Assembly: GCA_003131315.1 (NCBI GenBank)
Contig: PKUV01000003.1
Span: forward strand, 1 to 53,598
DNA length: 53,598 bases
Origin: Acidobacteriaceae bacterium
GTDB lineage: Bacteria > Acidobacteriota > Terriglobia > Terriglobales > Acidobacteriaceae
Direction: 5' to 3'
Shown here in pieces: positions 1-53,598 of this stretch. Position numbers and translations under genes: made by a program. Below the pieces are notes generated by a model. It saw only the letters and a program-made list of their open reading frames with translations. It was not told where the DNA came from and searched no databases. Every line of letters begins with the position of its first letter. Within the stretch, counting starts at the first letter, position 1.

Positions 1-273
1 CCAGATACAGCACTAAGACTTCTGGCCCCACACGCCGGTGATTCTCACGGTTGGCGTTTGTTGCGCTGCGAGGGGATCGAGGGCCAGCCTCTGAGGAATA
101 ACTTGCGCTGCAGGAGACCGTTCCGATAGTCGTCTCGAGCGATGGCTTTGCGGTCTGGCTTTTTGAGAGTGACGGAGTCGGGGTTGGACCAACTCCGTCA
201 GCTCGGTTCGCAAAAAGCAGATTGCGCTCTAACGTGTTTCTCCATTTGCGGTCGTTGTACATGCCTCGTTGGA
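1..273. other. no gene recognised
   Basis: Left edge of the window, downstream of the 3' end of the leftward secreted repeat gene. The only open frames are short and look like neither a signal peptide nor a known domain. I see no RNA gene or clear terminator. Confidence 0.5.
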
Positions 274-3200
274 TCAAGGAGCGACGTTGAGAACCACCGG
301 GATCGTCGTCGACTTCCCAGGGTTGGCATACTCGATGACGTTGATCTCTCCGACGTAAGTTCCGACCGCCAGTGCGCTGGCGTTTACGCTGACGGTCTCA
401 TTCGTCGGCGTGTAACAACAGGCATTGCCGCTTGGAGAGACGCTCAGCCAGTTTCCGCCCTTGCCCGACGCTGCGATGGGCGTGTAGTGAATGACGGTGC
501 TGGTGCTGGCAATGCTTATCACCTGTGGCGTGGGATTCACGCCCCTGGTGGTGTTGAAGGTGACGGTGGGGAGTTGAACGAAGACCGGATCACCAACCGT
601 GACGCTTACGGGAATGGTCACGTTGCCAGTCGTCGTCTTGAGCACCTGTTGACCAATGAAGGTGCCCGCGAGCAATCCCTTTCCGGGCAGCTTGCTGGTC
701 GTGACGGATACAGTGTACGTTCCGGCATTGACGCCTTTGACCGGAAGCACGTTGATCCATTTACCGGGGTCCGCAGTGGTGGCCGCGACACTCCAGTTCA
801 GCGTTCCCGCTCCACCATTACCGACAACGATGGTTTGCGATGGAGGGTTGCTCTTGCTCGGCGTGAACGAGAAGCTGGTCTGGCCGGGAAGGTTGTCGAA
901 GAACGCCTTGCTCGAGGCCACGACCGCCAAATTGACCGGCACGGTCATGGATCTGCCCGGGTTGGCATACTCGATGACGTTGATTTCTCCGGTGTAGTTT
1001 CCTACCGCAAGCGAGCTGGCGTTGATGCTGACCCTGACGGGCAGGGACGTGTAGCAGCAGGCGTTGCCCGAGGGAGAGATTGACAACCAGTTGCCGCCCT
1101 TACTTGTCGCCGCACTCGCACTAAAGTGAATGGTGGAGTTGTCGGCGGCCGGTATGGTTAGCACCTGAGGCAGCGGATTGGCTCCGCCGAACGGCATGAC
1201 GAAGCTGATCGGATTCACTTGAGAGAAAACAGCCTTGCCCACCGTGACCGTTACCGGAACAGTGGCGACGCCCGTTGGCGCCTCAAGCAGCAGTTGACCC
1301 GTGAAGGTCCCAGCCAGGACTCCTCCTCCGGGCAAATTGAGGACGTTGACCGAGACGGTGAGCGTTTTTGGAGCCGTCCCGGTGAGAGGAAGCGCAGTCA
1401 GCCAGGCGCCGCCATCAGCGGTGGTCGGAGTCACCGTAAGTATCAACTTACCGGTACCACCGTTCCGGACCAGGAGCGTCTGCGGAGTCGCTTTCTTGCC
1501 GGGCTGGACCGAGAAGCTCAATCCGCCGGGCAAGCTGTCGAAGAACCCGCCGGAAGCGGCGATGGTTAAAGTTACGGGGATGGTCATCGAGCGGCCGGGA
1601 TTGGCGTACTCGGTGAAGATGATCTCGGCGGTATAGGTTCCCGCCGCCAGCGTACTCGCGTTGACAGTCGCGGTGAGCGCCAGCGGCGTGTAGCAGCAGG
1701 CATTGCCACTCGGAGAGATGCTCAGCCAGGAGCCGCCTTTGGCGGTTACCGCACTCGCACTGAAGTGGAACGTCGATTCGTCGGTCGCGGAGATGTTGAG
1801 CACCTGCGGCAGCGGATTGGAACCGCCGAACGGCATGGTAAAGCTGATGGGATTCATCTGGGTGAAGGCACTTCCCACCGTGACCGTGACCGGAATGGTG
1901 GTCGTGTCCCCAGCCGTATGGAAAACCAGTTGACCAGAGAACGTTCCGGCGAGCAGTCCGCCGCCAGGCAAATATGCGGCATTGACAGAGATGGTCGCTA
2001 TGGACGGCGCGGTGCCGCTGAGAGGTGTTGCCGTCAGCCATGCACCGCCGTCGGCGGTGCTGGTGGTGGCGGTCCAGTTCAGTGTGCCGGTTCCGCCGTT
2101 CTCGATCTGTACGATCTGTCGAGTGGCGACGCCGCCCGTCTTGAAGGAGAAGCTCAAGCCGCCGGGCAGGTTGTCGAAAAATGCGCCGCTGGCAACGATG
2201 GTCAGATTTACGGGTACGACCATGGATCGTCCAGGGTTGGCGTACTCGGTGAAGATGATCTCGGCGGTATAGGTTCCCGCCGCCAGCGTACTCGCGTTGA
2301 CAGTCGCGGTGAGCGCCAGCGGCGTGTAGCAGCAGGCATTGCCACTCGGAGAGATGCTCAGCCAGGAGCCGCCTTTGGCGGTTACCGCACTCGCACTGAA
2401 GTGGAACGTCGATTCGTCGGTCGCGGAGATGTTGAGCACCTGCGGCAGCGGATTGGAACCGCCGAACGGCATGGTAAAGCTGAGCGGATTCAACTGCGTG
2501 AAAGGAGCCGCTCCTACGGTGACAGTCAGCGGAATGGTGGTGGTGTCTCCGCTGGTCTGGAAGACAAGTTGACCGATATATTCTCCGGGCACAGCGCCTC
2601 CTCCGGGAAGCTGGCTGACCGTAATTCCAACCGAAACCGCGGAGGGCGCAGTTCCGCTCGTTGGAGTTCCACTGAGCCAGTTGCCGCCATCGGCGGTGAT
2701 GGCACCAACAGTCCAGTTCAGCGTGCCGGAACCTCCGTTCGTAACCTGAACCGTCTGCGAGGTTGCCGTCGTTCCGTTGGTTTTGACAGAGAAACTCAAC
2801 TGACCAGGCAGATCGGAGAAAAACGATCCCGAAGAGGCGACCGTCAAGGTCACCGGCACAACCATCGACCGGGCGGGATTGGCGTACTCAGTGATGATGA
2901 TCTCTCCGGTATAGGTTCCCGCCGAGATTGATCCCGCATTTACGCTGATTGTATTCGCCCGTGGTGTGTAACAGCAGGCATTCCCGCTGGGTGAAATCGA
3001 TAACCAGTTGCCGCCCTTCGCGTTCGCTACCGACGCACTATAGTGGACGGTGGAGTTGTCAGTCATGGCGATGTTGAGGACTTGCGCCAGAGGATTGGCT
3101 CCCCCGAACGCCATGGTGAAGTTCAGTGGGTTGATCTGGGTAAACACAGCGGTGCCGACGGTGACTGCCACCGGAATGGTGATGCTGTCTCCTGACGTCT

Positions 3201-3867
3201 GGAATAGCAATTGGCCCACATACGTGCCCGCGGACGCGCCGCCTCCGGGCAGGCCGGCCTTGGCGATGCCGATCATGATCGTGGATGGAGCAGCGCCACT
3301 CGAAGCCGACGCGCTGAGCCAGCTTCCGCCATCCGCAGTGCTCGTCGTCAGGGTCCAGTTCAACGTGCCCGCTCCGGAGTTTCGAATCTGAACCGCCTGC
3401 GAGGTGGCGTTTCCACCTGTCTTGAAGGCAAAGCTAAGTTTTCCCGGAAGATCGTCGAAGAACGTCGCGCCCGACGCCGCTATGGTGAGCGTCACCGGGA
3501 TCGTCATTTTGATGCTGGAATTGGAGTAGTTGGTAATGACGACCTGCCCGGTATAAGTCCCGGCCGCCAGAGTGCCCGCGGCCACGATCACCGAAACTGG
3601 GTAGGGCGTGTAGCAGCAGGCAGTGCCGTTGGGAGAGACCGACAGCCAGCTGCCACCGCTGTTCGTTGACGCAGCCGTACTGAAGTGAACCGTCGTTTGA
3701 TCGGTATACGCAATCGTGAGGATCTGGGGCAGTGGTTCGGCGCCTGCGAAAGCCTTGGTGAAAGACAACGCCGGCACGGTTTGGAACGTCTGCGCGTGGA
3801 GCGCGCCAGCCAGACAGAACATCAGCGCCACAGCGATCATCGAAAGTGCAGTTCCACGGTGTTTCAT
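274..3867 (-). CDS. secreted BACON-like beta-sandwich repeat protein
   Basis: Predicted 1197-aa exported protein. I chose the ATG at 3867 because GGAGAG lies just upstream and the product then begins with a clean signal peptide (MKHRGTALSM..., cleavage near AHA/Q at about residue 25). The rest is a string of beta-sandwich modules resembling BACON-type domains, in two alternating kinds of about 105 residues. Six A modules each carry a WLS(V/I)SP(N/S)G-x-ACCYT motif with adjacent cysteines. Five B modules carry 'TADGG-W(L/I)' and 'LPGGG' or similar. One A+B unit is 212 codons. No catalytic residues and no C-terminal anchor are seen; the chain ends in an A module. Such modules usually mediate binding to carbohydrate or protein, but the ligand is unknown. 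Two A modules are identical at the DNA level, so copy number may vary between strains. Confidence 0.85.
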   Translation of the reverse strand: MKHRGTALSMIAVALMFCLAGALHAQTFQTVPALSFTKAFAGAEPLPQILTIAYTDQTTVHFSTAASTNSGGSWLSVSPNGTACCYTPYPVSVIVAAGTLAAGTYTGQVVITNYSNSSIKMTIPVTLTIAASGATFFDDLPGKLSFAFKTGGNATSQAVQIRNSGAGTLNWTLTTSTADGGSWLSASASSGAAPSTIMIGIAKAGLPGGGASAGTYVGQLLFQTSGDSITIPVAVTVGTAVFTQINPLNFTMAFGGANPLAQVLNIAMTDNSTVHYSASVANAKGGNWLSISPSGNACCYTPRANTISVNAGSISAGTYTGEIIITEYANPARSMVVPVTLTVASSGSFFSDLPGQLSFSVKTNGTTATSQTVQVTNGGSGTLNWTVGAITADGGNWLSGTPTSGTAPSAVSVGITVSQLPGGGAVPGEYIGQLVFQTSGDTTTIPLTVTVGAAPFTQLNPLSFTMPFGGSNPLPQVLNISATDESTFHFSASAVTAKGGSWLSISPSGNACCYTPLALTATVNASTLAAGTYTAEIIFTEYANPGRSMVVPVNLTIVASGAFFDNLPGGLSFSFKTGGVATRQIVQIENGGTGTLNWTATTSTADGGAWLTATPLSGTAPSIATISVNAAYLPGGGLLAGTFSGQLVFHTAGDTTTIPVTVTVGSAFTQMNPISFTMPFGGSNPLPQVLNISATDESTFHFSASAVTAKGGSWLSISPSGNACCYTPLALTATVNASTLAAGTYTAEIIFTEYANPGRSMTIPVTLTIAASGGFFDSLPGGLSFSVQPGKKATPQTLLVRNGGTGKLILTVTPTTADGGAWLTALPLTGTAPKTLTVSVNVLNLPGGGVLAGTFTGQLLLEAPTGVATVPVTVTVGKAVFSQVNPISFVMPFGGANPLPQVLTIPAADNSTIHFSASAATSKGGNWLSISPSGNACCYTSLPVRVSINASSLAVGNYTGEINVIEYANPGRSMTVPVNLAVVASSKAFFDNLPGQTSFSFTPSKSNPPSQTIVVGNGGAGTLNWSVAATTADPGKWINVLPVKGVNAGTYTVSVTTSKLPGKGLLAGTFIGQQVLKTTTGNVTIPVSVTVGDPVFVQLPTVTFNTTRGVNPTPQVISIASTSTVIHYTPIAASGKGGNWLSVSPSGNACCYTPTNETVSVNASALAVGTYVGEINVIEYANPGKSTTIPVVLNVAP
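1601..1847 (-). repeat. 247-bp perfect direct repeat, copy 1
   Basis: Identical base for base to 2237-2483. The offset is 636 bp, exactly one A+B protein unit of 212 codons. It lies in an A module of the secreted repeat gene and points to recent unit duplication or gene conversion. Confidence 0.9.
2237..2483 (-). repeat. 247-bp perfect direct repeat, copy 2
   Basis: Second copy of 1601-1847. The B modules around it have diverged, so the identity is confined to this A module. Confidence 0.9.
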
Positions 3868-4394
3868 ATGAACTCTCCTCAAAACGAAATTCGAGTGGAT
3901 GGCTTGCGAAAAAATCCCAGTCGACTTAGCTGGCGGGTGCCCGGGGGGAGACACTTTGGGCCGCAGATCGGGATTGTCCTTCCGGCAAAGTAGCCGTGTC
4001 AAGATGAATGTTTTTGCATCATTAGAATCCTCATGGCCCGGTTGGCGGGTGCCCGGGGGCCCGGCCCTTCCCAGCCTGACCCCTAGCCGGGGCATCCCCT
4101 TGCAACCATTTGCGTGCTCGGCGAAACGGTTCAGATCACGCGATGAATCGGATGTCAAGACGCGACTACTCACTTGAATGCTCCATTTCCTGGCGATTTG
4201 CGTTGCTGAGCGGAGCGACGTTGCTTGTCTCGCGGCTCCGCTCCTTCCCGTGCGCCGTTTGTACTCACTTCGCATTGCGCAAACCGCCGCGCAAAACCGT
4301 CATGTGATTTCTTAAATCGCGAAAGAAGTTCTGTTGGAAACTCACCGTCAGGCCGGGCGAGGAGGAGAAGCCGGCCAATGGGCTCAAGGATCTG
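3868..4394. other. intergenic region between two leftward genes
   Basis: No gene supported. It carries two copies of GGCGGGTGCCCGGGG about 114 bp apart (near 3930 and 4044), a promoter candidate for the secreted gene at 3973-4002, and a GGCCGG/CCGGCC inverted repeat at 4351-4376 just past the kinase stop that could act as a weak terminator. Confidence 0.5.
3973..4002 (-). promoter_or_regulatory. candidate sigma70 promoter for the secreted repeat gene
   Basis: On the minus strand TTGACA (4002-3997) is followed by an 18-base spacer and GACAAT (3978-3973), about 105 bases before the start codon. The -35 is perfect and the -10 is weak. Confidence 0.35.
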
Positions 4395-7073
4395 TCAGTG
4401 CTTACCTGTGGCGTTGGAGGGATTTGTCGTAGCATCCGCCAGTTCAGCGCGAAATCGCTCGGCCTGCTGCGGTTGATTCAGAGCCTCATATTCGGCGGCA
4501 AGGTCCTTGCGCGCGGCACGCATGAAACTCGTCGACGGGCTGCTCTGCTTGCTCAGGATTTCATAGCCGGCCAGGGTCTCGGGTTCTGCATCCTTATAAC
4601 GATTCTGGCGGACCAGCGTCCGCCCCAGCTTGATCTGCACGATGGCGAGGTTTACGTTGTCGGCCGGGAGCGTTTCTTTATAGCGGCGGACCACGTCGCG
4701 AAAAAGTTGCTCCGCGAGGGGGTAGTCCTTCTTGTCCATATAGATTCCCGCCACGTTGGACAAGGCTATCGCGACCAGATAGTGGTGGTCGCCATAGACA
4801 GCGCGATAGATGTCAGCCGCACGGCGGAATCGCGCTTCCGCTTCATCCAGGTGGTCGCGCATGGAAGCCACGTTCCCCAGTTCGTTCAGTGTTTCAGCCA
4901 CCGACGGATGCACCGGACCATAAACGCGTTTCTGGATGGCGAGAGCCTGCTCAAGTGCGGAGACGGCCTCGTCATACTTTTTCTGATACATCAGAGACGC
5001 CGCCAGGGTGGTCAAGCGGGTGGCCGTCTTGGGGTGGTTATTGCCGTAGTAGGACTGAACGATATCGAGCGCCTGCCGGTCCAACGGTTCGGCTTCACCG
5101 TAATAACCCAAGTCGCGCTGGACCGCTGCCAGACTTCCGAGATCATCGGCGACCAGCGGGTGGCGTGCACCATAGATTTGGCGGTGCATCTCCAGGACGC
5201 GGGTGTACAACGAATTGCAAACATCGTAGTGACCGGCGGAGTAGTGCGCGTCCGCCAACATAGAGAGACTGGTGGCCAGGTCGGCGGGCGCCACGCCTGG
5301 AGCCGACTGAAGCCGCACGGCCTCGTCCAGAACATCGATCGCTTGATCGTAGGAGCCGCGTTGCGCCAGCACTTTTCCGAAAGCGCGAGTGGCTTTCGCA
5401 AGTGCCGGATGGTTCGGCGGTAAGTGCCGCTTGGTCATGGCCAGGCCCTGCCGAACCAGTTCTTCGGCCTCTTCCAAATGCGCCTGATCGGACCGCAGCA
5501 AACCTAGTGCAGTAAGGCTCTCGGCTACTTCCGGGCTATCTGCTCCGAACAGCGACTTGCGTTGATCGAGGGCCGAACGCAGTAACGAATCCGCTTGTTC
5601 GAACTTGCCGAGTTTCTGGTAGATAATTCCGAGGTTCTGGTAGAGTTCGGCTTGCACCTTGGGGTCATGGTTGAGGGTCTTTGCTTCCTGTACACCTCGG
5701 TCAACGATGGTGATCACGCGCAAAGAGTCGGAGGGTCCGGCCGCCTCGTCTCCGCCTTGGAAAAGGTTGGTCATGAATTGCTGAATGCGCTGGGTGCGTG
5801 CCGCTTCCGCGAGCGCAGTATCGCGTGCCTTAGCCAGCCGCACGGTGAAGAAGGCGATCAATCCAACGATCACGGCGAAGATCACGGCGGTGGCTGCAAC
5901 CGCGCGCCGATTCCGTCGGACAAACTTGCCGATCCGGTAGTGCCACGCGTCGGGCCGTGCCTCCAGAGGCTCACCGTTCAGATAATGGTCAACGTCGCGG
6001 ATCAAAGCTTCCACCGACCGGTACCGGCGCAGTGGATCCTTGTGCATGGCGCTGAGACAGAACACATCGAGATCGGCCCAGGCGGTCTTGCTCACCGATA
6101 GCGCGTGGGAGTTTGGGTCCGAGTCGGTAGTCCGCTTAACGGCTGCCGAGGGCTTACCCGGCTCATGCTCCGCGATGATGGTGGCGCCCTCTGCAGGAGT
6201 TAGACCGGACAAGTCGAAGGGAAGCTGACCGGTTAACAGCTCGTAAAGAATGACTCCAAGGGAATAAACGTCGGTACTGATTCCGACCCGATCGCCGCGA
6301 ATCTGCTCCGGCGACGCATAGGCCGGCGTCATCATTCTTAGCCCAGTCATCGTCTGGTCCACTTGCAGGTCCAGGCTCTCCAATTGTTTGGCAATACCGA
6401 AATCGAGCAGGCGGACCGAGCCATCGCTCTTGACCAGGATGTTGGACGGCTTAAGGTCACGGTGGATGACGGCTTGACCGTGGGCGTGCTGCACCGCCTC
6501 ACACACCGACCGAAATAGCTGAAGACGCTGCTCCACCGAGCACTCGTGCTTTTGGCAATAGTGAGTGAGCGGAGTGCCGTCAACGTACTCCATCACGAAC
6601 CACGGAGTTCCGTCATCCAGTGTGTCGGCGTCGTAGAGCCGCGCGATCAATGGATGATTCAGTTGCGCTAGGGTCCGTTGTTCGCTGGCAAAGCGTTCGC
6701 GGCGTGCCGGGGAAAGCCAGGCGTCACGCAGGACCTTGACCGCCACTTGAGTACCAAGGTCTTTACGTTCCGCAAGATAAACGACTCCCATTCCGCCTTC
6801 ACCCAGCAACTTCAAGATTCGGTACGGACCGAATTCTTTGAGGATCGGGGAAGCAGGAACGGCTTTCGCAAGCGTCTCCTGCGCAACGTCGGCTAGATTG
6901 CGATCCAGCAGCGAGTGGCCGCTCGCGTCCTGATCCAGCATGGCCAGAACCTCGACGATGAGTTCCTTGTCGTTGCCGCATGCCGCCTCCAGGAACGCTC
7001 GCTGCTCGGACTGGGGCAAGTCTGCCGCATCATGAAATAAACTCTGGATTCGGTGCCAGCGCGCACTATCCAT
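4395..7073 (-). CDS. PknB-type Ser/Thr kinase with TM segment and TPR domain
   Basis: Predicted 892-aa inner-membrane signalling kinase. The kinase domain spans about residues 83-345 and has the full set of catalytic motifs: GEGGMGVVY glycine loop (91-99), VAVKVL lysine (about 113), HRDLKPSN (204-211), DFG (224-226) and the activation-segment YASPEQ. A basic stretch then leads into one hydrophobic helix (about 391-413), and the remaining 470 residues are TPR and Kinesin-light-chain-like repeats that should bind partners. An N-terminal helical region of about 80 residues precedes the kinase. This architecture is common in Acidobacteriota and Planctomycetes. The gene starts 35 bp after an ECF sigma gene on the same strand, so the two probably form an operon in which the kinase is part of the control of that sigma factor. 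The substrate is unknown. Confidence 0.93.
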   Translation of the reverse strand: MDSARWHRIQSLFHDAADLPQSEQRAFLEAACGNDKELIVEVLAMLDQDASGHSLLDRNLADVAQETLAKAVPASPILKEFGPYRILKLLGEGGMGVVYLAERKDLGTQVAVKVLRDAWLSPARRERFASEQRTLAQLNHPLIARLYDADTLDDGTPWFVMEYVDGTPLTHYCQKHECSVEQRLQLFRSVCEAVQHAHGQAVIHRDLKPSNILVKSDGSVRLLDFGIAKQLESLDLQVDQTMTGLRMMTPAYASPEQIRGDRVGISTDVYSLGVILYELLTGQLPFDLSGLTPAEGATIIAEHEPGKPSAAVKRTTDSDPNSHALSVSKTAWADLDVFCLSAMHKDPLRRYRSVEALIRDVDHYLNGEPLEARPDAWHYRIGKFVRRNRRAVAATAVIFAVIVGLIAFFTVRLAKARDTALAEAARTQRIQQFMTNLFQGGDEAAGPSDSLRVITIVDRGVQEAKTLNHDPKVQAELYQNLGIIYQKLGKFEQADSLLRSALDQRKSLFGADSPEVAESLTALGLLRSDQAHLEEAEELVRQGLAMTKRHLPPNHPALAKATRAFGKVLAQRGSYDQAIDVLDEAVRLQSAPGVAPADLATSLSMLADAHYSAGHYDVCNSLYTRVLEMHRQIYGARHPLVADDLGSLAAVQRDLGYYGEAEPLDRQALDIVQSYYGNNHPKTATRLTTLAASLMYQKKYDEAVSALEQALAIQKRVYGPVHPSVAETLNELGNVASMRDHLDEAEARFRRAADIYRAVYGDHHYLVAIALSNVAGIYMDKKDYPLAEQLFRDVVRRYKETLPADNVNLAIVQIKLGRTLVRQNRYKDAEPETLAGYEILSKQSSPSTSFMRAARKDLAAEYEALNQPQQAERFRAELADATTNPSNATGKH

Positions 7074-7108
7074 AGTTCAGTCCCTACCCGCCGCTGCGGA
7101 TCGCGAAC

Positions 7109-7645
7109 TCACTCGGTCCGACGAAGCGTTTGCCCCAGCCAGGCCTTGGCCGCTCGCCAGTCGCGCAAGATCGTGGCCTCCGACACGCCAATCAGGCTTG
7201 AAATTTCGCTGATTTCAAGCCCTCCGAAAAACCGGCTCTCCACGACCAGGGCCTGGCGCGGTGCCAAGCGAGCAAGTTCGGTTAAGGCCGTGTCCAGCGC
7301 CAACAGGTTTTCCTGAGGAGTCGCTGCGCCGTCGAGAGAATCGTCGAAAGAAACGAAGATGGCTTCCCCGTCACCGCCGCGTTTATGCGCGTTGCGCCGC
7401 CGCGCTGCCTCGACCAGCAATTGGCGCATGGCGCGGGCCGCGATGCGCTTGAAGTGCAGATGAGAGGTGGCCGCGATACCGGGCTGCTTCGCCAGTTTCA
7501 GCCACGCCTCGTTGACCAAAGCCGTGGGACTCAGCGTGTTGCTCGGATCTCCGCGTTTGACGCTCGAAGCCAGCCGGCGCAACTCCTCGTAGGCTAGGCT
7601 GAAGAGTTGGTCGAGAGCTTGTCTTTCCTTCGCTGTCTGATCCAT
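7109..7645 (-). CDS. ECF sigma factor, acidobacterial kinase-linked type
   Basis: Predicted 178-aa RNA polymerase sigma factor. Region 2 is recognisable (LFSLAYEELRRLA, then NTLSPTALVNEAWLKL, then FKRIAARAMRQLLVEAARRR). Region 4 is the C-terminal HTH (LAPRQALVVESRFFGGLEISEISSLIGVSEATILRDWRAAK). The open frame extends 25 codons upstream, but homologues of this family begin near MDQTAKERQALDQLF, so I place the start at 7645. It lies just upstream of the kinase gene, the usual pairing for this sigma group, where phosphorylation rather than an anti-sigma factor is thought to control activity. No anti-sigma gene is adjacent. Target promoters cannot be read from this window. Confidence 0.88.
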   Translation of the reverse strand: MDQTAKERQALDQLFSLAYEELRRLASSVKRGDPSNTLSPTALVNEAWLKLAKQPGIAATSHLHFKRIAARAMRQLLVEAARRRNAHKRGGDGEAIFVSFDDSLDGAATPQENLLALDTALTELARLAPRQALVVESRFFGGLEISEISSLIGVSEATILRDWRAAKAWLGQTLRRTE

Positions 7646-7851
7646 TTCGCCCTGCCGGAACGCAGGTGCGCGCAGAGAATTTCGAAGCCGCATGACGGTT
7701 TTTCCTCCCCTTTTGCGCAATGCGAAATGAAAGCACGGGAAGCCAAGCGGGAGGAGGGCAGGGCGAAAGCATGGCTTCCAATGCAGAAGAGCCTAGCACC
7801 TGTAGCGCACTCATACAACAGCTTTCGTTTTCCCTGATTTGCCGGAGAGGC

Positions 7852-8157
7852 ATGAAAAAGCGAGGCAAAGTCTTGCGTGATCCCCGCACGGGCCCTGGTC
7901 TGCTGATGATCGAGGGCCGGCAATACTGGTTTCGCCTCGAAGGCGTCTGGAAGTCTGAAGTGCCTCCCAAGCCGGGGCTAGCCGTGGACGTGAAGTTCGA
8001 TAACGCCGGGCAAATCCTCGTCATAACTGCCGTGTCCGAATCCCAACTCGCCGAAGAACAAGCGGAACGATCTGTCGATACGGTCAAAGCAGCGGGGGTG
8101 AAGATCCTCCGCAAGATCGCCGCCAAGTGTGGCATGCCTAATCTGCTGCGGCATTGA
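7852..8157 (+). CDS. small OB/cold-shock-like protein, function unknown
   Basis: Predicted 101-aa cytosolic protein, divergent from the sigma/kinase operon. The frame is open further upstream, but a good ribosome site (GGAGAGG) precedes the ATG at 7852 and the upstream part is low complexity. Residues 1-60 read as a short beta-barrel: basic start, 'GLLMIEGRQYWFRLEGVW', 'PKPGLAVDVKFD', then a charged linker and a basic amphipathic tail. The pattern resembles the OB-like N-terminal module found fused to TM2 or zinc-ribbon proteins, but no such partner is present. Function is not assignable. Confidence 0.65.
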   Translation: MKKRGKVLRDPRTGPGLLMIEGRQYWFRLEGVWKSEVPPKPGLAVDVKFDNAGQILVITAVSESQLAEEQAERSVDTVKAAGVKILRKIAAKCGMPNLLRH

Positions 8158-8162
8158 AAGTT

Positions 8163-8176
8163 GTCAATCGATTGAC
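8163..8176. promoter_or_regulatory. 14-bp perfect palindrome
   Basis: GTCAATCGATTGAC begins 5 bp after the stop of the small OB-like gene and 346 bp before the integrase start. It could be an operator for a dimeric regulator. A second inverted repeat, CTGGCC-GTT-GGCCAG, follows at 8217-8231. Confidence 0.4.
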
Positions 8177-8470
8177 GCAATTAAGTTGGGCGACACAAAG
8201 CCATTGGCCACATGTGCTGGCCGTTGGCCAGAAACGGGCTTGTGGGAAGTGATGACCAGGATTCCGGGCATTTTGTCCTTAGACAGGACGTCTCCCAACG
8301 GCGCCTGCCGGGGCGCGGCTCCTTTGGACAAGGAAAACATGGTGTCTTCGCTTGTGAAGTCTTAGCGAAGGCTACTGCCGCCGCAAAGCAATTCACTGAT
8401 GCCCGCGCCAGTAGTCAGCCACGGCCCGTTGGCCGCCCCGATTGTCTCACAGGTTCCAGTGGGTACGTTG

Positions 8471-8519
8471 TTGTCCTCATGTTGGAACATTACTTCTGCA
8501 CTTCGGTGCAGGAGGACAA
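8471..8519 (+). promoter_or_regulatory. three-way-junction leader covering the integrase ribosome site
   Basis: The 50 bases before the integrase start fold into a closed three-way junction. The outer stem TTGTCCTC (8471-8478) pairs perfectly with GAGGACAA (8512-8519), which contains the Shine-Dalgarno. Inside are hairpin ATGTT-GG-AACAT (8479-8490), the linker TACTT, and hairpin CTGCAC-TTCG-GTGCAG (8496-8511) with a UUCG loop. Seen directly: all stems are perfect. Inference: the outer stem blocks ribosome entry until something opens it. Confidence 0.6.
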
Positions 8520-8521
8520 AA

Positions 8522-9736
8522 ATGCAGCGTGGAAGTCTCATCATAAACAATCGCAAACAAGGCCCTGATGTCTGGCAGTTTCGCTGGTCTGAGAAAGGGC
8601 CTCACGGCAAACGCGTGTATCGCAAGAAAGTGATTGGCACGGTCGAACGGTATTCCGACGCGGAAGCCGCCCGACGCGCGGTTACCGGCCTAATCTCGGA
8701 AATCAATTCGGGCGACCTGCGGGTGCGTTCCAACTCAATGACTGTCGCTCAACTCGGCGATCATTTCGAGCAGCGCGAATTGACAAAGGAAAATGCCTGG
8801 CGTAGTTACTCGACGAAGAAAATCTACAAAGCCTACCTAAAGCGATGGGTCCTTCCCCATTGGGGAGAATCTAAGATTGCTGGCTTCAGAACGATCGACG
8901 TGGAGTCTTGGCTTCGTGGCTTACCGTTGGCCAGGAGCAGTTGCGCCAAAATCCGAAACTTGATGTCTGTTCTCTTCAATCACGCCTGCCGATACGAACT
9001 CTTCGACCGTAATCCAATTCGGCTGGTCCGGCAAAGTGCCAAGCGGCGGACAGCGCCCATCGTGCTTACGCCCGGTGAAATCAAGACTCTAGTGGACAAC
9101 CTTGGTCTTCGAGAACGGACATTGGTGCTCCTCGCTGCATCTACTGGCTTGCGGCAGAGCGAGCTGTTCGGTTTGAAATGGGGCGACATCGACTTTGCTG
9201 ATGGGGCAATGAGTGTGACACGTTCCATTGCTTACGGAGTCGTTGGGCCCTGCAAAACCGAATCGTCGCAAAAGCCTGTACCTCTTCATCCGCTTCTCGC
9301 CGAAGCCCTGGCGCAGTGGAGAGAACATTGTTCCTACTGGAATTCCGACCACTGGATTTTCGCTAGCAGCCGTCACCGCGGACGGAAGCCGTACTGGGGA
9401 CAGGCAATCTTGCTCAGGTACGTGCGGCCCGCCGCCCGAAGGCTTGGAATCCAAAAACGCATTGGATGGCACACCTTCCGGCACACCTATTCGACGCTTC
9501 TGAGGAGCGTCGGAACGGAATTCAAGGTAATGCAAGAGCTCTTGCGGCATTCCTCTTTGCGGTCAACGTTGGACATCTACACGCAGGCAATTACCCCCGC
9601 TAAGCACGCCGCGCAGGCGGCCGTTTTGGCGCTGGTATTTTCTAACGAGACGCGCGGAGCGTCGATTGCCGAGGTGCAGGAATCTGCCACAACACAAGCG
9701 GAACAGCGGGAACATACAGATCACGGCGGAGAGTAG
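8522..9736 (+). CDS. tyrosine recombinase / phage-type integrase
   Basis: Predicted 404-aa site-specific recombinase that would integrate and excise a mobile element. I chose the ATG at 8522 because GGAGGAC lies 5 bases upstream; the longer frame adds a stretch with no homology character. The order is an N-terminal AP2-like arm-binding region (MQRGSLIINN...), a SAM-like core-binding domain (about 90-180), and the catalytic domain with Arg in STGLRQSELFGLKWGD, H-x-x-R in HTFRHTYS, a later His in LLRHSS and the nucleophile Tyr in LDIYTQ. It ends 86 bp before a tRNA-Asp 3' half, the classical int-att arrangement. Its ribosome site lies in a strong RNA fold, so expression is probably restrained. 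Confidence 0.93.
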   Translation: MQRGSLIINNRKQGPDVWQFRWSEKGPHGKRVYRKKVIGTVERYSDAEAARRAVTGLISEINSGDLRVRSNSMTVAQLGDHFEQRELTKENAWRSYSTKKIYKAYLKRWVLPHWGESKIAGFRTIDVESWLRGLPLARSSCAKIRNLMSVLFNHACRYELFDRNPIRLVRQSAKRRTAPIVLTPGEIKTLVDNLGLRERTLVLLAASTGLRQSELFGLKWGDIDFADGAMSVTRSIAYGVVGPCKTESSQKPVPLHPLLAEALAQWREHCSYWNSDHWIFASSRHRGRKPYWGQAILLRYVRPAARRLGIQKRIGWHTFRHTYSTLLRSVGTEFKVMQELLRHSSLRSTLDIYTQAITPAKHAAQAAVLALVFSNETRGASIAEVQESATTQAEQREHTDHGGE

Positions 9737-9822
9737 TAAGTGGGGCGCAAAAGGCCACAGAAGTGTGTCCTTTTGCACCCCGCTGTGTTTCTTTCAAAAC
9801 AGCGCAAGGTCTTTGTTTTGAA

Positions 9823-9867
9823 TGGCGGGGACGACGAGACTCGAACTCGCGACCTCTGCCGTGACAG
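9823..9867 (-). pseudogene. tRNA-Asp(GTC) 3' half, attachment-site scar
   Basis: The minus strand reads exactly from the anticodon loop CUGUCAC through the GGCAG stem, a 5-nt variable loop, T arm (GCGAG-UUCGAGU-CUCGU), acceptor CGUCCCC, discriminator G and encoded CCA: 45 nt in perfect register. The 5' half is absent; unrelated sequence joins at the anticodon loop. This is the usual footprint of a tyrosine recombinase crossover in a tRNA gene, and an integrase gene ends 86 bp away. Confidence 0.88.
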
Positions 9868-10267
9868 ATTGGAACTTAACGGTACTGACAGCTCGTTCTT
9901 AATCCTCTAAGGGAACTCAAGGGAACTCTTTGTCAGGCTTATTGGACCCAGATCGGACCCAAATTGGCCGATTCGGAATGGAGCCGCCGCCCTTTGGGTT
10001 ATGAGCCCACAGGGGATAGGAATTACAACAACTTACAAGACGCGGGTGGCCCTCGAAAAACCTTGTAAGAAGCGTTAGGGAATCGTTATTGGACAGCTAC
10101 AGGACAGTCGACCGTATCAGCATTTTTTCGCTCGGTGCGCAGTTTGAGCAGACCTAAGGACGAAACAGCCTCGGAACTTGAAGGCGCAATTGTTATTGTC
10201 GTGAAAGACCAACCACGATAAGGAAAGTTGGAGCCGTTTTGATTCGGAATTGTGCTCTCCTCGTAGA
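9868..10267. other. intergenic region with integration-scar sequence
   Basis: No gene supported. Contains the direct repeat AAGGGAACTC twice in tandem (about 9909-9928), possible recombinase arm sites, and the tRNA-Met anticodon-arm scar at 9991-10008. Confidence 0.5.
9991..10008 (-). other. tRNA-Met anticodon-arm scar without intron
   Basis: The minus strand reads GGGCTCATAACCCAAAGG, the anticodon arm of a CAU tRNA, followed by degenerate tRNA-like bases (GCGGCGG...). It matches the 3' exon at 37934-37976 through AACCCAAAGG, then drifts. Neither a D arm nor a proper T arm is present. Best read as a decayed attachment site. Confidence 0.5.
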
Positions 10268-11947
10268 TTATTGGGGTCGTGTGGCTCGCCATGTGCGATA
10301 CGCTCCCGTCAAATTGCGCACGCGGAAGCCGTGCTGGCTCAGGATGCGCGCTGCAATGTAGGAGCGCTGACCGCTCTGGCAATACGCGATGATTTCGCGG
10401 TCGCGAGGCAACTCACTCAGGCGCTGGCGCAACTCATCCAGGGGAATGTGCACCGAACCAGGAATAAATCCTAGCGCACGTTCGTCGGAACGGCGGACAT
10501 CCAGCAGCAGCGTCGTGATGGGATCGAGTGAAGCTACCTCGTCCCATTGTGCAAGTGCCACGTCACCAGCGAGCACGTTCTCTGCGGCCATGCCGGCAAG
10601 GTTCACGGGGTCTTTCGCCGAACCGTACGGCGGCGCATAGGCCAGTTCCAGTTCTGCCAGATCGTGAACCGTCATCCCGGCCTTGAGCCCGGTGGCCAGC
10701 ACGTCAATGCGTTTGTCCACTCCGTCATGGCCGATGGCTTGAGCGCCTAGCAGCCGGCCAGTCTCGGGCGCGAAAAGGATTTTCATCGCGATGGGTTGCG
10801 CGCCGGGATAGTAGCCCGCATGAGAGCCGGGGTGAAGATGAATCGCCTGAAAGGGAATGGCGGCGCGACGAAGCGTTTTTTCATTTGCGCCCGTGCAACC
10901 GGCGGTTAGATTGAACAACCGCAGAATGGCTGTGCCCCACGTGTGTTTGTATCGGGATGGGCGGCCGAGGATATTTTCGGCCGCAATGCGACCTTGGCGA
11001 TTCGCCGGACCAGCCAGCGGAATCAACGCCCATTGGCCCGTGACTCCATCCCGCACCTCAATCGCATCGCCTACTGCCCAGACGCGCGGATCGCTGGTCT
11101 GGAGGTGTTCATTAACCCGGATGCCCCCCAGCTTGCCGATTTCCAAGCCTGCATCCTTTGCCAGACCCACTTCTGGTTTTACGCCCAACCCGAGCACGAC
11201 AGAGTCGGCGGCCAATCGTTGACCGCTTTTCAGCACCACTATGGACGCCCTGGCAGGCTCCTGTGCCAGCGGCGGTTCGAAGGATACCACGGGATCGTTG
11301 AGGTGGAGGGCGACGCCGTTAGCACGCAACTCCACGTGCAGCCAGGCAGCGATTTCGGGGTCGAGGGGTGTCATCACCTGGGGCATCGCTTCCACCACCG
11401 TCACATGAAACCCGCGGTGATGCAGTTGCTCGGCCATTTCAAGTCCGATATAGCCACCGCCAACCACGACGGAGCGACAACCCTGACAATGTTTCGACCA
11501 CTCCATGATTCTTTCCACGTCGGGGATGTCTCGTACGACGAAATGATTTGGGCGCTCAATTCCGGGGATGTGCGGCTTCAAGGGCGATGCGCCCGTGGAA
11601 AGAATCAGCGCGTCGTAGGTTTCCTCGTATTCGCGGGAGGTTTCCAGCTCTCGCACCCGGATGCGCCTGGCCGGGCAGTCGATGCCGATGACCTCGGTAT
11701 TGATGCGCACATCAAGATTGAAGCGCGCCTTGAGGCTGTCTGGCGTTTGCACGAGCAAGCTGTCTTGTTCGGCGATCTCACCACCGACAAAATACGGTAG
11801 CCCGCAGTTGGCAAACGACACATGCGGGCCGCGCTCGAACATGATGATCTCGCAGTCCTCGCACAACCGTCGTGCGCGTGCTGCCGCGCTGGCCCCGCCT
11901 GCAACACCACCGACGATGATGAGGCGTTTGTTGCTCAAGCTTTTCAT
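10268..11947 (-). CDS. cdr: CoA-disulfide reductase with C-terminal rhodanese domain
   Basis: Predicted 559-aa flavoprotein of the CoADR-rhodanese fusion type, which reduces CoA or polysulfide disulfides with NAD(P)H and passes sulfane sulfur to the rhodanese domain. Seen: an FAD-binding GGVAGGASAAARARR at residues 13-27, the redox cysteine in SFANCGLPYFVGG (Cys48), a second dinucleotide fold VVVGGGYIGLEMAEQ, the FAD-contacting WAVGDAIEV, a dimerisation domain, and a rhodanese module ending in YCQSGQRSY (catalytic Cys about 523). A single active-site Cys rather than CxxxxC is typical of the CoADR/NADH-oxidase family. It sits alone on its strand behind an integration scar, so it may be an accessory sulfur or redox-stress gene. 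Confidence 0.93.
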   Translation of the reverse strand: MKSLSNKRLIIVGGVAGGASAAARARRLCEDCEIIMFERGPHVSFANCGLPYFVGGEIAEQDSLLVQTPDSLKARFNLDVRINTEVIGIDCPARRIRVRELETSREYEETYDALILSTGASPLKPHIPGIERPNHFVVRDIPDVERIMEWSKHCQGCRSVVVGGGYIGLEMAEQLHHRGFHVTVVEAMPQVMTPLDPEIAAWLHVELRANGVALHLNDPVVSFEPPLAQEPARASIVVLKSGQRLAADSVVLGLGVKPEVGLAKDAGLEIGKLGGIRVNEHLQTSDPRVWAVGDAIEVRDGVTGQWALIPLAGPANRQGRIAAENILGRPSRYKHTWGTAILRLFNLTAGCTGANEKTLRRAAIPFQAIHLHPGSHAGYYPGAQPIAMKILFAPETGRLLGAQAIGHDGVDKRIDVLATGLKAGMTVHDLAELELAYAPPYGSAKDPVNLAGMAAENVLAGDVALAQWDEVASLDPITTLLLDVRRSDERALGFIPGSVHIPLDELRQRLSELPRDREIIAYCQSGQRSYIAARILSQHGFRVRNLTGAYRTWRATRPQ

Positions 11948-12155
11948 TAGAATCTGACGATTGTGCGAACTTGGTTCGATTCTATCCTCCCTGAACCTTT
12001 CGTACCGAATCGTGAAATTACCGTCAAGACAGAACCGACTTGATTATCCGGCCTCCACCCGGCGTAGAACTGGCGCGGTCCTGCGCCTGCGGCCTCTTTT
12101 GGCGTCCAAGTACTTGCTTGCCTCAGCCACTCACTTAAGCGCGAAATCGTCCAAA

Positions 12156-12773
12156 TCAGCAACAACCACAAGCCTTGCCGCGCATGGCTTCCCATCCTTC
12201 CCGTAGGATGAGGGGAACAATGACAAGCGCAGCAATCGGGTCGGCCCACCTAAGGTGCCAAATCGCGTTGACTCCAAGGCCCGCCAGAGCAACCAAGGAG
12301 AGGTAAGCGCACAAAGCGGATTCAGCGGCATCCGCTCTGAGTGCGGCGCTGCCCGTGATTGCTGATAGCTTCCGCTTTTCCTTGGCAAGCCAAGGCATGA
12401 TTGCAGCTGCGGCGATCAAGATGACTATTCCCAGGTACGTTGTTTTGGGTTCACTGTGTCCCAAGAGTGTCATTACTGAAGCCACGGCCACATAGGCCGC
12501 AAGTATGAACAACAGCACCGCTGCGATTCGCGCCGCGTGTCTTTCTGATTGTTCCTGCGCGGCATGAGCACGGAACCGCCACAACACAACTATGGCTGAG
12601 AAGAGTTCGCTAGCACTGTCACCCCCAAAGGCGAGTAGTGCTGGGCTGCGGGCCATCCATGCGGCAGACAGGGCTACCGCGGCCTCCACAGTCATCCAAA
12701 CGATTGTGACCGTTTGAATCCATTGGACTCGACGGATCGTGTCTTGGGTCGGAATTTGCAGGACGAACGCCAT
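12156..12773 (-). CDS. CDF-like cation transporter, short form
   Basis: Predicted 205-aa inner-membrane protein with about six hydrophobic helices. The residues FGGDSASEL in the second helix and ADAAESALC in the fifth sit where CDF exporters hold their metal-binding acidic residues, so Zn/Co/Fe-type efflux is plausible. Unlike usual CDF proteins of about 300 aa it has no cytoplasmic C-terminal domain; instead it ends in the cysteine cluster ACGCC, a possible metal site. The ATG at 12773 has only a weak ribosome site. It follows the reductase gene by about 200 bp on the opposite side of any shared operon, so co-transcription is uncertain. Confidence 0.7.
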   Translation of the reverse strand: MAFVLQIPTQDTIRRVQWIQTVTIVWMTVEAAVALSAAWMARSPALLAFGGDSASELFSAIVVLWRFRAHAAQEQSERHAARIAAVLLFILAAYVAVASVMTLLGHSEPKTTYLGIVILIAAAAIMPWLAKEKRKLSAITGSAALRADAAESALCAYLSLVALAGLGVNAIWHLRWADPIAALVIVPLILREGWEAMRGKACGCC

Positions 12774-13040
12774 GAAAATTGAGCAATGTCACCTGCCATC
12801 ATAACCGCGTGCCCCCGCAAACGACCCTCCGCCAACTGGCTCCGAGCCGAGTTGCCCGTACAGAGAAACAGAACCCTTTGACGTGTACGCGGCGTTCTCT
12901 GAGGCCTAAGGAGAGAACACTTCAGATGGACTGCCTTAGTTCAGAGAACCTGAAGGGTGGAGCCTTTACCTACGCAATAGAGCGGAAGAGGATCCGTGAA
13001 GAATCGTCGTTTTCAACATCGACACATCTGATTCGGAACC

Positions 13041-13190
13041 TCACACTGCACTTCGTCGACCGCTCACCAAGTTGTAGATTAGAACCACCACCGCTGCAAC
13101 CAGCAGCAAGTAGATCAGGCCTCCGCCGACATGGAGACTGAAGCCCAGAAGCCACAGAATCAAAAGAACTACGAAAATTGTCCAAAGCAT
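13041..13190 (-). CDS. Lmo0937-type small membrane protein
   Basis: A 49-aa peptide with two hydrophobic helices separated by a glycine turn: MLWTIFVVLLILWLLGF, then HVGGG, then LIYLLLVAAVVVLIYNL, and a basic end. This is the pattern of the Lmo0937 family of tiny membrane proteins, often stress-induced and of unknown role. A strong ribosome site, AGGAGAT, precedes the ATG. Confidence 0.8.
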   Translation of the reverse strand: MLWTIFVVLLILWLLGFSLHVGGGLIYLLLVAAVVVLIYNLVSGRRSAV

Positions 13191-13546
13191 ATTGAATCTC
13201 CTGTGCTCATTCCTGAGCACTTTCTGAATAGATGATGACAGGGGGGAGCGTTGCGAGTCTGCGCAAGATTGCTCACGTACGCGAAGGCGCAGCCAGAAAC
13301 CAGCTTGATCAATTTTGACCTGCTCGAACCTGGATTACACCGCGGCAAGATAGCCGCGAACCGTGAAGCTGGGAGCCGGCAAGGGGGAAGGGGGCACTAG
13401 GATTCGTGATCCGTTCGAACGGTTGGAGAAGAGGACTTCTGCTTAATGTTTGCTGAAGACCCGATTCAAACGACACTCCCTGTGGAATTGAGGGGCATAC
13501 GATTTCCCAGTACGATAGAGGGAGCTAAACTCACAACGAGGTCGGA
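13191..13546. other. divergent intergenic region
   Basis: Lies between the leftward 49-aa gene and the rightward phospholipase-like gene. It carries TTTTGACC at 13313-13320, a variant of the TTGA(A/C)CAG element that recurs before small genes in this window. No coding signal seen. Confidence 0.45.
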
Positions 13547-14803
13547 ATGGGGAGAATCGGACGCCGCGAAGCGTGGTCTTTGAGAGCCTTCGCCATCATC
13601 ATGGCAGTTGTCCTGTGTTTGGCCTGGCCAAACGAGACCGCGGCCTATGCTGTCCTTGCGCATGAAGCGATCATTGACAGCGTCTGGGACACCAACATAC
13701 GCCCCTTACTGTTGAAGCGTTTTCCCGATGCCACGGCAGAAGAACTCAAAGAAGCACACGGCTATGCGTACGGCGGGGCGATTATCCAGGACATGGGTTA
13801 TTATCCGCACGGAAGCTTTTTCTTCAGCGATTTGACGCACTATGTGCGGAGCGGAGACTTTGTCCTGGCTCTTCTCCACGATTCTAAGGATCTTGACGGC
13901 TATGCCTTTGCGCTTGGGGCACTCGCTCACTACGCCTCGGACAACGAAGGTCACCCCATGGGCACGAATCGCGCGGTCCCGCTCCTGTATCCCAAGTTGC
14001 AGAAAAAATACGGCGACTCGGTTACCTATGAAGAAGACAAGCTGGCGCACGTGAAGACGGAATTTGGATTCGACGTTCTGGAAGTAGCGCATGGACGTTA
14101 CGCTCCGGATAGTTACCACGACTTCATCGGCTTTGGAGTTTCGGTTCCTCTCCTGGAACAAGCCTTTCAGGAAACCTACGGTTTGGATCTGAAAACCGTT
14201 CTCACGAACGAAGACGAGGTGCTCGGTTCCTACCGTCACGCTGTCAGCCAGCTTCTTCCCAAAGCCACGGGTATTGCCTGGAGTCTGAAGAAAGACGAGA
14301 TCTTGAAGGATCAGCCCGGCATGACGAAAAGGAAGTTTCTGTACAATCTTTCTCGCGCGAGTTACCAAAAGAACTGGGGAAAGAACTATCGGCCGCCGAC
14401 CTGTTGGGAAAGATTTCTCGCCTTCCTTACTCGGATTATCCCCAAGGTCGGTCCCTTAAGAGTGCTGGAGCTCAAAACGCCTACGCCTGCGGCGGAAAAA
14501 CTATTCCAAGCGAGCTTCAACACGACGCTGGATCGCTACCGACAGTTGCTGACCCAGGTGGGTGCCGGCCAGCCGGACTTGCCCAACGAAAATTTTGACA
14601 CCGGTGCAATCACGGGGCCGGGAATATATCGGCTCAACGATGAGACGCATGCACAGTTGCTCGACGCGCTGGCGAAGCAGAATTTCAGTGGTGCTTCGCT
14701 GGAGGTTCGGGCTGAGCTTCTGGAATTCTACGGGCATCCGGATGCTCCTTACGCGACGAAGCGAAAACCAAAGGACTGGGCAAGAGTTCAGGCCGAACTT
14801 TAA
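13547..14803 (+). CDS. exported zinc-dependent phospholipase C-like protein
   Basis: Predicted 418-aa protein with a basic N-terminus and signal peptide (FAIIMAVVLCLAWPNETAAYA). The mature part begins AVLAHEAIIDSVWD, then DMGYYPHGSFFFSD, HY, and LGALAHYASDNEGHPMG, a spread of His and Asp residues as in the S1/P1 nuclease and zinc phospholipase C fold, where they bind three metal ions. It could therefore cleave phospholipid head groups or nucleotides outside the cytoplasm; the sequence does not decide which. GAGGT lies 8 bases before the ATG. A PAP2 phosphatase gene follows on the same strand 139 bp later, so the two may act in one lipid-phosphate pathway. Confidence 0.82.
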   Translation: MGRIGRREAWSLRAFAIIMAVVLCLAWPNETAAYAVLAHEAIIDSVWDTNIRPLLLKRFPDATAEELKEAHGYAYGGAIIQDMGYYPHGSFFFSDLTHYVRSGDFVLALLHDSKDLDGYAFALGALAHYASDNEGHPMGTNRAVPLLYPKLQKKYGDSVTYEEDKLAHVKTEFGFDVLEVAHGRYAPDSYHDFIGFGVSVPLLEQAFQETYGLDLKTVLTNEDEVLGSYRHAVSQLLPKATGIAWSLKKDEILKDQPGMTKRKFLYNLSRASYQKNWGKNYRPPTCWERFLAFLTRIIPKVGPLRVLELKTPTPAAEKLFQASFNTTLDRYRQLLTQVGAGQPDLPNENFDTGAITGPGIYRLNDETHAQLLDALAKQNFSGASLEVRAELLEFYGHPDAPYATKRKPKDWARVQAEL

Positions 14804-14942
14804 CAATTGAAGAAGGCAGCTCCGCCAGTGGTTCCGCCGGCCGCAGACGGTCGCGTCCAGCCAGGCCTCTCGTCCGAGTAAGGGGAAGGTCTTCTGTAGT
14901 TTCTCAGCCGTGGAGGTTGAGGCTGTATGTGGGAGATACGGC

Positions 14943-15653
14943 ATGCAACCGAGTCCCGCTAAATTCTCGGCCCGAGCCATAAAGGCCTCCTGGTGGTTGG
15001 GGACGGCCTCGCTGGCTTTTGGCCTTTTTATCAAGATCACTTCTGAACTGCTGGAGCACGAGGTGTCCGGCGTGGATCGTACGATCCTGATTGGTTTCGC
15101 GAAGGCACGAACTCCCTGGCTCACGGTGGTGGCCGTGGATTTGACGGCATTGGGATCGGTCACACTCGTGGTGCTTATTTCGACCATAGCGTTGTGTGTA
15201 CTGCTCCTCTTGAAGGACCGGATGGGAGCGCTGCAACTGGTGGCGGCTTCCGTGGGTGCAGGAATTCTAACGACCACAATCAAGGACTACATTGACCGGG
15301 CTCGCCCTGAGGTCGTTACACAGCTCGTCAAGGTTTCGGGCTTGTCCTATCCCAGCGGCCACTCACTGGCGGCCGCATCCCTCTATTTGACCGTAGCCAT
15401 TCTTGTGTGTCGGCATCTTCAAAGAACCGGGCATCAAATCGCGATTCTGGCGATGACGGTTGGGGTCATACTGCTGGTCGGAATGACTCGCATCTACCTC
15501 GGAGTACATTACCCAAGCGACGTCGCCAGCGGCATATCGCTTGGGGCGGCCTGGGCGCTTTTGTTGGCCGGATGCTTTTCGTTTTTCCCTAATCCCAAGA
15601 TCGCCCCCCCGGGCAATAGTTCTCTGGAGCGTGCGCTGCCCCTTCCATCGTGA
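14943..15653 (+). CDS. PAP2-family membrane phosphatase
   Basis: Predicted 236-aa integral membrane lipid phosphatase. The three PAP2 signatures are present in order: K-x6-RP in KDYIDRARP, PSGH in YPSGHSLAAAS, and SR-x5-H-x3-D in TRIYLGVHYPSD (T in place of the first S). About six helices surround them. Members remove phosphate from phosphatidate, undecaprenyl pyrophosphate or similar lipids on the outer face of the membrane. The frame opens at a GTG at 14910, but the ATG at 14943 has GGGAG before it and a better N-terminus. The neighbour upstream is a phospholipase C-like gene. Confidence 0.9.
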   Translation: MQPSPAKFSARAIKASWWLGTASLAFGLFIKITSELLEHEVSGVDRTILIGFAKARTPWLTVVAVDLTALGSVTLVVLISTIALCVLLLLKDRMGALQLVAASVGAGILTTTIKDYIDRARPEVVTQLVKVSGLSYPSGHSLAAASLYLTVAILVCRHLQRTGHQIAILAMTVGVILLVGMTRIYLGVHYPSDVASGISLGAAWALLLAGCFSFFPNPKIAPPGNSSLERALPLPS

Positions 15654-15721
15654 CTCATGAACATTAGGCAGCATTAGATGGAGAGCAGGTGCAGAGGCGA
15701 AGGCTTCACAACTCTCTTTCT

Positions 15722-16594
15722 TCATCGCGCCCCCGGCGGCTCTTGTGTGGTTGGAATTCCGACCAGGTGGCGATAGAACGCAACGGCCCGGTTGACCGAG
15801 GAAGAATCATTTCCCGCGATCAGACCGTTGGCATTCCTTCCCGTGCGCACGATGCTGTAGTAGCGCCAGACGCTATCCGACTCGCGATCCAGGAAGTACA
15901 TCGACTGGAGGTCACCCGGGTGAAGGATAGGTATGAGGAAATAGCGCATCGTGCTGACGTTCTCCACATCGAAGACGAGTCGCCTGGCCGAAGCCTCCAC
16001 AATCTGCATTCGGTAGATGGCCTTGCCAGAAAGGTTGTCGACCTGTTCGAAGTAGAGCACCTTGCCTTCCTTCATCTCATCGGACGTAAAGTCTCCGCGG
16101 CGTCGACCCGACTGCAAACCGGTCAGAGCGTAGGCGTCCACAATTAACGTTCGCCACTGCTTGTGAGTGGTCGACCAGTAGCGCATGCCCGCGAGTTCTG
16201 AAATTGCTCCAATGTGGCGAAACAAGCCACTAGCTTCCGAGGTATGAGGAAATCTCGCGGCTATGGTCACCAACGTCGTAAAGCCCACTTCAGCCCAACC
16301 GGTGCATGCGGGCGGCTTCCAGTCCGGGCCGAGGTCAGACTTGCTCCACGATTTCACTATGGCCAAATCATTCAGACCCGGATAGAAGGGATAGAACGGC
16401 ATGAGTTGATCTCCGCATGGCGGCTGCGGTCCCAGCTGAGACTCAACATCTATGAGCCGTCCCGCCTGCAGCGTAGGAGGAGAAAGCTGGAGGCGATTTG
16501 CCTCTTGGGCTGGATTTATCGCGGGCAATATCAACAGGAGCGCCGAGAGAATCAGCGCATCCCGGAACCGCGGCAGTTTGTCCTTTACTGGCAT
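15722..16594 (-). CDS. secreted protein of unknown function
   Basis: Predicted 290-aa exported protein: basic start, hydrophobic segment (DALILSALLLILPAINPAQ), then a mixed alpha/beta domain. Notable stretches are a PPCG-x-QLMPFYP region, KPPACTGWAEVGF with a second cysteine that could form a disulfide with the first, and a C-terminal half with regular beta pattern (LVFDVENVSTMRYFLIP). I do not recognise a named family with confidence; the layout resembles periplasmic proteins annotated only as conserved hypothetical. It runs convergent with the PAP2 gene and has no operon partner. Confidence 0.72.
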   Translation of the reverse strand: MPVKDKLPRFRDALILSALLLILPAINPAQEANRLQLSPPTLQAGRLIDVESQLGPQPPCGDQLMPFYPFYPGLNDLAIVKSWSKSDLGPDWKPPACTGWAEVGFTTLVTIAARFPHTSEASGLFRHIGAISELAGMRYWSTTHKQWRTLIVDAYALTGLQSGRRRGDFTSDEMKEGKVLYFEQVDNLSGKAIYRMQIVEASARRLVFDVENVSTMRYFLIPILHPGDLQSMYFLDRESDSVWRYYSIVRTGRNANGLIAGNDSSSVNRAVAFYRHLVGIPTTQEPPGAR

Positions 16595-16899
16595 TGCCTG
16601 TTCGATTCCGAGTCTTGGGGATCGCGAATTGCCGTAGATCGTCGAAAACTCACAAACTCACAAATCTTCCAAGGGGCTATGTGTCGAGTGAGAGAACTCA
16701 AAGACAGAGACCCCGGAAACATCTAGGTGTCTGGACGAGAGCCAAAATCATTGTTTCGTTCCGATCTCACACCTGTCTGGTCAAAACGGAACATACGATG
16801 CGCAAGCCACGTTGACGCTCTCGAAGGGAGTTTTGAACCTGACACACTGGACGTTGTGTCTCGGCTCAGGCCGGCCCGGCAGCACGCACCCCTCGTCGA
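16595..16899. other. intergenic, nothing recognised
   Basis: About 300 bp between the secreted unknown and the tRNA-Met scar. Short frames only; no promoter, hairpin or RNA that I can support. Confidence 0.5.
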
Positions 16900-16944
16900 T
16901 GGTTGCGGGGGGCGGTGATTTGAACCGCCGACCTTTGGGTTATG
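16900..16944 (-). pseudogene. tRNA-Met(CAU) 3' exon, damaged copy
   Basis: The minus strand gives CAUAA (end of the anticodon loop), CCCAA, AGGUC, a T arm, acceptor CCCCGCA, discriminator A and encoded CCA. Compared with 37934-37976 it has a 2-base insertion in the T loop, which breaks the 7-nt loop. There is no tRNA 5' half next to the intron-like RNA that precedes it; the 37-aa membrane peptide gene abuts instead. So this is a displaced scar, not a working tRNA gene. Confidence 0.82.
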
Positions 16945-17201
16945 CGATCTGACTCACCTTTCGGTGAGAGTTGGACTGTACCTTCACCCACGAGGGGTGC
17001 TCGCCATCCAGTCTCTACGCCTTCCCCCACCATTCCGGGGGCTTGGTTCGGTATTGCCCTATCGCTCGCGGGACGTAGGTTCCACCGACTTTGACGAGTG
17101 ATCTTCCGGTGCATTTGCGCCGGACGCCCAATTTGCAAAAGCTCCTATGATAAGGATGTCCAGGGAACTCGAAGGAATCCTTAGGAGCGTGAGGTTATGA
17201 G
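16945..17201 (-). ncRNA. group I (IC3-like) intron remnant, copy 1
   Basis: About 257 nt directly before the tRNA-Met 3' exon. In the RNA sense I see the conserved core of tRNA-type group I introns: a Q-like GGCAATACCGAACCAAGCC, R-like GTAGAGACTGG and S-like GGTACAGTCC, whose GACTG/CAGTC would form P7. There is also a P8 hairpin CACCC...GGGTG, a P9 hairpin CTCACC-GAAA-GGTGAG, and a P6-like CCCCC...GGGGG. The element ends in G before the exon. The distal end reads CTCATAACCTCACG, again the anticodon-loop sequence, where similarity to copy 2 stops. Splicing is not expected because the 5' exon is missing. Confidence 0.78.
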
Positions 17202-17208
17202 CTCACGA

Positions 17209-17322
17209 CTATTTCTTGGACACCTTGTTAATTAAGACGACGAGCAGGACCACCACCAGTGCGCCGATCACCGTCCAGATCCACATCTCTCCGCCCATCC
17301 ATCCATATGCGTGGTTCATCAT
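17209..17322 (-). CDS. 37-aa single-helix membrane peptide
   Basis: MMNHAYGWMGGEMWIW is followed by one long hydrophobic helix (TVIGALVVVLLVVLINKV) and a basic end. The Met/His/Trp-rich front and short length resemble small membrane peptides found beside copper or heavy-metal genes; a YHS-domain gene lies 300 bp upstream on the same strand. Its stop codon is only 7 bp from the attachment core at 17201, so the island boundary directly abuts it. Ribosome site weak. Confidence 0.65.
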   Translation of the reverse strand: MMNHAYGWMGGEMWIWTVIGALVVVLLVVLINKVSKK

Positions 17323-17629
17323 AGTTTCGTTCCGCTACGAACAGCCCAGAGCACCCGATCTTGCTCGCGAGGAATAAGACTTCTCCTCGGGGCCGATCCT
17401 GGCGATGTGCTGTTTATCCGAACGCAACCACTTGTGATTGCGGCTTTAGAAGACGACCGGAGGGGGGCAGGCAAACTGGGTCCCTGTCTGGGACGACTCT
17501 TTGCGATAGAGCGAGATTAGCGCGGCCGAGCCGCTGTCACGCCACTTTCCACGACTTCACCAGGCACCCCGAACAGTCGCACAAAGCCTCAGTCATCATT
17601 AGGATCTAGCTACAGCAGCCATGGCCGCT
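17323..17629. other. intergenic, nothing recognised
   Basis: About 300 bp between the 37-aa peptide and the YHS gene. Only short frames without domain character; no repeat or RNA supported. Confidence 0.45.
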
Positions 17630-17806
17630 CTATGGCGTTCCCGCAGACTTGCCCAGGTATTGCTCGGGATTAAGATCGAACTTCTCTTTGCACTTGGAGC
17701 CGCAGAAGTAATATGTCTGACCTTTGTGCTCGGTTCGTCCAACGGCGGCGGCCGTTTCTATATCCATGCCGCACACAGGATCTTTCACTGCTGTTGTGCT
17801 ATTCAT
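17630..17806 (-). CDS. YHS-domain protein
   Basis: A 58-aa protein with the YHS signature: DPVCGMDIETAAAVG, then KGQTYYFCGSKCKEKFDLNPEQYL. Four cysteines and the aromatic FC pair are typical. YHS modules are found with copper P-type ATPases and in toluene monooxygenases and are thought to bind metal. I set the start at 17806, where AAGGAGAG precedes the ATG, rather than the longer frame. No copper ATPase is in the window; the only relative is the Met/His-rich peptide downstream. Confidence 0.9.
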   Translation of the reverse strand: MNSTTAVKDPVCGMDIETAAAVGRTEHKGQTYYFCGSKCKEKFDLNPEQYLGKSAGTP

Positions 17807-18116
17807 TTTGAACTCTCCTTCGTTCCCTACAGAGCGTAACAATGACGGTGCCGTTCTTCTGAGCAAGACTGATCACTCTCGCCCCGCTCGCCGAATGTCC
17901 GCTCCGGCGGAGCGGTATATGAACCAACAGTGAAGCGCACGGGCACGCGGCTGACCCACATGCCATTGGCAAAATGTCGAGCCCCCGGAAACCATCACCG
18001 TCACGCCAGGCACTCCGTCCCTGTATTTTGCCGGCTGTTCGGTTCCAGTACTCCGCTTCAGGAGGATAAGGCCCGCGCTCGTTACGGGCTGGCAACTTCA
18101 CTCCCCATCGCCTATC
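17807..18116. other. 3' side of an interrupted doxX-like gene and YHS promoter region
   Basis: Joining 19437-19514 to this segment through one CTAG copy continues the minus-strand frame as ...GAGPFSL-DRRWGVKLPA, which is how DoxX proteins end. The frame then runs on without further family character toward the YHS gene. The rest presumably holds the YHS promoter; no clear -35/-10 pair is visible. Confidence 0.45.
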
Positions 18117-18135
18117 TAGCAGGCTGCGGAAAAAT
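18117..18135. repeat. IS left inverted repeat plus CTAG target
   Basis: Perfect 19-base match to the complement of 19418-19436. Confidence 0.9.
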
Positions 18136-18258
18136 GGACGCCGCGACTTAGATTCTCTCCAGTCTCAGTGATTTTGTGATTGGGGGAAGGGTTTTGGCTG
18201 CATCCGCTGGTGTCCTGCGGATGCATTTTCGGGCCTGCGAGCACACTGCGACCTCGCA

Positions 18259-19347
18259 TTACGTTGCTTGCATCGCTAGATTCCTCATACGGACTAAGTT
18301 GTAGGCCGCGGCAGCAAAGGTGAAAACCCACCCCACCTTCAAGACCCCACGATGTCGAACCTTCCGCAACAGCGCGATCGTCTTCAGCCATCCGAAGCAC
18401 TCTTCAACGCGTTTTCTCTTCCTCTGACTGATGGCATATCCGGCGTGCTGGGTCGTGCGGGCATCAATCGCGCTCCCACCGGGCCGCTCCAGGTTTTGGG
18501 CCACGTGCGGCGTGACCTTTAAGTTTCTGCACTCGGCCACGAAATCCGCCGTGTCGTATCCCTTGTCGCCACCCACGGTTACCTGCTTCGTGCCCGGAAT
18601 CTGTTCCAGCATCACCAGTGCCGCATCCCGCTCCGCCGTTCCGTTGGCCTCGAACACCTCGGTGTTTACGATCAGTCCGTTGCGGTTCTCCACCAGCAGA
18701 TTCCCGTTGTAACTCAGCTTCGCTTCCTTACCCTTGCCTTTGCGTGCCATCCTCGCATCCGGGTCCGTCTTCGATGCGTGCGTCTGGTTGGACCGCTTCT
18801 CCCCGTGGAAGTCCACCGTCGCATTGCCAGGATCGTCCGGCGGAACGTCGTTCTTCGCATCCTTGCGCTGATAACTCTTCAAACTCGCCCACGCTTCCAG
18901 CAGCGTTCCATCCACCGTGAAGTGTTCGTCCGAGAGCAGACTCCGCTCGCGTGCCTGCTGCAGTACGGCTTGGAAGAAGGCTTCGGCAATGTTGCCATCG
19001 AGTAGGCGATCGCGGTTCTTAGTGAACACGGTCACATCCCAGATGGCGTCGTCCATGTTCAAGCCCACGAACCAACGGAACAGCAGGTTGTAGTCGAGCT
19101 GTTCCATCAACAGCCGTTCGCTGCGCACCGAGTACAGCGCTTGCAGCAGAAGCGCTCGCAACAACTTCTCCGGCGCGATCGACGGCCGCCCGGTTTTCGC
19201 GTACAGCTTGTGGAATCGTGGCTGCAGCTCTCTTAACGCCTCATCGGTCATGACACGAAGCCGACGCAAGGGGTGGTCTTGGGGCACTCGCTGCTCGGGG
19301 CTTACGTAGCTGAAAACATCCAACTGCTGCTCGTCTTTTCCACGCAT
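18259..19347 (-). CDS. IS5-family transposase
   Basis: Predicted 362-aa DDE transposase. The N-terminal DUF772-like region (GRPSIAPEKLLRALLLQALY, then SERLLMEQLDYNLLFRWF) is followed by the catalytic DDE core: first Asp in FTVDGTLLEAWAS, second in GGDKGYDTADF, and Glu in KRVEECFGWLKT with the Y/R-rich C1 signature. GAAGGAAG precedes the ATG. No frameshift or missing residue is seen, so the enzyme may be functional. Confidence 0.94.
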   Translation of the reverse strand: MRGKDEQQLDVFSYVSPEQRVPQDHPLRRLRVMTDEALRELQPRFHKLYAKTGRPSIAPEKLLRALLLQALYSVRSERLLMEQLDYNLLFRWFVGLNMDDAIWDVTVFTKNRDRLLDGNIAEAFFQAVLQQARERSLLSDEHFTVDGTLLEAWASLKSYQRKDAKNDVPPDDPGNATVDFHGEKRSNQTHASKTDPDARMARKGKGKEAKLSYNGNLLVENRNGLIVNTEVFEANGTAERDAALVMLEQIPGTKQVTVGGDKGYDTADFVAECRNLKVTPHVAQNLERPGGSAIDARTTQHAGYAISQRKRKRVEECFGWLKTIALLRKVRHRGVLKVGWVFTFAAAAYNLVRMRNLAMQAT

Positions 19348-19417
19348 GCTTCCTTCTTATCAGGTTGTGCTGTGGAAACAAGAGAGTTTCGGGGTACTCC
19401 GTCTGCTTCAAATCGAG

Positions 19418-19436
19418 TTTTTCCGCAGCCTGCTAG
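19418..19436. repeat. IS right inverted repeat plus CTAG target
   Basis: Complement of the left end; CTAG is followed by the doxX-like fragment. Confidence 0.9.
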
Positions 19437-19514
19437 GGAGAAGGGGCCTGCCCCAAGAACGGCAATCGCAAGGATCGCCACAATCATGCAAAAGTCCGTT
19501 CGTCCCTCATGCAT
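19437..19514 (-). pseudogene. doxX-like gene remnant split by the IS
   Basis: The minus-strand frame reads ...MIVAILAIAVLGAGPFS up to the IS. Restoring one CTAG joins it to LDRRWGVK on the far side, giving the GAG(R/P)(Y/F)SLD ending of the DoxX family of membrane proteins. The preceding helices are absent: upstream bases to 19560 show no DoxX character. So the gene was already truncated, or was cut at the same time. Confidence 0.55.
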
Positions 19515-19740
19515 GGCTGCCCAAAGACCCTCCGCGCCGAAACCCTAAAGCGTAACTAAAAGGCCGCGACGAACAATTCAATACGGCGGTATCCTGCGAG
19601 GGATCTCAGCCTCTTAGGGACGGGCCAGCTGGTTGCTTCGTGGATCATTTTCAGGAGTGTGCAAGTTTGACCAGTCGCACATCGTGCGCAAGTCGTACCA
19701 TCTCGCCTGTGAGGCAGGTCCTCAACTCTCTCGGAGGCTA
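19515..19740. other. upstream region of the small exported protein gene
   Basis: Holds the TTTGACCAG element at 19666-19674 followed by the inverted repeat TGCGCA region, about 70 bp before the next start. No gene. Confidence 0.4.
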
Positions 19741-20133
19741 ATGATGAATCTCAAGATCGTGACTGGGCTTATTGCGTTGTTCATGTTTGCGGGCACGGCC
19801 GGACTGGCCACGGCGCAGGACACCACAAAAACCACCCACAAGAAAACACGGACGCTCACCGGCTGTCTTCAAAAAGGCGAAGATGCCAACGAATACAACT
19901 TTACCGCCAAGGACGGCGGTACCTGGGAGATCAAGAGCGACAGCGTCAAACTCGACGAACATGTCGGGCATACGGTCAAGATTGTCGGTGTAGTGTCAAA
20001 TGCGATGGCGCACGGAATGAAGGAAGACACGAAGGAGGAGATGAAAGAGCACGGCATGGATAAACACGCGAAAGAGAGCGGTCACATGACGGTCACGAAG
20101 TTAACCATGGTCAGTGACACCTGCCAGAAGTAA
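19741..20133 (+). CDS. small exported protein of unknown function
   Basis: Predicted 130-aa exported protein: signal peptide MMNLKIVTGLIALFMFAGTAGLATAQ, a Lys/Thr-rich linker, then a short beta domain (LTGCLQKGEDANEYNFTAKDGGTWEIKSDSVKLDEHVGHTV as overlapping strands), a Met/His/Lys-rich hinge (HGMKEDTKEEMKEHGMDKH) and a closing strand with a cysteine. The beta part resembles a small OB-like fold common in Acidobacteriota periplasmic proteins. The Met/His-rich hinge might bind copper, but that is a guess. The tandem ATG has GGAGG close upstream; an element TTTGACCAG sits about 70 bp before. Confidence 0.72.
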   Translation: MMNLKIVTGLIALFMFAGTAGLATAQDTTKTTHKKTRTLTGCLQKGEDANEYNFTAKDGGTWEIKSDSVKLDEHVGHTVKIVGVVSNAMAHGMKEDTKEEMKEHGMDKHAKESGHMTVTKLTMVSDTCQK

Positions 20134-20256
20134 CCCTGGATCGTGCGTGATAGATATGACGGTGTTCACGGTTACACGACATCCGGCTTCGCAGTTCCTA
20201 TGATGACGGCTAGGTGGGAACCGAGAGACGAGGGTGGGCTCTTTGATTCGTCCGCT

Positions 20257-20296
20257 CGGAGTGAGAATCGCGGGTACCTCACGGGACAGTTGGGGC
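20257..20296. repeat. 40-bp direct repeat, copy 1
   Basis: Matches 20934-20973 in the same orientation with no mismatch seen over 40 bp. It contains GTGAG...CTCAC-type inverted bases and a GGTACC. Together the copies bracket the cupin gene. Confidence 0.85.
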
Positions 20297-20448
20297 GCCG
20301 AAACATTCAAGATTTAGTGCGGCATTGAATGGGTATTTTCAGAACCTACTCGCTGTCGATGGATGCCGCGATATTGTCACCGCGATAGGCAACAAATTGC
20401 CGCGACCATGCGAGATAGCGCATCGCCGCAAACTTGAGGAGATAAGTG

Positions 20449-20928
20449 ATGGTAAGCACTGCTGACAGGATCAAAGACATTGGGCCCCAGCCGCAATCGT
20501 TCGACATTGAACGCGCGACAAAGGAAAACACAAATTACCGTTCGGTCGCCTGGAGCGGGCGCTATCTGCAAGTGACGCTGATGTCGATTCCCGCTGGCGG
20601 CGACATTGGCCTTGAAGCGCATCCGGAGACCGATCAGTTCCTGCGCCTCGACGCTGGCAGCGGTCGAGTGCAGATGGGACCCGCGAAGGATAAACTGACT
20701 TTTGAAAAGGAAGTGTCAAACGGCTGGTGTGTCCTCGTTCCGGCGGGGACCTGGCACAACATCACCAATATCGGCGCGACGCCAATGCAGGTCTATGCGA
20801 TCTACGCGCCCGCCCATCATACACCCGACAAGGTGCAGGCGACGGCGGCGGCGGCTGAAGCCGACAAAGACGACGAGCCAGCGGCCTGGTCAGTGCAGCC
20901 AAAACATGCCCCCGATAAACACGGGTGA
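20449..20928 (+). CDS. cupin-domain protein
   Basis: Predicted 159-aa single-domain cupin. Seen: YLQVTLMSIPAGGDIGLEAHPETDQFLRLDAGSGRVQMG as the first metal motif (His and two acidic residues), then the second motif GWCVLVPAGTWHNITNIG, and an alanine-rich charged tail with several His near the end. Such cupins may be isomerases, dioxygenases or sensors, so the activity is not decided. The ATG at 20449 has GAGGAG about 8 bases upstream. The gene lies between 40-bp direct repeats and looks like a small movable cassette. Confidence 0.88.
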   Translation: MVSTADRIKDIGPQPQSFDIERATKENTNYRSVAWSGRYLQVTLMSIPAGGDIGLEAHPETDQFLRLDAGSGRVQMGPAKDKLTFEKEVSNGWCVLVPAGTWHNITNIGATPMQVYAIYAPAHHTPDKVQATAAAAEADKDDEPAAWSVQPKHAPDKHG

Positions 20929-20933
20929 CCGCA

Positions 20934-20973
20934 CGGAGTGAGAATCGCGGGTACCTCACGGGACAGTTGGGGC
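20934..20973. repeat. 40-bp direct repeat, copy 2
   Basis: Starts 5 bp after the cupin stop; identical to copy 1. The interval between copies is 677 bp. Confidence 0.85.
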
Positions 20974-21010
20974 CGACCAACGATTACCAAGTGCGAAGAT
21001 GAGTTTTGAA

Positions 21011-21847
21011 TCATGGCTTTCCCGCCACATCAGCGAGCGGGCTGCGGAACCATCCGGCAGGTGTGCGCTGGAATTGGGCGGTCTCGGATAGAGAGAAGGA
21101 ACTATGCTCCAGGTTCCAAGTGAGGCATTGGATGGAGACCGATGAGCAATCCACTTGAATGATATTAAATGAATTCAGTTCGCCGCGACCGCGCGTCGAG
21201 GTGGAGGTTCCCGCGTGGATAACGAGTGCGGAGTAGCCAGGAATTTTGTAACGCGCTGCGGTTTCGCTGGCGTGGCTGATATGCAAATGGCCGGAGAGAA
21301 TTAGATCAACACGGCAGCGCGCAAAGCCAGCCATGGCCATGTGCGCGCGTCCGACCAAGCCGTGAAGCTCGTGGGTTTCAGGTAAATCGAAAGGATGATG
21401 GGAGACGATGATGCGCGTGCGATTCTCGCCGCATGCTTCCAGCCGCGCGCAACTTCGGCCGACCTGCTGGCTGTTGATTCGGCCATTCTTAAAGGTGAGC
21501 GAACGGGCAGTATTGATGCCTACAATCGCGATTTCCTGATCGCAGTAGGACGGCTCCAGGTCCTTGGTGATGTAGCGTTGGTAATTCCGAAGAGGTTGCA
21601 GCGCGCGGGCGACAACGTTGTACAAAGGCACGTCGTGATTGCCCGGGACGACAATTTGCGGGGAAGGAAGAGCCTTTAGAAAACCGCGGGCTTCTTGAAA
21701 CTCGCGCGCTTTTGCGCGTTGGGTAAGATCCCCGGAAACGACAACGACGTCAGGCCTGGTTTCGGTGACCGCGACGATCAAGGCCTGCACAATGGCGCGA
21801 TCGATGCGACCAAAGTGCGTATCGGACAGATGAACAATCGTGCGCAT
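21011..21847 (-). CDS. metallophosphoesterase, class III PDE-like
   Basis: Predicted 278-aa cytosolic phosphoesterase with all metal motifs: D-x-H in LSDTHFG, GDLTQ, PGNHDVP, SHHPFD and GHLHISH. The order and length fit the calcineurin-like class III phosphodiesterases (CpdA group), which cleave cyclic nucleotides or other phosphodiesters. The gene begins 15 bp after the stop of a lipid kinase gene on the same strand, so the pair probably forms an operon acting in lipid or nucleotide phosphate turnover. Confidence 0.9.
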   Translation of the reverse strand: MRTIVHLSDTHFGRIDRAIVQALIVAVTETRPDVVVVSGDLTQRAKAREFQEARGFLKALPSPQIVVPGNHDVPLYNVVARALQPLRNYQRYITKDLEPSYCDQEIAIVGINTARSLTFKNGRINSQQVGRSCARLEACGENRTRIIVSHHPFDLPETHELHGLVGRAHMAMAGFARCRVDLILSGHLHISHASETAARYKIPGYSALVIHAGTSTSTRGRGELNSFNIIQVDCSSVSIQCLTWNLEHSSFSLSETAQFQRTPAGWFRSPLADVAGKP

Positions 21848-21862
21848 TTTACTTAGAGGCAG

Positions 21863-22780
21863 TCAAGCGCTGCTTCCCGGGACGTTTATTACGGGTGCGA
21901 TGACTTGCAGAGCACCCGGATGGATCAGGTAATTCAACGGAGTATTCATTTGATTTAGTTCCCCGTCCGTGGCAACGCCAATCTGAGGTCTCCGCGTCTC
22001 AATCGTGATTTCTTTCGTAATTAGAACATCAAGATCGCTGGCTTCGCGCAACCCTCCAAAAACCGCGAGAAAGGCCAGTCGCAACAGGTCAACACGGCTA
22101 GCGCGATTTGACACATAGAGGCATAATTCGCCCGCGTCGAGCCTTCGGCGCCCGCGGATATGCAAGCCTTCCATTTCATACTTATTATTGCCTATGAATA
22201 CAAATGGTGTCGTTCGCGAAAAGTTCTTTCCATTCGCGCGCAGGCGAACATGAAGAGGTAAGTAGTTTTCCAGGACCGAAATGGAGGCGTCAAGTAAAGC
22301 CAGCCACTTGTTGCGACCTCTCCTCTGCTCCTCATCGCGCTCGCGCACCATGCGTGGATAGATGCCGAGGCTGGAATTATTGAGGAAAATGCGTCCGTTG
22401 ACCTCACCGACATCCACTCGCATAGCGCGACCGGTGATGAGATTGCGGGCTGCGCCTTCGAGGTCTTGCGGAATATGCAAATCCTTGGCGAAATGATTCC
22501 AGGTCCCGAGCGGGAGAACGCCCAGCGTGAGGGATGTTCCCAGGAGTTCTTTTGCCACGGCGTTTACAGTGCCGTCGCCGCCCCCGGCCACAATGACTTG
22601 GCTCTTTTCGTTGACAGCCCGACGCGCCAACTCAGTGATTTCGGCGCCGCTGGGTGCTAGGAGAATGCGCGCAGGCGCGCCATTCTCAGCAAGGATTCGA
22701 GAAAGCTTTTCGCGAAGTTCCGGACCAGGGTGGCAACCCGAAGTGCTATTGAGGATGCAGGTTAAACTGGAAGACGCCAC
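21863..22780 (-). CDS. diacylglycerol kinase-family lipid kinase
   Basis: Predicted 305-aa lipid kinase of the DagK/YegS/BmrU group. The nucleotide loop GGGDGTVNAVAKEL (about residues 65-78) and the second motif LPLGTWNHFAKDL are clear; LPLGTxNxFA is a family hallmark. The C-terminal beta domain with a 'TDGE' element (VATDGEL) is also present. It would phosphorylate diacylglycerol or a related lipid at the membrane. The start is a GTG. It is followed at 15 bp by a phosphoesterase gene. Confidence 0.9.
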   Translation of the reverse strand: MASSSLTCILNSTSGCHPGPELREKLSRILAENGAPARILLAPSGAEITELARRAVNEKSQVIVAGGGDGTVNAVAKELLGTSLTLGVLPLGTWNHFAKDLHIPQDLEGAARNLITGRAMRVDVGEVNGRIFLNNSSLGIYPRMVRERDEEQRRGRNKWLALLDASISVLENYLPLHVRLRANGKNFSRTTPFVFIGNNKYEMEGLHIRGRRRLDAGELCLYVSNRASRVDLLRLAFLAVFGGLREASDLDVLITKEITIETRRPQIGVATDGELNQMNTPLNYLIHPGALQVIAPVINVPGSSA

Positions 22781-23175
22781 GTGGTTTGACAGCTTTCAGA
22801 TCGTAGATCTCAATCTTGCACGATCCGATTGAGCACTGGAATCAACAGCAGCGAAGCAAATTTTAACACACATATCACGCATCGACCGGACGGTTGCTGC
22901 TCTTGGGGCTTAGCCTGCTGGTTCAGTTTTACAGGTTTTGTTTCCTGCTTCTGTGGTTCACTGGAAGCCGATGAGCTTGATCGCTGTCATAACGTCGGTT
23001 GGATTATTGAGGTCAAGGAAGTAGTCGTCTCCTGCCCCATCAACCCACAAGATGCAGTCCCCATCCTCACCCGTTTGCTGCCTCCCCGCAGAGCCGGGGT
23101 CTCCCGTCGTACTAGCCGTCAGTTCCGAGTCTGCCTCAGACCTTGGTCAAGAATGCCTGCTTCTCGCCACCGCCG
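22781..23175. other. intergenic region downstream of the MgtA-type gene
   Basis: No gene supported. A weak inverted repeat CCCCG-GCTCTG-CGGGG (minus strand, near 23083-23098) beyond the ATPase stop could terminate its transcript. Confidence 0.4.
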
Positions 23176-25797
23176 TCATTCGCCAAACCTGCGGTAAAAC
23201 CAGGTCTTGATCAACTGGGTCAGCACTACATAACAAACCAATATCACTGCCAGCAGCAACCAGTACCGGGGTGGAAGTGGCACAAACCCGAGAGCACCGG
23301 CCAAGGGCGAAACTGTCAGCCCGGCGCCCACCGCGACGATAATTATCGAAGTGAGGATGAGTGGCCAACTAGCCCAGCTCTGGAGAAATGGGATCTTGTT
23401 GGTGCGGATGACGTGAATGATCAGCGTCTGGGTGAAGAGCGACTCGACGAACCAGCCGGTGTGGAACATGGCCGGGTTGTGCCAGCAATTGAACAGGTAC
23501 AGCATCATGAAGAATGTCAGGTAATCGAAGATCGAGCTGATCGGCCCGATAAACAGAATAAAACGAAGGATCCCGCCAATCTCCCACTTGCGGGGCTTGG
23601 TCAGCCAGTCGGCATCCACCTCGTCGGTGGGGATGGTAGTCTGCGAGAAGTCGTAGAGGAGGTTGTTGGTCAGCACCTGAATCGGCAGCATAGGGAGGAA
23701 GGGCAGGAACGCGCTGGCCCCCACGACACTGAACATGTTGCCGAAGTTGGAGCTGGCCGCCATCTTGATGTACTTGACGATGTTGCCGAATACGCGCCGG
23801 CCTTCCAGCACGCCTTGCTCTAATATCAGGAGACTGTTTTCCAACAGGATGATGTCGGACGACTCCTTGGCGATATCTACCGCGCTGTCCACCGAGATGC
23901 CCACATCAGCAGCTTTCAGGGCCGGAGCGTCGTTGATGCCGTCGCCCATGAATCCCAGCACGTGTCCTTTACTTTGGAGCGCGCGAATGATGTGTTCCTT
24001 GTGGGCTGGGGCCAGCCGGGCAAAGACGCTGGTCACGCTGGCAGCTTCGGCCAGCTCAGTTTCGCTCATCCCCTCAATCTGAGAGCCGAGCAAGAGGTGC
24101 TCTACCGGCATTCCCACTTCCTTGCAGATGTAGGCGGTGATGATCTCGTTATCGCCAGTCAGGATCTTCACGTCCACGCTCAAGTTGTGGAGCCGCTTCA
24201 AGGCCTCCGTGGCGCTGTCCTTTGGCGGGTCGAGGAAGGCCAGGAAGCCTAGCAGGATCAGGTCTGACTCATCCTTGACCGCATAAACGGGTTCGTCCGT
24301 CGCACCCGGCATTTGCTTATACGCCAGGGCTATCACCCTGAAGCCCTGACCGTTCAGGTCGTCCGCCAACAACCGGCGTTTGGCATCATGCTCGGGCAGG
24401 ACTTCGATAACCTCCCCCTTGACTTCTACGCGGGTACACAAGCCCAGCACTTCTTCCACGGCACCCTTGCAGATCAACGTGTTCAATCCGGTCTCATCTT
24501 CCACCACCACCGACATCCGGCGTCGCACGAAGTCAAACGGGATCTCATCGATCTTGCGATATTTGTCTTTCGCTTTCAGGCGTTCTGCCAGTTCCTCGTG
24601 GTCGAGGATCGCCTCGTCGAGCAGGTTTTTCAGCCCGGTATGATGGTAGCTATTCAGGTAGCCATACTGCAGCACCTTCTCGCTCGGATCGCCGTGTGCG
24701 TCCAAATGCTTTTCGAGTACGATCTTGCCCTGGGTAAGGGTGCCGGTCTTGTCAGTGCACAGCACGTTCATCGCCCCGAAGTTCTGGATGGCATTTAGAC
24801 GTTTGACGATCACTTTCTTGCGCGCCATCGCCAGCGCGCCCTTGGACAGGTTGACCGTCACGATCATGGGTAGCATCTCGGGGGTGAGTCCGACTGCCAC
24901 CGCCATTGCAAACAGGAAAGCTTCCAACCAGTTATGTTTGCTCAGTCCGTTGATCAGGAAGACCGCCGGAACCATCACGGCAATAAAACGGATCATCAGC
25001 CAGGTGAATCGGTTGACGCCTTTATCGAAGCTGGTCAGCTGACGCTGCCCGACGATACTGGCAGCCAGCGATCCAAAGTAGGTCTTGTCTCCGGTATGGA
25101 GGACCACGGCCGTCGCGGAGCCGCTCTCCACATTGGAGCCCAGGAAGCAGATATTGGGCAGTTCCAGCGGGTTCTGAACGTCGGCGGACGTGGGGTCGGC
25201 TTTTCTCTCCACGGGTAGGGATTCGCCGGTAAGTGCCGCCTGATTCAGGAACAAGTCTTTAGCGGAAAGCACTCGTACATCGGCTGGGACCATATCGCCG
25301 GCGGCGAGCCGAATGATGTCGCCGGGCACCAGCATCTTGAGGGGCAGTTCGGCTTCCTTGCCATCCCGCACCAGCGTCGCGGTGTTGCTGACCATCGCTT
25401 TGAGCTTTTCAGCTGCGTTATCGGCCCGCATCTCCTGGAAGAAACGCAACACCACGCCCAGAACTACCATTACGAAAATCACCGCTGTTGCCCGCAGGTC
25501 ACCGGTCAGAAAGGAAAGCACGCCGAGCGCCGTGAGCAAGAGTACCAATGGATTCTTGACGTTACTCAGGAGCCGCATCAGCGCTGATTGACGCTTCTCG
25601 CGGGCGATCTCATTCAGCCCGTACTGCTTCAACCGGGAATCGGCTTCCGCCTGGCTCAGGCCGTCTAGTCGCGATTCAAGCTCTCTCAGGACGGTGTCGG
25701 TATCGGCGCGCGCCTTTTCCAGTAATTGATCGGAAACATGCGCTCCCTTCTCGCCCGTGAGATTACCCTGGCGCTGAGCTGGACTCATGGTGGTCAT
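23176..25797 (-). CDS. mgtA: Mg2+-importing P-type ATPase, MgtA type
   Basis: Predicted 873-aa P-IIIB ATPase importing Mg2+ across the inner membrane. Seen in order: N-terminal cation-ATPase region, paired helices, the actuator motif TGES (ALTGESLPVE), a helix with GLTPEMLPMIV, the phosphorylated Asp in CTDKTGTLTQG, the nucleotide domain, MGDGINDAPALKAADVG, then a C-terminal six-helix part with NNLLYDFSQ, characteristic of MgtA/MgtB. The start is uncertain: MTT at 25797 or MSP at 25788, neither with a strong ribosome site. No mgtL-like leader or MgtC gene is seen nearby. Confidence 0.93.
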   Translation of the reverse strand: MTTMSPAQRQGNLTGEKGAHVSDQLLEKARADTDTVLRELESRLDGLSQAEADSRLKQYGLNEIAREKRQSALMRLLSNVKNPLVLLLTALGVLSFLTGDLRATAVIFVMVVLGVVLRFFQEMRADNAAEKLKAMVSNTATLVRDGKEAELPLKMLVPGDIIRLAAGDMVPADVRVLSAKDLFLNQAALTGESLPVERKADPTSADVQNPLELPNICFLGSNVESGSATAVVLHTGDKTYFGSLAASIVGQRQLTSFDKGVNRFTWLMIRFIAVMVPAVFLINGLSKHNWLEAFLFAMAVAVGLTPEMLPMIVTVNLSKGALAMARKKVIVKRLNAIQNFGAMNVLCTDKTGTLTQGKIVLEKHLDAHGDPSEKVLQYGYLNSYHHTGLKNLLDEAILDHEELAERLKAKDKYRKIDEIPFDFVRRRMSVVVEDETGLNTLICKGAVEEVLGLCTRVEVKGEVIEVLPEHDAKRRLLADDLNGQGFRVIALAYKQMPGATDEPVYAVKDESDLILLGFLAFLDPPKDSATEALKRLHNLSVDVKILTGDNEIITAYICKEVGMPVEHLLLGSQIEGMSETELAEAASVTSVFARLAPAHKEHIIRALQSKGHVLGFMGDGINDAPALKAADVGISVDSAVDIAKESSDIILLENSLLILEQGVLEGRRVFGNIVKYIKMAASSNFGNMFSVVGASAFLPFLPMLPIQVLTNNLLYDFSQTTIPTDEVDADWLTKPRKWEIGGILRFILFIGPISSIFDYLTFFMMLYLFNCWHNPAMFHTGWFVESLFTQTLIIHVIRTNKIPFLQSWASWPLILTSIIIVAVGAGLTVSPLAGALGFVPLPPRYWLLLAVILVCYVVLTQLIKTWFYRRFGE

Positions 25798-26105
25798 TGG
25801 CAAACCGATTCGCACCTCCGCTTTCTAGCAAACCGGGCCGGCGCCGATCTGTTCAACGATACGATAATGACTCGCCGTCCTGGAGATGTTACCAGTACGC
25901 TGCGCTACCCGTGAGGCTACATGAGCGTAGCGTTGTGAGCTTTGCGCAACGGAGGCTAGGGGATGCCGACTGTGCCCTCGTCCCAATAGATTGGGAGCGA
26001 CTGAGGTGTCTGTTGGAATGTGATCCGGTTTCCACCGAGCACGGTGTGAGCAATTTTGAACAGTTTCCTGAGCCGAAGTGTTGAAAATTATTTTGAAGGT
26101 GAACC
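25798..26105. other. divergent promoter region
   Basis: Between the leftward ATPase and the rightward receiver gene. Contains TTGAACAG at 26056-26063, about 45 bp before the receiver start. No conserved Mg2+ sensor structure recognised. Confidence 0.4.
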
Positions 26106-26516
26106 ATGCCTGCGGCGGTGTATCCGGCACTCCAAAGCGCAGTGCTGCTTTGTATCGACGACAACGAAGACCTGCTGGAATGCGAGAGATCATTCCTCGA
26201 AAGCTTCGGCTATTCCGTTCTTACCGCTGAAAGCGGTGGCAAGGGATTGGAACTAGCCTCCAAGCACTCGGTTGACGTTGTAATCCTGGATTACTTCATG
26301 CCCGAAATGAACGGACAAGAGGTCGCCATTGAGATGAGGCGACTAAGGCCGGAGGCGGCAATCATCATGCTATCCGGAGCAGCGGATGTTCCTGAGCAGG
26401 CCTTGAAGTGGGTCGATGCCTTTATAGCCGAGGATCGTTTGGCCAGCCAGTTGTTGCCCACGATCGCACAATTGTACGGATACGGACCAACATCTCAGCT
26501 TTCGTGTGACGCATAA
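26106..26516 (+). CDS. stand-alone receiver-domain protein, degenerate
   Basis: Predicted 136-aa CheY-like receiver without an output domain. Acidic pair Asp18-Asp19 in CIDDNED, phospho-acceptor Asp62 in VVILDYFMPEMNG, and Ser90 in IMLSGAA are all present. The usual K-P after strand five is replaced by FIAEDR, so the conserved lysine is missing, which should weaken phosphorylation-induced switching. Stand-alone receivers act as phosphate shuttles or bind partner proteins. The promoter region has the TTGAACAG element. Confidence 0.9.
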   Translation: MPAAVYPALQSAVLLCIDDNEDLLECERSFLESFGYSVLTAESGGKGLELASKHSVDVVILDYFMPEMNGQEVAIEMRRLRPEAAIIMLSGAADVPEQALKWVDAFIAEDRLASQLLPTIAQLYGYGPTSQLSCDA

Positions 26517-26663
26517 CGGCGGATGAGCCGTTTATGAAGACCGTGCTACTTGCAGGCTTGAACCTGAGCGGCTGTCCACCGCAAACGTCTGAATCGGCGT
26601 CAACACGATTGCAGCAACTCATCAATTACCAACAGCAGTAAAGAGCAGCAAAGGAGAAACAAA

Positions 26664-26849
26664 ATGTCAGATCAAGAAAAGTGCAACCCGCAACATAGCG
26701 ATCCGCAGAAGCCCGCTCCTCCGGAGCAGAAACCGGTAATCCAGCCGAATCAGCCAGTGCAACAGAAACCGGTGGTCCCGATCGCACAGCCCAAAGTTCC
26801 GCAGTCGGAGCCGGAAAAACACGATCAACCGCAGAAAAAACACGCTTAA
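26664..26849 (+). CDS. Pro/Gln/Lys-rich small protein
   Basis: A 61-aa hydrophilic, apparently disordered protein of repeated (K/Q)P(V/A)-type units (PEQKPVIQPNQPVQQKPVV), with one Cys and a KKHA end. AAAGGAGAAAC lies at good spacing before the ATG, so I count it as real. It has no fold or family that I recognise; disordered linker or stress-type protein are the obvious options. A strong hairpin follows. Confidence 0.6.
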   Translation: MSDQEKCNPQHSDPQKPAPPEQKPVIQPNQPVQQKPVVPIAQPKVPQSEPEKHDQPQKKHA

Positions 26850-26885
26850 GCTGCAGTGGATTTGGAACTGGTGAAATGGGGGGCT

Positions 26886-26917
26886 CAGGACGGTTCGATT
26901 CACATCGAGCCGTCCTG
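26886..26917 (+). terminator. strong hairpin after the Pro/Gln-rich gene
   Basis: CAGGACGG-T-TCGAT-TCAC-ATCGA-G-CCGTCCTG pairs 13 bp around a 4-nt loop with one mismatch. There is no immediate T run, so it may be a terminator or a transcript-stabilising hairpin. Confidence 0.6.
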
Positions 26918-27040
26918 ATCAACGTGAAAGTGATTTTTGTTTCAAGGCTGCTGGGGTGAACACGTGGGATACAAAGGCAACACTCTAGCCATCTCTTCAT
27001 CGCCGTTTGAGATTCCATCTCGAATTCATAAAGGAGAAAT

Positions 27041-27589
27041 ATGAAAAAGCTCAGATTGTCCGTGGTTATGGTCGCGTTGCTCGCTGTCGGGATTCTGGCC
27101 GGATGCTCGCAGACCGCCACGAAGTCGCCTGACGTTTCCGACAGTATTCGCAGATCGCTCGATCAAGCCGGCTTCAAAGACGTCACAGTCAGTCAGGATC
27201 GCGACAAGGGCATCGTGACCCTCGGGGGACAAGTCGCCAGCGAGAACGACAAGTCACAAGCGGAATCGATTGCAAAGTCTCTGGCGGGCGCCCAGGTTGT
27301 CGCAGATCAAATTGCCGTGATTCCCGTGGGCGGAGAAAAAGAAGCAAAGGCCGTGAACTCCGATCTGGATCAAGGCATCGAGAAGAATCTGGACGCTGCC
27401 CTGATCCAGAACAAGTTGCATAAGAGCGTGAAATACGAAGTGAAGAACGGCGTAGTCACACTGACCGGAGAAGTGAACTCAGAATACAAGCGCGCGCGCG
27501 CCGAGAAAGTGGCAACTGGAGTGCCCAACGTGACGCAGGTCGTGAATAATCTGCAGGTTAAGAATCAGAAAGCCAGTTCTTCGCAATAA
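27041..27589 (+). CDS. BON-domain lipoprotein
   Basis: Predicted 182-aa lipoprotein: signal with lipobox ILAGC (Cys22), then two BON modules of about 60 residues. The first has 'VSDSIRRSLDQAGFKDVTVSQDRDKGIVTLGGQV' character read in parts, the second 'NKLHKSVKYEVKNGVVTLTGEV'. Each keeps the glycine and the hydrophobic GxVTLxGxV strand. BON proteins attach to membranes and are induced by osmotic or envelope stress (OsmY-like). AAAGGAGAAAT precedes the ATG. Confidence 0.9.
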   Translation: MKKLRLSVVMVALLAVGILAGCSQTATKSPDVSDSIRRSLDQAGFKDVTVSQDRDKGIVTLGGQVASENDKSQAESIAKSLAGAQVVADQIAVIPVGGEKEAKAVNSDLDQGIEKNLDAALIQNKLHKSVKYEVKNGVVTLTGEVNSEYKRARAEKVATGVPNVTQVVNNLQVKNQKASSSQ

Positions 27590-27712
27590 GAGCTGCGCGG
27601 TTGATCCACCGCGGGGCTGGAGAGGGGCCGCGTCCATGGTTGCTTCCTGCAAAGTCAGTAACAGCTGAGGGCTTGGTCGCCAGCCTGCTTTCGGTCGCCC
27701 TATAATCATTGA

Positions 27713-27943
27713 GTGGCGGACCGGATTGTGTGTTCGTGCGTGACATGTCCTGGCTGTGGGGCTTGGGTTGTCGTTCAAGGAAGCGCCGCTGGACGCTCCC
27801 ACAATGAGGGTAGGCTCAACACCACTTGTCCGGTGCAAGAGTGCGGAAAAGAATTCGTATTCGAAGGTAGTGAGACTCGGGTATTTGAACTGCCGGTTTC
27901 CTTGTTCGAGCGTCGCCATTTCTACCGATCGGAACTGCAGTGA
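27713..27943 (+). CDS. small zinc-ribbon-like protein, possibly leaderless
   Basis: A 76-aa protein with CSC-VTCPGCG and TTCPVQECG, a four-cysteine arrangement suiting a zinc ribbon, and a hydrophilic tail. The start is GTG at 27713. A perfect -10, TATAAT, lies at 27701-27706, only 6 bases upstream, so transcription would begin at or beside the start codon: a leaderless mRNA. There is no ribosome site to contradict this. Function unknown; the fold is a guess from cysteine spacing. Confidence 0.62.
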   Translation: MADRIVCSCVTCPGCGAWVVVQGSAAGRSHNEGRLNTTCPVQECGKEFVFEGSETRVFELPVSLFERRHFYRSELQ

Positions 27944-28179
27944 ACCGATCTGATTCCCATAGATCCCGCCTGTTATTGGAACGACGACAAGTGAACCGAC
28001 TCGCCTGACTGCTTCAGTGGCCTCAGCGCGTCGACGGCAGCCGCCAGTTTTGATGCATTGCTTTCGCTACAGCTACCCCCCCATCAATTTTTCAGAAATG
28101 TGTGCGAAAGTGAACATATTTCGCGATCAGGATTTGGGAAAACTCAATAGAGTGTATATAGGCAATTTGGAGGAAGTTT
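27944..28179. other. upstream region of the Crp/Fnr gene
   Basis: AT-richer than its surroundings; TATATA at 28155-28160 is a possible -10 before the regulator gene. No small gene supported. Confidence 0.35.
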
Positions 28180-28848
28180 TTGGGGCCACCAGCCAAATTA
28201 CGACCGAAAATACGGGACTTCGACCCTAAGAAGTTTCTCGCCACCATCGGCGAGGGGAGGAAAGTCCTGTCCTTTCCCAAGAAACAAACAGTTTTCTCGC
28301 AGGGGGACGCAGCTGACGCAGTCTTCTACATCCAGCAAGGCAAAGTGAAACTCATGGTCGTTTCCAACGACCGCAAGGAAGCAACACTGGGCATATTGAG
28401 CACAGGCGACTTCTTTGGAGAGGGTAGCCTGGCGGGACAAGCTCTACGCATGGGGTCCGCAACGGCAATGACGGATTGCGAACTTTTGCGCATTGACAAG
28501 AAAGCTATGATGCTGGCGCTTCACCGGGAACACACGTTCTCGGATCTGTTTGTAGCGTATCTACGGGCACGGAACATCCGATACGAAGAGGATTTAGTGG
28601 ACCAACTCTTCAATTCCAGCGAAAAGAGACTCGCTCGGCTCCTGCTGTTACTTGCTCATTTCGGGAAGGAAAGCGAGCCCGAGACTGTAATTCCCAAGAT
28701 CAGCCAGGAGACCCTCGCGGAGATGATAGGCACGACGCGGTCGCGGGTCAGTTTTTTCATGAACAGATTCAGAAAGCTAGGCTTCCTTGACTATGGCGAG
28801 AGCGGGCTCCAAGTTAGTTCACTTCTAAATGTCGTTCTCCACGACTAG
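28180..28848 (+). CDS. Crp/Fnr-family transcription regulator
   Basis: Predicted 222-aa regulator. The N-terminal cNMP-binding beta roll has VFSQGDAADAVFYIQQGKVKL and GDFFGEGSLAG; the C-terminal winged helix has ISQETLAEMIGTTRSRVSFFMNRFRKLGFL, whose recognition helix TTRSRVS resembles Crp-like rather than Fnr-like proteins. No N-terminal cysteine cluster for an iron-sulfur centre is seen. The cNMP pocket Arg/Ser are not clearly canonical (AGQALRMGSATA). The start is a TTG at 28180 with GGAGGAAG five bases before. It likely governs nearby stress-type genes, but no binding site is defined. Confidence 0.92.
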   Translation: MGPPAKLRPKIRDFDPKKFLATIGEGRKVLSFPKKQTVFSQGDAADAVFYIQQGKVKLMVVSNDRKEATLGILSTGDFFGEGSLAGQALRMGSATAMTDCELLRIDKKAMMLALHREHTFSDLFVAYLRARNIRYEEDLVDQLFNSSEKRLARLLLLLAHFGKESEPETVIPKISQETLAEMIGTTRSRVSFFMNRFRKLGFLDYGESGLQVSSLLNVVLHD

Positions 28849-28906
28849 TTTCCACCCAGGCGGCAATCCCCACAAACTAGGGCTCCCCAGGCGGCGATGA
28901 CCAAGA

Positions 28907-29107
28907 TCAGGCGTTTGCTGGCTCTGGTCCGGAAAGCCCCATTTTCGTCGCCACGAGCACCTCCAACAGAGTTGCCGTGTTTCGAACGCTTTCCGAGATG
29001 GTTATGAGTGCCTCTGACACAAGCGGATGTTGTTCCGTCAGCGAGTCAAGACGGTCACTCACGTTGTAGAGATACTGAACTTCGTGCAGGATCGCATTCG
29101 GATACAT
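28907..29107 (-). CDS. small helical protein of unknown function
   Basis: A 66-aa protein with a continuous amphipathic pattern (VQYLYNVSDRLDSLTEQHPLV, then SEALITISESVRNTATLLEVL), suggesting a two-helix hairpin or coiled coil. It starts with MYPNAI and ends in a Gly/Pro-rich tail. The ribosome site is weak. I recognise the general look of conserved Acidobacteriota small proteins but no named family. Confidence 0.6.
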   Translation of the reverse strand: MYPNAILHEVQYLYNVSDRLDSLTEQHPLVSEALITISESVRNTATLLEVLVATKMGLSGPEPANA

Positions 29108-29274
29108 GGGGCACGCGGCTTTCCCGAGAACCTAAGAAGGAGAAAGCTTCAGGTGGTTAACTTAGTTAAGGAAACCTGAAAAGAGGGTTCGGGGCCTTAT
29201 CTCCATATTCGAAACCCTCACAAACGCCACAAATAGGATCAAGCAGCGTGGCCAACGTTCATCCTGTGATCGCG

Positions 29275-29355
29275 CTAGCCGCGCCAACGAGAGTATCCCC
29301 AGCCCCCGCCGCCGAGCAAAAACAGCACCAAAAGAACAATCAATACGGTTTCCAT
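29275..29355 (-). CDS. 26-aa DUF3309-like membrane peptide
   Basis: METVLIVLLVLFLLGGGGWGY and a short basic end: one hydrophobic helix, a glycine run and Trp/Tyr, the plan of the tiny DUF3309-type proteins. GAGGTAC precedes the ATG. Too short for usual gene callers. A second member lies at 31851 on the other strand. Upstream lies the conserved 41-bp element. Confidence 0.65.
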   Translation of the reverse strand: METVLIVLLVLFLLGGGGWGYSRWRG

Positions 29356-29424
29356 GTTGTACCTCACTTGTGAGAGGAAACTGGACTGGCTTTTATACCG
29401 GCCCATTTCACTTCTTCACTACGT

Positions 29425-29467
29425 CCCATGATAGAAGTGGCGAAGACGGATGTCTGGTCACATTGGA
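29425..29467 (-). promoter_or_regulatory. shared upstream element, copy before the 26-aa gene
   Basis: The minus strand reads GTGACCAGACATCC-(G)TCTTCGCC-(A)CTTCTATCATGG, matching 35690-35730 at most positions. It ends about 70 bp before the start codon. A shared promoter or operator is the natural reading. Confidence 0.6.
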
Positions 29468-29619
29468 CCACTTTGCACGGCGCGCCTTTTAGCCAAATCA
29501 ATTGTCAGAACTGTGCAATTTGGACCGGCCGAGCCATTCTTTCCAGGCCTATGCTGTATCGATCGAGCCGATGAACAGTCGTGCGAAAGTGCGATCCTCC
29601 GGCCGCGTGGAAAAAAGCT

Positions 29620-29913
29620 ATGACCCATCGCACCAACAAGCCGACACCCAAACTGCGTAAAGCTCCCCAACCACCCTTGTCACACGCTGGAGCAATCCCT
29701 GACTCAGACCGTGCCAAGAGACCACCGCTCTCCGAGCCCGCCGCCACTGGCCAGGAGTTGATTCCCGGAGATCGCGTCGAGGGTATGGGCAACTTCGGAA
29801 AGCCGACTGGAGAATTCGGCACAGTTAAGCAAGCTAACGAAGATGACGCGGTCGTCAAGTGGGATGATGACGGTCGTGTGAGGGTCCACCAACCGTCGCT
29901 CAAGAAGGTCTAG
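29620..29913 (+). CDS. small KOW/SH3-like protein of unknown function
   Basis: A 97-aa protein: a disordered Pro/Lys-rich front (MTHRTNKPTPKLRKAPQPP), then a compact beta stretch GDRVEGMGNFGKPTGEFGTV and ANEDDAVVKWDDDGRVRVH. That segment looks like a small SH3/KOW barrel as in DUF1918-like or ligand-sensing modules. The ATG at 29620 is chosen, but a GTG at 29581 would add 13 residues. Ribosome site poor either way. Confidence 0.6.
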   Translation: MTHRTNKPTPKLRKAPQPPLSHAGAIPDSDRAKRPPLSEPAATGQELIPGDRVEGMGNFGKPTGEFGTVKQANEDDAVVKWDDDGRVRVHQPSLKKV

Positions 29914-30003
29914 CCCGTTTTGGCCAGGGCGAGCGTATCGAATGGGAACTGTGGGCATTGGGTGACTTCGCCGAGCTTGAAGGAATAAAGGAGGGAAAGC
30001 TCA

Positions 30004-30417
30004 ATGCGACAAAAACTCGTGCTCTGGTTTCTGCTGCTGCTTACTGGATTCCTGATTGGGTTCCTCCTGCAGTATTCCAGACTGCAGCGGGTACAGGAGG
30101 ATCTGTCGGCCTCGACAAAACAATTGGGATCCTGCAAGTCCAGCCAACGATTGGCACAGCTTCGCGACACAACCACGATGATGTATCTGGAAGTGGTGCA
30201 AAAGAACTACGGAAAGGCCGGTGAGTATTCAAGGGGCCTTTTTGACCAAGCCCAGCAAATTGCGAGTAGCACGGAGGATCCTGCACTCCGCAACTTGCTT
30301 CGTGAAGTCCTGGTGACGCGCGATCAGATCACGGCAGACCTGGCCAAGGGAGATCCCGCCGCACTTTCAGAAATACAGCGACTCCTATCTAACCTCGAAC
30401 AGACTGCGAAGCATTGA
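30004..30417 (+). CDS. membrane-anchored coiled-coil protein
   Basis: A 137-aa protein with one N-terminal helix (LVLWFLLLLTGFLIGFLL), followed by heptad-patterned helices facing the periplasm (RVQEDLSASTKQLGSCKSSQ, DPALRNLLREVLVTRDQITADL). AAGGAGGGAAAG precedes the ATG at ideal spacing. It has one cysteine, which could dimerise it. No family recognised; adaptor or envelope-stress protein is plausible. Confidence 0.78.
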   Translation: MRQKLVLWFLLLLTGFLIGFLLQYSRLQRVQEDLSASTKQLGSCKSSQRLAQLRDTTTMMYLEVVQKNYGKAGEYSRGLFDQAQQIASSTEDPALRNLLREVLVTRDQITADLAKGDPAALSEIQRLLSNLEQTAKH

Positions 30418-30662
30418 CGGACTGGCTCAAGAAACCCGCGAGACACTCCGGACGGGTACGAGCGGGAGAGCGTTGATCATTTGTTCGCTTCACTCCTCCG
30501 ACACGTTCGGCCAGATGCCAAGCGCTGATTTACAACACGATCAATTCTGAACAGTTTTCCGAAGCCCGAAGTTTGATACTGGCGGTTCACGAGGTCCTGC
30601 CAGTCTAGCGAACTTCGTGGACAAATTTGGTTTCATAACATTCTTGATGCAGGGAGGTTTCA
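30418..30662. other. upstream region of the paired membrane/soluble genes
   Basis: Contains CTGAACAGTTTTCCGAAG (30547-30564), similar to 26056-26073, about 110 bp before the next start. Confidence 0.4.
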
Positions 30663-31241
30663 ATGAATCTAAATCTGCTGGATCCGAAGCTGATTGCGCT
30701 CGTCGTCGCGGTGATTGTGATCGTCGCAGTTCTTGCTTGGCTGTACGTGCGAAAACGCAGGAGTACGACGAAAGAACTGCGGCAAAAGTTTGGCTCCGAG
30801 TATGACCGGGCGGTGCTCAAGCACGGTTCAGAACGAAAAGCAGAAGCGAAATTAGCCGATCGCGAAAAGCGGGTTGAAAAGCTCAACATTCGCGATCTTG
30901 ATCCGACGGAACACGAACGCTTTTTGAAACGGTGGGAGTCCGTACAGTCTCGCTTTGTCGATTCCCCCAAAGGGGCGGTCACAGAAGCCGATGACCTGGT
31001 CTCCTCTCTAATGAAAACTCGCGGGTATCCCGTATCCGATTTTGATCAACGTGCGGCCGACATTTCTGTCGATCATCCCCGAGTGGTGGAGAACTACCGG
31101 TCTGCGCACGAGATTGCGCTTCGGGTTGGGAAAGACCAAGCAACAACGGAAGACCTGAGAACGGCGATGATTCACTACCGCTCTCTATTCGAGGAACTGG
31201 TGCAGGTACCGACGATTGTGGAAAGGAAAGAGGTGGCGTAA
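30663..31241 (+). CDS. membrane-anchored protein, partner of the next gene
   Basis: A 192-aa protein with an N-terminal membrane helix (LIALVVAVIVIVAVLAWLYV) and a cytosolic charged helical domain. A module around residues 85-120, KRWESVQSRFVDSPKGAVTEADDLVSSLM read in parts, recurs in the next protein as QWSKVQTGFVDEPRRTVEEADKLV. Both also end in a (S/T)TEDLR-x-A-(M/L)-x2-YRS-(L/F)-F element. No named family recognised, but homologous modules appear in Acidobacteriota and Alphaproteobacteria membrane proteins. The stop codon directly touches the next ATG (TAAATG), so translation is probably coupled. Confidence 0.8.
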   Translation: MNLNLLDPKLIALVVAVIVIVAVLAWLYVRKRRSTTKELRQKFGSEYDRAVLKHGSERKAEAKLADREKRVEKLNIRDLDPTEHERFLKRWESVQSRFVDSPKGAVTEADDLVSSLMKTRGYPVSDFDQRAADISVDHPRVVENYRSAHEIALRVGKDQATTEDLRTAMIHYRSLFEELVQVPTIVERKEVA

Positions 31242-31655
31242 ATGGCTGAACTGAAGAGAAAAGAAGGAGAACTTACGACGGCCGAATTGGCGGGCTACGG
31301 CGTTGAACAAAACCTGCCCGACGGACCGAAACTGGTGAAAGTCCAAGAGACGGAAACTCTAGACAGAGCGGCTGTAGTCTCAAAGCCCATGCCCTTGTTT
31401 TCTGAATCGGAGATGGGAGATTTTCGATCGCAGTGGAGCAAGGTACAGACTGGTTTTGTCGACGAACCGCGCCGGACGGTCGAAGAAGCAGACAAGCTGG
31501 TAGCTGCGGTGATGCAGCGACTCTCGGAAGGTTTCGCCAACGAGCGATCGGGCCTGGAAAAGCAGTGGGAAAGCGGCGACAACGTGTCCACTGAGGACCT
31601 GCGGTTGGCCCTACAGCGCTATCGTTCTTTCTTTGACAGACTGCTGAAATTGTAA
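31242..31655 (+). CDS. soluble paralogue of the membrane partner
   Basis: A 137-aa cytosolic protein without a membrane helix. Its middle and end repeat the two sequence blocks of the preceding protein: FVDEPRRTVEEADKLVAAVM and STEDLRLALQRYRSFFDRLL. The two would be expected to bind each other or the same ligand, with one held at the membrane. It starts at the first base after the upstream stop, consistent with strict coupling. Function unknown. Confidence 0.8.
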   Translation: MAELKRKEGELTTAELAGYGVEQNLPDGPKLVKVQETETLDRAAVVSKPMPLFSESEMGDFRSQWSKVQTGFVDEPRRTVEEADKLVAAVMQRLSEGFANERSGLEKQWESGDNVSTEDLRLALQRYRSFFDRLLKL

Positions 31656-31850
31656 GAACGAAGCCGCGTTCAGGCGTTGTGTTCTTTTTTGAACAGACTG
31701 CTCAACCTCGACGCGTCAGACTTTTCAAGAGACTTGGTATTCGTGCAGGTCCGCTAGCCACGCCAATAAGTGGCCAACATTGCGGCGGCTTGTGACGCGT
31801 TTCGTCCAAGCTGCCGGCAAACTCAACTGTCAGCCTTGGGAGGTTTCAAT

Positions 31851-31937
31851 ATGGGTCTAGAAACGATTTTGATTATCGTCCTGATTGTGTTCTTGCTTGG
31901 TGGAGGCGGTTGGTACTGGGGGCGCGGGCGCGGTTAA
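31851..31937 (+). CDS. 28-aa DUF3309-like membrane peptide
   Basis: MGLETILIIVLIVFLLGGGG followed by WYWGRGRG: same plan and near-same length as the 26-aa peptide at 29275. GGGAGG is spaced 7 bases before the ATG. TTGAACAG lies at 31689-31696 upstream. Below most annotation length limits. Confidence 0.7.
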   Translation: MGLETILIIVLIVFLLGGGGWYWGRGRG

Positions 31938-32111
31938 CGCGGCCTGCTCTAAAACGGGACCAGCCATGCAAATAGCAGCTCCGCCACTCAGTCAACGATT
32001 GACTCGGAGTTGAGGTCGATTCTTGTTCATAGCGCTGGCACTTCGGTCGGGGCGGGTGACGGAAGTCACGCTCCTTCAATTAGGCAAGATTCAATGATAA
32101 GGAGAAAACAG

Positions 32112-32291
32112 ATGAAGCCGAGTACGAAAGATGAGATCAAAGGCACTGCTCATGAAGTGAAAGGCAAAGTCAAAGAGACGGCCGGCAAAGTCACGAATAA
32201 TCCTAACTTAGAAGCCGAAGGCAACGCCGAAAAAAACACCGGCAAAGTTGAGAAGAAGGTCGGACAGATCGAGAAAGTGTTCGAGAAGTAG
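32112..32291 (+). CDS. CsbD-family stress protein
   Basis: A 59-aa very hydrophilic helical protein: KDEIKGTAHEVKGKVKETAGKV, then EAEGNAEKNTGKVEKKVGQIEK. The K(G/A)xxxExxGxxK repeats are those of CsbD proteins, abundant under general stress (for example sigma-B control in Bacillus); molecular role unknown. AAGGAGAAAAC precedes the ATG. The longer upstream frame has no ribosome site. Confidence 0.92.
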   Translation: MKPSTKDEIKGTAHEVKGKVKETAGKVTNNPNLEAEGNAEKNTGKVEKKVGQIEKVFEK

Positions 32292-32512
32292 ATTTGCCGG
32301 CGTCTGTCCGGATCAGGTTCAAGCGCTCGATATAACTGATGTACCGTCGCTCTCCGGTCAGTACTCCTGAGACCGGCGGGCGTCAGCCCGGCGATCGGAG
32401 TTCTGCACTCGGCGAGCCATCCTTGTCAGTCGCACGGACCGACCACACGGTGCACGAACCCGCTCCGCCAAGCTTGTGGACAATCAACGGCGCATCTGCG
32501 CGCGGGAAACGC

Positions 32513-33757
32513 ATGTCTGATCAGGTTACGAATAAGAGCGCGGCTGCTGAACAAAGTCAGGTACGCCTGCAGGAGATGCCCCCGCCGTCTTCGATCTCAT
32601 CATCCGATAAGCTGCTCAGCAGAATCGCGATTCTACTCTTCATAGTAGTCGTGGGCTTGCTGACGGTGTTCGGGTACTACGCCAGCTCGATTTGCATCAC
32701 GGTTGTCCTGGCGGGATTTCTTGCGATCCTGTTTGACCCCCTGGTAGTGAAACTGGAGAGACTGCATATTCCGCGCAGTGTGGCTGCGGCGGGCATTGTG
32801 CTCGCAGGCATCGGGCTGATCGGCCTGCTAGGTTACGCGATCTACGGAAGAGCGATGAGCTTTGCGGAGGAACTTCCAGTCTACGCCTCGAAGATCCAGC
32901 AAACCATTGAGCCAATTAGCCGGAAGATCCAGAGCGTTCAGCAAAGTGCCGGAACCCTTACAAACGACGTTCATCCCACCAAAAAAGTCCCGGAGGTTCG
33001 GCTGCAGCAATCGCCAACCTGGCCTGATTATCTGGTGCGGGGTGTGGGATCTGTGTGGGGAGCGCTGATCATTGCCGGAGTGGTTCCATTTCTAACGTTT
33101 TTCATGCTCTGCACCAAGGACCAAATGGCCGTTCGAATGAACGGCCTCTTCAGCTCCAGGACAGACGCGGTTCGGTTCATCACGAACCTGAACCAGATGA
33201 TTCACGGTTTCGTAGCTGGCAACCTTATCGTCGGCTCCGTGATGGCCTTGGCCACCACGCTGGTCTTGTGGGGGGTTGGCGTGAAAGGCGCCATACCTCT
33301 CGGAATCGCCAGCGGGCTGTTAAATCTGCTGCCGTTCCTCGGACTGATTGCTGCGCTTGCTCTTCCTTTAGCGGCGGCCCTCCTTCAGTTCAGCACACCG
33401 GGACCATACATTGTCATCACTCTGACGATTCTCTTCCTGCATGTCATGTCCGCGAATCTTCTGATTCCGAAATTTATCGCCAATCGCGTGAGTATCGGGC
33501 CGGTGGCGGCGACGATTGGGATTCTTTTCTGGGGCTGGTTGTGGGGTGTGATGGGATTGCTGCTCGCTGTACCGCTCACAGCATTCATCAAGCTGGTCGC
33601 GGATTTGCATCCGTCCTTATGTCACGTGTCCAACATGCTGGCGCTGACACCACGTCCGACTCCGCGTTGGGTGCGCTACAGTGAAACGGCTTTGGAACGG
33701 GCGATTCCTTACTTGCGCCCTCGCGGGGAAAAGGTTTCTATAGGACGCCAACCCTAG
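32513..33757 (+). CDS. AI-2E family transporter
   Basis: Predicted 414-aa membrane protein with about eight helices of the AI-2E (PerM/YdiK/TqsA) family, proposed as exporters of autoinducer-2 or cation antiporters. Seen: FLAILFDPLVVKLERLHIPRSVA near the first helices, a soluble region of about 100 residues, then VVPFLTFFMLCTKDQM, GLLNLLPFLGLIAALALPLA, and the C-terminal GILFWGWLWGVMGLLLAVPLTA, the family hallmark. The frame opens earlier at 32339, but the ATG at 32513 gives a good N-terminus. It follows the CsbD gene and may be part of the same stress block. Confidence 0.9.
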   Translation: MSDQVTNKSAAAEQSQVRLQEMPPPSSISSSDKLLSRIAILLFIVVVGLLTVFGYYASSICITVVLAGFLAILFDPLVVKLERLHIPRSVAAAGIVLAGIGLIGLLGYAIYGRAMSFAEELPVYASKIQQTIEPISRKIQSVQQSAGTLTNDVHPTKKVPEVRLQQSPTWPDYLVRGVGSVWGALIIAGVVPFLTFFMLCTKDQMAVRMNGLFSSRTDAVRFITNLNQMIHGFVAGNLIVGSVMALATTLVLWGVGVKGAIPLGIASGLLNLLPFLGLIAALALPLAAALLQFSTPGPYIVITLTILFLHVMSANLLIPKFIANRVSIGPVAATIGILFWGWLWGVMGLLLAVPLTAFIKLVADLHPSLCHVSNMLALTPRPTPRWVRYSETALERAIPYLRPRGEKVSIGRQP

Positions 33758-33852
33758 CGACTGCGGAACCAATTTCCACCAATCGACGCGGACCGGAGAC
33801 ATAGAGCTAAAGTGGACAGCTTGGAAGACGCACGTTCTGCCACACTCTAGCC

Positions 33853-34107
33853 ATGACAACGAAAACGATTCCGGCATACCTGGAAGACGAGCGCCAAAAA
33901 GATTGCGACGCTCAATTGCGGATGGAAGAAGAAGCCGCACGCATCCAACCGCTGAACCATGGCCATCATCGCACTGCGAAACAGCCCAAGCTGAAATCGC
34001 CATCTCTGGTTAAAGCCGCGCCCAAAGCGAGAAAGGCCGCGGCACAAGCTCGGATAAAGCCACGCACCGCGCGAAAGACGGCAACGAAGGCCCGCAAGGT
34101 GGCGTGA
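33853..34107 (+). CDS. small Lys/Ala-rich basic protein
   Basis: An 84-aa protein: acidic/His-rich first half (DERQKDCDAQLRMEEEAAR), then a repeated K-A-x-K/R-A tail (KAAPKARKAAAQARIKPR). The tail resembles histone H1-like bacterial proteins that coat DNA, so a nucleoid role is possible, but low complexity makes this weak. It lies 45 bp before the next gene and probably shares its transcript. Confidence 0.6.
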   Translation: MTTKTIPAYLEDERQKDCDAQLRMEEEAARIQPLNHGHHRTAKQPKLKSPSLVKAAPKARKAAAQARIKPRTARKTATKARKVA

Positions 34108-34152
34108 ACCCAAGTCTACGGTCGCTGGATCGATTAATACCGGAGGCTGAAC

Positions 34153-34914
34153 GTGAGTATCCCTGTACTGAACACATCGTGGTTCATCGCGAGTCTCGTA
34201 TTGTGCATGGGAATGGCCACACCTTCGCATGCACAGGCCATTCAACCAGTCCCGCCAACCCCTATCGACGTCAAGAAGGTCGAACGCGGCGGGACGCCTT
34301 GGAATCCACAATGGGACCAGATCATCGAGAACGCGTTACCGCCTGAAATGCTTTCTTCGCAGGTTCCGCGGGGCGTCCGCCGATTCTGCCCGCGATTCTA
34401 CGAGATGGGCGAAACCGACAAACGCGCATTTTGGGCTTACTTCTTCCAGGCTCTTGCGGGTGCTGAAGCCGGCCTGAATCCGAACACGAGCGTCCGCCAC
34501 GCCAAGCCGGAAGCCGCGAAACGCGATGTGGTGGAAGGAATGGCCATGCGTAGGGAAGGATTGTTGCAGCTTGCGTACGCAGACCAAAAGCGCTACGGCT
34601 GCGATTTCAATTGGCAAGCGGACCGTGCGCTAAAGGCGAACGATCCGGCCAAAACCATTCTCCAGCCGAAGAACAACCTCGAATGTGGAGTGAAGATTCT
34701 GTTTAACCAGATCATCGTCCAGCACAAGCCCTTGCTGACCCGGTCGGGATACTGGTCGCCGTTGCATCCGGAGGGGCCGAGTTACCGTGTGTTCGCCAAG
34801 CAGATGACAAATCCGCCAGCTGCATGTGGTCTGTCCACCAAGTCGACGATCGACAAATCGGCTACGACGAAGTCCGTGCAGGACGGCGCGAACCGGGGTA
34901 AAACTCCTAAATAG
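34153..34914 (+). CDS. exported protein, possible lytic-transglycosylase fold
   Basis: Predicted 253-aa exported protein: signal peptide ending near SHAQA, then a globular domain with AYFFQALAGAEAGLNPN and EGLLQLAYADQKRYGC. The E-x2-LNPN and (G)LLQL pattern resembles the catalytic Glu and GLMQ region of SLT-type transglycosylases, so peptidoglycan cleavage is possible. Several other SLT landmarks (AYN, NPxxN) are not clear. Three cysteines could form a disulfide. The start is GTG with GGAGG upstream. Confidence 0.72.
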   Translation: MSIPVLNTSWFIASLVLCMGMATPSHAQAIQPVPPTPIDVKKVERGGTPWNPQWDQIIENALPPEMLSSQVPRGVRRFCPRFYEMGETDKRAFWAYFFQALAGAEAGLNPNTSVRHAKPEAAKRDVVEGMAMRREGLLQLAYADQKRYGCDFNWQADRALKANDPAKTILQPKNNLECGVKILFNQIIVQHKPLLTRSGYWSPLHPEGPSYRVFAKQMTNPPAACGLSTKSTIDKSATTKSVQDGANRGKTPK

Positions 34915-35184
34915 TTTGGCACCTCGTGTCCTGTGAGCCATCCACGATGCTCACTCCGAGTGGGCGAATCGACGACTTTACGCGTTCGCTAGCAGGTGCA
35001 TCGGTACTGGATCAGTTTGACTATCCACAGGCCACGATTGAGGGGCACGGGCCTTCCCAATAGGCCGAGCCTATTGCGGAAAGTTCATAACGACGGAGTA
35101 GATGCTGAAAGCGGGGATAGGAGTTCGATGGATCCCAGAAGCTCATCCAACTCTCGCAGCTGATTGCAGTCCGCTGATGAAAAT
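34915..35184. other. convergent intergenic region
   Basis: No gene supported. It lies between a rightward gene and the terminator of the leftward PRC-barrel gene. Confidence 0.45.
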
Positions 35185-35212
35185 GGGCCGCCCGGTTAAG
35201 TCCAGACGGCCC
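35185..35212 (-). terminator. intrinsic terminator of the PRC-barrel gene
   Basis: The minus strand reads GGGCCGTCTGG-ACTTAA-CCGGGCGGCCC, an 11-bp stem (two G-T pairs) with a 6-nt loop, followed by ATTTT. It starts 10 bp after the stop codon. Confidence 0.85.
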
Positions 35213-35222
35213 GATTCTCTAC

Positions 35223-35636
35223 TTAAGCGGCGGTTTTCGTCTTGACGGACCCTTCTTCCCAGTAAGGCGTGTAACCGTAGTGCTTATAAATGTTGGTTCC
35301 CCAGGTCGAATCGGCCATGTTCGGCCAGTTGTCTTTATCGAAGCCCGGAGCATTCTCCAGTTGTTTCTTGTCAAGGTTCAGGACGGCGTGCTTTTCCGCC
35401 AAATTGAAGCGGAACGCGTTCCACGGAATGGCGAAATACTTGTCACCCATCCCAAGAAAGCCTCCAAAGGATAAGACCGCGTATGCGATCCGGCCGGCTC
35501 CAGCGTCGATTACAAGGTCTTCGATTTTTCCGAGGTCCTCATTCTGTGCGTTGACGACTTTACTGCCGATCACCGTCTTCTTGGCTGGAACTATATCTGT
35601 ATAGCTGACGATTCTTTTTTCTGCGATGGTTTCCAT
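35223..35636 (-). CDS. PRC-barrel domain protein
   Basis: Predicted 137-aa protein with one PRC barrel: KTVIGSKVVNAQNEDLGKIEDLVID, then GRIAYAVLSFGGFLGMGDKYFAIPW and an 'AVLNLDKKQLENAPGF' strand. These domains occur in photosynthetic reaction centre H subunits and in the RNA-binding protein RimM; the free forms are stress-related with no fixed activity. An ATG with GAGGTAGAG upstream. Own terminator and a 41-bp upstream element shared with the 26-aa peptide gene. Confidence 0.92.
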   Translation of the reverse strand: METIAEKRIVSYTDIVPAKKTVIGSKVVNAQNEDLGKIEDLVIDAGAGRIAYAVLSFGGFLGMGDKYFAIPWNAFRFNLAEKHAVLNLDKKQLENAPGFDKDNWPNMADSTWGTNIYKHYGYTPYWEEGSVKTKTAA

Positions 35637-35689
35637 GTCTCTACCTCACTCCTAAAAAGAAGCTTGCTGACTCGCCTGCTTCCTCTGCG

Positions 35690-35730
35690 CCATCGTAAAA
35701 GAGGCGAAGATGGATATCTGGTCAATTCGA
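35690..35730 (-). promoter_or_regulatory. shared upstream element, copy before the PRC-barrel gene
   Basis: The minus strand reads TTGACCAGATATCC-(A)TCTTCGCC-(T)CTTTTACGATGG, aligned without gaps to 29425-29467. It ends about 53 bp before the start codon, placing it where a promoter or activator site would be. Confidence 0.6.
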
Positions 35731-35953
35731 GACACATCTCCTTGTAAGGGTATCGTTTTCATCCCCTAGAAGATGGAATTCTTCCCGGGACTCTGCGACT
35801 TGCCGAGGACTCGTGAGTGCGCGATTTTGACCAGCTTTTGAAGTCCCTACGGTCCATGATCAAAATTGTGAGGAACCAAACGGCTGCGATAGCGACGCGG
35901 ATCTACGAGCGGTTCCTCCGGTTCATCTCACTGGAACAAGGAACAATGGCGGC
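35731..35953. other. divergent intergenic region
   Basis: Contains TTTTGACCAG at 35825-35834, about 120 bp before the rightward gene. No gene supported. Confidence 0.4.
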
Positions 35954-36844
35954 ATGAACAACTGGATCAAAACGTGTCGCGCATGGACATCGCCATCGGT
36001 TGTGAGATTGAGACACAGCCCGGTGCCTTTTGCACTGGCGATCATCCTGCTTGGTGTACCCGCACGTCCTCAGTCCGCTCCCAGCAGCCAAGCGTCGGCC
36101 AACGATCTGGCACGGCGGGTGATCAAGAATGAACTAACTTTCCAAGACGACCACACCAACTGGATGTACCGACTCGAAAAGGAACAGTCTGGAAAGAAGC
36201 GGGTCGAGGAGATTATTGAGACAAAAGAAGGTTCTCTCAGTCGACTCTTATCCATTGACGACCGCCCCCTTAGCGCGAAACAGCAGGAGGAAGAGAACAA
36301 GCGTGTTCAGGAGTTAATGACCAGTCGGAGTGCGAAGCGAAAACTGCAGCGAGAACTGGAGGAGGCGACCCTACAGGGCAGAAGGCTGTTCAAGATGCTG
36401 CCTGATGCATTCGTATTCACCTATGCAGGTGACGACAGGAGCCTGGTAAAGCTGAGCTTTCGACCAAACCCGAATTTCCACCCGCCTTCGATGGAGGCCC
36501 GCGTGTTCCACGACATGGAAGGCGAGATGTGGGTGGACTGCAAACAGGAGCGGCTGGCTGCGTTTAGTGGGCGTCTCACACGGGACGTGAAATTCGGGCT
36601 CGGCCTGCTGGGACACCTGGACAAGGGAGGCCATTTTGAGGTCAGGCAGGCAGAAGTTGTCCCAGGCCATTGGGACCTGACTAACATGAGTGTGGAGATC
36701 ACAGGAAAAGCTCTCTTGTTCGCGACCATCGGAGTGCGGAAGAAGGAAACCCATGCAGACTTCTACCAGGTATCCGATGATCTGACGCTTGCTGAGGCCG
36801 CGGACATGCTCAACCGAAAGCTAGTTGTAGCGGATAGCCACTAA
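35954..36844 (+). CDS. exported protein of unknown function
   Basis: Predicted 296-aa exported protein. A long basic front leads to a hydrophobic helix (FALAIILLGVPARPQS), then an acidic helical region rich in E/K/R (about 60-130) and a C-terminal beta domain (FVFTYAGDDRSLVKLSF, MEGEMWVDCKQERLAAFSGRL, GKALLFATIGVRKKE). The beta half looks like an outer-membrane lipoprotein-sorting or LolA-like curved sheet, which is an inference from strand pattern only. No partner gene is obvious. Confidence 0.7.
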   Translation: MNNWIKTCRAWTSPSVVRLRHSPVPFALAIILLGVPARPQSAPSSQASANDLARRVIKNELTFQDDHTNWMYRLEKEQSGKKRVEEIIETKEGSLSRLLSIDDRPLSAKQQEEENKRVQELMTSRSAKRKLQRELEEATLQGRRLFKMLPDAFVFTYAGDDRSLVKLSFRPNPNFHPPSMEARVFHDMEGEMWVDCKQERLAAFSGRLTRDVKFGLGLLGHLDKGGHFEVRQAEVVPGHWDLTNMSVEITGKALLFATIGVRKKETHADFYQVSDDLTLAEAADMLNRKLVVADSH

Positions 36845-37307
36845 GGGGACACACTTCTCCAGAGAGCCCTCGTTGATTTCTGACCGCCTCACGCGGCGCT
36901 GAGGCGCCGCTCTTCCACGTGACGGGCACGTGGGGGAGGTTCCTGCCAGCTTTCATGTCATTGGACTTTGGATCAGCGTAGATAAAATGTTGGCTCCATC
37001 CAGAGAAACAGTAAAAATCTGAACTTCACTGCCTTATACCCTCCGCCGATCTTCTGACACTGTTCGTCTTCGATAGTCCAACCCTCTTACCGTGTCCTAG
37101 TGGCACGATGTTTTACATTCGAGATGCTACATTTTGCAGATTGGTAAAGACTGTTCAAGACTGCTCGGTATGAAAACAATGCTGAAACTGCCAGCCTGTT
37201 CCAAATTGACCTGTAATCCCTTTGCGCTCGTGACATCGTGCAAATATGCATAAGAACGACCGAAGCAAGAATCCAACCAAGCGACACTCGCTCGCGTCAA
37301 GAAGGAA
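36845..37307. other. gene-free stretch after twin hairpins
   Basis: More than 450 bp with no supported gene apart from the hairpins at 36893-36933. The sequence turns AT-richer toward 37200. Confidence 0.4.
36893..36933 (+). terminator. twin perfect hairpins after the exported-protein gene
   Basis: GCGGCGC-TGAG-GCGCCGC (36893-36910) and CCACGTG-ACGGG-CACGTGG (36915-36933) stand four bases apart, each with a perfect 7-bp stem. No T run follows. They could stop transcription or protect the transcript end. Confidence 0.55.
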
Positions 37308-37481
37308 ATGGATGAGCCGCGCATGGCCGAATCCACGCGGGGAAAAGACGTGACCCAGACCACGCGGCAGGAACTGGAAAAGCTGCCGCAGTCGAACCTG
37401 AGAACGATTCCGGGGCCGCCGGTGCACAGTGAGCTCCCGGAGGAGAAAAATGATGGCAAAGCTGACCAAGCCAGCTCGTGA
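37308..37481 (+). CDS. 57-aa hydrophilic ORF overlapping the next gene
   Basis: MDEPRMAESTRGKDVTQTTR leads into QELEKLPQSNLRTIPGPP and an acidic tail. It overlaps the following start by 32 bp in another frame. AAGGA lies almost at the ATG, so spacing is poor. Composition is protein-like, but no family is recognised. Confidence 0.35.
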   Translation: MDEPRMAESTRGKDVTQTTRQELEKLPQSNLRTIPGPPVHSELPEEKNDGKADQASS

Positions 37482-37674
37482 TCGGATATCCGCAACCAAG
37501 TTCGCTTTTCCGAAGCAACGCAAGGAGCCGCTGGAAAATGCCTCTCACGTACGCAACGCTGTTGCGCGTTTTAATCAGGTGAAGGGCGTCACGGAAGCGG
37601 AACGCCGTGCGGCGTGGAAGCGGATACAGTCTGCCGCGAAGCGATACGCAGTGGAACTTGAAGAGTCCGCCTAG
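37450..37674 (+). CDS. small protein, DUF6582-like
   Basis: A 74-aa basic helical protein: KLTKPARDRISATKFAFPKQ, then EPLENASHVRNAVARFNQV and GVTEAERRAAWKRIQSAAKR. The (E)PL-x-(N/D)A-x-HVRNA-x-(A/S)RF block is a recognisable conserved motif of small proteins often annotated as DUF6582; role unknown, nucleic-acid contact conceivable. GGAGAAAA precedes the ATG. Confidence 0.75.
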   Translation: MMAKLTKPARDRISATKFAFPKQRKEPLENASHVRNAVARFNQVKGVTEAERRAAWKRIQSAAKRYAVELEESA

Positions 37675-37933
37675 CCGAACTCGGCACGGTTGATGCTTGC
37701 CATGGCAGCGGGAGTCGAAGCGCTTTCATCCAGTCTCCGGAGCTCGTCACTCGTGTTCTGCAGCCTGTGCGTTGGCTGCTCATCTTCGATGAATTTCCCG
37801 CGATCTTGAGAAGACACGTCACCAAATAGGAGGGCACACTCTTCAGACTGTTGTCATGTGAGGGGAGCATCCTAAGTCTCATTATGGGAATTGCAGATAG
37901 GCGAACGCCACTGCTGTTTGGCAGTGGCGTTCA
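37675..37933. other. intergenic, nothing recognised
   Basis: About 260 bp before the tRNA-Met scar. A CACTGC...GCAGTG inverted repeat touches it at about 37908-37927. Confidence 0.4.
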
Positions 37934-37976
37934 TGGTTGCGGGGGGCGGATTTGAACCGCCGACCTTTGGGTTATG
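37934..37976 (-). pseudogene. tRNA-Met(CAU) 3' exon, intact copy
   Basis: The minus strand reads CAUAA-CCCAA-AGGUC-GGCGG-UUCAAAU-CCGCC-CCCCGCA-A-CCA, 43 nt in perfect tRNA register from the anticodon to an encoded CCA. The matching 5' half (acceptor TGCGGGG, D arm) is not found upstream of the intron-like RNA or anywhere near. It is thus an attachment-site scar rather than a working tRNA. Confidence 0.88.
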
Positions 37977-38230
37977 CGATCTGACTCACCTTTCGATGAG
38001 AGTCGGACTGTACCTTCATCCACGTGGGATGCTCGCCATCCAGTCTCTACGCCTTCCCCCACTATTCCGGGGGCTTGGTTCGGTATTGCCTTATCGCTCG
38101 CGCGACGTAGGTTCCACCGACTTTGACGAGTGATCTTCCGGTGCATTGCTGCGCCGGACGCCCAATTTGCAAAGCTCAATCAGGAATGCCAAGGAACTCT
38201 TGGGAATCCTAAGGAGCGTGAGGTTATGAG
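37977..38230 (-). ncRNA. group I (IC3-like) intron remnant, copy 2
   Basis: About 254 nt joined to the tRNA-Met 3' exon. It has the same core as copy 1: Q-like GGCAATACCGAACCAAGCC, R-like GTAGAGACTGG, S-like GGTACAGTCC (P7 GACTG/CAGTC), P6-like CCCCC/GGGGG, P8 CATCC-CACGT-GGATG and P9 CTCATC-GAAA-GGTGAG. Relative to copy 1 a C-G pair in P8 becomes T-A with both sides changed, and a C-G in P9 becomes a T-G wobble. The 5' region (P1/P2) has diverged most. Similarity to copy 1 ends at CTCATAACC, the anticodon loop sequence. Confidence 0.8.
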
Positions 38231-38533
38231 TACCACAGTTAACGGAATCTAATGGACTTACGCGGCGCAAAGAGAAACGTAATGTCCTTGTTTGGAACCT
38301 ATCGGAATCGTAATTGCCCTTTTGTTGCCCTTGTGGCCTCACGGCCACATTCCCATCCGGGGGCGATTTCTCGGGCTCGAAACCCAGCAGGTGCGATGAA
38401 TTCTTGGTATGGCGGTGGGACATGATCCCAGACTACAACGAAAGCCTCATCGAAGGTCGATCTCCGTAAGATCGGCAAGCTCAATGATTTTCCACGCGCA
38501 AATTCTAGATGATCAACGTCTCCCCTCGTGCAG
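38231..38533. other. boundary segment, nothing recognised
   Basis: About 300 bp between the tRNA scar and the receptor promoter region. Includes GGCCTCACGGCC (38334-38345) as a short inverted repeat. No gene supported. Confidence 0.4.
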
Positions 38534-38668
38534 CGATCCTTCTCGCAGCAAATTGTCCTAATCGTAATGAAAACAAATAAAACAATATTATGCGTAATCA
38601 CTATTGACAACGATTCGCAACTAGCGTAAAAAAGGCGCGTACAACGGGCGGTCGAGAAAACCTCGGCC
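38534..38668 (+). repeat. receptor promoter/leader repeat, copy A
   Basis: About 135 bp closely similar to the complement of 50186-50321. It spans an upstream AT-rich part, the promoter at 38604-38632 and a leader hairpin GGTCGAG-AAAAC-CTCGGCC (38650-38668). The two copies point toward each other across the carbohydrate locus. Confidence 0.88.
38604..38632 (+). promoter_or_regulatory. sigma70-type promoter, copy A
   Basis: TTGACA (38604-38609), a 17-base spacer, then TAAAAA (38627-38632). Conserved in copy B with TAAGAA as the -10. It would transcribe the receptor remnant and perhaps the alpha-galactosidase gene. Confidence 0.72.
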
Positions 38669-38716
38669 ACCCCCTATGCAAGTGGAGCAGTCTCACCATT
38701 TTCCCGGAGGTTGTGC

Positions 38717-39038
38717 ATGCTGGCTTGCCTACTGCTCCGCAGGAACGTATTTCGACACGTCGTTGTTCGGCAATAACGCGGTGGGGACGTTTGGCAATAC
38801 GGGCAAGAACATCCTGCGCGGTCCGGGATTCTTTAGTACCGATTTGGCGCTCATGAAAAACACGAAGCTCACGGAGCGGTTGTCTCTGCAGTTTCGGGCC
38901 GAGACGTTCAACGTGTTCAATAACGTCAATTTCTTCAACCCTGACAACATTGTGGCCGATGGCCCTGGAGCCTTCGGCACCATTACTGCAGCGCACGATC
39001 CGCGCATCCTGCAGTTCGCGGTCAAGGTTGTGTTTTGA
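38717..39038 (+). pseudogene. TonB-dependent receptor, internally deleted
   Basis: GGAGG and an ATG at 38717 begin a few codons (MLACLLLRR), but the frame is then lost. From about 38735 another frame gives TYFDTSLFGNNAVGTFGN, then ILRGPGFFSTDLALMKN, LQFRAETFNVFNNVNFFNP and the terminal KVVF, which is the C-terminal end of an Oar-type TonB receptor barrel. The complete relative is at 46768-50154. More than 1000 codons are missing, so the gene is dead; only its promoter, first codons and tail remain. Deletion probably joined bases near 38730-38740. Confidence 0.85.
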
Positions 39039-39132
39039 CTGCTTCTAAGTCGAGCTTCGCCCCACGACCTCATGGGCAGGGTATGGGTTCCTGCTGCGAT
39101 GAGGAACATGCACACATAGGGAGATTGCTGCC

Positions 39133-41622
39133 GTGTCGAAAAGACCTCGAAGACTGGTTTTCAGAGTGGGCCTTGCGATTATCGCTGGCACGCTGATTGT
39201 CGCGCTGCCGTGTGTGGCCCAGCAACTGACGAACGACGAGCTGTTCCTGACGGTCAACGCGCAGGAGGGATCGTACCAACTGTCTTTGCATGACGGTCAG
39301 CCCGTGCTCAGGTCCCGTGTGGCAGCACAGGTTGACCACCAGTGGCTTCGCTCGAGCGATTACCCGCGGCACCAGGCCGCGGAGTCTACATTCGACGATG
39401 ATCTCGGCCCCGGCCGAGAGGTCACGGTCACTTGCAGCGGACTGGACGGCAAACCCGATCTTGTTTACGTGTTACAGCTCTACAAACAGCGCCCTTACGG
39501 CACCGTCCAGGTAAAGGTGCAAAACAGCGCGGGACAGGAAGTAACTGTGCAGGCCATTCGGAGTGTGGAGGCCATGGGTGAGCCGATCATCAATCTGGGT
39601 GGCGGTCAATCGGCCGACCGGGTCCTCTCCGACAGTTTCAGCGAAGATTGGCCGGACCTGGTGCTTTACGACCTCGGGGGAGTGCCCGGCGGGATGCATC
39701 GTGGTGCAGGGAGCCAACTCATCTACAACCGGGAGAGTAAGCAGAGTTTATTTCTTGGTGCACTCACCTCAGACCGATTTCTGACCCTGATGCATCTGAA
39801 AGCTGAGGGTATGGGGGCGAAGACCAAGATAGCGTCCTATACCGTTGAATCCACCGGAACCACGGAAATCCAGAAGGAATTCGATCTGAAGGATTCATCC
39901 GCGGACGACCAGGTCGAATTGAGTCTTCCCGTTAAACCCGGGGAAGACATGGTTTCAGAGCGATTGATGTTCGAGGCCGGACCGGATTACCACAATCAAC
40001 TGCTCGCCTACGGTGATGCGGTTCGTCGTCTGCACCATGCGCGCGTCTCTAGCGAGACTCCCATCGGTTGGTGGAGTTGGACCGTCTACTATGGCGCCAT
40101 CAACGAAGGCGAAACCCTGGCCAACGGTGACTGGCAAGCCGAACATCTGAAATCATTAGGGTATAAGTATTTCCAAATTGATGAAGGTTATCAGTATGCT
40201 CGCGGAGAATATACAACTTCGAATGCGGCACAATTTCCGGATGGTTTGCGGTTTGTCGGGCATCGCCTTACGGGAGAGGGCCTGACATTCGGCGTATGGA
40301 CTGCGCCGTTTGAGGTGACAAGCCGAGCTTGGATCTACGAGCACCACAAGGACTGGCTGGTGCACAATGCCAAGGGCCAGCCGGTCCCCCTTGGCGACGT
40401 CTGGGACCAGAAGACGGATGTGCTTTACGCGCTGGACACAACCCATCCCGGAGCCCAGGAGTATATGCGTCACACTTACAGGACACTCGTCCGCGAATGG
40501 GGGGTCCGATTCATCAAACTCGACTTCATGGATACCACCGCGATCGAGGGTTACCATTACCGCCCCAACACCACAGCCCTCGAAGCCCAACGCATTGGCC
40601 TCCAGGTAATCCGCGATGCCGTGGGCGAGGAGGTGATCCTGGATAAAGACGGAAGTCCCATGCTCAACCCAGTGGGGCTGGTAGATACGGGCCGGGTCTC
40701 CGCGGATACGGGCCACAGTTTTGAGAGAACCAGGAATGCTGCCTCGGGCATCGCTGCCCGCTTCTATATGCACCGTAATTTTTTCGTCAATGATCCGGAC
40801 GCCTTCAACGTCACCGCGACGCATCTCATGGAGCGTGCGAACGAACGGTCTTCGATTTCGCTGGGCGCGGCCCAGGCGTCGATTGCTCTCTCCGCAGCAT
40901 CCGGCGGCATGTATGAGATCGGCGATGACCTGCTGGTCCTGGGCTCTGAGAAGGATCGGCTGGCGCTGGTTGAAAACCGGGAGTTGCTGAATATGGCCAA
41001 AGTTGGGCAAGCTTCTACGCCGTTAGACCTGATGACCTACGCGCCCGAGGATGAACAGCCAAGTATTTTCTTCCTCCGGCAAGGTCAGCGCCAGGCCATG
41101 CTGACTGTCTTCAACTGGACGAACACGGTGCGCTCGCACACGATAAGACTGGCGGACCTCGGGCTTCCTGCCAGCCACACGTTTGCGGCGACGGATGTGC
41201 TGAACCAGAATGAGACGGTTACGCTCGTGGGTGGTGCAGCGCGGCTGGAGAATCAGCCACCCCAGTCGGTGAAGGTGATCAAGCTGATCGACAAGAGCGT
41301 TGCCGAGGCTGCCCCAACCGTGACGGCGCAGGTGCCTGCAGCGGCAAATACCGGTGAGACGATCAATCTCTCGGCGCAGGCAGAAGCTGGCGGTGTACCC
41401 GCGGTCGCGTATCACTGGGATCTCGGCGACGGCACAAGCGCGGATGGCCCCAAGGTGTCTCATGCCTACACAAGAGCGGAAGATTTCACGATCCGCCTCA
41501 CAGTGGACGGAGTGGACGGGGTACCGGCGCACCAGAATTTCTCGGTCAAGGTAACCGGCAATTTAAGGGCGCACTCTAACCTTACCGACAATCGACGCTT
41601 CGTAGAGCCAACCGACCGCTGA
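39133..41622 (+). CDS. secreted GH36-like alpha-galactosidase with PKD domain
   Basis: Predicted 829-aa exported glycosidase. The signal peptide is in the first 36 residues (VGLAIIAGTLIVALPCVAQQ). A beta-sandwich N-terminal domain is followed by a TIM barrel with IGWWSWTVYYG, YFQIDEGYQY, VWTAPFEVT, the likely nucleophile Asp464 in VRFIKLDFMD and the likely acid/base Asp525 in GRVSADTGHS. It is closed by a small beta domain and a C-terminal PKD domain (YHWDLGDGTSADGP...VSHAYTRA). It should release alpha-galactose from oligosaccharides or glycans. The start is GTG. It follows the receptor remnant and precedes a DeoR gene, marking a sugar-use locus. GH27 is the alternative family. Confidence 0.88.
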   Translation: MSKRPRRLVFRVGLAIIAGTLIVALPCVAQQLTNDELFLTVNAQEGSYQLSLHDGQPVLRSRVAAQVDHQWLRSSDYPRHQAAESTFDDDLGPGREVTVTCSGLDGKPDLVYVLQLYKQRPYGTVQVKVQNSAGQEVTVQAIRSVEAMGEPIINLGGGQSADRVLSDSFSEDWPDLVLYDLGGVPGGMHRGAGSQLIYNRESKQSLFLGALTSDRFLTLMHLKAEGMGAKTKIASYTVESTGTTEIQKEFDLKDSSADDQVELSLPVKPGEDMVSERLMFEAGPDYHNQLLAYGDAVRRLHHARVSSETPIGWWSWTVYYGAINEGETLANGDWQAEHLKSLGYKYFQIDEGYQYARGEYTTSNAAQFPDGLRFVGHRLTGEGLTFGVWTAPFEVTSRAWIYEHHKDWLVHNAKGQPVPLGDVWDQKTDVLYALDTTHPGAQEYMRHTYRTLVREWGVRFIKLDFMDTTAIEGYHYRPNTTALEAQRIGLQVIRDAVGEEVILDKDGSPMLNPVGLVDTGRVSADTGHSFERTRNAASGIAARFYMHRNFFVNDPDAFNVTATHLMERANERSSISLGAAQASIALSAASGGMYEIGDDLLVLGSEKDRLALVENRELLNMAKVGQASTPLDLMTYAPEDEQPSIFFLRQGQRQAMLTVFNWTNTVRSHTIRLADLGLPASHTFAATDVLNQNETVTLVGGAARLENQPPQSVKVIKLIDKSVAEAAPTVTAQVPAAANTGETINLSAQAEAGGVPAVAYHWDLGDGTSADGPKVSHAYTRAEDFTIRLTVDGVDGVPAHQNFSVKVTGNLRAHSNLTDNRRFVEPTDR

Positions 41623-41852
41623 GCGGCTCCGGAGGCAATGCGATTCGCTACGAACATCATAAGTTACAATTGGTCACCAACTGGGTATCGGTCCCGAAAA
41701 ACGCGCTCGGTCCACCGCTCGCAAACCAGTCGCCGGGATCGTGTGGGAAATCACTTCAAACGACGCCTAATAAACGAAACACGACGATATAAAAAGAAAT
41801 AGCAATCAACAAACGGCTTCTTAACCAGTGGTTACCCGAATCGAACAATTCC
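41623..41852. other. upstream region of the DeoR gene
   Basis: AT-rich bases near 41760-41820 probably hold the regulator promoter; no clear pair of boxes. No gene. Confidence 0.35.
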
Positions 41853-42614
41853 GTGCTTAACGAAGAGCGCCGACGAGCCATTCTCGAAATTCTGAACCGT
41901 GACGGCCGGGTCTTGGTCACGAACATGGCCCGGTACTTCGGCACATCCCACGTTACGATTCGAAAGGATCTCGATATTCTGCACGTGCACGGACTTGTTC
42001 ACCGCACGCATGGCGGCGCTTTGCCGGCACGGGAACGTGCTCTCGAAGATGCCTCGCTGTCGGAAAAAGAGAAGCTGCATCGCAGCGAAAAACTCCACAT
42101 TGCGGCGGCGGCTGCTCGCCTCGTGAAAGAGGACCAAGTCGTCATCCTCGACTCAGGTACAACTACCACTGCGATCGCGCGTGCTTTGCGAAACTTCCGC
42201 AATCTTACGATTGTAACGAATGCGGTAAACATCGCTACCGAATTGTCTGGGGCAAATGCAGAAGTCATCCTTACCGGCGGCACGCTGCGCAAGAATTCTT
42301 TTTCCTTGGTAGGGCCGATTGCGGAAGAGACTTTGGGGCGGCTTAATGCCGACATTCTGTTTCTCGGCGTCGACGGCTTTGACGTCAAGTACGGACTGAG
42401 TACACCGAATCTCCAGGAAGCTAAAGTAAACCGGGTGATGGTAGAGGTAGCTAAGAGAACCGTAGTTGTCTGTGACTCGAGCAAGTTCGGGCGTCGAAGT
42501 CTGTCGCGCATCGTCCTTCCCTCTGCCCTTCAGGAAGTAATTACCGATCGTGGAATTCCTATGTCCGATCTGCGTGCCCTGAAGAAAGCCGGGATCGAGG
42601 TGATTCTTGTCTGA
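41853..42614 (+). CDS. DeoR-family sugar-responsive regulator
   Basis: Predicted 253-aa repressor. N-terminal HTH (RRAILEILNRDGRVLVTNMARYFG, then SHVTIRKDLDILHVHGLVHRTHGGA) with the HGG end typical of DeoR, then a DeoRC sensor domain with ILDSGTTTTAIARAL, IVTNAVNIATEL, ILTGGTLRKNSF and FLGVDGFD. Such regulators respond to a sugar phosphate; the AgaR group (amino or galactose sugars) would fit the neighbouring alpha-galactosidase. The start is GTG. It likely controls this locus, perhaps at the paired promoter repeats, though no operator is proven. Confidence 0.93.
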   Translation: MLNEERRRAILEILNRDGRVLVTNMARYFGTSHVTIRKDLDILHVHGLVHRTHGGALPARERALEDASLSEKEKLHRSEKLHIAAAAARLVKEDQVVILDSGTTTTAIARALRNFRNLTIVTNAVNIATELSGANAEVILTGGTLRKNSFSLVGPIAEETLGRLNADILFLGVDGFDVKYGLSTPNLQEAKVNRVMVEVAKRTVVVCDSSKFGRRSLSRIVLPSALQEVITDRGIPMSDLRALKKAGIEVILV

Positions 42615-43182
42615 CAATGACGGCCTTTGTGTGAAGGCGTTTGGCTGGGGGTGTGGCTCACCGAAAGAAGTCACAAGATCTGTTGGGATGCAACCAACGG
42701 AACGGGCTAGCGGTCAAGATGAAAAACCTTGCAGACAATTCAAGCGTTGCAGTGCGGTGGATTGATGATTCACATTAAATTTAGAGTTGGCTGAACGAAG
42801 GACTATCTATGCAGCCGGTGAGCGGCTAAGCGACGGGTTTCGCCCATTTTTACATGTACCGAAGAGAAGTATTTACGCGTCTGCAGTGCACCCCGGGGGA
42901 ACTTCACGGACATCACTGGGAAGGGTTACCGGAAGCTTGGAGAAGGCCAGAAGCGGTTTTGCTCCCCGGAAACCCTACGGACATACACCACTTAATTTCC
43001 CCCGATGAAAGCGCGATCCGACATACTCGCAGCGCGGTGCTGCAGACATTCGAGATTGTTTGACATGCACGCCCACCCGGTAAGCGATGCGGCCTCCGGG
43101 CAGCCGTCTACGGCAATAATCAGATTTCTTGTGGTAATGTGTCCCGGTTCTACCCTTTAGGGTTTCGGTCTACTTGAATACA
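42615..43182. other. convergent intergenic region
   Basis: More than 560 bp between the DeoR gene and the opposing operon. Only short frames without domain character, no tRNA or repeat. It must contain both transcript ends, but no strong terminator is visible. Confidence 0.45.
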
Positions 43183-44196
43183 TCAACGAGCTTGATTCAC
43201 TAGTGGAACTACGGCGCGGTCGACCCAGTCGTCACCCTCACCCGCGGGGACATCTTTGAAAAGCCACCAGTCTTCGACATGAAGTGCAGTAGCTCCGGGC
43301 CGCAACTCACGGAGAGGTCCGAGCGTTTCTAATTCAAGAAAACCGGGCTCTGTATAGGTTTCGAAGTTGCAGCCGAAATCGGGATAGGTCGCGCCTTTCT
43401 CCACCGTGGCACGCTTTACGAACAAGTGTCCTTTGCGGAAGTATGCCCCCCAACCGGCTGGGTCATAGATCCCGGTCATCTGTTCCTTAAACTTGCCTGT
43501 TGGATTCGGGTCGGCCTTGAGTTGCAGGTAATTCCTTCCGAGCGTCCATCGGGGATCACTCAGATCGGTATAGGTCCAGAGCGCCATGACACCTTCGGGC
43601 AGCAGATGCTCTTGGTTCCAGGATTCCTTCGGCGGAAATGGCAGAACAGCGCGGCCGCCCTGTTCCATCTGCGTCAGGGCCCATGATGCCATCTCACGTG
43701 CAACTTTCCCGCGATTCGTGATCCTGTGGACGACACTTACGTGCGTTCCCTGCGGGTCGAGCCGGATCTCCATTTCCTTTTGCAGGCCCACACCCGGTGT
43801 CGTGTTTTCCATGGGCGCAGTGAACCGGACGGTATCGTCCGTCCGGGTTACACTCACATGCACATTGTCTGGAAAATAGGTGTGCTCAGTCTCCGGTGAG
43901 GCCCAGAGACGATGCCCGCCGTAACTCCGGTATTCATTGCCACCAGTCTTCCCAGCTTGATCCTTCCATTCGTAGAATTCGTTCGTTTGGCCAACGAACC
44001 CGTACCAGGCGATCCGCGGCCCCACGTCAGCCAACACGATGAGCTGTACCGTCCCATTGGAAATTCGGTAAGCATTCTTCCAGCCGTGATATTCGACTTT
44101 GTCCACAGTGACGGCAGCAGCGGCCGTCATGCGCAGAAAGATAAGAATGCAGCCAAGTACAAAGCTATACCGCTTCAGCAGCAACGGACCCAGCAT
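43183..44196 (-). CDS. secreted DUF4380-like beta-sandwich protein
   Basis: Predicted 337-aa exported protein. ATG at 44196 chosen because GGAGGTCGGG lies before it. Signal peptide (FVLGCILIFLRMTAAAAVTV), then a galactose-mutarotase-like beta-sandwich: NGTVQLIVLADVGPRIAWYGFVG, YGGHRLWASPET, TNRGKVAREMASWALTQM. This matches DUF4380, related to aldose epimerases and the beta-galactosidase small-chain fold. It probably binds or remodels a sugar. Third gene of the leftward operon with the receptor and glycosidase-like genes. Confidence 0.8.
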   Translation of the reverse strand: MLGPLLLKRYSFVLGCILIFLRMTAAAAVTVDKVEYHGWKNAYRISNGTVQLIVLADVGPRIAWYGFVGQTNEFYEWKDQAGKTGGNEYRSYGGHRLWASPETEHTYFPDNVHVSVTRTDDTVRFTAPMENTTPGVGLQKEMEIRLDPQGTHVSVVHRITNRGKVAREMASWALTQMEQGGRAVLPFPPKESWNQEHLLPEGVMALWTYTDLSDPRWTLGRNYLQLKADPNPTGKFKEQMTGIYDPAGWGAYFRKGHLFVKRATVEKGATYPDFGCNFETYTEPGFLELETLGPLRELRPGATALHVEDWWLFKDVPAGEGDDWVDRAVVPLVNQAR

Positions 44197-44241
44197 CCCG
44201 ACCTCCAATGTTGACTCTCGTGACTGTCGTGGTGGCAGGGT

Positions 44242-46686
44242 TCAGCGTGACTCCACTTCGTAACTGCGGGATGCTTTATATCCCGCCGTCTGGCTGAACT
44301 GAATGGTTCCTTTCACATCGGACAAGAATGTGCCGAGCGGACGGCTGTTTTCCAAAACCTGATACCGAGTGAAGGGTTTCAGATCCCCCACTTTATACAG
44401 CGTCGTGATCTCCTGACCCGCCGGATCGTTCACCGTCCACTTCTTTTGCTCACCCGTCCAAGTGTCGACTTTCACGGTGATGGTTCCGTTGGAAGGCAGC
44501 ACCGAAAGATTCGCTTTCTTGCGGTCGTCGATATCCTGCGAGTAGTAAGTTACACCATCCGGGTAAACCTTGTTGGTGATTGCGCCGCCGAAGTAAAGGC
44601 CCCGACCCGTACGATACATCTCGACCACCTGCAAGAATGCGTCTAACGATTGCTCGGCCATGTAGATCGTGCCCATAGAGTTGAATTCCGCCGGACCAGG
44701 ATCATCCTTGCGTGCCAACCAGGGGTCGGCAATGCGCTCGTGCGTGGCGCCCATGAAATCGCCTTCCGTGATCTCAGTGAAATAAATGTTCTGAAAGACA
44801 CGTTGGGCCAGGGCACCCCACAGTGGATCACCCGTGGCCTGATAGAGGCGCTGGATGGTTTCGGGCTTCCGGTCCTGGTACGAGTAGACCGAGTATTGCA
44901 AGAAGTGCTGCTGTTCCGCTGATCCGCCCAGGGTGGGGTTCTTAACCCAACTTAGCTGCTTGGGACACCACCAGGTGAGGGCAAGATAGGCATCGGCGAC
45001 AGCATGATCAACATATTTCCGATCGTGCGTCTCATCGTAACGATTCAGCCAGTATTCCGCGATTCCCCATATGCTGGCCTCTTCGAAGTCAATGGCCGGC
45101 AGATCTGGATGATGCCCGGTGTAATAGTATTGGTTCTGTACATGGTCCAGTGTGTACTGCTCCAGCGAGTCCATGAAACGCCGGTACCTGGGATCGCTGG
45201 TGAGTTTGTAGATCCACCACGTGGCGGGCAAAGCGCGACCCGAGGCGGCCGAAGGACTCTTCTCCCCAACCTTCGTCTTCACACGGTCGGGGTATCCGGT
45301 ATCCGCCCAGTCGTGGTCCGGTAGGGTGTCGTAACGCTGCAGTTCGATCTTCTGGGCCAGGCCTCCATCCACGTTTTGCTGGCGTATGACCCAGTCCATC
45401 GCCAGCTTTGCCGTCTTGTACCAGTCCTGACGATCCGTGCCTTCATGATCCTTCACTCGCTTCCAAGTTAACAGCATGTAGCGGGAGAGATGCGCGTTAA
45501 GATCGGGTTTATAGCCCGGATTGGTCCCTCGGTCCAGGCTGTTGAAGCCGAGACCGCCGGGCGACTCCTGGTTGAGGTTGTAAGCCGTCTGCACCACCCC
45601 GTAGTTTGGATCGTCGGGATTTGTGTTCTGTCCTTTCGCGATGAGATCCATCTGCTCGAAGGCCCGAATGCGCCAGAGCGGGTCGCCGGTCAGTTCGTAG
45701 ATCAAGTAGTCGAAGTACGCATTCAGTCCTTGCTCACCAATATAGATAAAGGAGGTGTGTACGTCGCCGTACTCAAGCCGATAGCCTTTCCCGGGATTCC
45801 ACAGACTCGTCTTCTTTCTGCCCTCGATGAAGTAATTCAGCGCCTGGTCGTTAGAGCGTACCTGTAAAGGCTCGGGCCAATAGCGGTTCAAACGGATCCA
45901 ATTCTGCATGAGTTCCGTGATCATACCGTCCGGATCACGATTAGCCGTCATGACCAATTGCAGAGGCGCTTCATACTGAAACTTCGCTTTCAGCGAAGCG
46001 CCGCCAACGCGGAACTGTGGAGCCACCACCCCATCGATAAAGTACAGGCCAATGTCCTTTGTCCAGTTTGTGGGATCGAGGTAATCCCAGTTCATGTCCA
46101 ATCCCCAAAACACTCCCAGCGAGCGGTCGTCGCGATACAACAGTACGGAAGGGATTCCCATATAACTGAGCGGGTCGCGCTGCACGTACCGTGAATCCTC
46201 GGCATAGGGATAGATCTGGCACTTCCAGCGGTGGGTGAAATCGGAATGGTAGGCCAGAACCGCCTGCCAACCCGGTAAGTCCCGGTCGCTCGAAAAGTCG
46301 TAAGTGAACTTGACGGCCTTCAGGTCGGCCGGGGCTTCGACTGTGAGTTTGAATTGGATCGTTGCGCCATCCACCGTGTCCGATCCCGAGAGTAGGACCT
46401 TCGACGCACTCACTTGCTCTGCTCTGGAAGCGGGCAGCCAGACCAGTTGGCCTGTCTCAGTATTTCTAAAAGCCAGTACCCCTGTTTCCAGGGGCGTCTC
46501 GACAATCTGACCATCCAGAGAGACAGAACCGAGGGCGTACTTGCCCGCTGCTTCTCTAGCTGCGACTTTGACGCCGACGTTGTTCTGAACGGTGATGTCG
46601 GTGGCCCAGAGAGGGGCCGTGCCTGAGATCAAAAACCATGACATCCACGCCATCGTTGGGAAAAGAAGACGCCTGCTCGGGATCAT
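44242..46686 (-). CDS. secreted six-hairpin glycosidase-like protein
   Basis: Predicted 814-aa exported protein. Signal peptide (MIPSRRLLFPTMAWMSWFLISGTAPLWA), an N-terminal beta-sandwich (residues about 30-260), and a large alpha/alpha-toroid domain: many paired helices with WRIRAFEQMDLIAKGQ, WYKTAKLAMDWVIRQQNVDGGL, ATWWIYKLTSDPRYRRFMDS and FMGATHERIADPWLARK. It ends in a C-terminal beta domain. The layout fits (alpha/alpha)6 glycoside hydrolases or lyases, but I cannot assign a numbered family or the catalytic pair; Asp and Glu candidates include DWADTGYPD and DFEEASIWG. Lies between the receptor and DUF4380-like genes (80 and 45 bp gaps), so one transcript is likely. Confidence 0.78.
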   Translation of the reverse strand: MIPSRRLLFPTMAWMSWFLISGTAPLWATDITVQNNVGVKVAAREAAGKYALGSVSLDGQIVETPLETGVLAFRNTETGQLVWLPASRAEQVSASKVLLSGSDTVDGATIQFKLTVEAPADLKAVKFTYDFSSDRDLPGWQAVLAYHSDFTHRWKCQIYPYAEDSRYVQRDPLSYMGIPSVLLYRDDRSLGVFWGLDMNWDYLDPTNWTKDIGLYFIDGVVAPQFRVGGASLKAKFQYEAPLQLVMTANRDPDGMITELMQNWIRLNRYWPEPLQVRSNDQALNYFIEGRKKTSLWNPGKGYRLEYGDVHTSFIYIGEQGLNAYFDYLIYELTGDPLWRIRAFEQMDLIAKGQNTNPDDPNYGVVQTAYNLNQESPGGLGFNSLDRGTNPGYKPDLNAHLSRYMLLTWKRVKDHEGTDRQDWYKTAKLAMDWVIRQQNVDGGLAQKIELQRYDTLPDHDWADTGYPDRVKTKVGEKSPSAASGRALPATWWIYKLTSDPRYRRFMDSLEQYTLDHVQNQYYYTGHHPDLPAIDFEEASIWGIAEYWLNRYDETHDRKYVDHAVADAYLALTWWCPKQLSWVKNPTLGGSAEQQHFLQYSVYSYQDRKPETIQRLYQATGDPLWGALAQRVFQNIYFTEITEGDFMGATHERIADPWLARKDDPGPAEFNSMGTIYMAEQSLDAFLQVVEMYRTGRGLYFGGAITNKVYPDGVTYYSQDIDDRKKANLSVLPSNGTITVKVDTWTGEQKKWTVNDPAGQEITTLYKVGDLKPFTRYQVLENSRPLGTFLSDVKGTIQFSQTAGYKASRSYEVESR

Positions 46687-46767
46687 ACATGTGTCCTTGG
46701 CATGCGCGATCTTCGCGCACGCGTTTGCCTTGAGGTCAATTCACTGTGCCACAAAAAACGAATCTAC

Positions 46768-49700
46768 TCAGAATGTGTAACGCAGGGACAATTGCCCGCG
46801 CCGGTTCGGTTCTGCGCTCGTGATCTGCCCAAACGTCCCTCCGTAATCTCCTATGTGGGTATCTGGGTCATCCAGCACGGTGTGATTGAATACATTGAAA
46901 GCAGAAAGGCGGAATTCCAGATTTGCCCACCGCTCAGAGAATGGGAAGCGTTTGGTGATGGAAAAATCGTTCAGGAAACGCCCGGACCCGCGCAACATGC
47001 CACGCTTGGAGTTCCCGATGGGCAGGGACGTGACACCATATTGCGGATCGACACTTGAATTGCAATCCGGCGCCGGTCCCAACCCATAAACCGGGCAGAA
47101 AGCGTTTACGTTGAACCACTGCGCCGCCTGGGCGGTTCGCGAGCTATGGTCTGCATACAATGGCCCGCCCATGTAATTTGCCCATGCCCCCGCAGTCGAG
47201 GCATCGTTATTGCCTACTGGACTTATGATCGTAAGCGGGTCCCCGGACTGGGCACGCACAGTACCACTGATCGCCCAACCACCCAGGAACGTCTTCGTCG
47301 TCGAGTGGCTCGCCCCGGATGGGAACGGCAGTTCATAGTTATAAGTTGTGGTGAACACATGGCGGATGTCGTATTGAGAGGGGCCCGCATCCAGGTTCGG
47401 GTTGCGCGGATCCCTGTAGGCCAATCCGAGGAACGGCGTTCCCATCGTGTCACCATTATCCGTGGCTTTGCTCAACGTGTAGCTGCCCACTACGGTTAAC
47501 CTGTGGGAAATTCGCTTATTGACAGTGGTCTGGAATGAGTTGTAGCGGGACAACGTACTCGGAGTGTTGTAAAAAATGGACGCGAATTGCGGATACGGGC
47601 GTCGGGATTGCACGTTGGCCGGGTCTCCAGTACTGCTACCCGCGACAAAAAAGGGCGTATTCAGGTCGATGGAAGAGTTCAGGTGCTCTCCGCGTGTGCC
47701 CACATACGCGACCGTTACGAGCAAGTCCTTGATCGCCTCCCACTGGTAATTGACGTTCCACTGGTGTACCAGGCCGGCGTTGTAGTTGGGGGAAAAGCTG
47801 AAGATCGACAAAGGCGTATTGGGGAAAACAAAGCTTTTGGACCCCGCGCCAGGAACTGGCTTCGTATACGGGAAAAGCTGCGCTCCCAAATAAGGATCGG
47901 TGACCGGAACCGCTGTGGGTGGATTATAGATTAGTCCATAGGGAACGCTGGCAGCAAACTGATCGAACCCCAGCAGGTTCTGGTAATCGTAGTAGATGCC
48001 GTACCCGGCCCGGATCGCCATCTTTCCGTCCCCCTTGGGGTCGAAGGCTAGGCCGATCCGAGGCGCGAAATTCTTCCAACGCGTTGGGAAGGTTGCTGCG
48101 GGAATCCCTGGGTCCCCCGGCACCACCAGGCCAAGCGGAGCGTTCGGGAATAGAGTGGACTGTTGCCCAGGCCGGAATGCACCCAATTCGTTGTTCACTT
48201 CCGTGGTTCCGAAGAAAGGAGACCAGCGCAAACCCAAGGTTGCAGTCAATCGGCGATTTACCTTTAAGATATCCTGCACGTAGAAATCGCGCGAGGGATA
48301 ACGGAGGCTGTTTTGCAGGAGTGAAACCTGGGAGAAGTTTGCGCCCTGTCCCAGGAGAAAGTCGGCAGTGGCATTTCCCGTGCTGCCCGGCTGTCCATCT
48401 GAAAAGGTAAACTGACCAGCGCCCTGGTAGTTCTGAAAATTGTCATTATGGTGGGTGCGGGTGTCGAAACCCGCCTGTAGTGTGTGTCTCCCCCTGGTCC
48501 AACTGAAATCGTCGGCAACGTATACATCAAGCTCGTGCAGCGGGTTGTCGTAGTTGCCCCAGATGAAGAAGCCGGTGGTCCCGTCGCCGGTGTTGCACAC
48601 GTTGACGCAAATCCCCACCTGCGTGGCAGACGCACCAGTGTCGATCTGAATATTAGGCAGCCCTGCCGCTGTCCAAGTGAGAGCCGGGTTCACTTTCGAG
48701 CGCGTAACGTTGATGTCCAGCGGCCGGTAACCGAACACCACCGTGTTTAACATGTTCGGCGATATGGTCCAGTTGTAATTGAGACTCCACGCCTGCAGAT
48801 GCGTGGCAAAGGTGGAAGCACCCTCGTTGGGTAACGTCGGCGTGCCAAACTGAATTCCAAACAGCGGATCCCAAATCTTGTCATCCCTTGACCAGAACAC
48901 GCTGCCAAATATCCGGTGATTCTGGGTGAACTGATGATCAATCTTCGCGATGAAGGGCTGCACGGTGCCTGTAGAAGTACCCAGCCAGGTAAACAGGCCG
49001 TTTGGGTCGGAAGTCGTGGGCAGCAGCGCAGGGTTAGCCAGTAGAGATTTCGCCATTGGTGAAAACTGCGTCGGGTCCAGAGTAGGCGTCGACGTCCCGT
49101 TGATTACCGGCCAGGTAGCTTGAGGATCATTGCTGAAATCCCCCACTCGTTCCGCATTCGTCGGGACACGCTGCTGCTGCAAGGGAAGTTGCGTGCTGCC
49201 GGTGTGTTCGTAGGAGACGAAAAAAAAGGTCTTATTCTTGCCGTCATAAAGATGCGGTATGTAGACTGGCCCACCGAAATTGCCTCCGTACCATTGCTGG
49301 GAACCAGAAGGCCGGGCGATGGCCAGTTGGTTATTTCGCCATGTATTGGCATTCCACGCCTGGTTCTGCAAGTACGTCCAGAACATTCCGTGCAGATTGT
49401 TGGTACCTGACTTAATGATCGCGGTTACCTGGCTGCCCACGCCGGTCCCGTATTTCGCACCGTAAGCGTCGGACAGAACCGTGAACTCCTCGACATTTTC
49501 GACCTCAGGAAATGCCGTGGCGGCCCCGTTGTAGTAGTCAATGCTCTCCGTACCATCGATCTTGTAGTTATTTCCGGTATTTCCGCGGGTTCCGTTTACT
49601 CGTGTCGTCGGCCCCACATTCGATTGAGGGCCTTGCACCGTTCCCGGCTGCAACAGTTCCGCAGTCAGGCGGAAATCTCTTCCATCCACCGGCAGTGCCA

Positions 49701-50154
49701 TGAGCGAATCGTTGTCCATCGTATTCTGAATGGTCGCACCACTGGTATCAACCTGCGCAGCGGCCGCGACGACCTCTACCTTCTCACTAACCTGTCCGAT
49801 GGTCAGCCCGATGTCCAAGGTCACAGTCTGCTGCGAGATAACACGTAGGTCAGAAGCTACGAACGTCCTGAAACCCGGATGCTCACAGCGCACCGTGTAA
49901 ACCCGAGGCAGCACGGACTCGAAGGAGTAGGTTCCGCCGGGCCCCGCGGTAGCCTGCAGTTCAATATTCGTTCCCATCTCCTGCAGGGTTACCACCGCCC
50001 CTGCGATCGCAGCTCCCGATGGATCCTTGACCACCCCCTTCAACTTGCCAGCGATGTCGGTTGCCATAAGCGCGGCAGGCAAAAAGAACAGCAGAAAAAA
50101 CAGGGCAGTGCGGACGGGAGTCCGAACCGAAAAGGAAAAAAGTGCCGTGTGCAT
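46768..50154 (-). CDS. Oar-type TonB-dependent receptor
   Basis: Predicted 1128-aa outer-membrane receptor for large sugars or other ligands. ATG at 50154 with GGAGGTGG upstream; signal peptide (TALFFLLFFLPAALMATD). Residues about 36-120 form a carboxypeptidase-regulatory-like domain (LKGVVKDPSGAAIAGAVVTL, GGTYSFESVLPRVYTV), then the plug (LPVDGRDFRLTAELLQPG, TRVNGTRGNTGNNYKIDG) and a large beta barrel ending in FRLSAFNVFNHTVLDD and the terminal LSLRYTF. This is the common Acidobacteriota receptor, functionally like SusC without a SusD. No SusD is nearby. It is the first gene of an operon with a glycosidase-like and a DUF4380-like gene. Confidence 0.94.
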   Translation of the reverse strand: MHTALFSFSVRTPVRTALFFLLFFLPAALMATDIAGKLKGVVKDPSGAAIAGAVVTLQEMGTNIELQATAGPGGTYSFESVLPRVYTVRCEHPGFRTFVASDLRVISQQTVTLDIGLTIGQVSEKVEVVAAAAQVDTSGATIQNTMDNDSLMALPVDGRDFRLTAELLQPGTVQGPQSNVGPTTRVNGTRGNTGNNYKIDGTESIDYYNGAATAFPEVENVEEFTVLSDAYGAKYGTGVGSQVTAIIKSGTNNLHGMFWTYLQNQAWNANTWRNNQLAIARPSGSQQWYGGNFGGPVYIPHLYDGKNKTFFFVSYEHTGSTQLPLQQQRVPTNAERVGDFSNDPQATWPVINGTSTPTLDPTQFSPMAKSLLANPALLPTTSDPNGLFTWLGTSTGTVQPFIAKIDHQFTQNHRIFGSVFWSRDDKIWDPLFGIQFGTPTLPNEGASTFATHLQAWSLNYNWTISPNMLNTVVFGYRPLDINVTRSKVNPALTWTAAGLPNIQIDTGASATQVGICVNVCNTGDGTTGFFIWGNYDNPLHELDVYVADDFSWTRGRHTLQAGFDTRTHHNDNFQNYQGAGQFTFSDGQPGSTGNATADFLLGQGANFSQVSLLQNSLRYPSRDFYVQDILKVNRRLTATLGLRWSPFFGTTEVNNELGAFRPGQQSTLFPNAPLGLVVPGDPGIPAATFPTRWKNFAPRIGLAFDPKGDGKMAIRAGYGIYYDYQNLLGFDQFAASVPYGLIYNPPTAVPVTDPYLGAQLFPYTKPVPGAGSKSFVFPNTPLSIFSFSPNYNAGLVHQWNVNYQWEAIKDLLVTVAYVGTRGEHLNSSIDLNTPFFVAGSSTGDPANVQSRRPYPQFASIFYNTPSTLSRYNSFQTTVNKRISHRLTVVGSYTLSKATDNGDTMGTPFLGLAYRDPRNPNLDAGPSQYDIRHVFTTTYNYELPFPSGASHSTTKTFLGGWAISGTVRAQSGDPLTIISPVGNNDASTAGAWANYMGGPLYADHSSRTAQAAQWFNVNAFCPVYGLGPAPDCNSSVDPQYGVTSLPIGNSKRGMLRGSGRFLNDFSITKRFPFSERWANLEFRLSAFNVFNHTVLDDPDTHIGDYGGTFGQITSAEPNRRGQLSLRYTF

Positions 50155-50185
50155 AACCACCTCCAAGCTCCTGCTCCGGGGTCCT

Positions 50186-50321
50186 GGCCGAGGTTTTCTC
50201 GACCGTCATTCTTACGCACCACTTCTTACGCTAGTTGCGAATCGTTGTCAATAGTGATTACGCATAATATCGTTTTGTTTGTTTTAATTACGATTCGGAC
50301 AAGTTGCTGCGAGAAGGATCG
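50186..50321 (-). repeat. receptor promoter/leader repeat, copy B
   Basis: Inverted copy of 38534-38668. Shared elements: an AT-rich upstream part, promoter, and the hairpin GGTCGAG-AAAAC-CTCGGCC. Beyond the hairpin the two leaders diverge. Confidence 0.88.
50223..50251 (-). promoter_or_regulatory. sigma70-type promoter, copy B
   Basis: On the minus strand TTGACA (50251-50246), 17-base spacer, TAAGAA (50228-50223), about 70 bp before the receptor start. Confidence 0.75.
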
Positions 50322-50497
50322 AAGCCGGTGTGAACATGGTGCAACACGGCTCTCAGCCGGGGCCAACGCCCATGCCGGAATCAACGTTGCAAATGTTCCT
50401 GTCTAAGAAAGTCTGTTCTGGCATTCAGACCAATACGCAGCGCAAGCTCAACACCGTCGGCAGCCGGCGCCGCGATTGCTGATTTCTGGCTGACAAC
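50322..50497. other. junction between the carbohydrate locus and conjugation genes
   Basis: No gene supported beyond a 48-codon chance frame. The sequence stops matching the promoter repeat at 50321. Confidence 0.4.
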
Positions 50498-52003
50498 TCA
50501 TGCAGACAGCCACAATTCCATTTGCTTTGGCGGCAGGCGCTGGGGCGCATATTGGCGGAGGAAGGACTTGCCACTCCCTGTCATCCCAAGAATCAGCGTG
50601 TGGGCAACCTCGCCGTTATGCAGGTTCAGAAAATAAGGCGTGCTGTTGTCCGTTTCGAGGACAGCCAGGTACTCGGTGCCGAGATGCGCGTTCGTCTTTT
50701 CGCCCGGAAGGATCGTAAAGAGGAACGATAGGTCGGCGTAGTTTGTGTTCAGCAGATACAGCTTGCGGAGGTTGAGGGCATAGTTGCCCGGCACGGTGGC
50801 GAAGTAAGCGTTGAGTTGGTTGTAGGTCTCCGAAAACAGGCTGCCGTCGGCGTTGGTGAAAATGCCAGCAAACTCGGCCCCGAGTTGCTCCAGCTCCGCT
50901 TTTGAGTGGCCGTACAGCACAATCGTCAGCGAGAAATCGCCGAGCGATTGCCCGTCGCCCAAGGCGCGGAGGCAGTCGCCAAGGTTTTCGATGTCGGCCT
51001 GCTTCGACTCGTCCACTAGCACATCGCGCGGGTTCGTCTTCGTCGCGTCGTTGCCCATCTGAGAGACAAACCCGGTTTTCGACATGTTGAAGTGGCGGCG
51101 GCGCTTGTTGACTTCCTTGCGGGCCTTATCCGCCGCGAGCGGCGTCCATTCCGTAACGACACGGAAGTTGGCCGGGATTTTTAGCAGCGCATCGAGCGCC
51201 AGTGGCCGTGTTTCGGTGATGGCCTCTTTCATCGTTAGCACCCGGACGATGTGATCGCCGACACGCAGATGATCGCGTTCGGCTTCGATGTTCGAGTTGA
51301 CAACCTGATAGTCGAGGAACTGCGTGGACTGCGGCCTCCCCGCAATACGCCAGTCGTCGAAGTTAAGCAACCGGCGGAAAAACGTGAACTGCCCCTGCCG
51401 ATCCAAGACCTCGATTTGCATGAAGTCCGCGAGCTGCCGAGCGAATGCCTGCACGCGCTGGTCAAGGCAGGCAACATCGCGCTCGATCTGGCTGCGCAGC
51501 AGAGTTTTCATGTTGTCGTTCGTGAACTGCGCCTTCAGTTCGCCGATGGCCCCGGCAGGATCGCGAAAGAGTTGGCTGAACGCCGCGCCCACTCCGGTTT
51601 TCGACCGCGAGCCTTCGAGCAGAATGCAGTAAAAGATTTCCACCTGATAAAGATGGTCGCGTTTCGCTTCAAAGAACTTCCGCCGCTGCTCGATCGCCGC
51701 TTCCACAATCGGGTCGTTATATTTGGCGAACGGTATGTCGGGCCGGTTCGACTTGAAGAGATACTGGTAAACGTGGAAGCCTGGGCCAAAGGCTTTCAGA
51801 GCCGCCTCCAATCGCTTCACTGCATATTCCTGTTCCGAGCGGTCTAGACTTTCGTAGTCCACGCCGGGAACGCTGAGCACCATGCCGACATCGCCGCTCT
51901 TGGTGAGGAAGGTCGTCTCATTCCAGAACCCGTAGAGGTTGATGTGGTCGTTGAGTGCCGCACTTTCTTTCCACGGCTTGATGACCTTATGGAGACGCAG
52001 CAT
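50498..52003 (-). pseudogene. virB4: virB4/trbE conjugation ATPase, cut at Walker A
   Basis: About 500 codons of a type IV secretion ATPase: the N-terminal membrane-associated part (INLYGFWNETTFLTKSGDVG, VYQYLFKSN, ERDVACLDQRVQAFARQLADF) and the start of the motor, ending LILGMTGSGKSFL. After that Walker A motif the reading continues for 18 unrelated residues and stops. Complete proteins are about 800 aa, so Walker B and the C-terminal half are missing. The loss lies next to the carbohydrate locus. The start overlaps the virB3 stop (TGATG). It cannot be a working ATPase. Confidence 0.85.
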
Positions 52004-52302
52004 CACAGTACCTCTACGCGGGGGATGAGCTGTTTGGCCGCGTCATAGCGCAGCTTGTAGCGTTCGGACCTCGCCAGGATGCGAAGGAACGCCGGATCGC
52101 TGTTCGTGACCCAATGCCCGAAGGCAAAACCGCCGATGAACACAGCGATCCCCGCCAGGATGGAATTGAAAAGATTGAAGGCCCCCACCGCGCCCACGCA
52201 GACGAAGTAGAACAAAGTGCGCTCCACGCCTAAGTAGGTGAGAGGCTTATGCAGGCTCTTGAACACCCGATTTGTTCGATGTTTTTGTGTTTTGTCTGCC
52301 AT
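52003..52302 (-). CDS. virB3: VirB3/TrbD-like conjugation protein
   Basis: A 99-aa inner-membrane protein: basic start (MADKTQKHRTNRVFKSLHKP), one or two helices (LFYFVCVGAVGAFNLFNSILAGIAVFIGGFAFGHW) and a C-terminal tail DPAFLRILARSERYKLRYDA, the layout and length of VirB3. The gene sits between the pilin and ATPase genes as in T4SS operons. GAGGGGC precedes the ATG at 52302; its stop overlaps the ATPase start. Confidence 0.85.
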   Translation of the reverse strand: MADKTQKHRTNRVFKSLHKPLTYLGVERTLFYFVCVGAVGAFNLFNSILAGIAVFIGGFAFGHWVTNSDPAFLRILARSERYKLRYDAAKQLIPRVEVL

Positions 52303-52361
52303 AAGCCCCTCGCCTAACAAAGCGTGTTGGTGAAATGGGTCGTAGGTAGCTGGGAAGGGCG

Positions 52362-52703
52362 CTAAACGCCCCAGAGCCAACTCAGGACATTGACGGCGAG
52401 AACGGCAATGCCCGTTCCGGCGGCAACTCCGGCGAGTGCTTTCTTGGCGCCGGGTTCGCCGTGGGCGAAGCCGTAGCCGCCGATCACGATGGCAACCAGA
52501 CTGGCAACCTTGGCAATCGTGCCGGTGAAAAGGCTTTGGATGGCGGTAAACCCGGTGTCGAATGGTGACCCGCCCTGCGCCAGCGCGGTCACAGGCATGA
52601 GAAAAAGCAGGGTCAGAACAGCCGCGGTTGGACGCGCCCACTTCGACCGAAGAAGGGGCTGGACTGGGTGAATAAGATGAATTTGGAACCAACGTGATGA
52701 CAT
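52362..52703 (-). CDS. virB2: VirB2/TrbC-like conjugative pilin
   Basis: Predicted 113-aa pilin precursor: long basic/hydrophobic leader to AVLTLLFLMPVTALAQ, a short loop, then two helices (IAKVASLVAIVIGGYGFAHG and ALAGVAAGTGIAVLAVNVL) ending WLWGV. The GYGFAHGE(P)GAKK turn is typical of TrbC. It would form the conjugative pilus. GGAGGCG precedes the ATG. First gene of a leftward virB2-B3-B4 set; nothing else of the system is present in the window. Confidence 0.88.
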   Translation of the reverse strand: MSSRWFQIHLIHPVQPLLRSKWARPTAAVLTLLFLMPVTALAQGGSPFDTGFTAIQSLFTGTIAKVASLVAIVIGGYGFAHGEPGAKKALAGVAAGTGIAVLAVNVLSWLWGV

Positions 52704-53236
52704 CTGCGCCTCCAGGAGCAGCTAAAATCTGCTGCGTGTGGCGCAAAACTAACCGCACTCAAGTTCGCTGTCCAATGAAAGTTCGGGAGTCTGTTATTCC
52801 CTGGGGGACTAATAGCCGTTTGTGCTTATGGTTTAGCGGACAAGCTCATATGCGAGGTAGAAAGACAAAATTTCCATCCGGTTGGTAACGAAGTACATAG
52901 GCAATGTAGTTTCGTTAGTTCTTCGCTCGTCCACAACCCCTCTAAACGCTTCGCTGAAATGCTCTGACTGGTATCGGAATCTGCGGGACAAGGCCGAGAA
53001 AAGATGGGCTGCCACTGCTGCATCAAGACCTTTTGGCATTAATGTTGAATTGTTGTCGTTTCCGCAAGTCTCGTTATTTCAACAAACTAAACCTCCACGA
53101 ATCCCTCCGGCCAGAAAAAGTCGAAGAAATTTGTCAGTTGCGGAAAGTTATTAGTCGCTGAAGGAATAACACGTTCCCGAAAATTCATTAGACAGGGCGG
53201 CAGAAATGAAGCAGGTTGGGAAAGATTGTCGGTTGC
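52704..53236. other. gene-poor divergent region
   Basis: About 530 bp. Overlapping frames on both strands near 52830-53150 show no domain, signal or ribosome site I trust, so I leave them out. AT content rises here. Confidence 0.4.
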
Positions 53237-53288
53237 ACACGGACTCGACCAGCCGAAAACGGCATTGGTCGGTTCGGAACCTCCGTGT
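53237..53288 (+). promoter_or_regulatory. branched hairpin before the HTH gene
   Basis: Outer stem ACACGGA (53237-53243) pairs with TCCGTGT (53282-53288). Inside are hairpin CGACCA-g-CCG-AAAA-CGG-cat-TGGTCG (53246-53271) and a small GTT-CGG-AAC (53272-53280). It ends 21 bp before the start codon. May be a leader RNA or, as DNA, a site for a dimeric protein. Confidence 0.45.
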
Positions 53289-53309
53289 CCGGCCCGACAG
53301 AGGACTAGA

Positions 53310-53598
53310 ATGTCGATCCAGCCCAGTCGGATTGCTCGACCGCAATCCCCGCACCTGATCCGTGAAGCCCCAATCGAGTCAGCATCAGACCCAGCCCTGA
53401 TGTCCCATGTCTCGTCTTCAAACGATCAAGTCGGAGCTGTTACGCCACAGAATCTAGCCAAGCCAGTTGAGACAGTTGTCGATTCGAACGTCCATTTTGA
53501 GTCGTTGCTCGACAGCGAAGAGGCAGGGCGGTTTCTACGCATTCACCCGGCGACGGTGAAGCGATTGGCCCGTAGTGGTCGTCTCCCTGGATTTCGCA
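53310..53598 (+). CDS. HTH excisionase-like protein, cut by the window edge
   Basis: An open frame from ATG at 53310 to the end of the window (96 codons seen). After a disordered Ser/Pro-rich front it reads FESLLDSEEAGRFLRIHPAT and VKRLARSGRLPGFR, the winged HTH of the excisionase/DNA-binding family that recognises island ends or regulates excision. GAGGA precedes the ATG at 8 bases; an in-frame ATG at 53400 is the alternative start. The C-terminus is outside the window. Confidence 0.75.
   Translation, partial: MSIQPSRIARPQSPHLIREAPIESASDPALMSHVSSSNDQVGAVTPQNLAKPVETVVDSNVHFESLLDSEEAGRFLRIHPATVKRLARSGRLPGFR

What the first reader, a model, noticed from the sequence alone, without database searches (positions are those of the whole stretch)
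16900..38230. Group I intron-like RNAs travel with the tRNA-Met 3' half at two integration scars
Two segments 21 kb apart (16900-17201 and 37934-38230) each hold a tRNA-Met(CAU) 3' exon joined to a roughly 255-nt RNA with IC3-like core motifs (Q, R, S; P7 GACTG/CAGTC). Neither has a tRNA 5' half. Both end at the same anticodon-loop sequence CTCATAACC. The copies differ by a compensatory C-G to T-A change in P8 and a C-G to T-G change in P9, which indicates selection on structure after the copies separated. Known: tRNA genes are common integration targets and some host group I introns. Inferred and unusual: the intron-bearing half-gene itself serves as the mobile attachment unit, so each island would restore an intron-containing tRNA.
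Basis: partly seen in the sequence, partly recalled or inferred. Interest (0 to 1): 0.85.

Follow-up and report, generated by a model that had tools for sequence, protein, structure and literature searches.

The report
tRNA introns displaced by inserted DNA islands
Halves of a start-codon tRNA gene that still carry a self-splicing-type intron lie at the joints between inserted DNA islands in soil acidobacteria, which suggests that DNA-inserting enzymes working at this gene can also remove, store and spread its intron.

Summary
Two group I introns (RF00028, 51.2 and 51.5 bits) lie on the minus strand, each joined to the 3' half of initiator tRNA-Met, without a 5' half. The genome holds a third copy; I count 21 copies in 12 Acidobacteriota genomes, four of them complete intron-containing tRNA-fMet genes (three at the native locus beside an AMP-binding ligase gene).

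The segments are recombination joints: an island end abuts the anticodon-loop core CTCATAACC. The intron's own first bases copy the 3' exon, so the core survives at the exon-intron junction, and recombination there moves intron, 3' half and terminator as one block.

In this genome the working gene is intronless with an integrase beside it. An integrase lies within 3 kb downstream of 27 of 37 testable intronless halves but 0 of 19 intron-bearing ones. Yet the intron block moves between genomes: for 9 of 9 copies with a sibling in their own genome, the closest relative lies in another genome. The blocks begin cargo islands in which I found no integrase.

Best reading: integrase recombination at the anticodon loop governs gain and loss of this intron, a bacterial group I counterpart of a model proposed for archaeal tRNA introns. 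The restoring step was not seen.

The parts
37934..37976 (-). Copy 2: 3' half of tRNA-fMet (CATAACCC...GCAACCA), intact
   Evidence: sequence
37977..38228 (-). Copy 2: group I intron, 252 nt, begins CATAACCT, ends GATCG
   Evidence: RF00028 51.5 bits on 37984-38169; alignment
38222..38230 (-). Recombination core CTCATAACC at the junction of island end and intron 5' end (copy 2)
38233..38347 (-). Island end (endB) abutting copy 2; also abuts an intronless half at C23 of the same genome
   Evidence: 88.7% over 115 nt
37900..37933 (-). Terminator-like hairpin after copy 2 (GAACGCCACTGC...GCAGTGGCGTTC)
   Evidence: in 10 of 11 aligned scars and 0 of 34 distinct intronless halves
16900..16944 (-). 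Copy 1: 3' half of tRNA-fMet with a 2-base insertion in the T arm
16945..17199 (-). Copy 1: group I intron, 255 nt
   Evidence: RF00028 51.2 bits on 16952-17148
17193..17201 (-). Recombination core CTCATAACC (copy 1)
17202..17350 (-). Island end (end1) abutting copy 1; the same joint occurs in palsa_286 (G200)
   Evidence: 96% over 156 nt; longer blocks
9974..10003 (-). Third scar: decayed intronless tRNA-fMet 3' half
   Evidence: 86.7% over 30 nt
10004..10107 (-). endA, conserved right end of the islands, with two GTCC motifs
   Evidence: 90% over 104 nt to the C114 island end
8399..9736 (+). Tyrosine integrase convergent to the intronless scar; the only PF00589 match on this contig
   Evidence: PF00589 7.9e-24
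10125..16899 (.). Cargo segment between copy 1 and endA (6.8 kb), no PF00589 match
   Evidence: recurs in G200 and partly in G207
17351..37899 (.). Cargo segment between copy 2 and copy 1 (20.7 kb with end1), including a P-type cation ATPase and a transposase; no PF00589 match

Best explanation
The two segments are 3' parts of an intron-containing tRNA-fMet gene lying at joints between integrated islands. The recombination core is the anticodon stem-loop GGG-CTCATAA-CC. The intron lies between U33 and C34 (numbering recalled), and its first seven bases, CATAACC, repeat the first seven of the 3' exon. So the core is rebuilt at the exon-intron junction and tyrosine integrases can act there as if no intron were present. 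Exchange at this core swaps everything 3' of it as one block: intron, 3' half, hairpin terminator. Elements that carry an intronless half beside their integrase turn an intron-bearing gene intronless and leave the intron block at their far end; that is the state seen here. Islands without an integrase begin with an intron block and end with a conserved arm (endA); they are probably moved in trans or accreted with integrase-bearing neighbours, and so carry the intron between genera. If such an island came to lie next to a 5' half, the gene would again contain the intron. Seen in sequence: complete genes, scars, shared ends, linkage of intron and hairpin, integrase asymmetry, cross-genome similarity. 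Inferred: integrase action at this core, mobilisation in trans, splicing, restoration of an intron-bearing gene.
For: Complete intron-bearing genes in four relatives, three at the native AMP-ligase locus. Intron starts CATAACC in 13 of 15 aligned copies although the next ~60 nt vary strongly. Ten of 17 copies without a 5' half are directly preceded by endA; endA also abuts intronless halves. G000's native gene is intronless with a convergent integrase. Integrase within 3 kb: 27 of 37 intronless and 0 of 19 intron-bearing halves (Fisher p 5e-8). Hairpin: 10 of 11 scars, 3 of 4 complete genes, 0 of 34 distinct intronless halves. Nearest intron in another genome for 9 of 9 copies with a same-genome sibling. 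The island of copy 1 recurs in G200 and G207 at 94-99% in collinear blocks over 700 bp, against 83-91% and 68-78% for native flanking DNA. fMet is single-copy in 147 of 157 genomes with a match.
Against: No complete intron-bearing gene was found followed by cargo and endA, so restoration is unseen. Four of 11 aligned scars have changed exon halves (w1, C114, L073, L144b). Three further copies are truncated. The complete gene of G206 starts CTGCACC, so the core copy is not needed for the intron. Conservation beyond the hairpin is seen between G014 and G206 but not in the other five pairs of complete genes. No phage, plasmid or IMG/VR record carried the intron. No integrase was tied to endA islands. 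All genomes are drafts. Splicing is untested.
Confidence: 0.7

Rival explanations
1. Passive relic model: the ancestral tRNA-fMet had the intron and its terminator. Elements with intronless halves replaced it many times, and every intron-bearing half seen today is stranded native DNA, at most carried along inside larger accretions, never an attachment end in use.
For: No integrase beside intron-bearing halves (0 of 19). The DNA just after several scars resembles that after complete genes for about 35-130 bp. Four of 11 aligned scars have changed exons.
Against: fMet is single-copy in 147 of 157 genomes with a match, yet G000 has three divergent intron-bearing halves and G202 four. Nearest relatives lie in other genomes, 9 of 9. 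Segments bounded by an intron block and endA recur between genomes.
Confidence: 0.25
2. Ordinary group I homing or reverse splicing: the introns spread as RNA or by an endonuclease, and integration scars merely happen to contain them.
For: A cyanobacterial tRNA-fMet intron encodes an endonuclease (table and reference title seen). The P1 pairing GCU:GGC can form in complete genes and at endA joints, which end in GGGCT.
Against: The introns are 238-264 nt, short for an endonuclease gene; the open frames across them were not tested against endonuclease families. Hairpin and flank travel with the intron, which homing of the intron alone does not predict. Copy 2 is preceded by TACT, which lacks the GCT needed for P1.
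Confidence: 0.07
3. Assembly or binning artefact of draft metagenome genomes.
For: The native gene of G000 has an NN gap inside the tRNA, and several scars lie near contig ends.
Against: The joint of copy 1 with both flanks recurs in a separately published assembly (palsa_286). endA-intron joints occur in six genomes.
Confidence: 0.04

Closest known systems
Archaeal tRNA intron gain by an intron-containing attP (Sugahara et al. 2012, PMC3293823; abstract and first part of the Discussion read)
   Same: A tRNA intron is proposed to be gained or moved by site-specific recombination at a tRNA attachment site, with a scattered tRNA fragment left behind.
   Different: There: a protein-spliced archaeal intron in tRNA-Thr, one locus, a 5' fragment, a recombinase gene beside the tRNA. 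Here: a group I intron in bacterial tRNA-fMet, 21 copies, 3' halves, and no integrase beside the intron-bearing half.
Genomic islands in tRNA genes with anticodon-centred attP, including tandem arrays (Islander, PMC4383910; passages read)
   Same: Displaced 3' tDNA fragments mark island ends; crossover at the anticodon loop; arrays of fragments.
   Different: Islander requires an integrase per island; these islands show none, and the displaced fragment contains an intron. The passages seen do not mention introns.
Group I intron of cyanobacterial tRNA-fMet (Synechocystis; Biniszkiewicz et al. 1994 and Bonocora and Shub 2001, reference titles seen, content recalled)
   Same: Group I intron in the anticodon region of the same tRNA, with evidence of lateral transfer.
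   Different: The cyanobacterial intron encodes a homing endonuclease; here spread seems tied to integrase sites.
CIMEs, cis-mobilizable elements (term in search listings only; content recalled)
   Same: att-bounded cargo without recombination genes of its own, in accretion arrays.
   Different: One att end here is an intron-bearing tRNA half with its terminator.

Membership tests
Group I intron (RF00028; IC3 subgroup recalled) | Match to the family model | tested here: met
   51.2 and 51.5 bits for the two window copies, cut-off 50; third copy 42.7, under it
Group I intron (RF00028; IC3 subgroup recalled) | P3-P8 and P7 core helices | tested here: met
   57 named pairs (7 of them in the tRNA T arm and its base) 98.8% formed in 15 copies, 35-50% when slid; P3 and P7 never vary. 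Number of further pair types did not exceed the shuffles (12 against 12.5)
Group I intron (RF00028; IC3 subgroup recalled) | Self-splicing | not testable with these tools
   intron ends in G and GCU:GGC P1 is possible in complete genes; no experiment
Genomic island in a tRNA gene (Islander sense) | Displaced tDNA fragment at the island end | tested here: met
   17 intron-bearing halves without 5' half, plus intronless scars
Genomic island in a tRNA gene (Islander sense) | Integrase gene in the island | tested here: not met
   0 of 19 intron-bearing halves within 3 kb; no PF00589 match in the window and G179 islands
CIME (cis-mobilizable element) | Bounded by att-like sites and lacking an integrase | tested here: met
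   islands in the window, G200, G207 (related) and two in G179; the G179 islands have truncated introns at their left end, so that site is no longer whole
CIME (cis-mobilizable element) | Mobilised by another element | not testable with these tools
   only inferred from recurrence between genomes
Sugahara-type intron vector (attP with intron) | Recombinase gene beside the intron-bearing tRNA | tested here: not met
   0 of 19
Sugahara-type intron vector (attP with intron) | Intron present in the gene after integration, absent before | tested here: inconclusive
   3' parts of G014 and G206 genes are alike while the 250 bp upstream are at random level, but no before-and-after pair was found

The most novel reading that the evidence does not exclude
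A bacterial self-splicing intron has become a passenger of DNA integrases. Its 5' end copies the anticodon arm, so the attachment core survives the intron, and islands without an integrase of their own carry the intron with half a tRNA gene from genome to genome, giving and removing the intron in an essential initiator tRNA by site-specific recombination instead of homing.
Probability: 0.4. Interest if true: 0.85.

Novelty: new variant of a known kind. Interest (0 to 1): 0.62.

Why it matters
How short group I introns without an endonuclease gene come and go in tRNA genes is an open matter (my own knowledge), and for archaea tRNA introns have been proposed to shield the gene from integration (stated in PMC3293823). 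Here an intron in a mostly single-copy initiator tRNA gene appears not to block integration, because its first bases rebuild the attachment core; the intron then leaves or arrives with the DNA that integrates. The case can be tested with a few plasmids, and it offers many copies of a bacterial counterpart to a model that, in the paper I read, rests on one archaeal locus.

Tried and rejected
Phages and plasmids: matches only to the tRNA 3' half (15 and 16 records, none covering 80% of the query). An exact 23-base core pattern found nothing in IMG/VR and 17 places in 16 stretches of GTDB contigs. I looked for a native gene order downstream of the tRNA to tell stranded native DNA from cargo: 14 scar flanks and 9 native flanks showed no conserved order, only scattered single-gene similarity, so this was not decisive. 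The intron tree is weakly resolved (0 of 12 inner branches starred), so I rely on pairwise identity. The minimum-energy fold of a whole precursor pairs the 5' exon with the P7 region; not used. A phylum draw found the intron core in 1 of 396 genomes, the window's own, with two candidates scored per genome and one of its three copies missed; the family draw found it in 4 of 200 with three candidates scored per genome. These are lower bounds. Selection on scars was considered: mean pairwise difference is 5.7% in the core and 29.9% in the 5' domain among scars, but 7.8% and 57.7% among complete genes, so the contrast says nothing special about scars. I found no report of a bacterial group I intron carried in an attachment site in searches (open-licence papers; most results seen as listings only).

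Odds: best explanation 0.7.
Full report
Observation. The two segments are real and on the minus strand. Rfam scores both over the group I gathering score (51.2 and 51.5 against 50). Each is followed by the 3' half of tRNA-fMet and lacks a 5' half; ARAGORN finds no tRNA in the window. The genome has a third copy at C114 (42.7 bits, under the cut-off). Copy 1 has a two-base insertion in its T arm, so its exon half is damaged. The window holds a third scar, intronless and decayed, at 9974-10003.

Complete genes. Four relatives carry a whole intron-containing tRNA-fMet: G014 (QIAP, AA126), G112 (JAFATF), G206 (SRVP_12) and G201 (gp3 AA109). Three lie beside the AMP-binding ligase gene that also flanks many intronless fMet genes of the family and the gene of the window's own genome. 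The order is GGGCT | intron | CATAACCC; the introns of the 15 aligned copies are 238-264 nt. The intron's own first bases are CATAACC in 13 of 15; C114 has one extra base and G206 reads CTGCACC. So the anticodon stem-loop GGG-CTCATAA-CC, a usual place for integrase crossover (PMC4383910 passage), is rebuilt at the exon-intron junction. The next ~60 nt differ by 30% on average among scars, the P2-P9 core by 5.7%. A structure of 57 pairs with the P7 pseudoknot is 98.8% formed, against 35-50% when slid; one measure, the number of further pair types, did not exceed its shuffles.

Joints. Including truncated ones I count 21 intron copies in 12 genomes: G000 3, G014 3, G112 1, G179 2, G200 1, G201 1, G202 4, G203 1, G204 1, G205 1, G206 1, G207 2. 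Small remnants in G179:C28 and G202:C120 are left out. Seventeen lack a recognisable 5' half. Ten of those are directly preceded by the same island end, endA, recognisable over about 100-190 bp with mostly unrelated DNA beyond. endA also abuts intronless halves, for example at 10004 in the window and in G179:C72, G115, G146 and G126; in G165 and G193 the half next to it is decayed or gone. Copy 2 has another end, shared with an intronless scar at C23 of the same genome (89% over 115 nt).

Which half has the integrase. In G000 the only 5' half found is at C159: an intronless gene beside the AMP-ligase gene, with an NN gap in the tRNA, followed by a convergent integrase whose frame begins 47 bp after the half. 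I tested 3 kb downstream of each half (less where contigs end) with a profile built from nine integrases of these loci. Of 20 intron-bearing halves listed, 19 were testable and 0 had an integrase. Of 41 intronless halves listed, 37 were testable and 27 had one; Fisher p about 5e-8. The halves are not all independent: copy 1 and the G200 copy are the same joint, and some halves share a genome. A separate Pfam search of four genomes agrees: the only PF00589 match on the window contig is at 9065-9589, none is listed on C114 or on the G014 and G112 contigs with introns, and the one on G179:C72 lies beyond endA. So elements that carry an integrase carry an intronless half: entering an intron-bearing gene, they make it intronless and displace the intron.

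The intron block as a mobile unit. A hairpin after the half accompanies 10 of 11 aligned full-length scars, 3 of 4 complete genes (G201 has a variant) and 0 of 34 distinct intronless halves. For nine of nine copies with a sibling in their own genome, the nearest intron is in another genome: G014 L048 and G202 L073 are 96.9% identical against 84.2-88.3% to their siblings, while the ligase regions of these hosts are 68-72% identical (orthology of the G202 copy not proven). Between G014 and G206, 92 bp of DNA after the half are 90% identical while the 250 bp upstream of the tRNA are at random level; the other five pairs of complete genes show no such conservation past the hairpin. The island of copy 1 recurs in G200 and partly in G207 at 94-99% in collinear blocks over 700 bp, against 83-91% and 68-78% for native flanking DNA. 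In the family, 147 of 157 genomes with a match have one fMet gene and ten have two, so several divergent intron-bearing halves in one genome are best explained by repeated arrival.

The islands. Segments with both ends visible run from an intron-bearing half to endA: 6.8 kb in the window and in G200, 3.7 kb in G207 (related to it), 10.7 kb in G179:C72 and 11.2 kb in G179:C28; in the two G179 islands the intron at the left end is truncated. No PF00589 match lies inside those of G000 and G179, and the window integrase finds no relative inside those of G200 and G207. Cargo includes FeoB, SCO1/CusF and a TonB-receptor-like protein (C72) and an RND pump with its adaptor, a P-type ATPase and a cation-efflux protein (C28). 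In the window a disulfide oxidoreductase with rhodanese domain lies between copy 1 and endA, and a P-type cation ATPase between copies 2 and 1. They look like passengers that need an integrase from elsewhere; G000 has 51 PF00589 matches.

Limits. All genomes are drafts. The restoring step, an intron block joined to a native 5' half and followed by cargo and endA, was not seen. Four of 11 aligned scars have changed exon halves. The P8 exchange splits complete genes as well, so selection on scars is not shown. Survey counts are lower bounds because few candidates per genome were scored.

Literature. The nearest published idea is Sugahara et al. 2012 for an archaeal tRNA-Thr (abstract and first part of the Discussion read), repeated in a review (PMC8371274, passages) that also notes intron-containing tRNA genes as integration sites in Thaumarchaeota. 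Passages of PMC3073962 list an endonuclease in the Synechocystis tRNA-fMet intron; passages of PMC5733544 describe cyanobacterial tRNA introns; a search of PMC9897764 for 'intron' found none. I found no report of a bacterial group I intron in this role in the searches named under Tried and rejected.

Noticed in passing
window 11742-11910 (+): Rfam V_AS7 (Vibrio RNA AS7, 98.1 bits, cut-off 90) matches antisense to the disulfide oxidoreductase gene 10268-11947; probably a reflection of the conserved coding sequence, not an RNA.
   Followed up: no
window 50498-52758 (-): VirB3-like and VirB4/TrbE-like type IV secretion genes at the right contig end, so a conjugative element probably lies to the right of copy 2.
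   Followed up: partly
G000 whole genome: 51 PF00589 matches and at least eight intronless tRNA-fMet 3' halves or fragments outside the intact gene (window scar, C95, C94, C92, C23, C157, C107, C96): tRNA-fMet is a crowded integration site.
   Followed up: partly
L071 3603-3885 (-), gp2 AA91: The intron scar there has a T-arm-like stretch (GGTAGTTCAAATCC) inside the 5' part of the intron, between CATAACCCGC and the core.
   Followed up: no
window 274-4275 (-): A 1333-aa protein with about six repeats of roughly 640 bp, 60-80% alike.
   Followed up: no
window 20252-20296 and 20929-20973: A 45-bp direct repeat, 98% identical, 677 bp apart inside the cargo segment.
   Followed up: no
L134 13704-13760 (G179:C28): endA followed by a decayed intron 5' part without the rest, a later stage of scar decay.
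   Followed up: no
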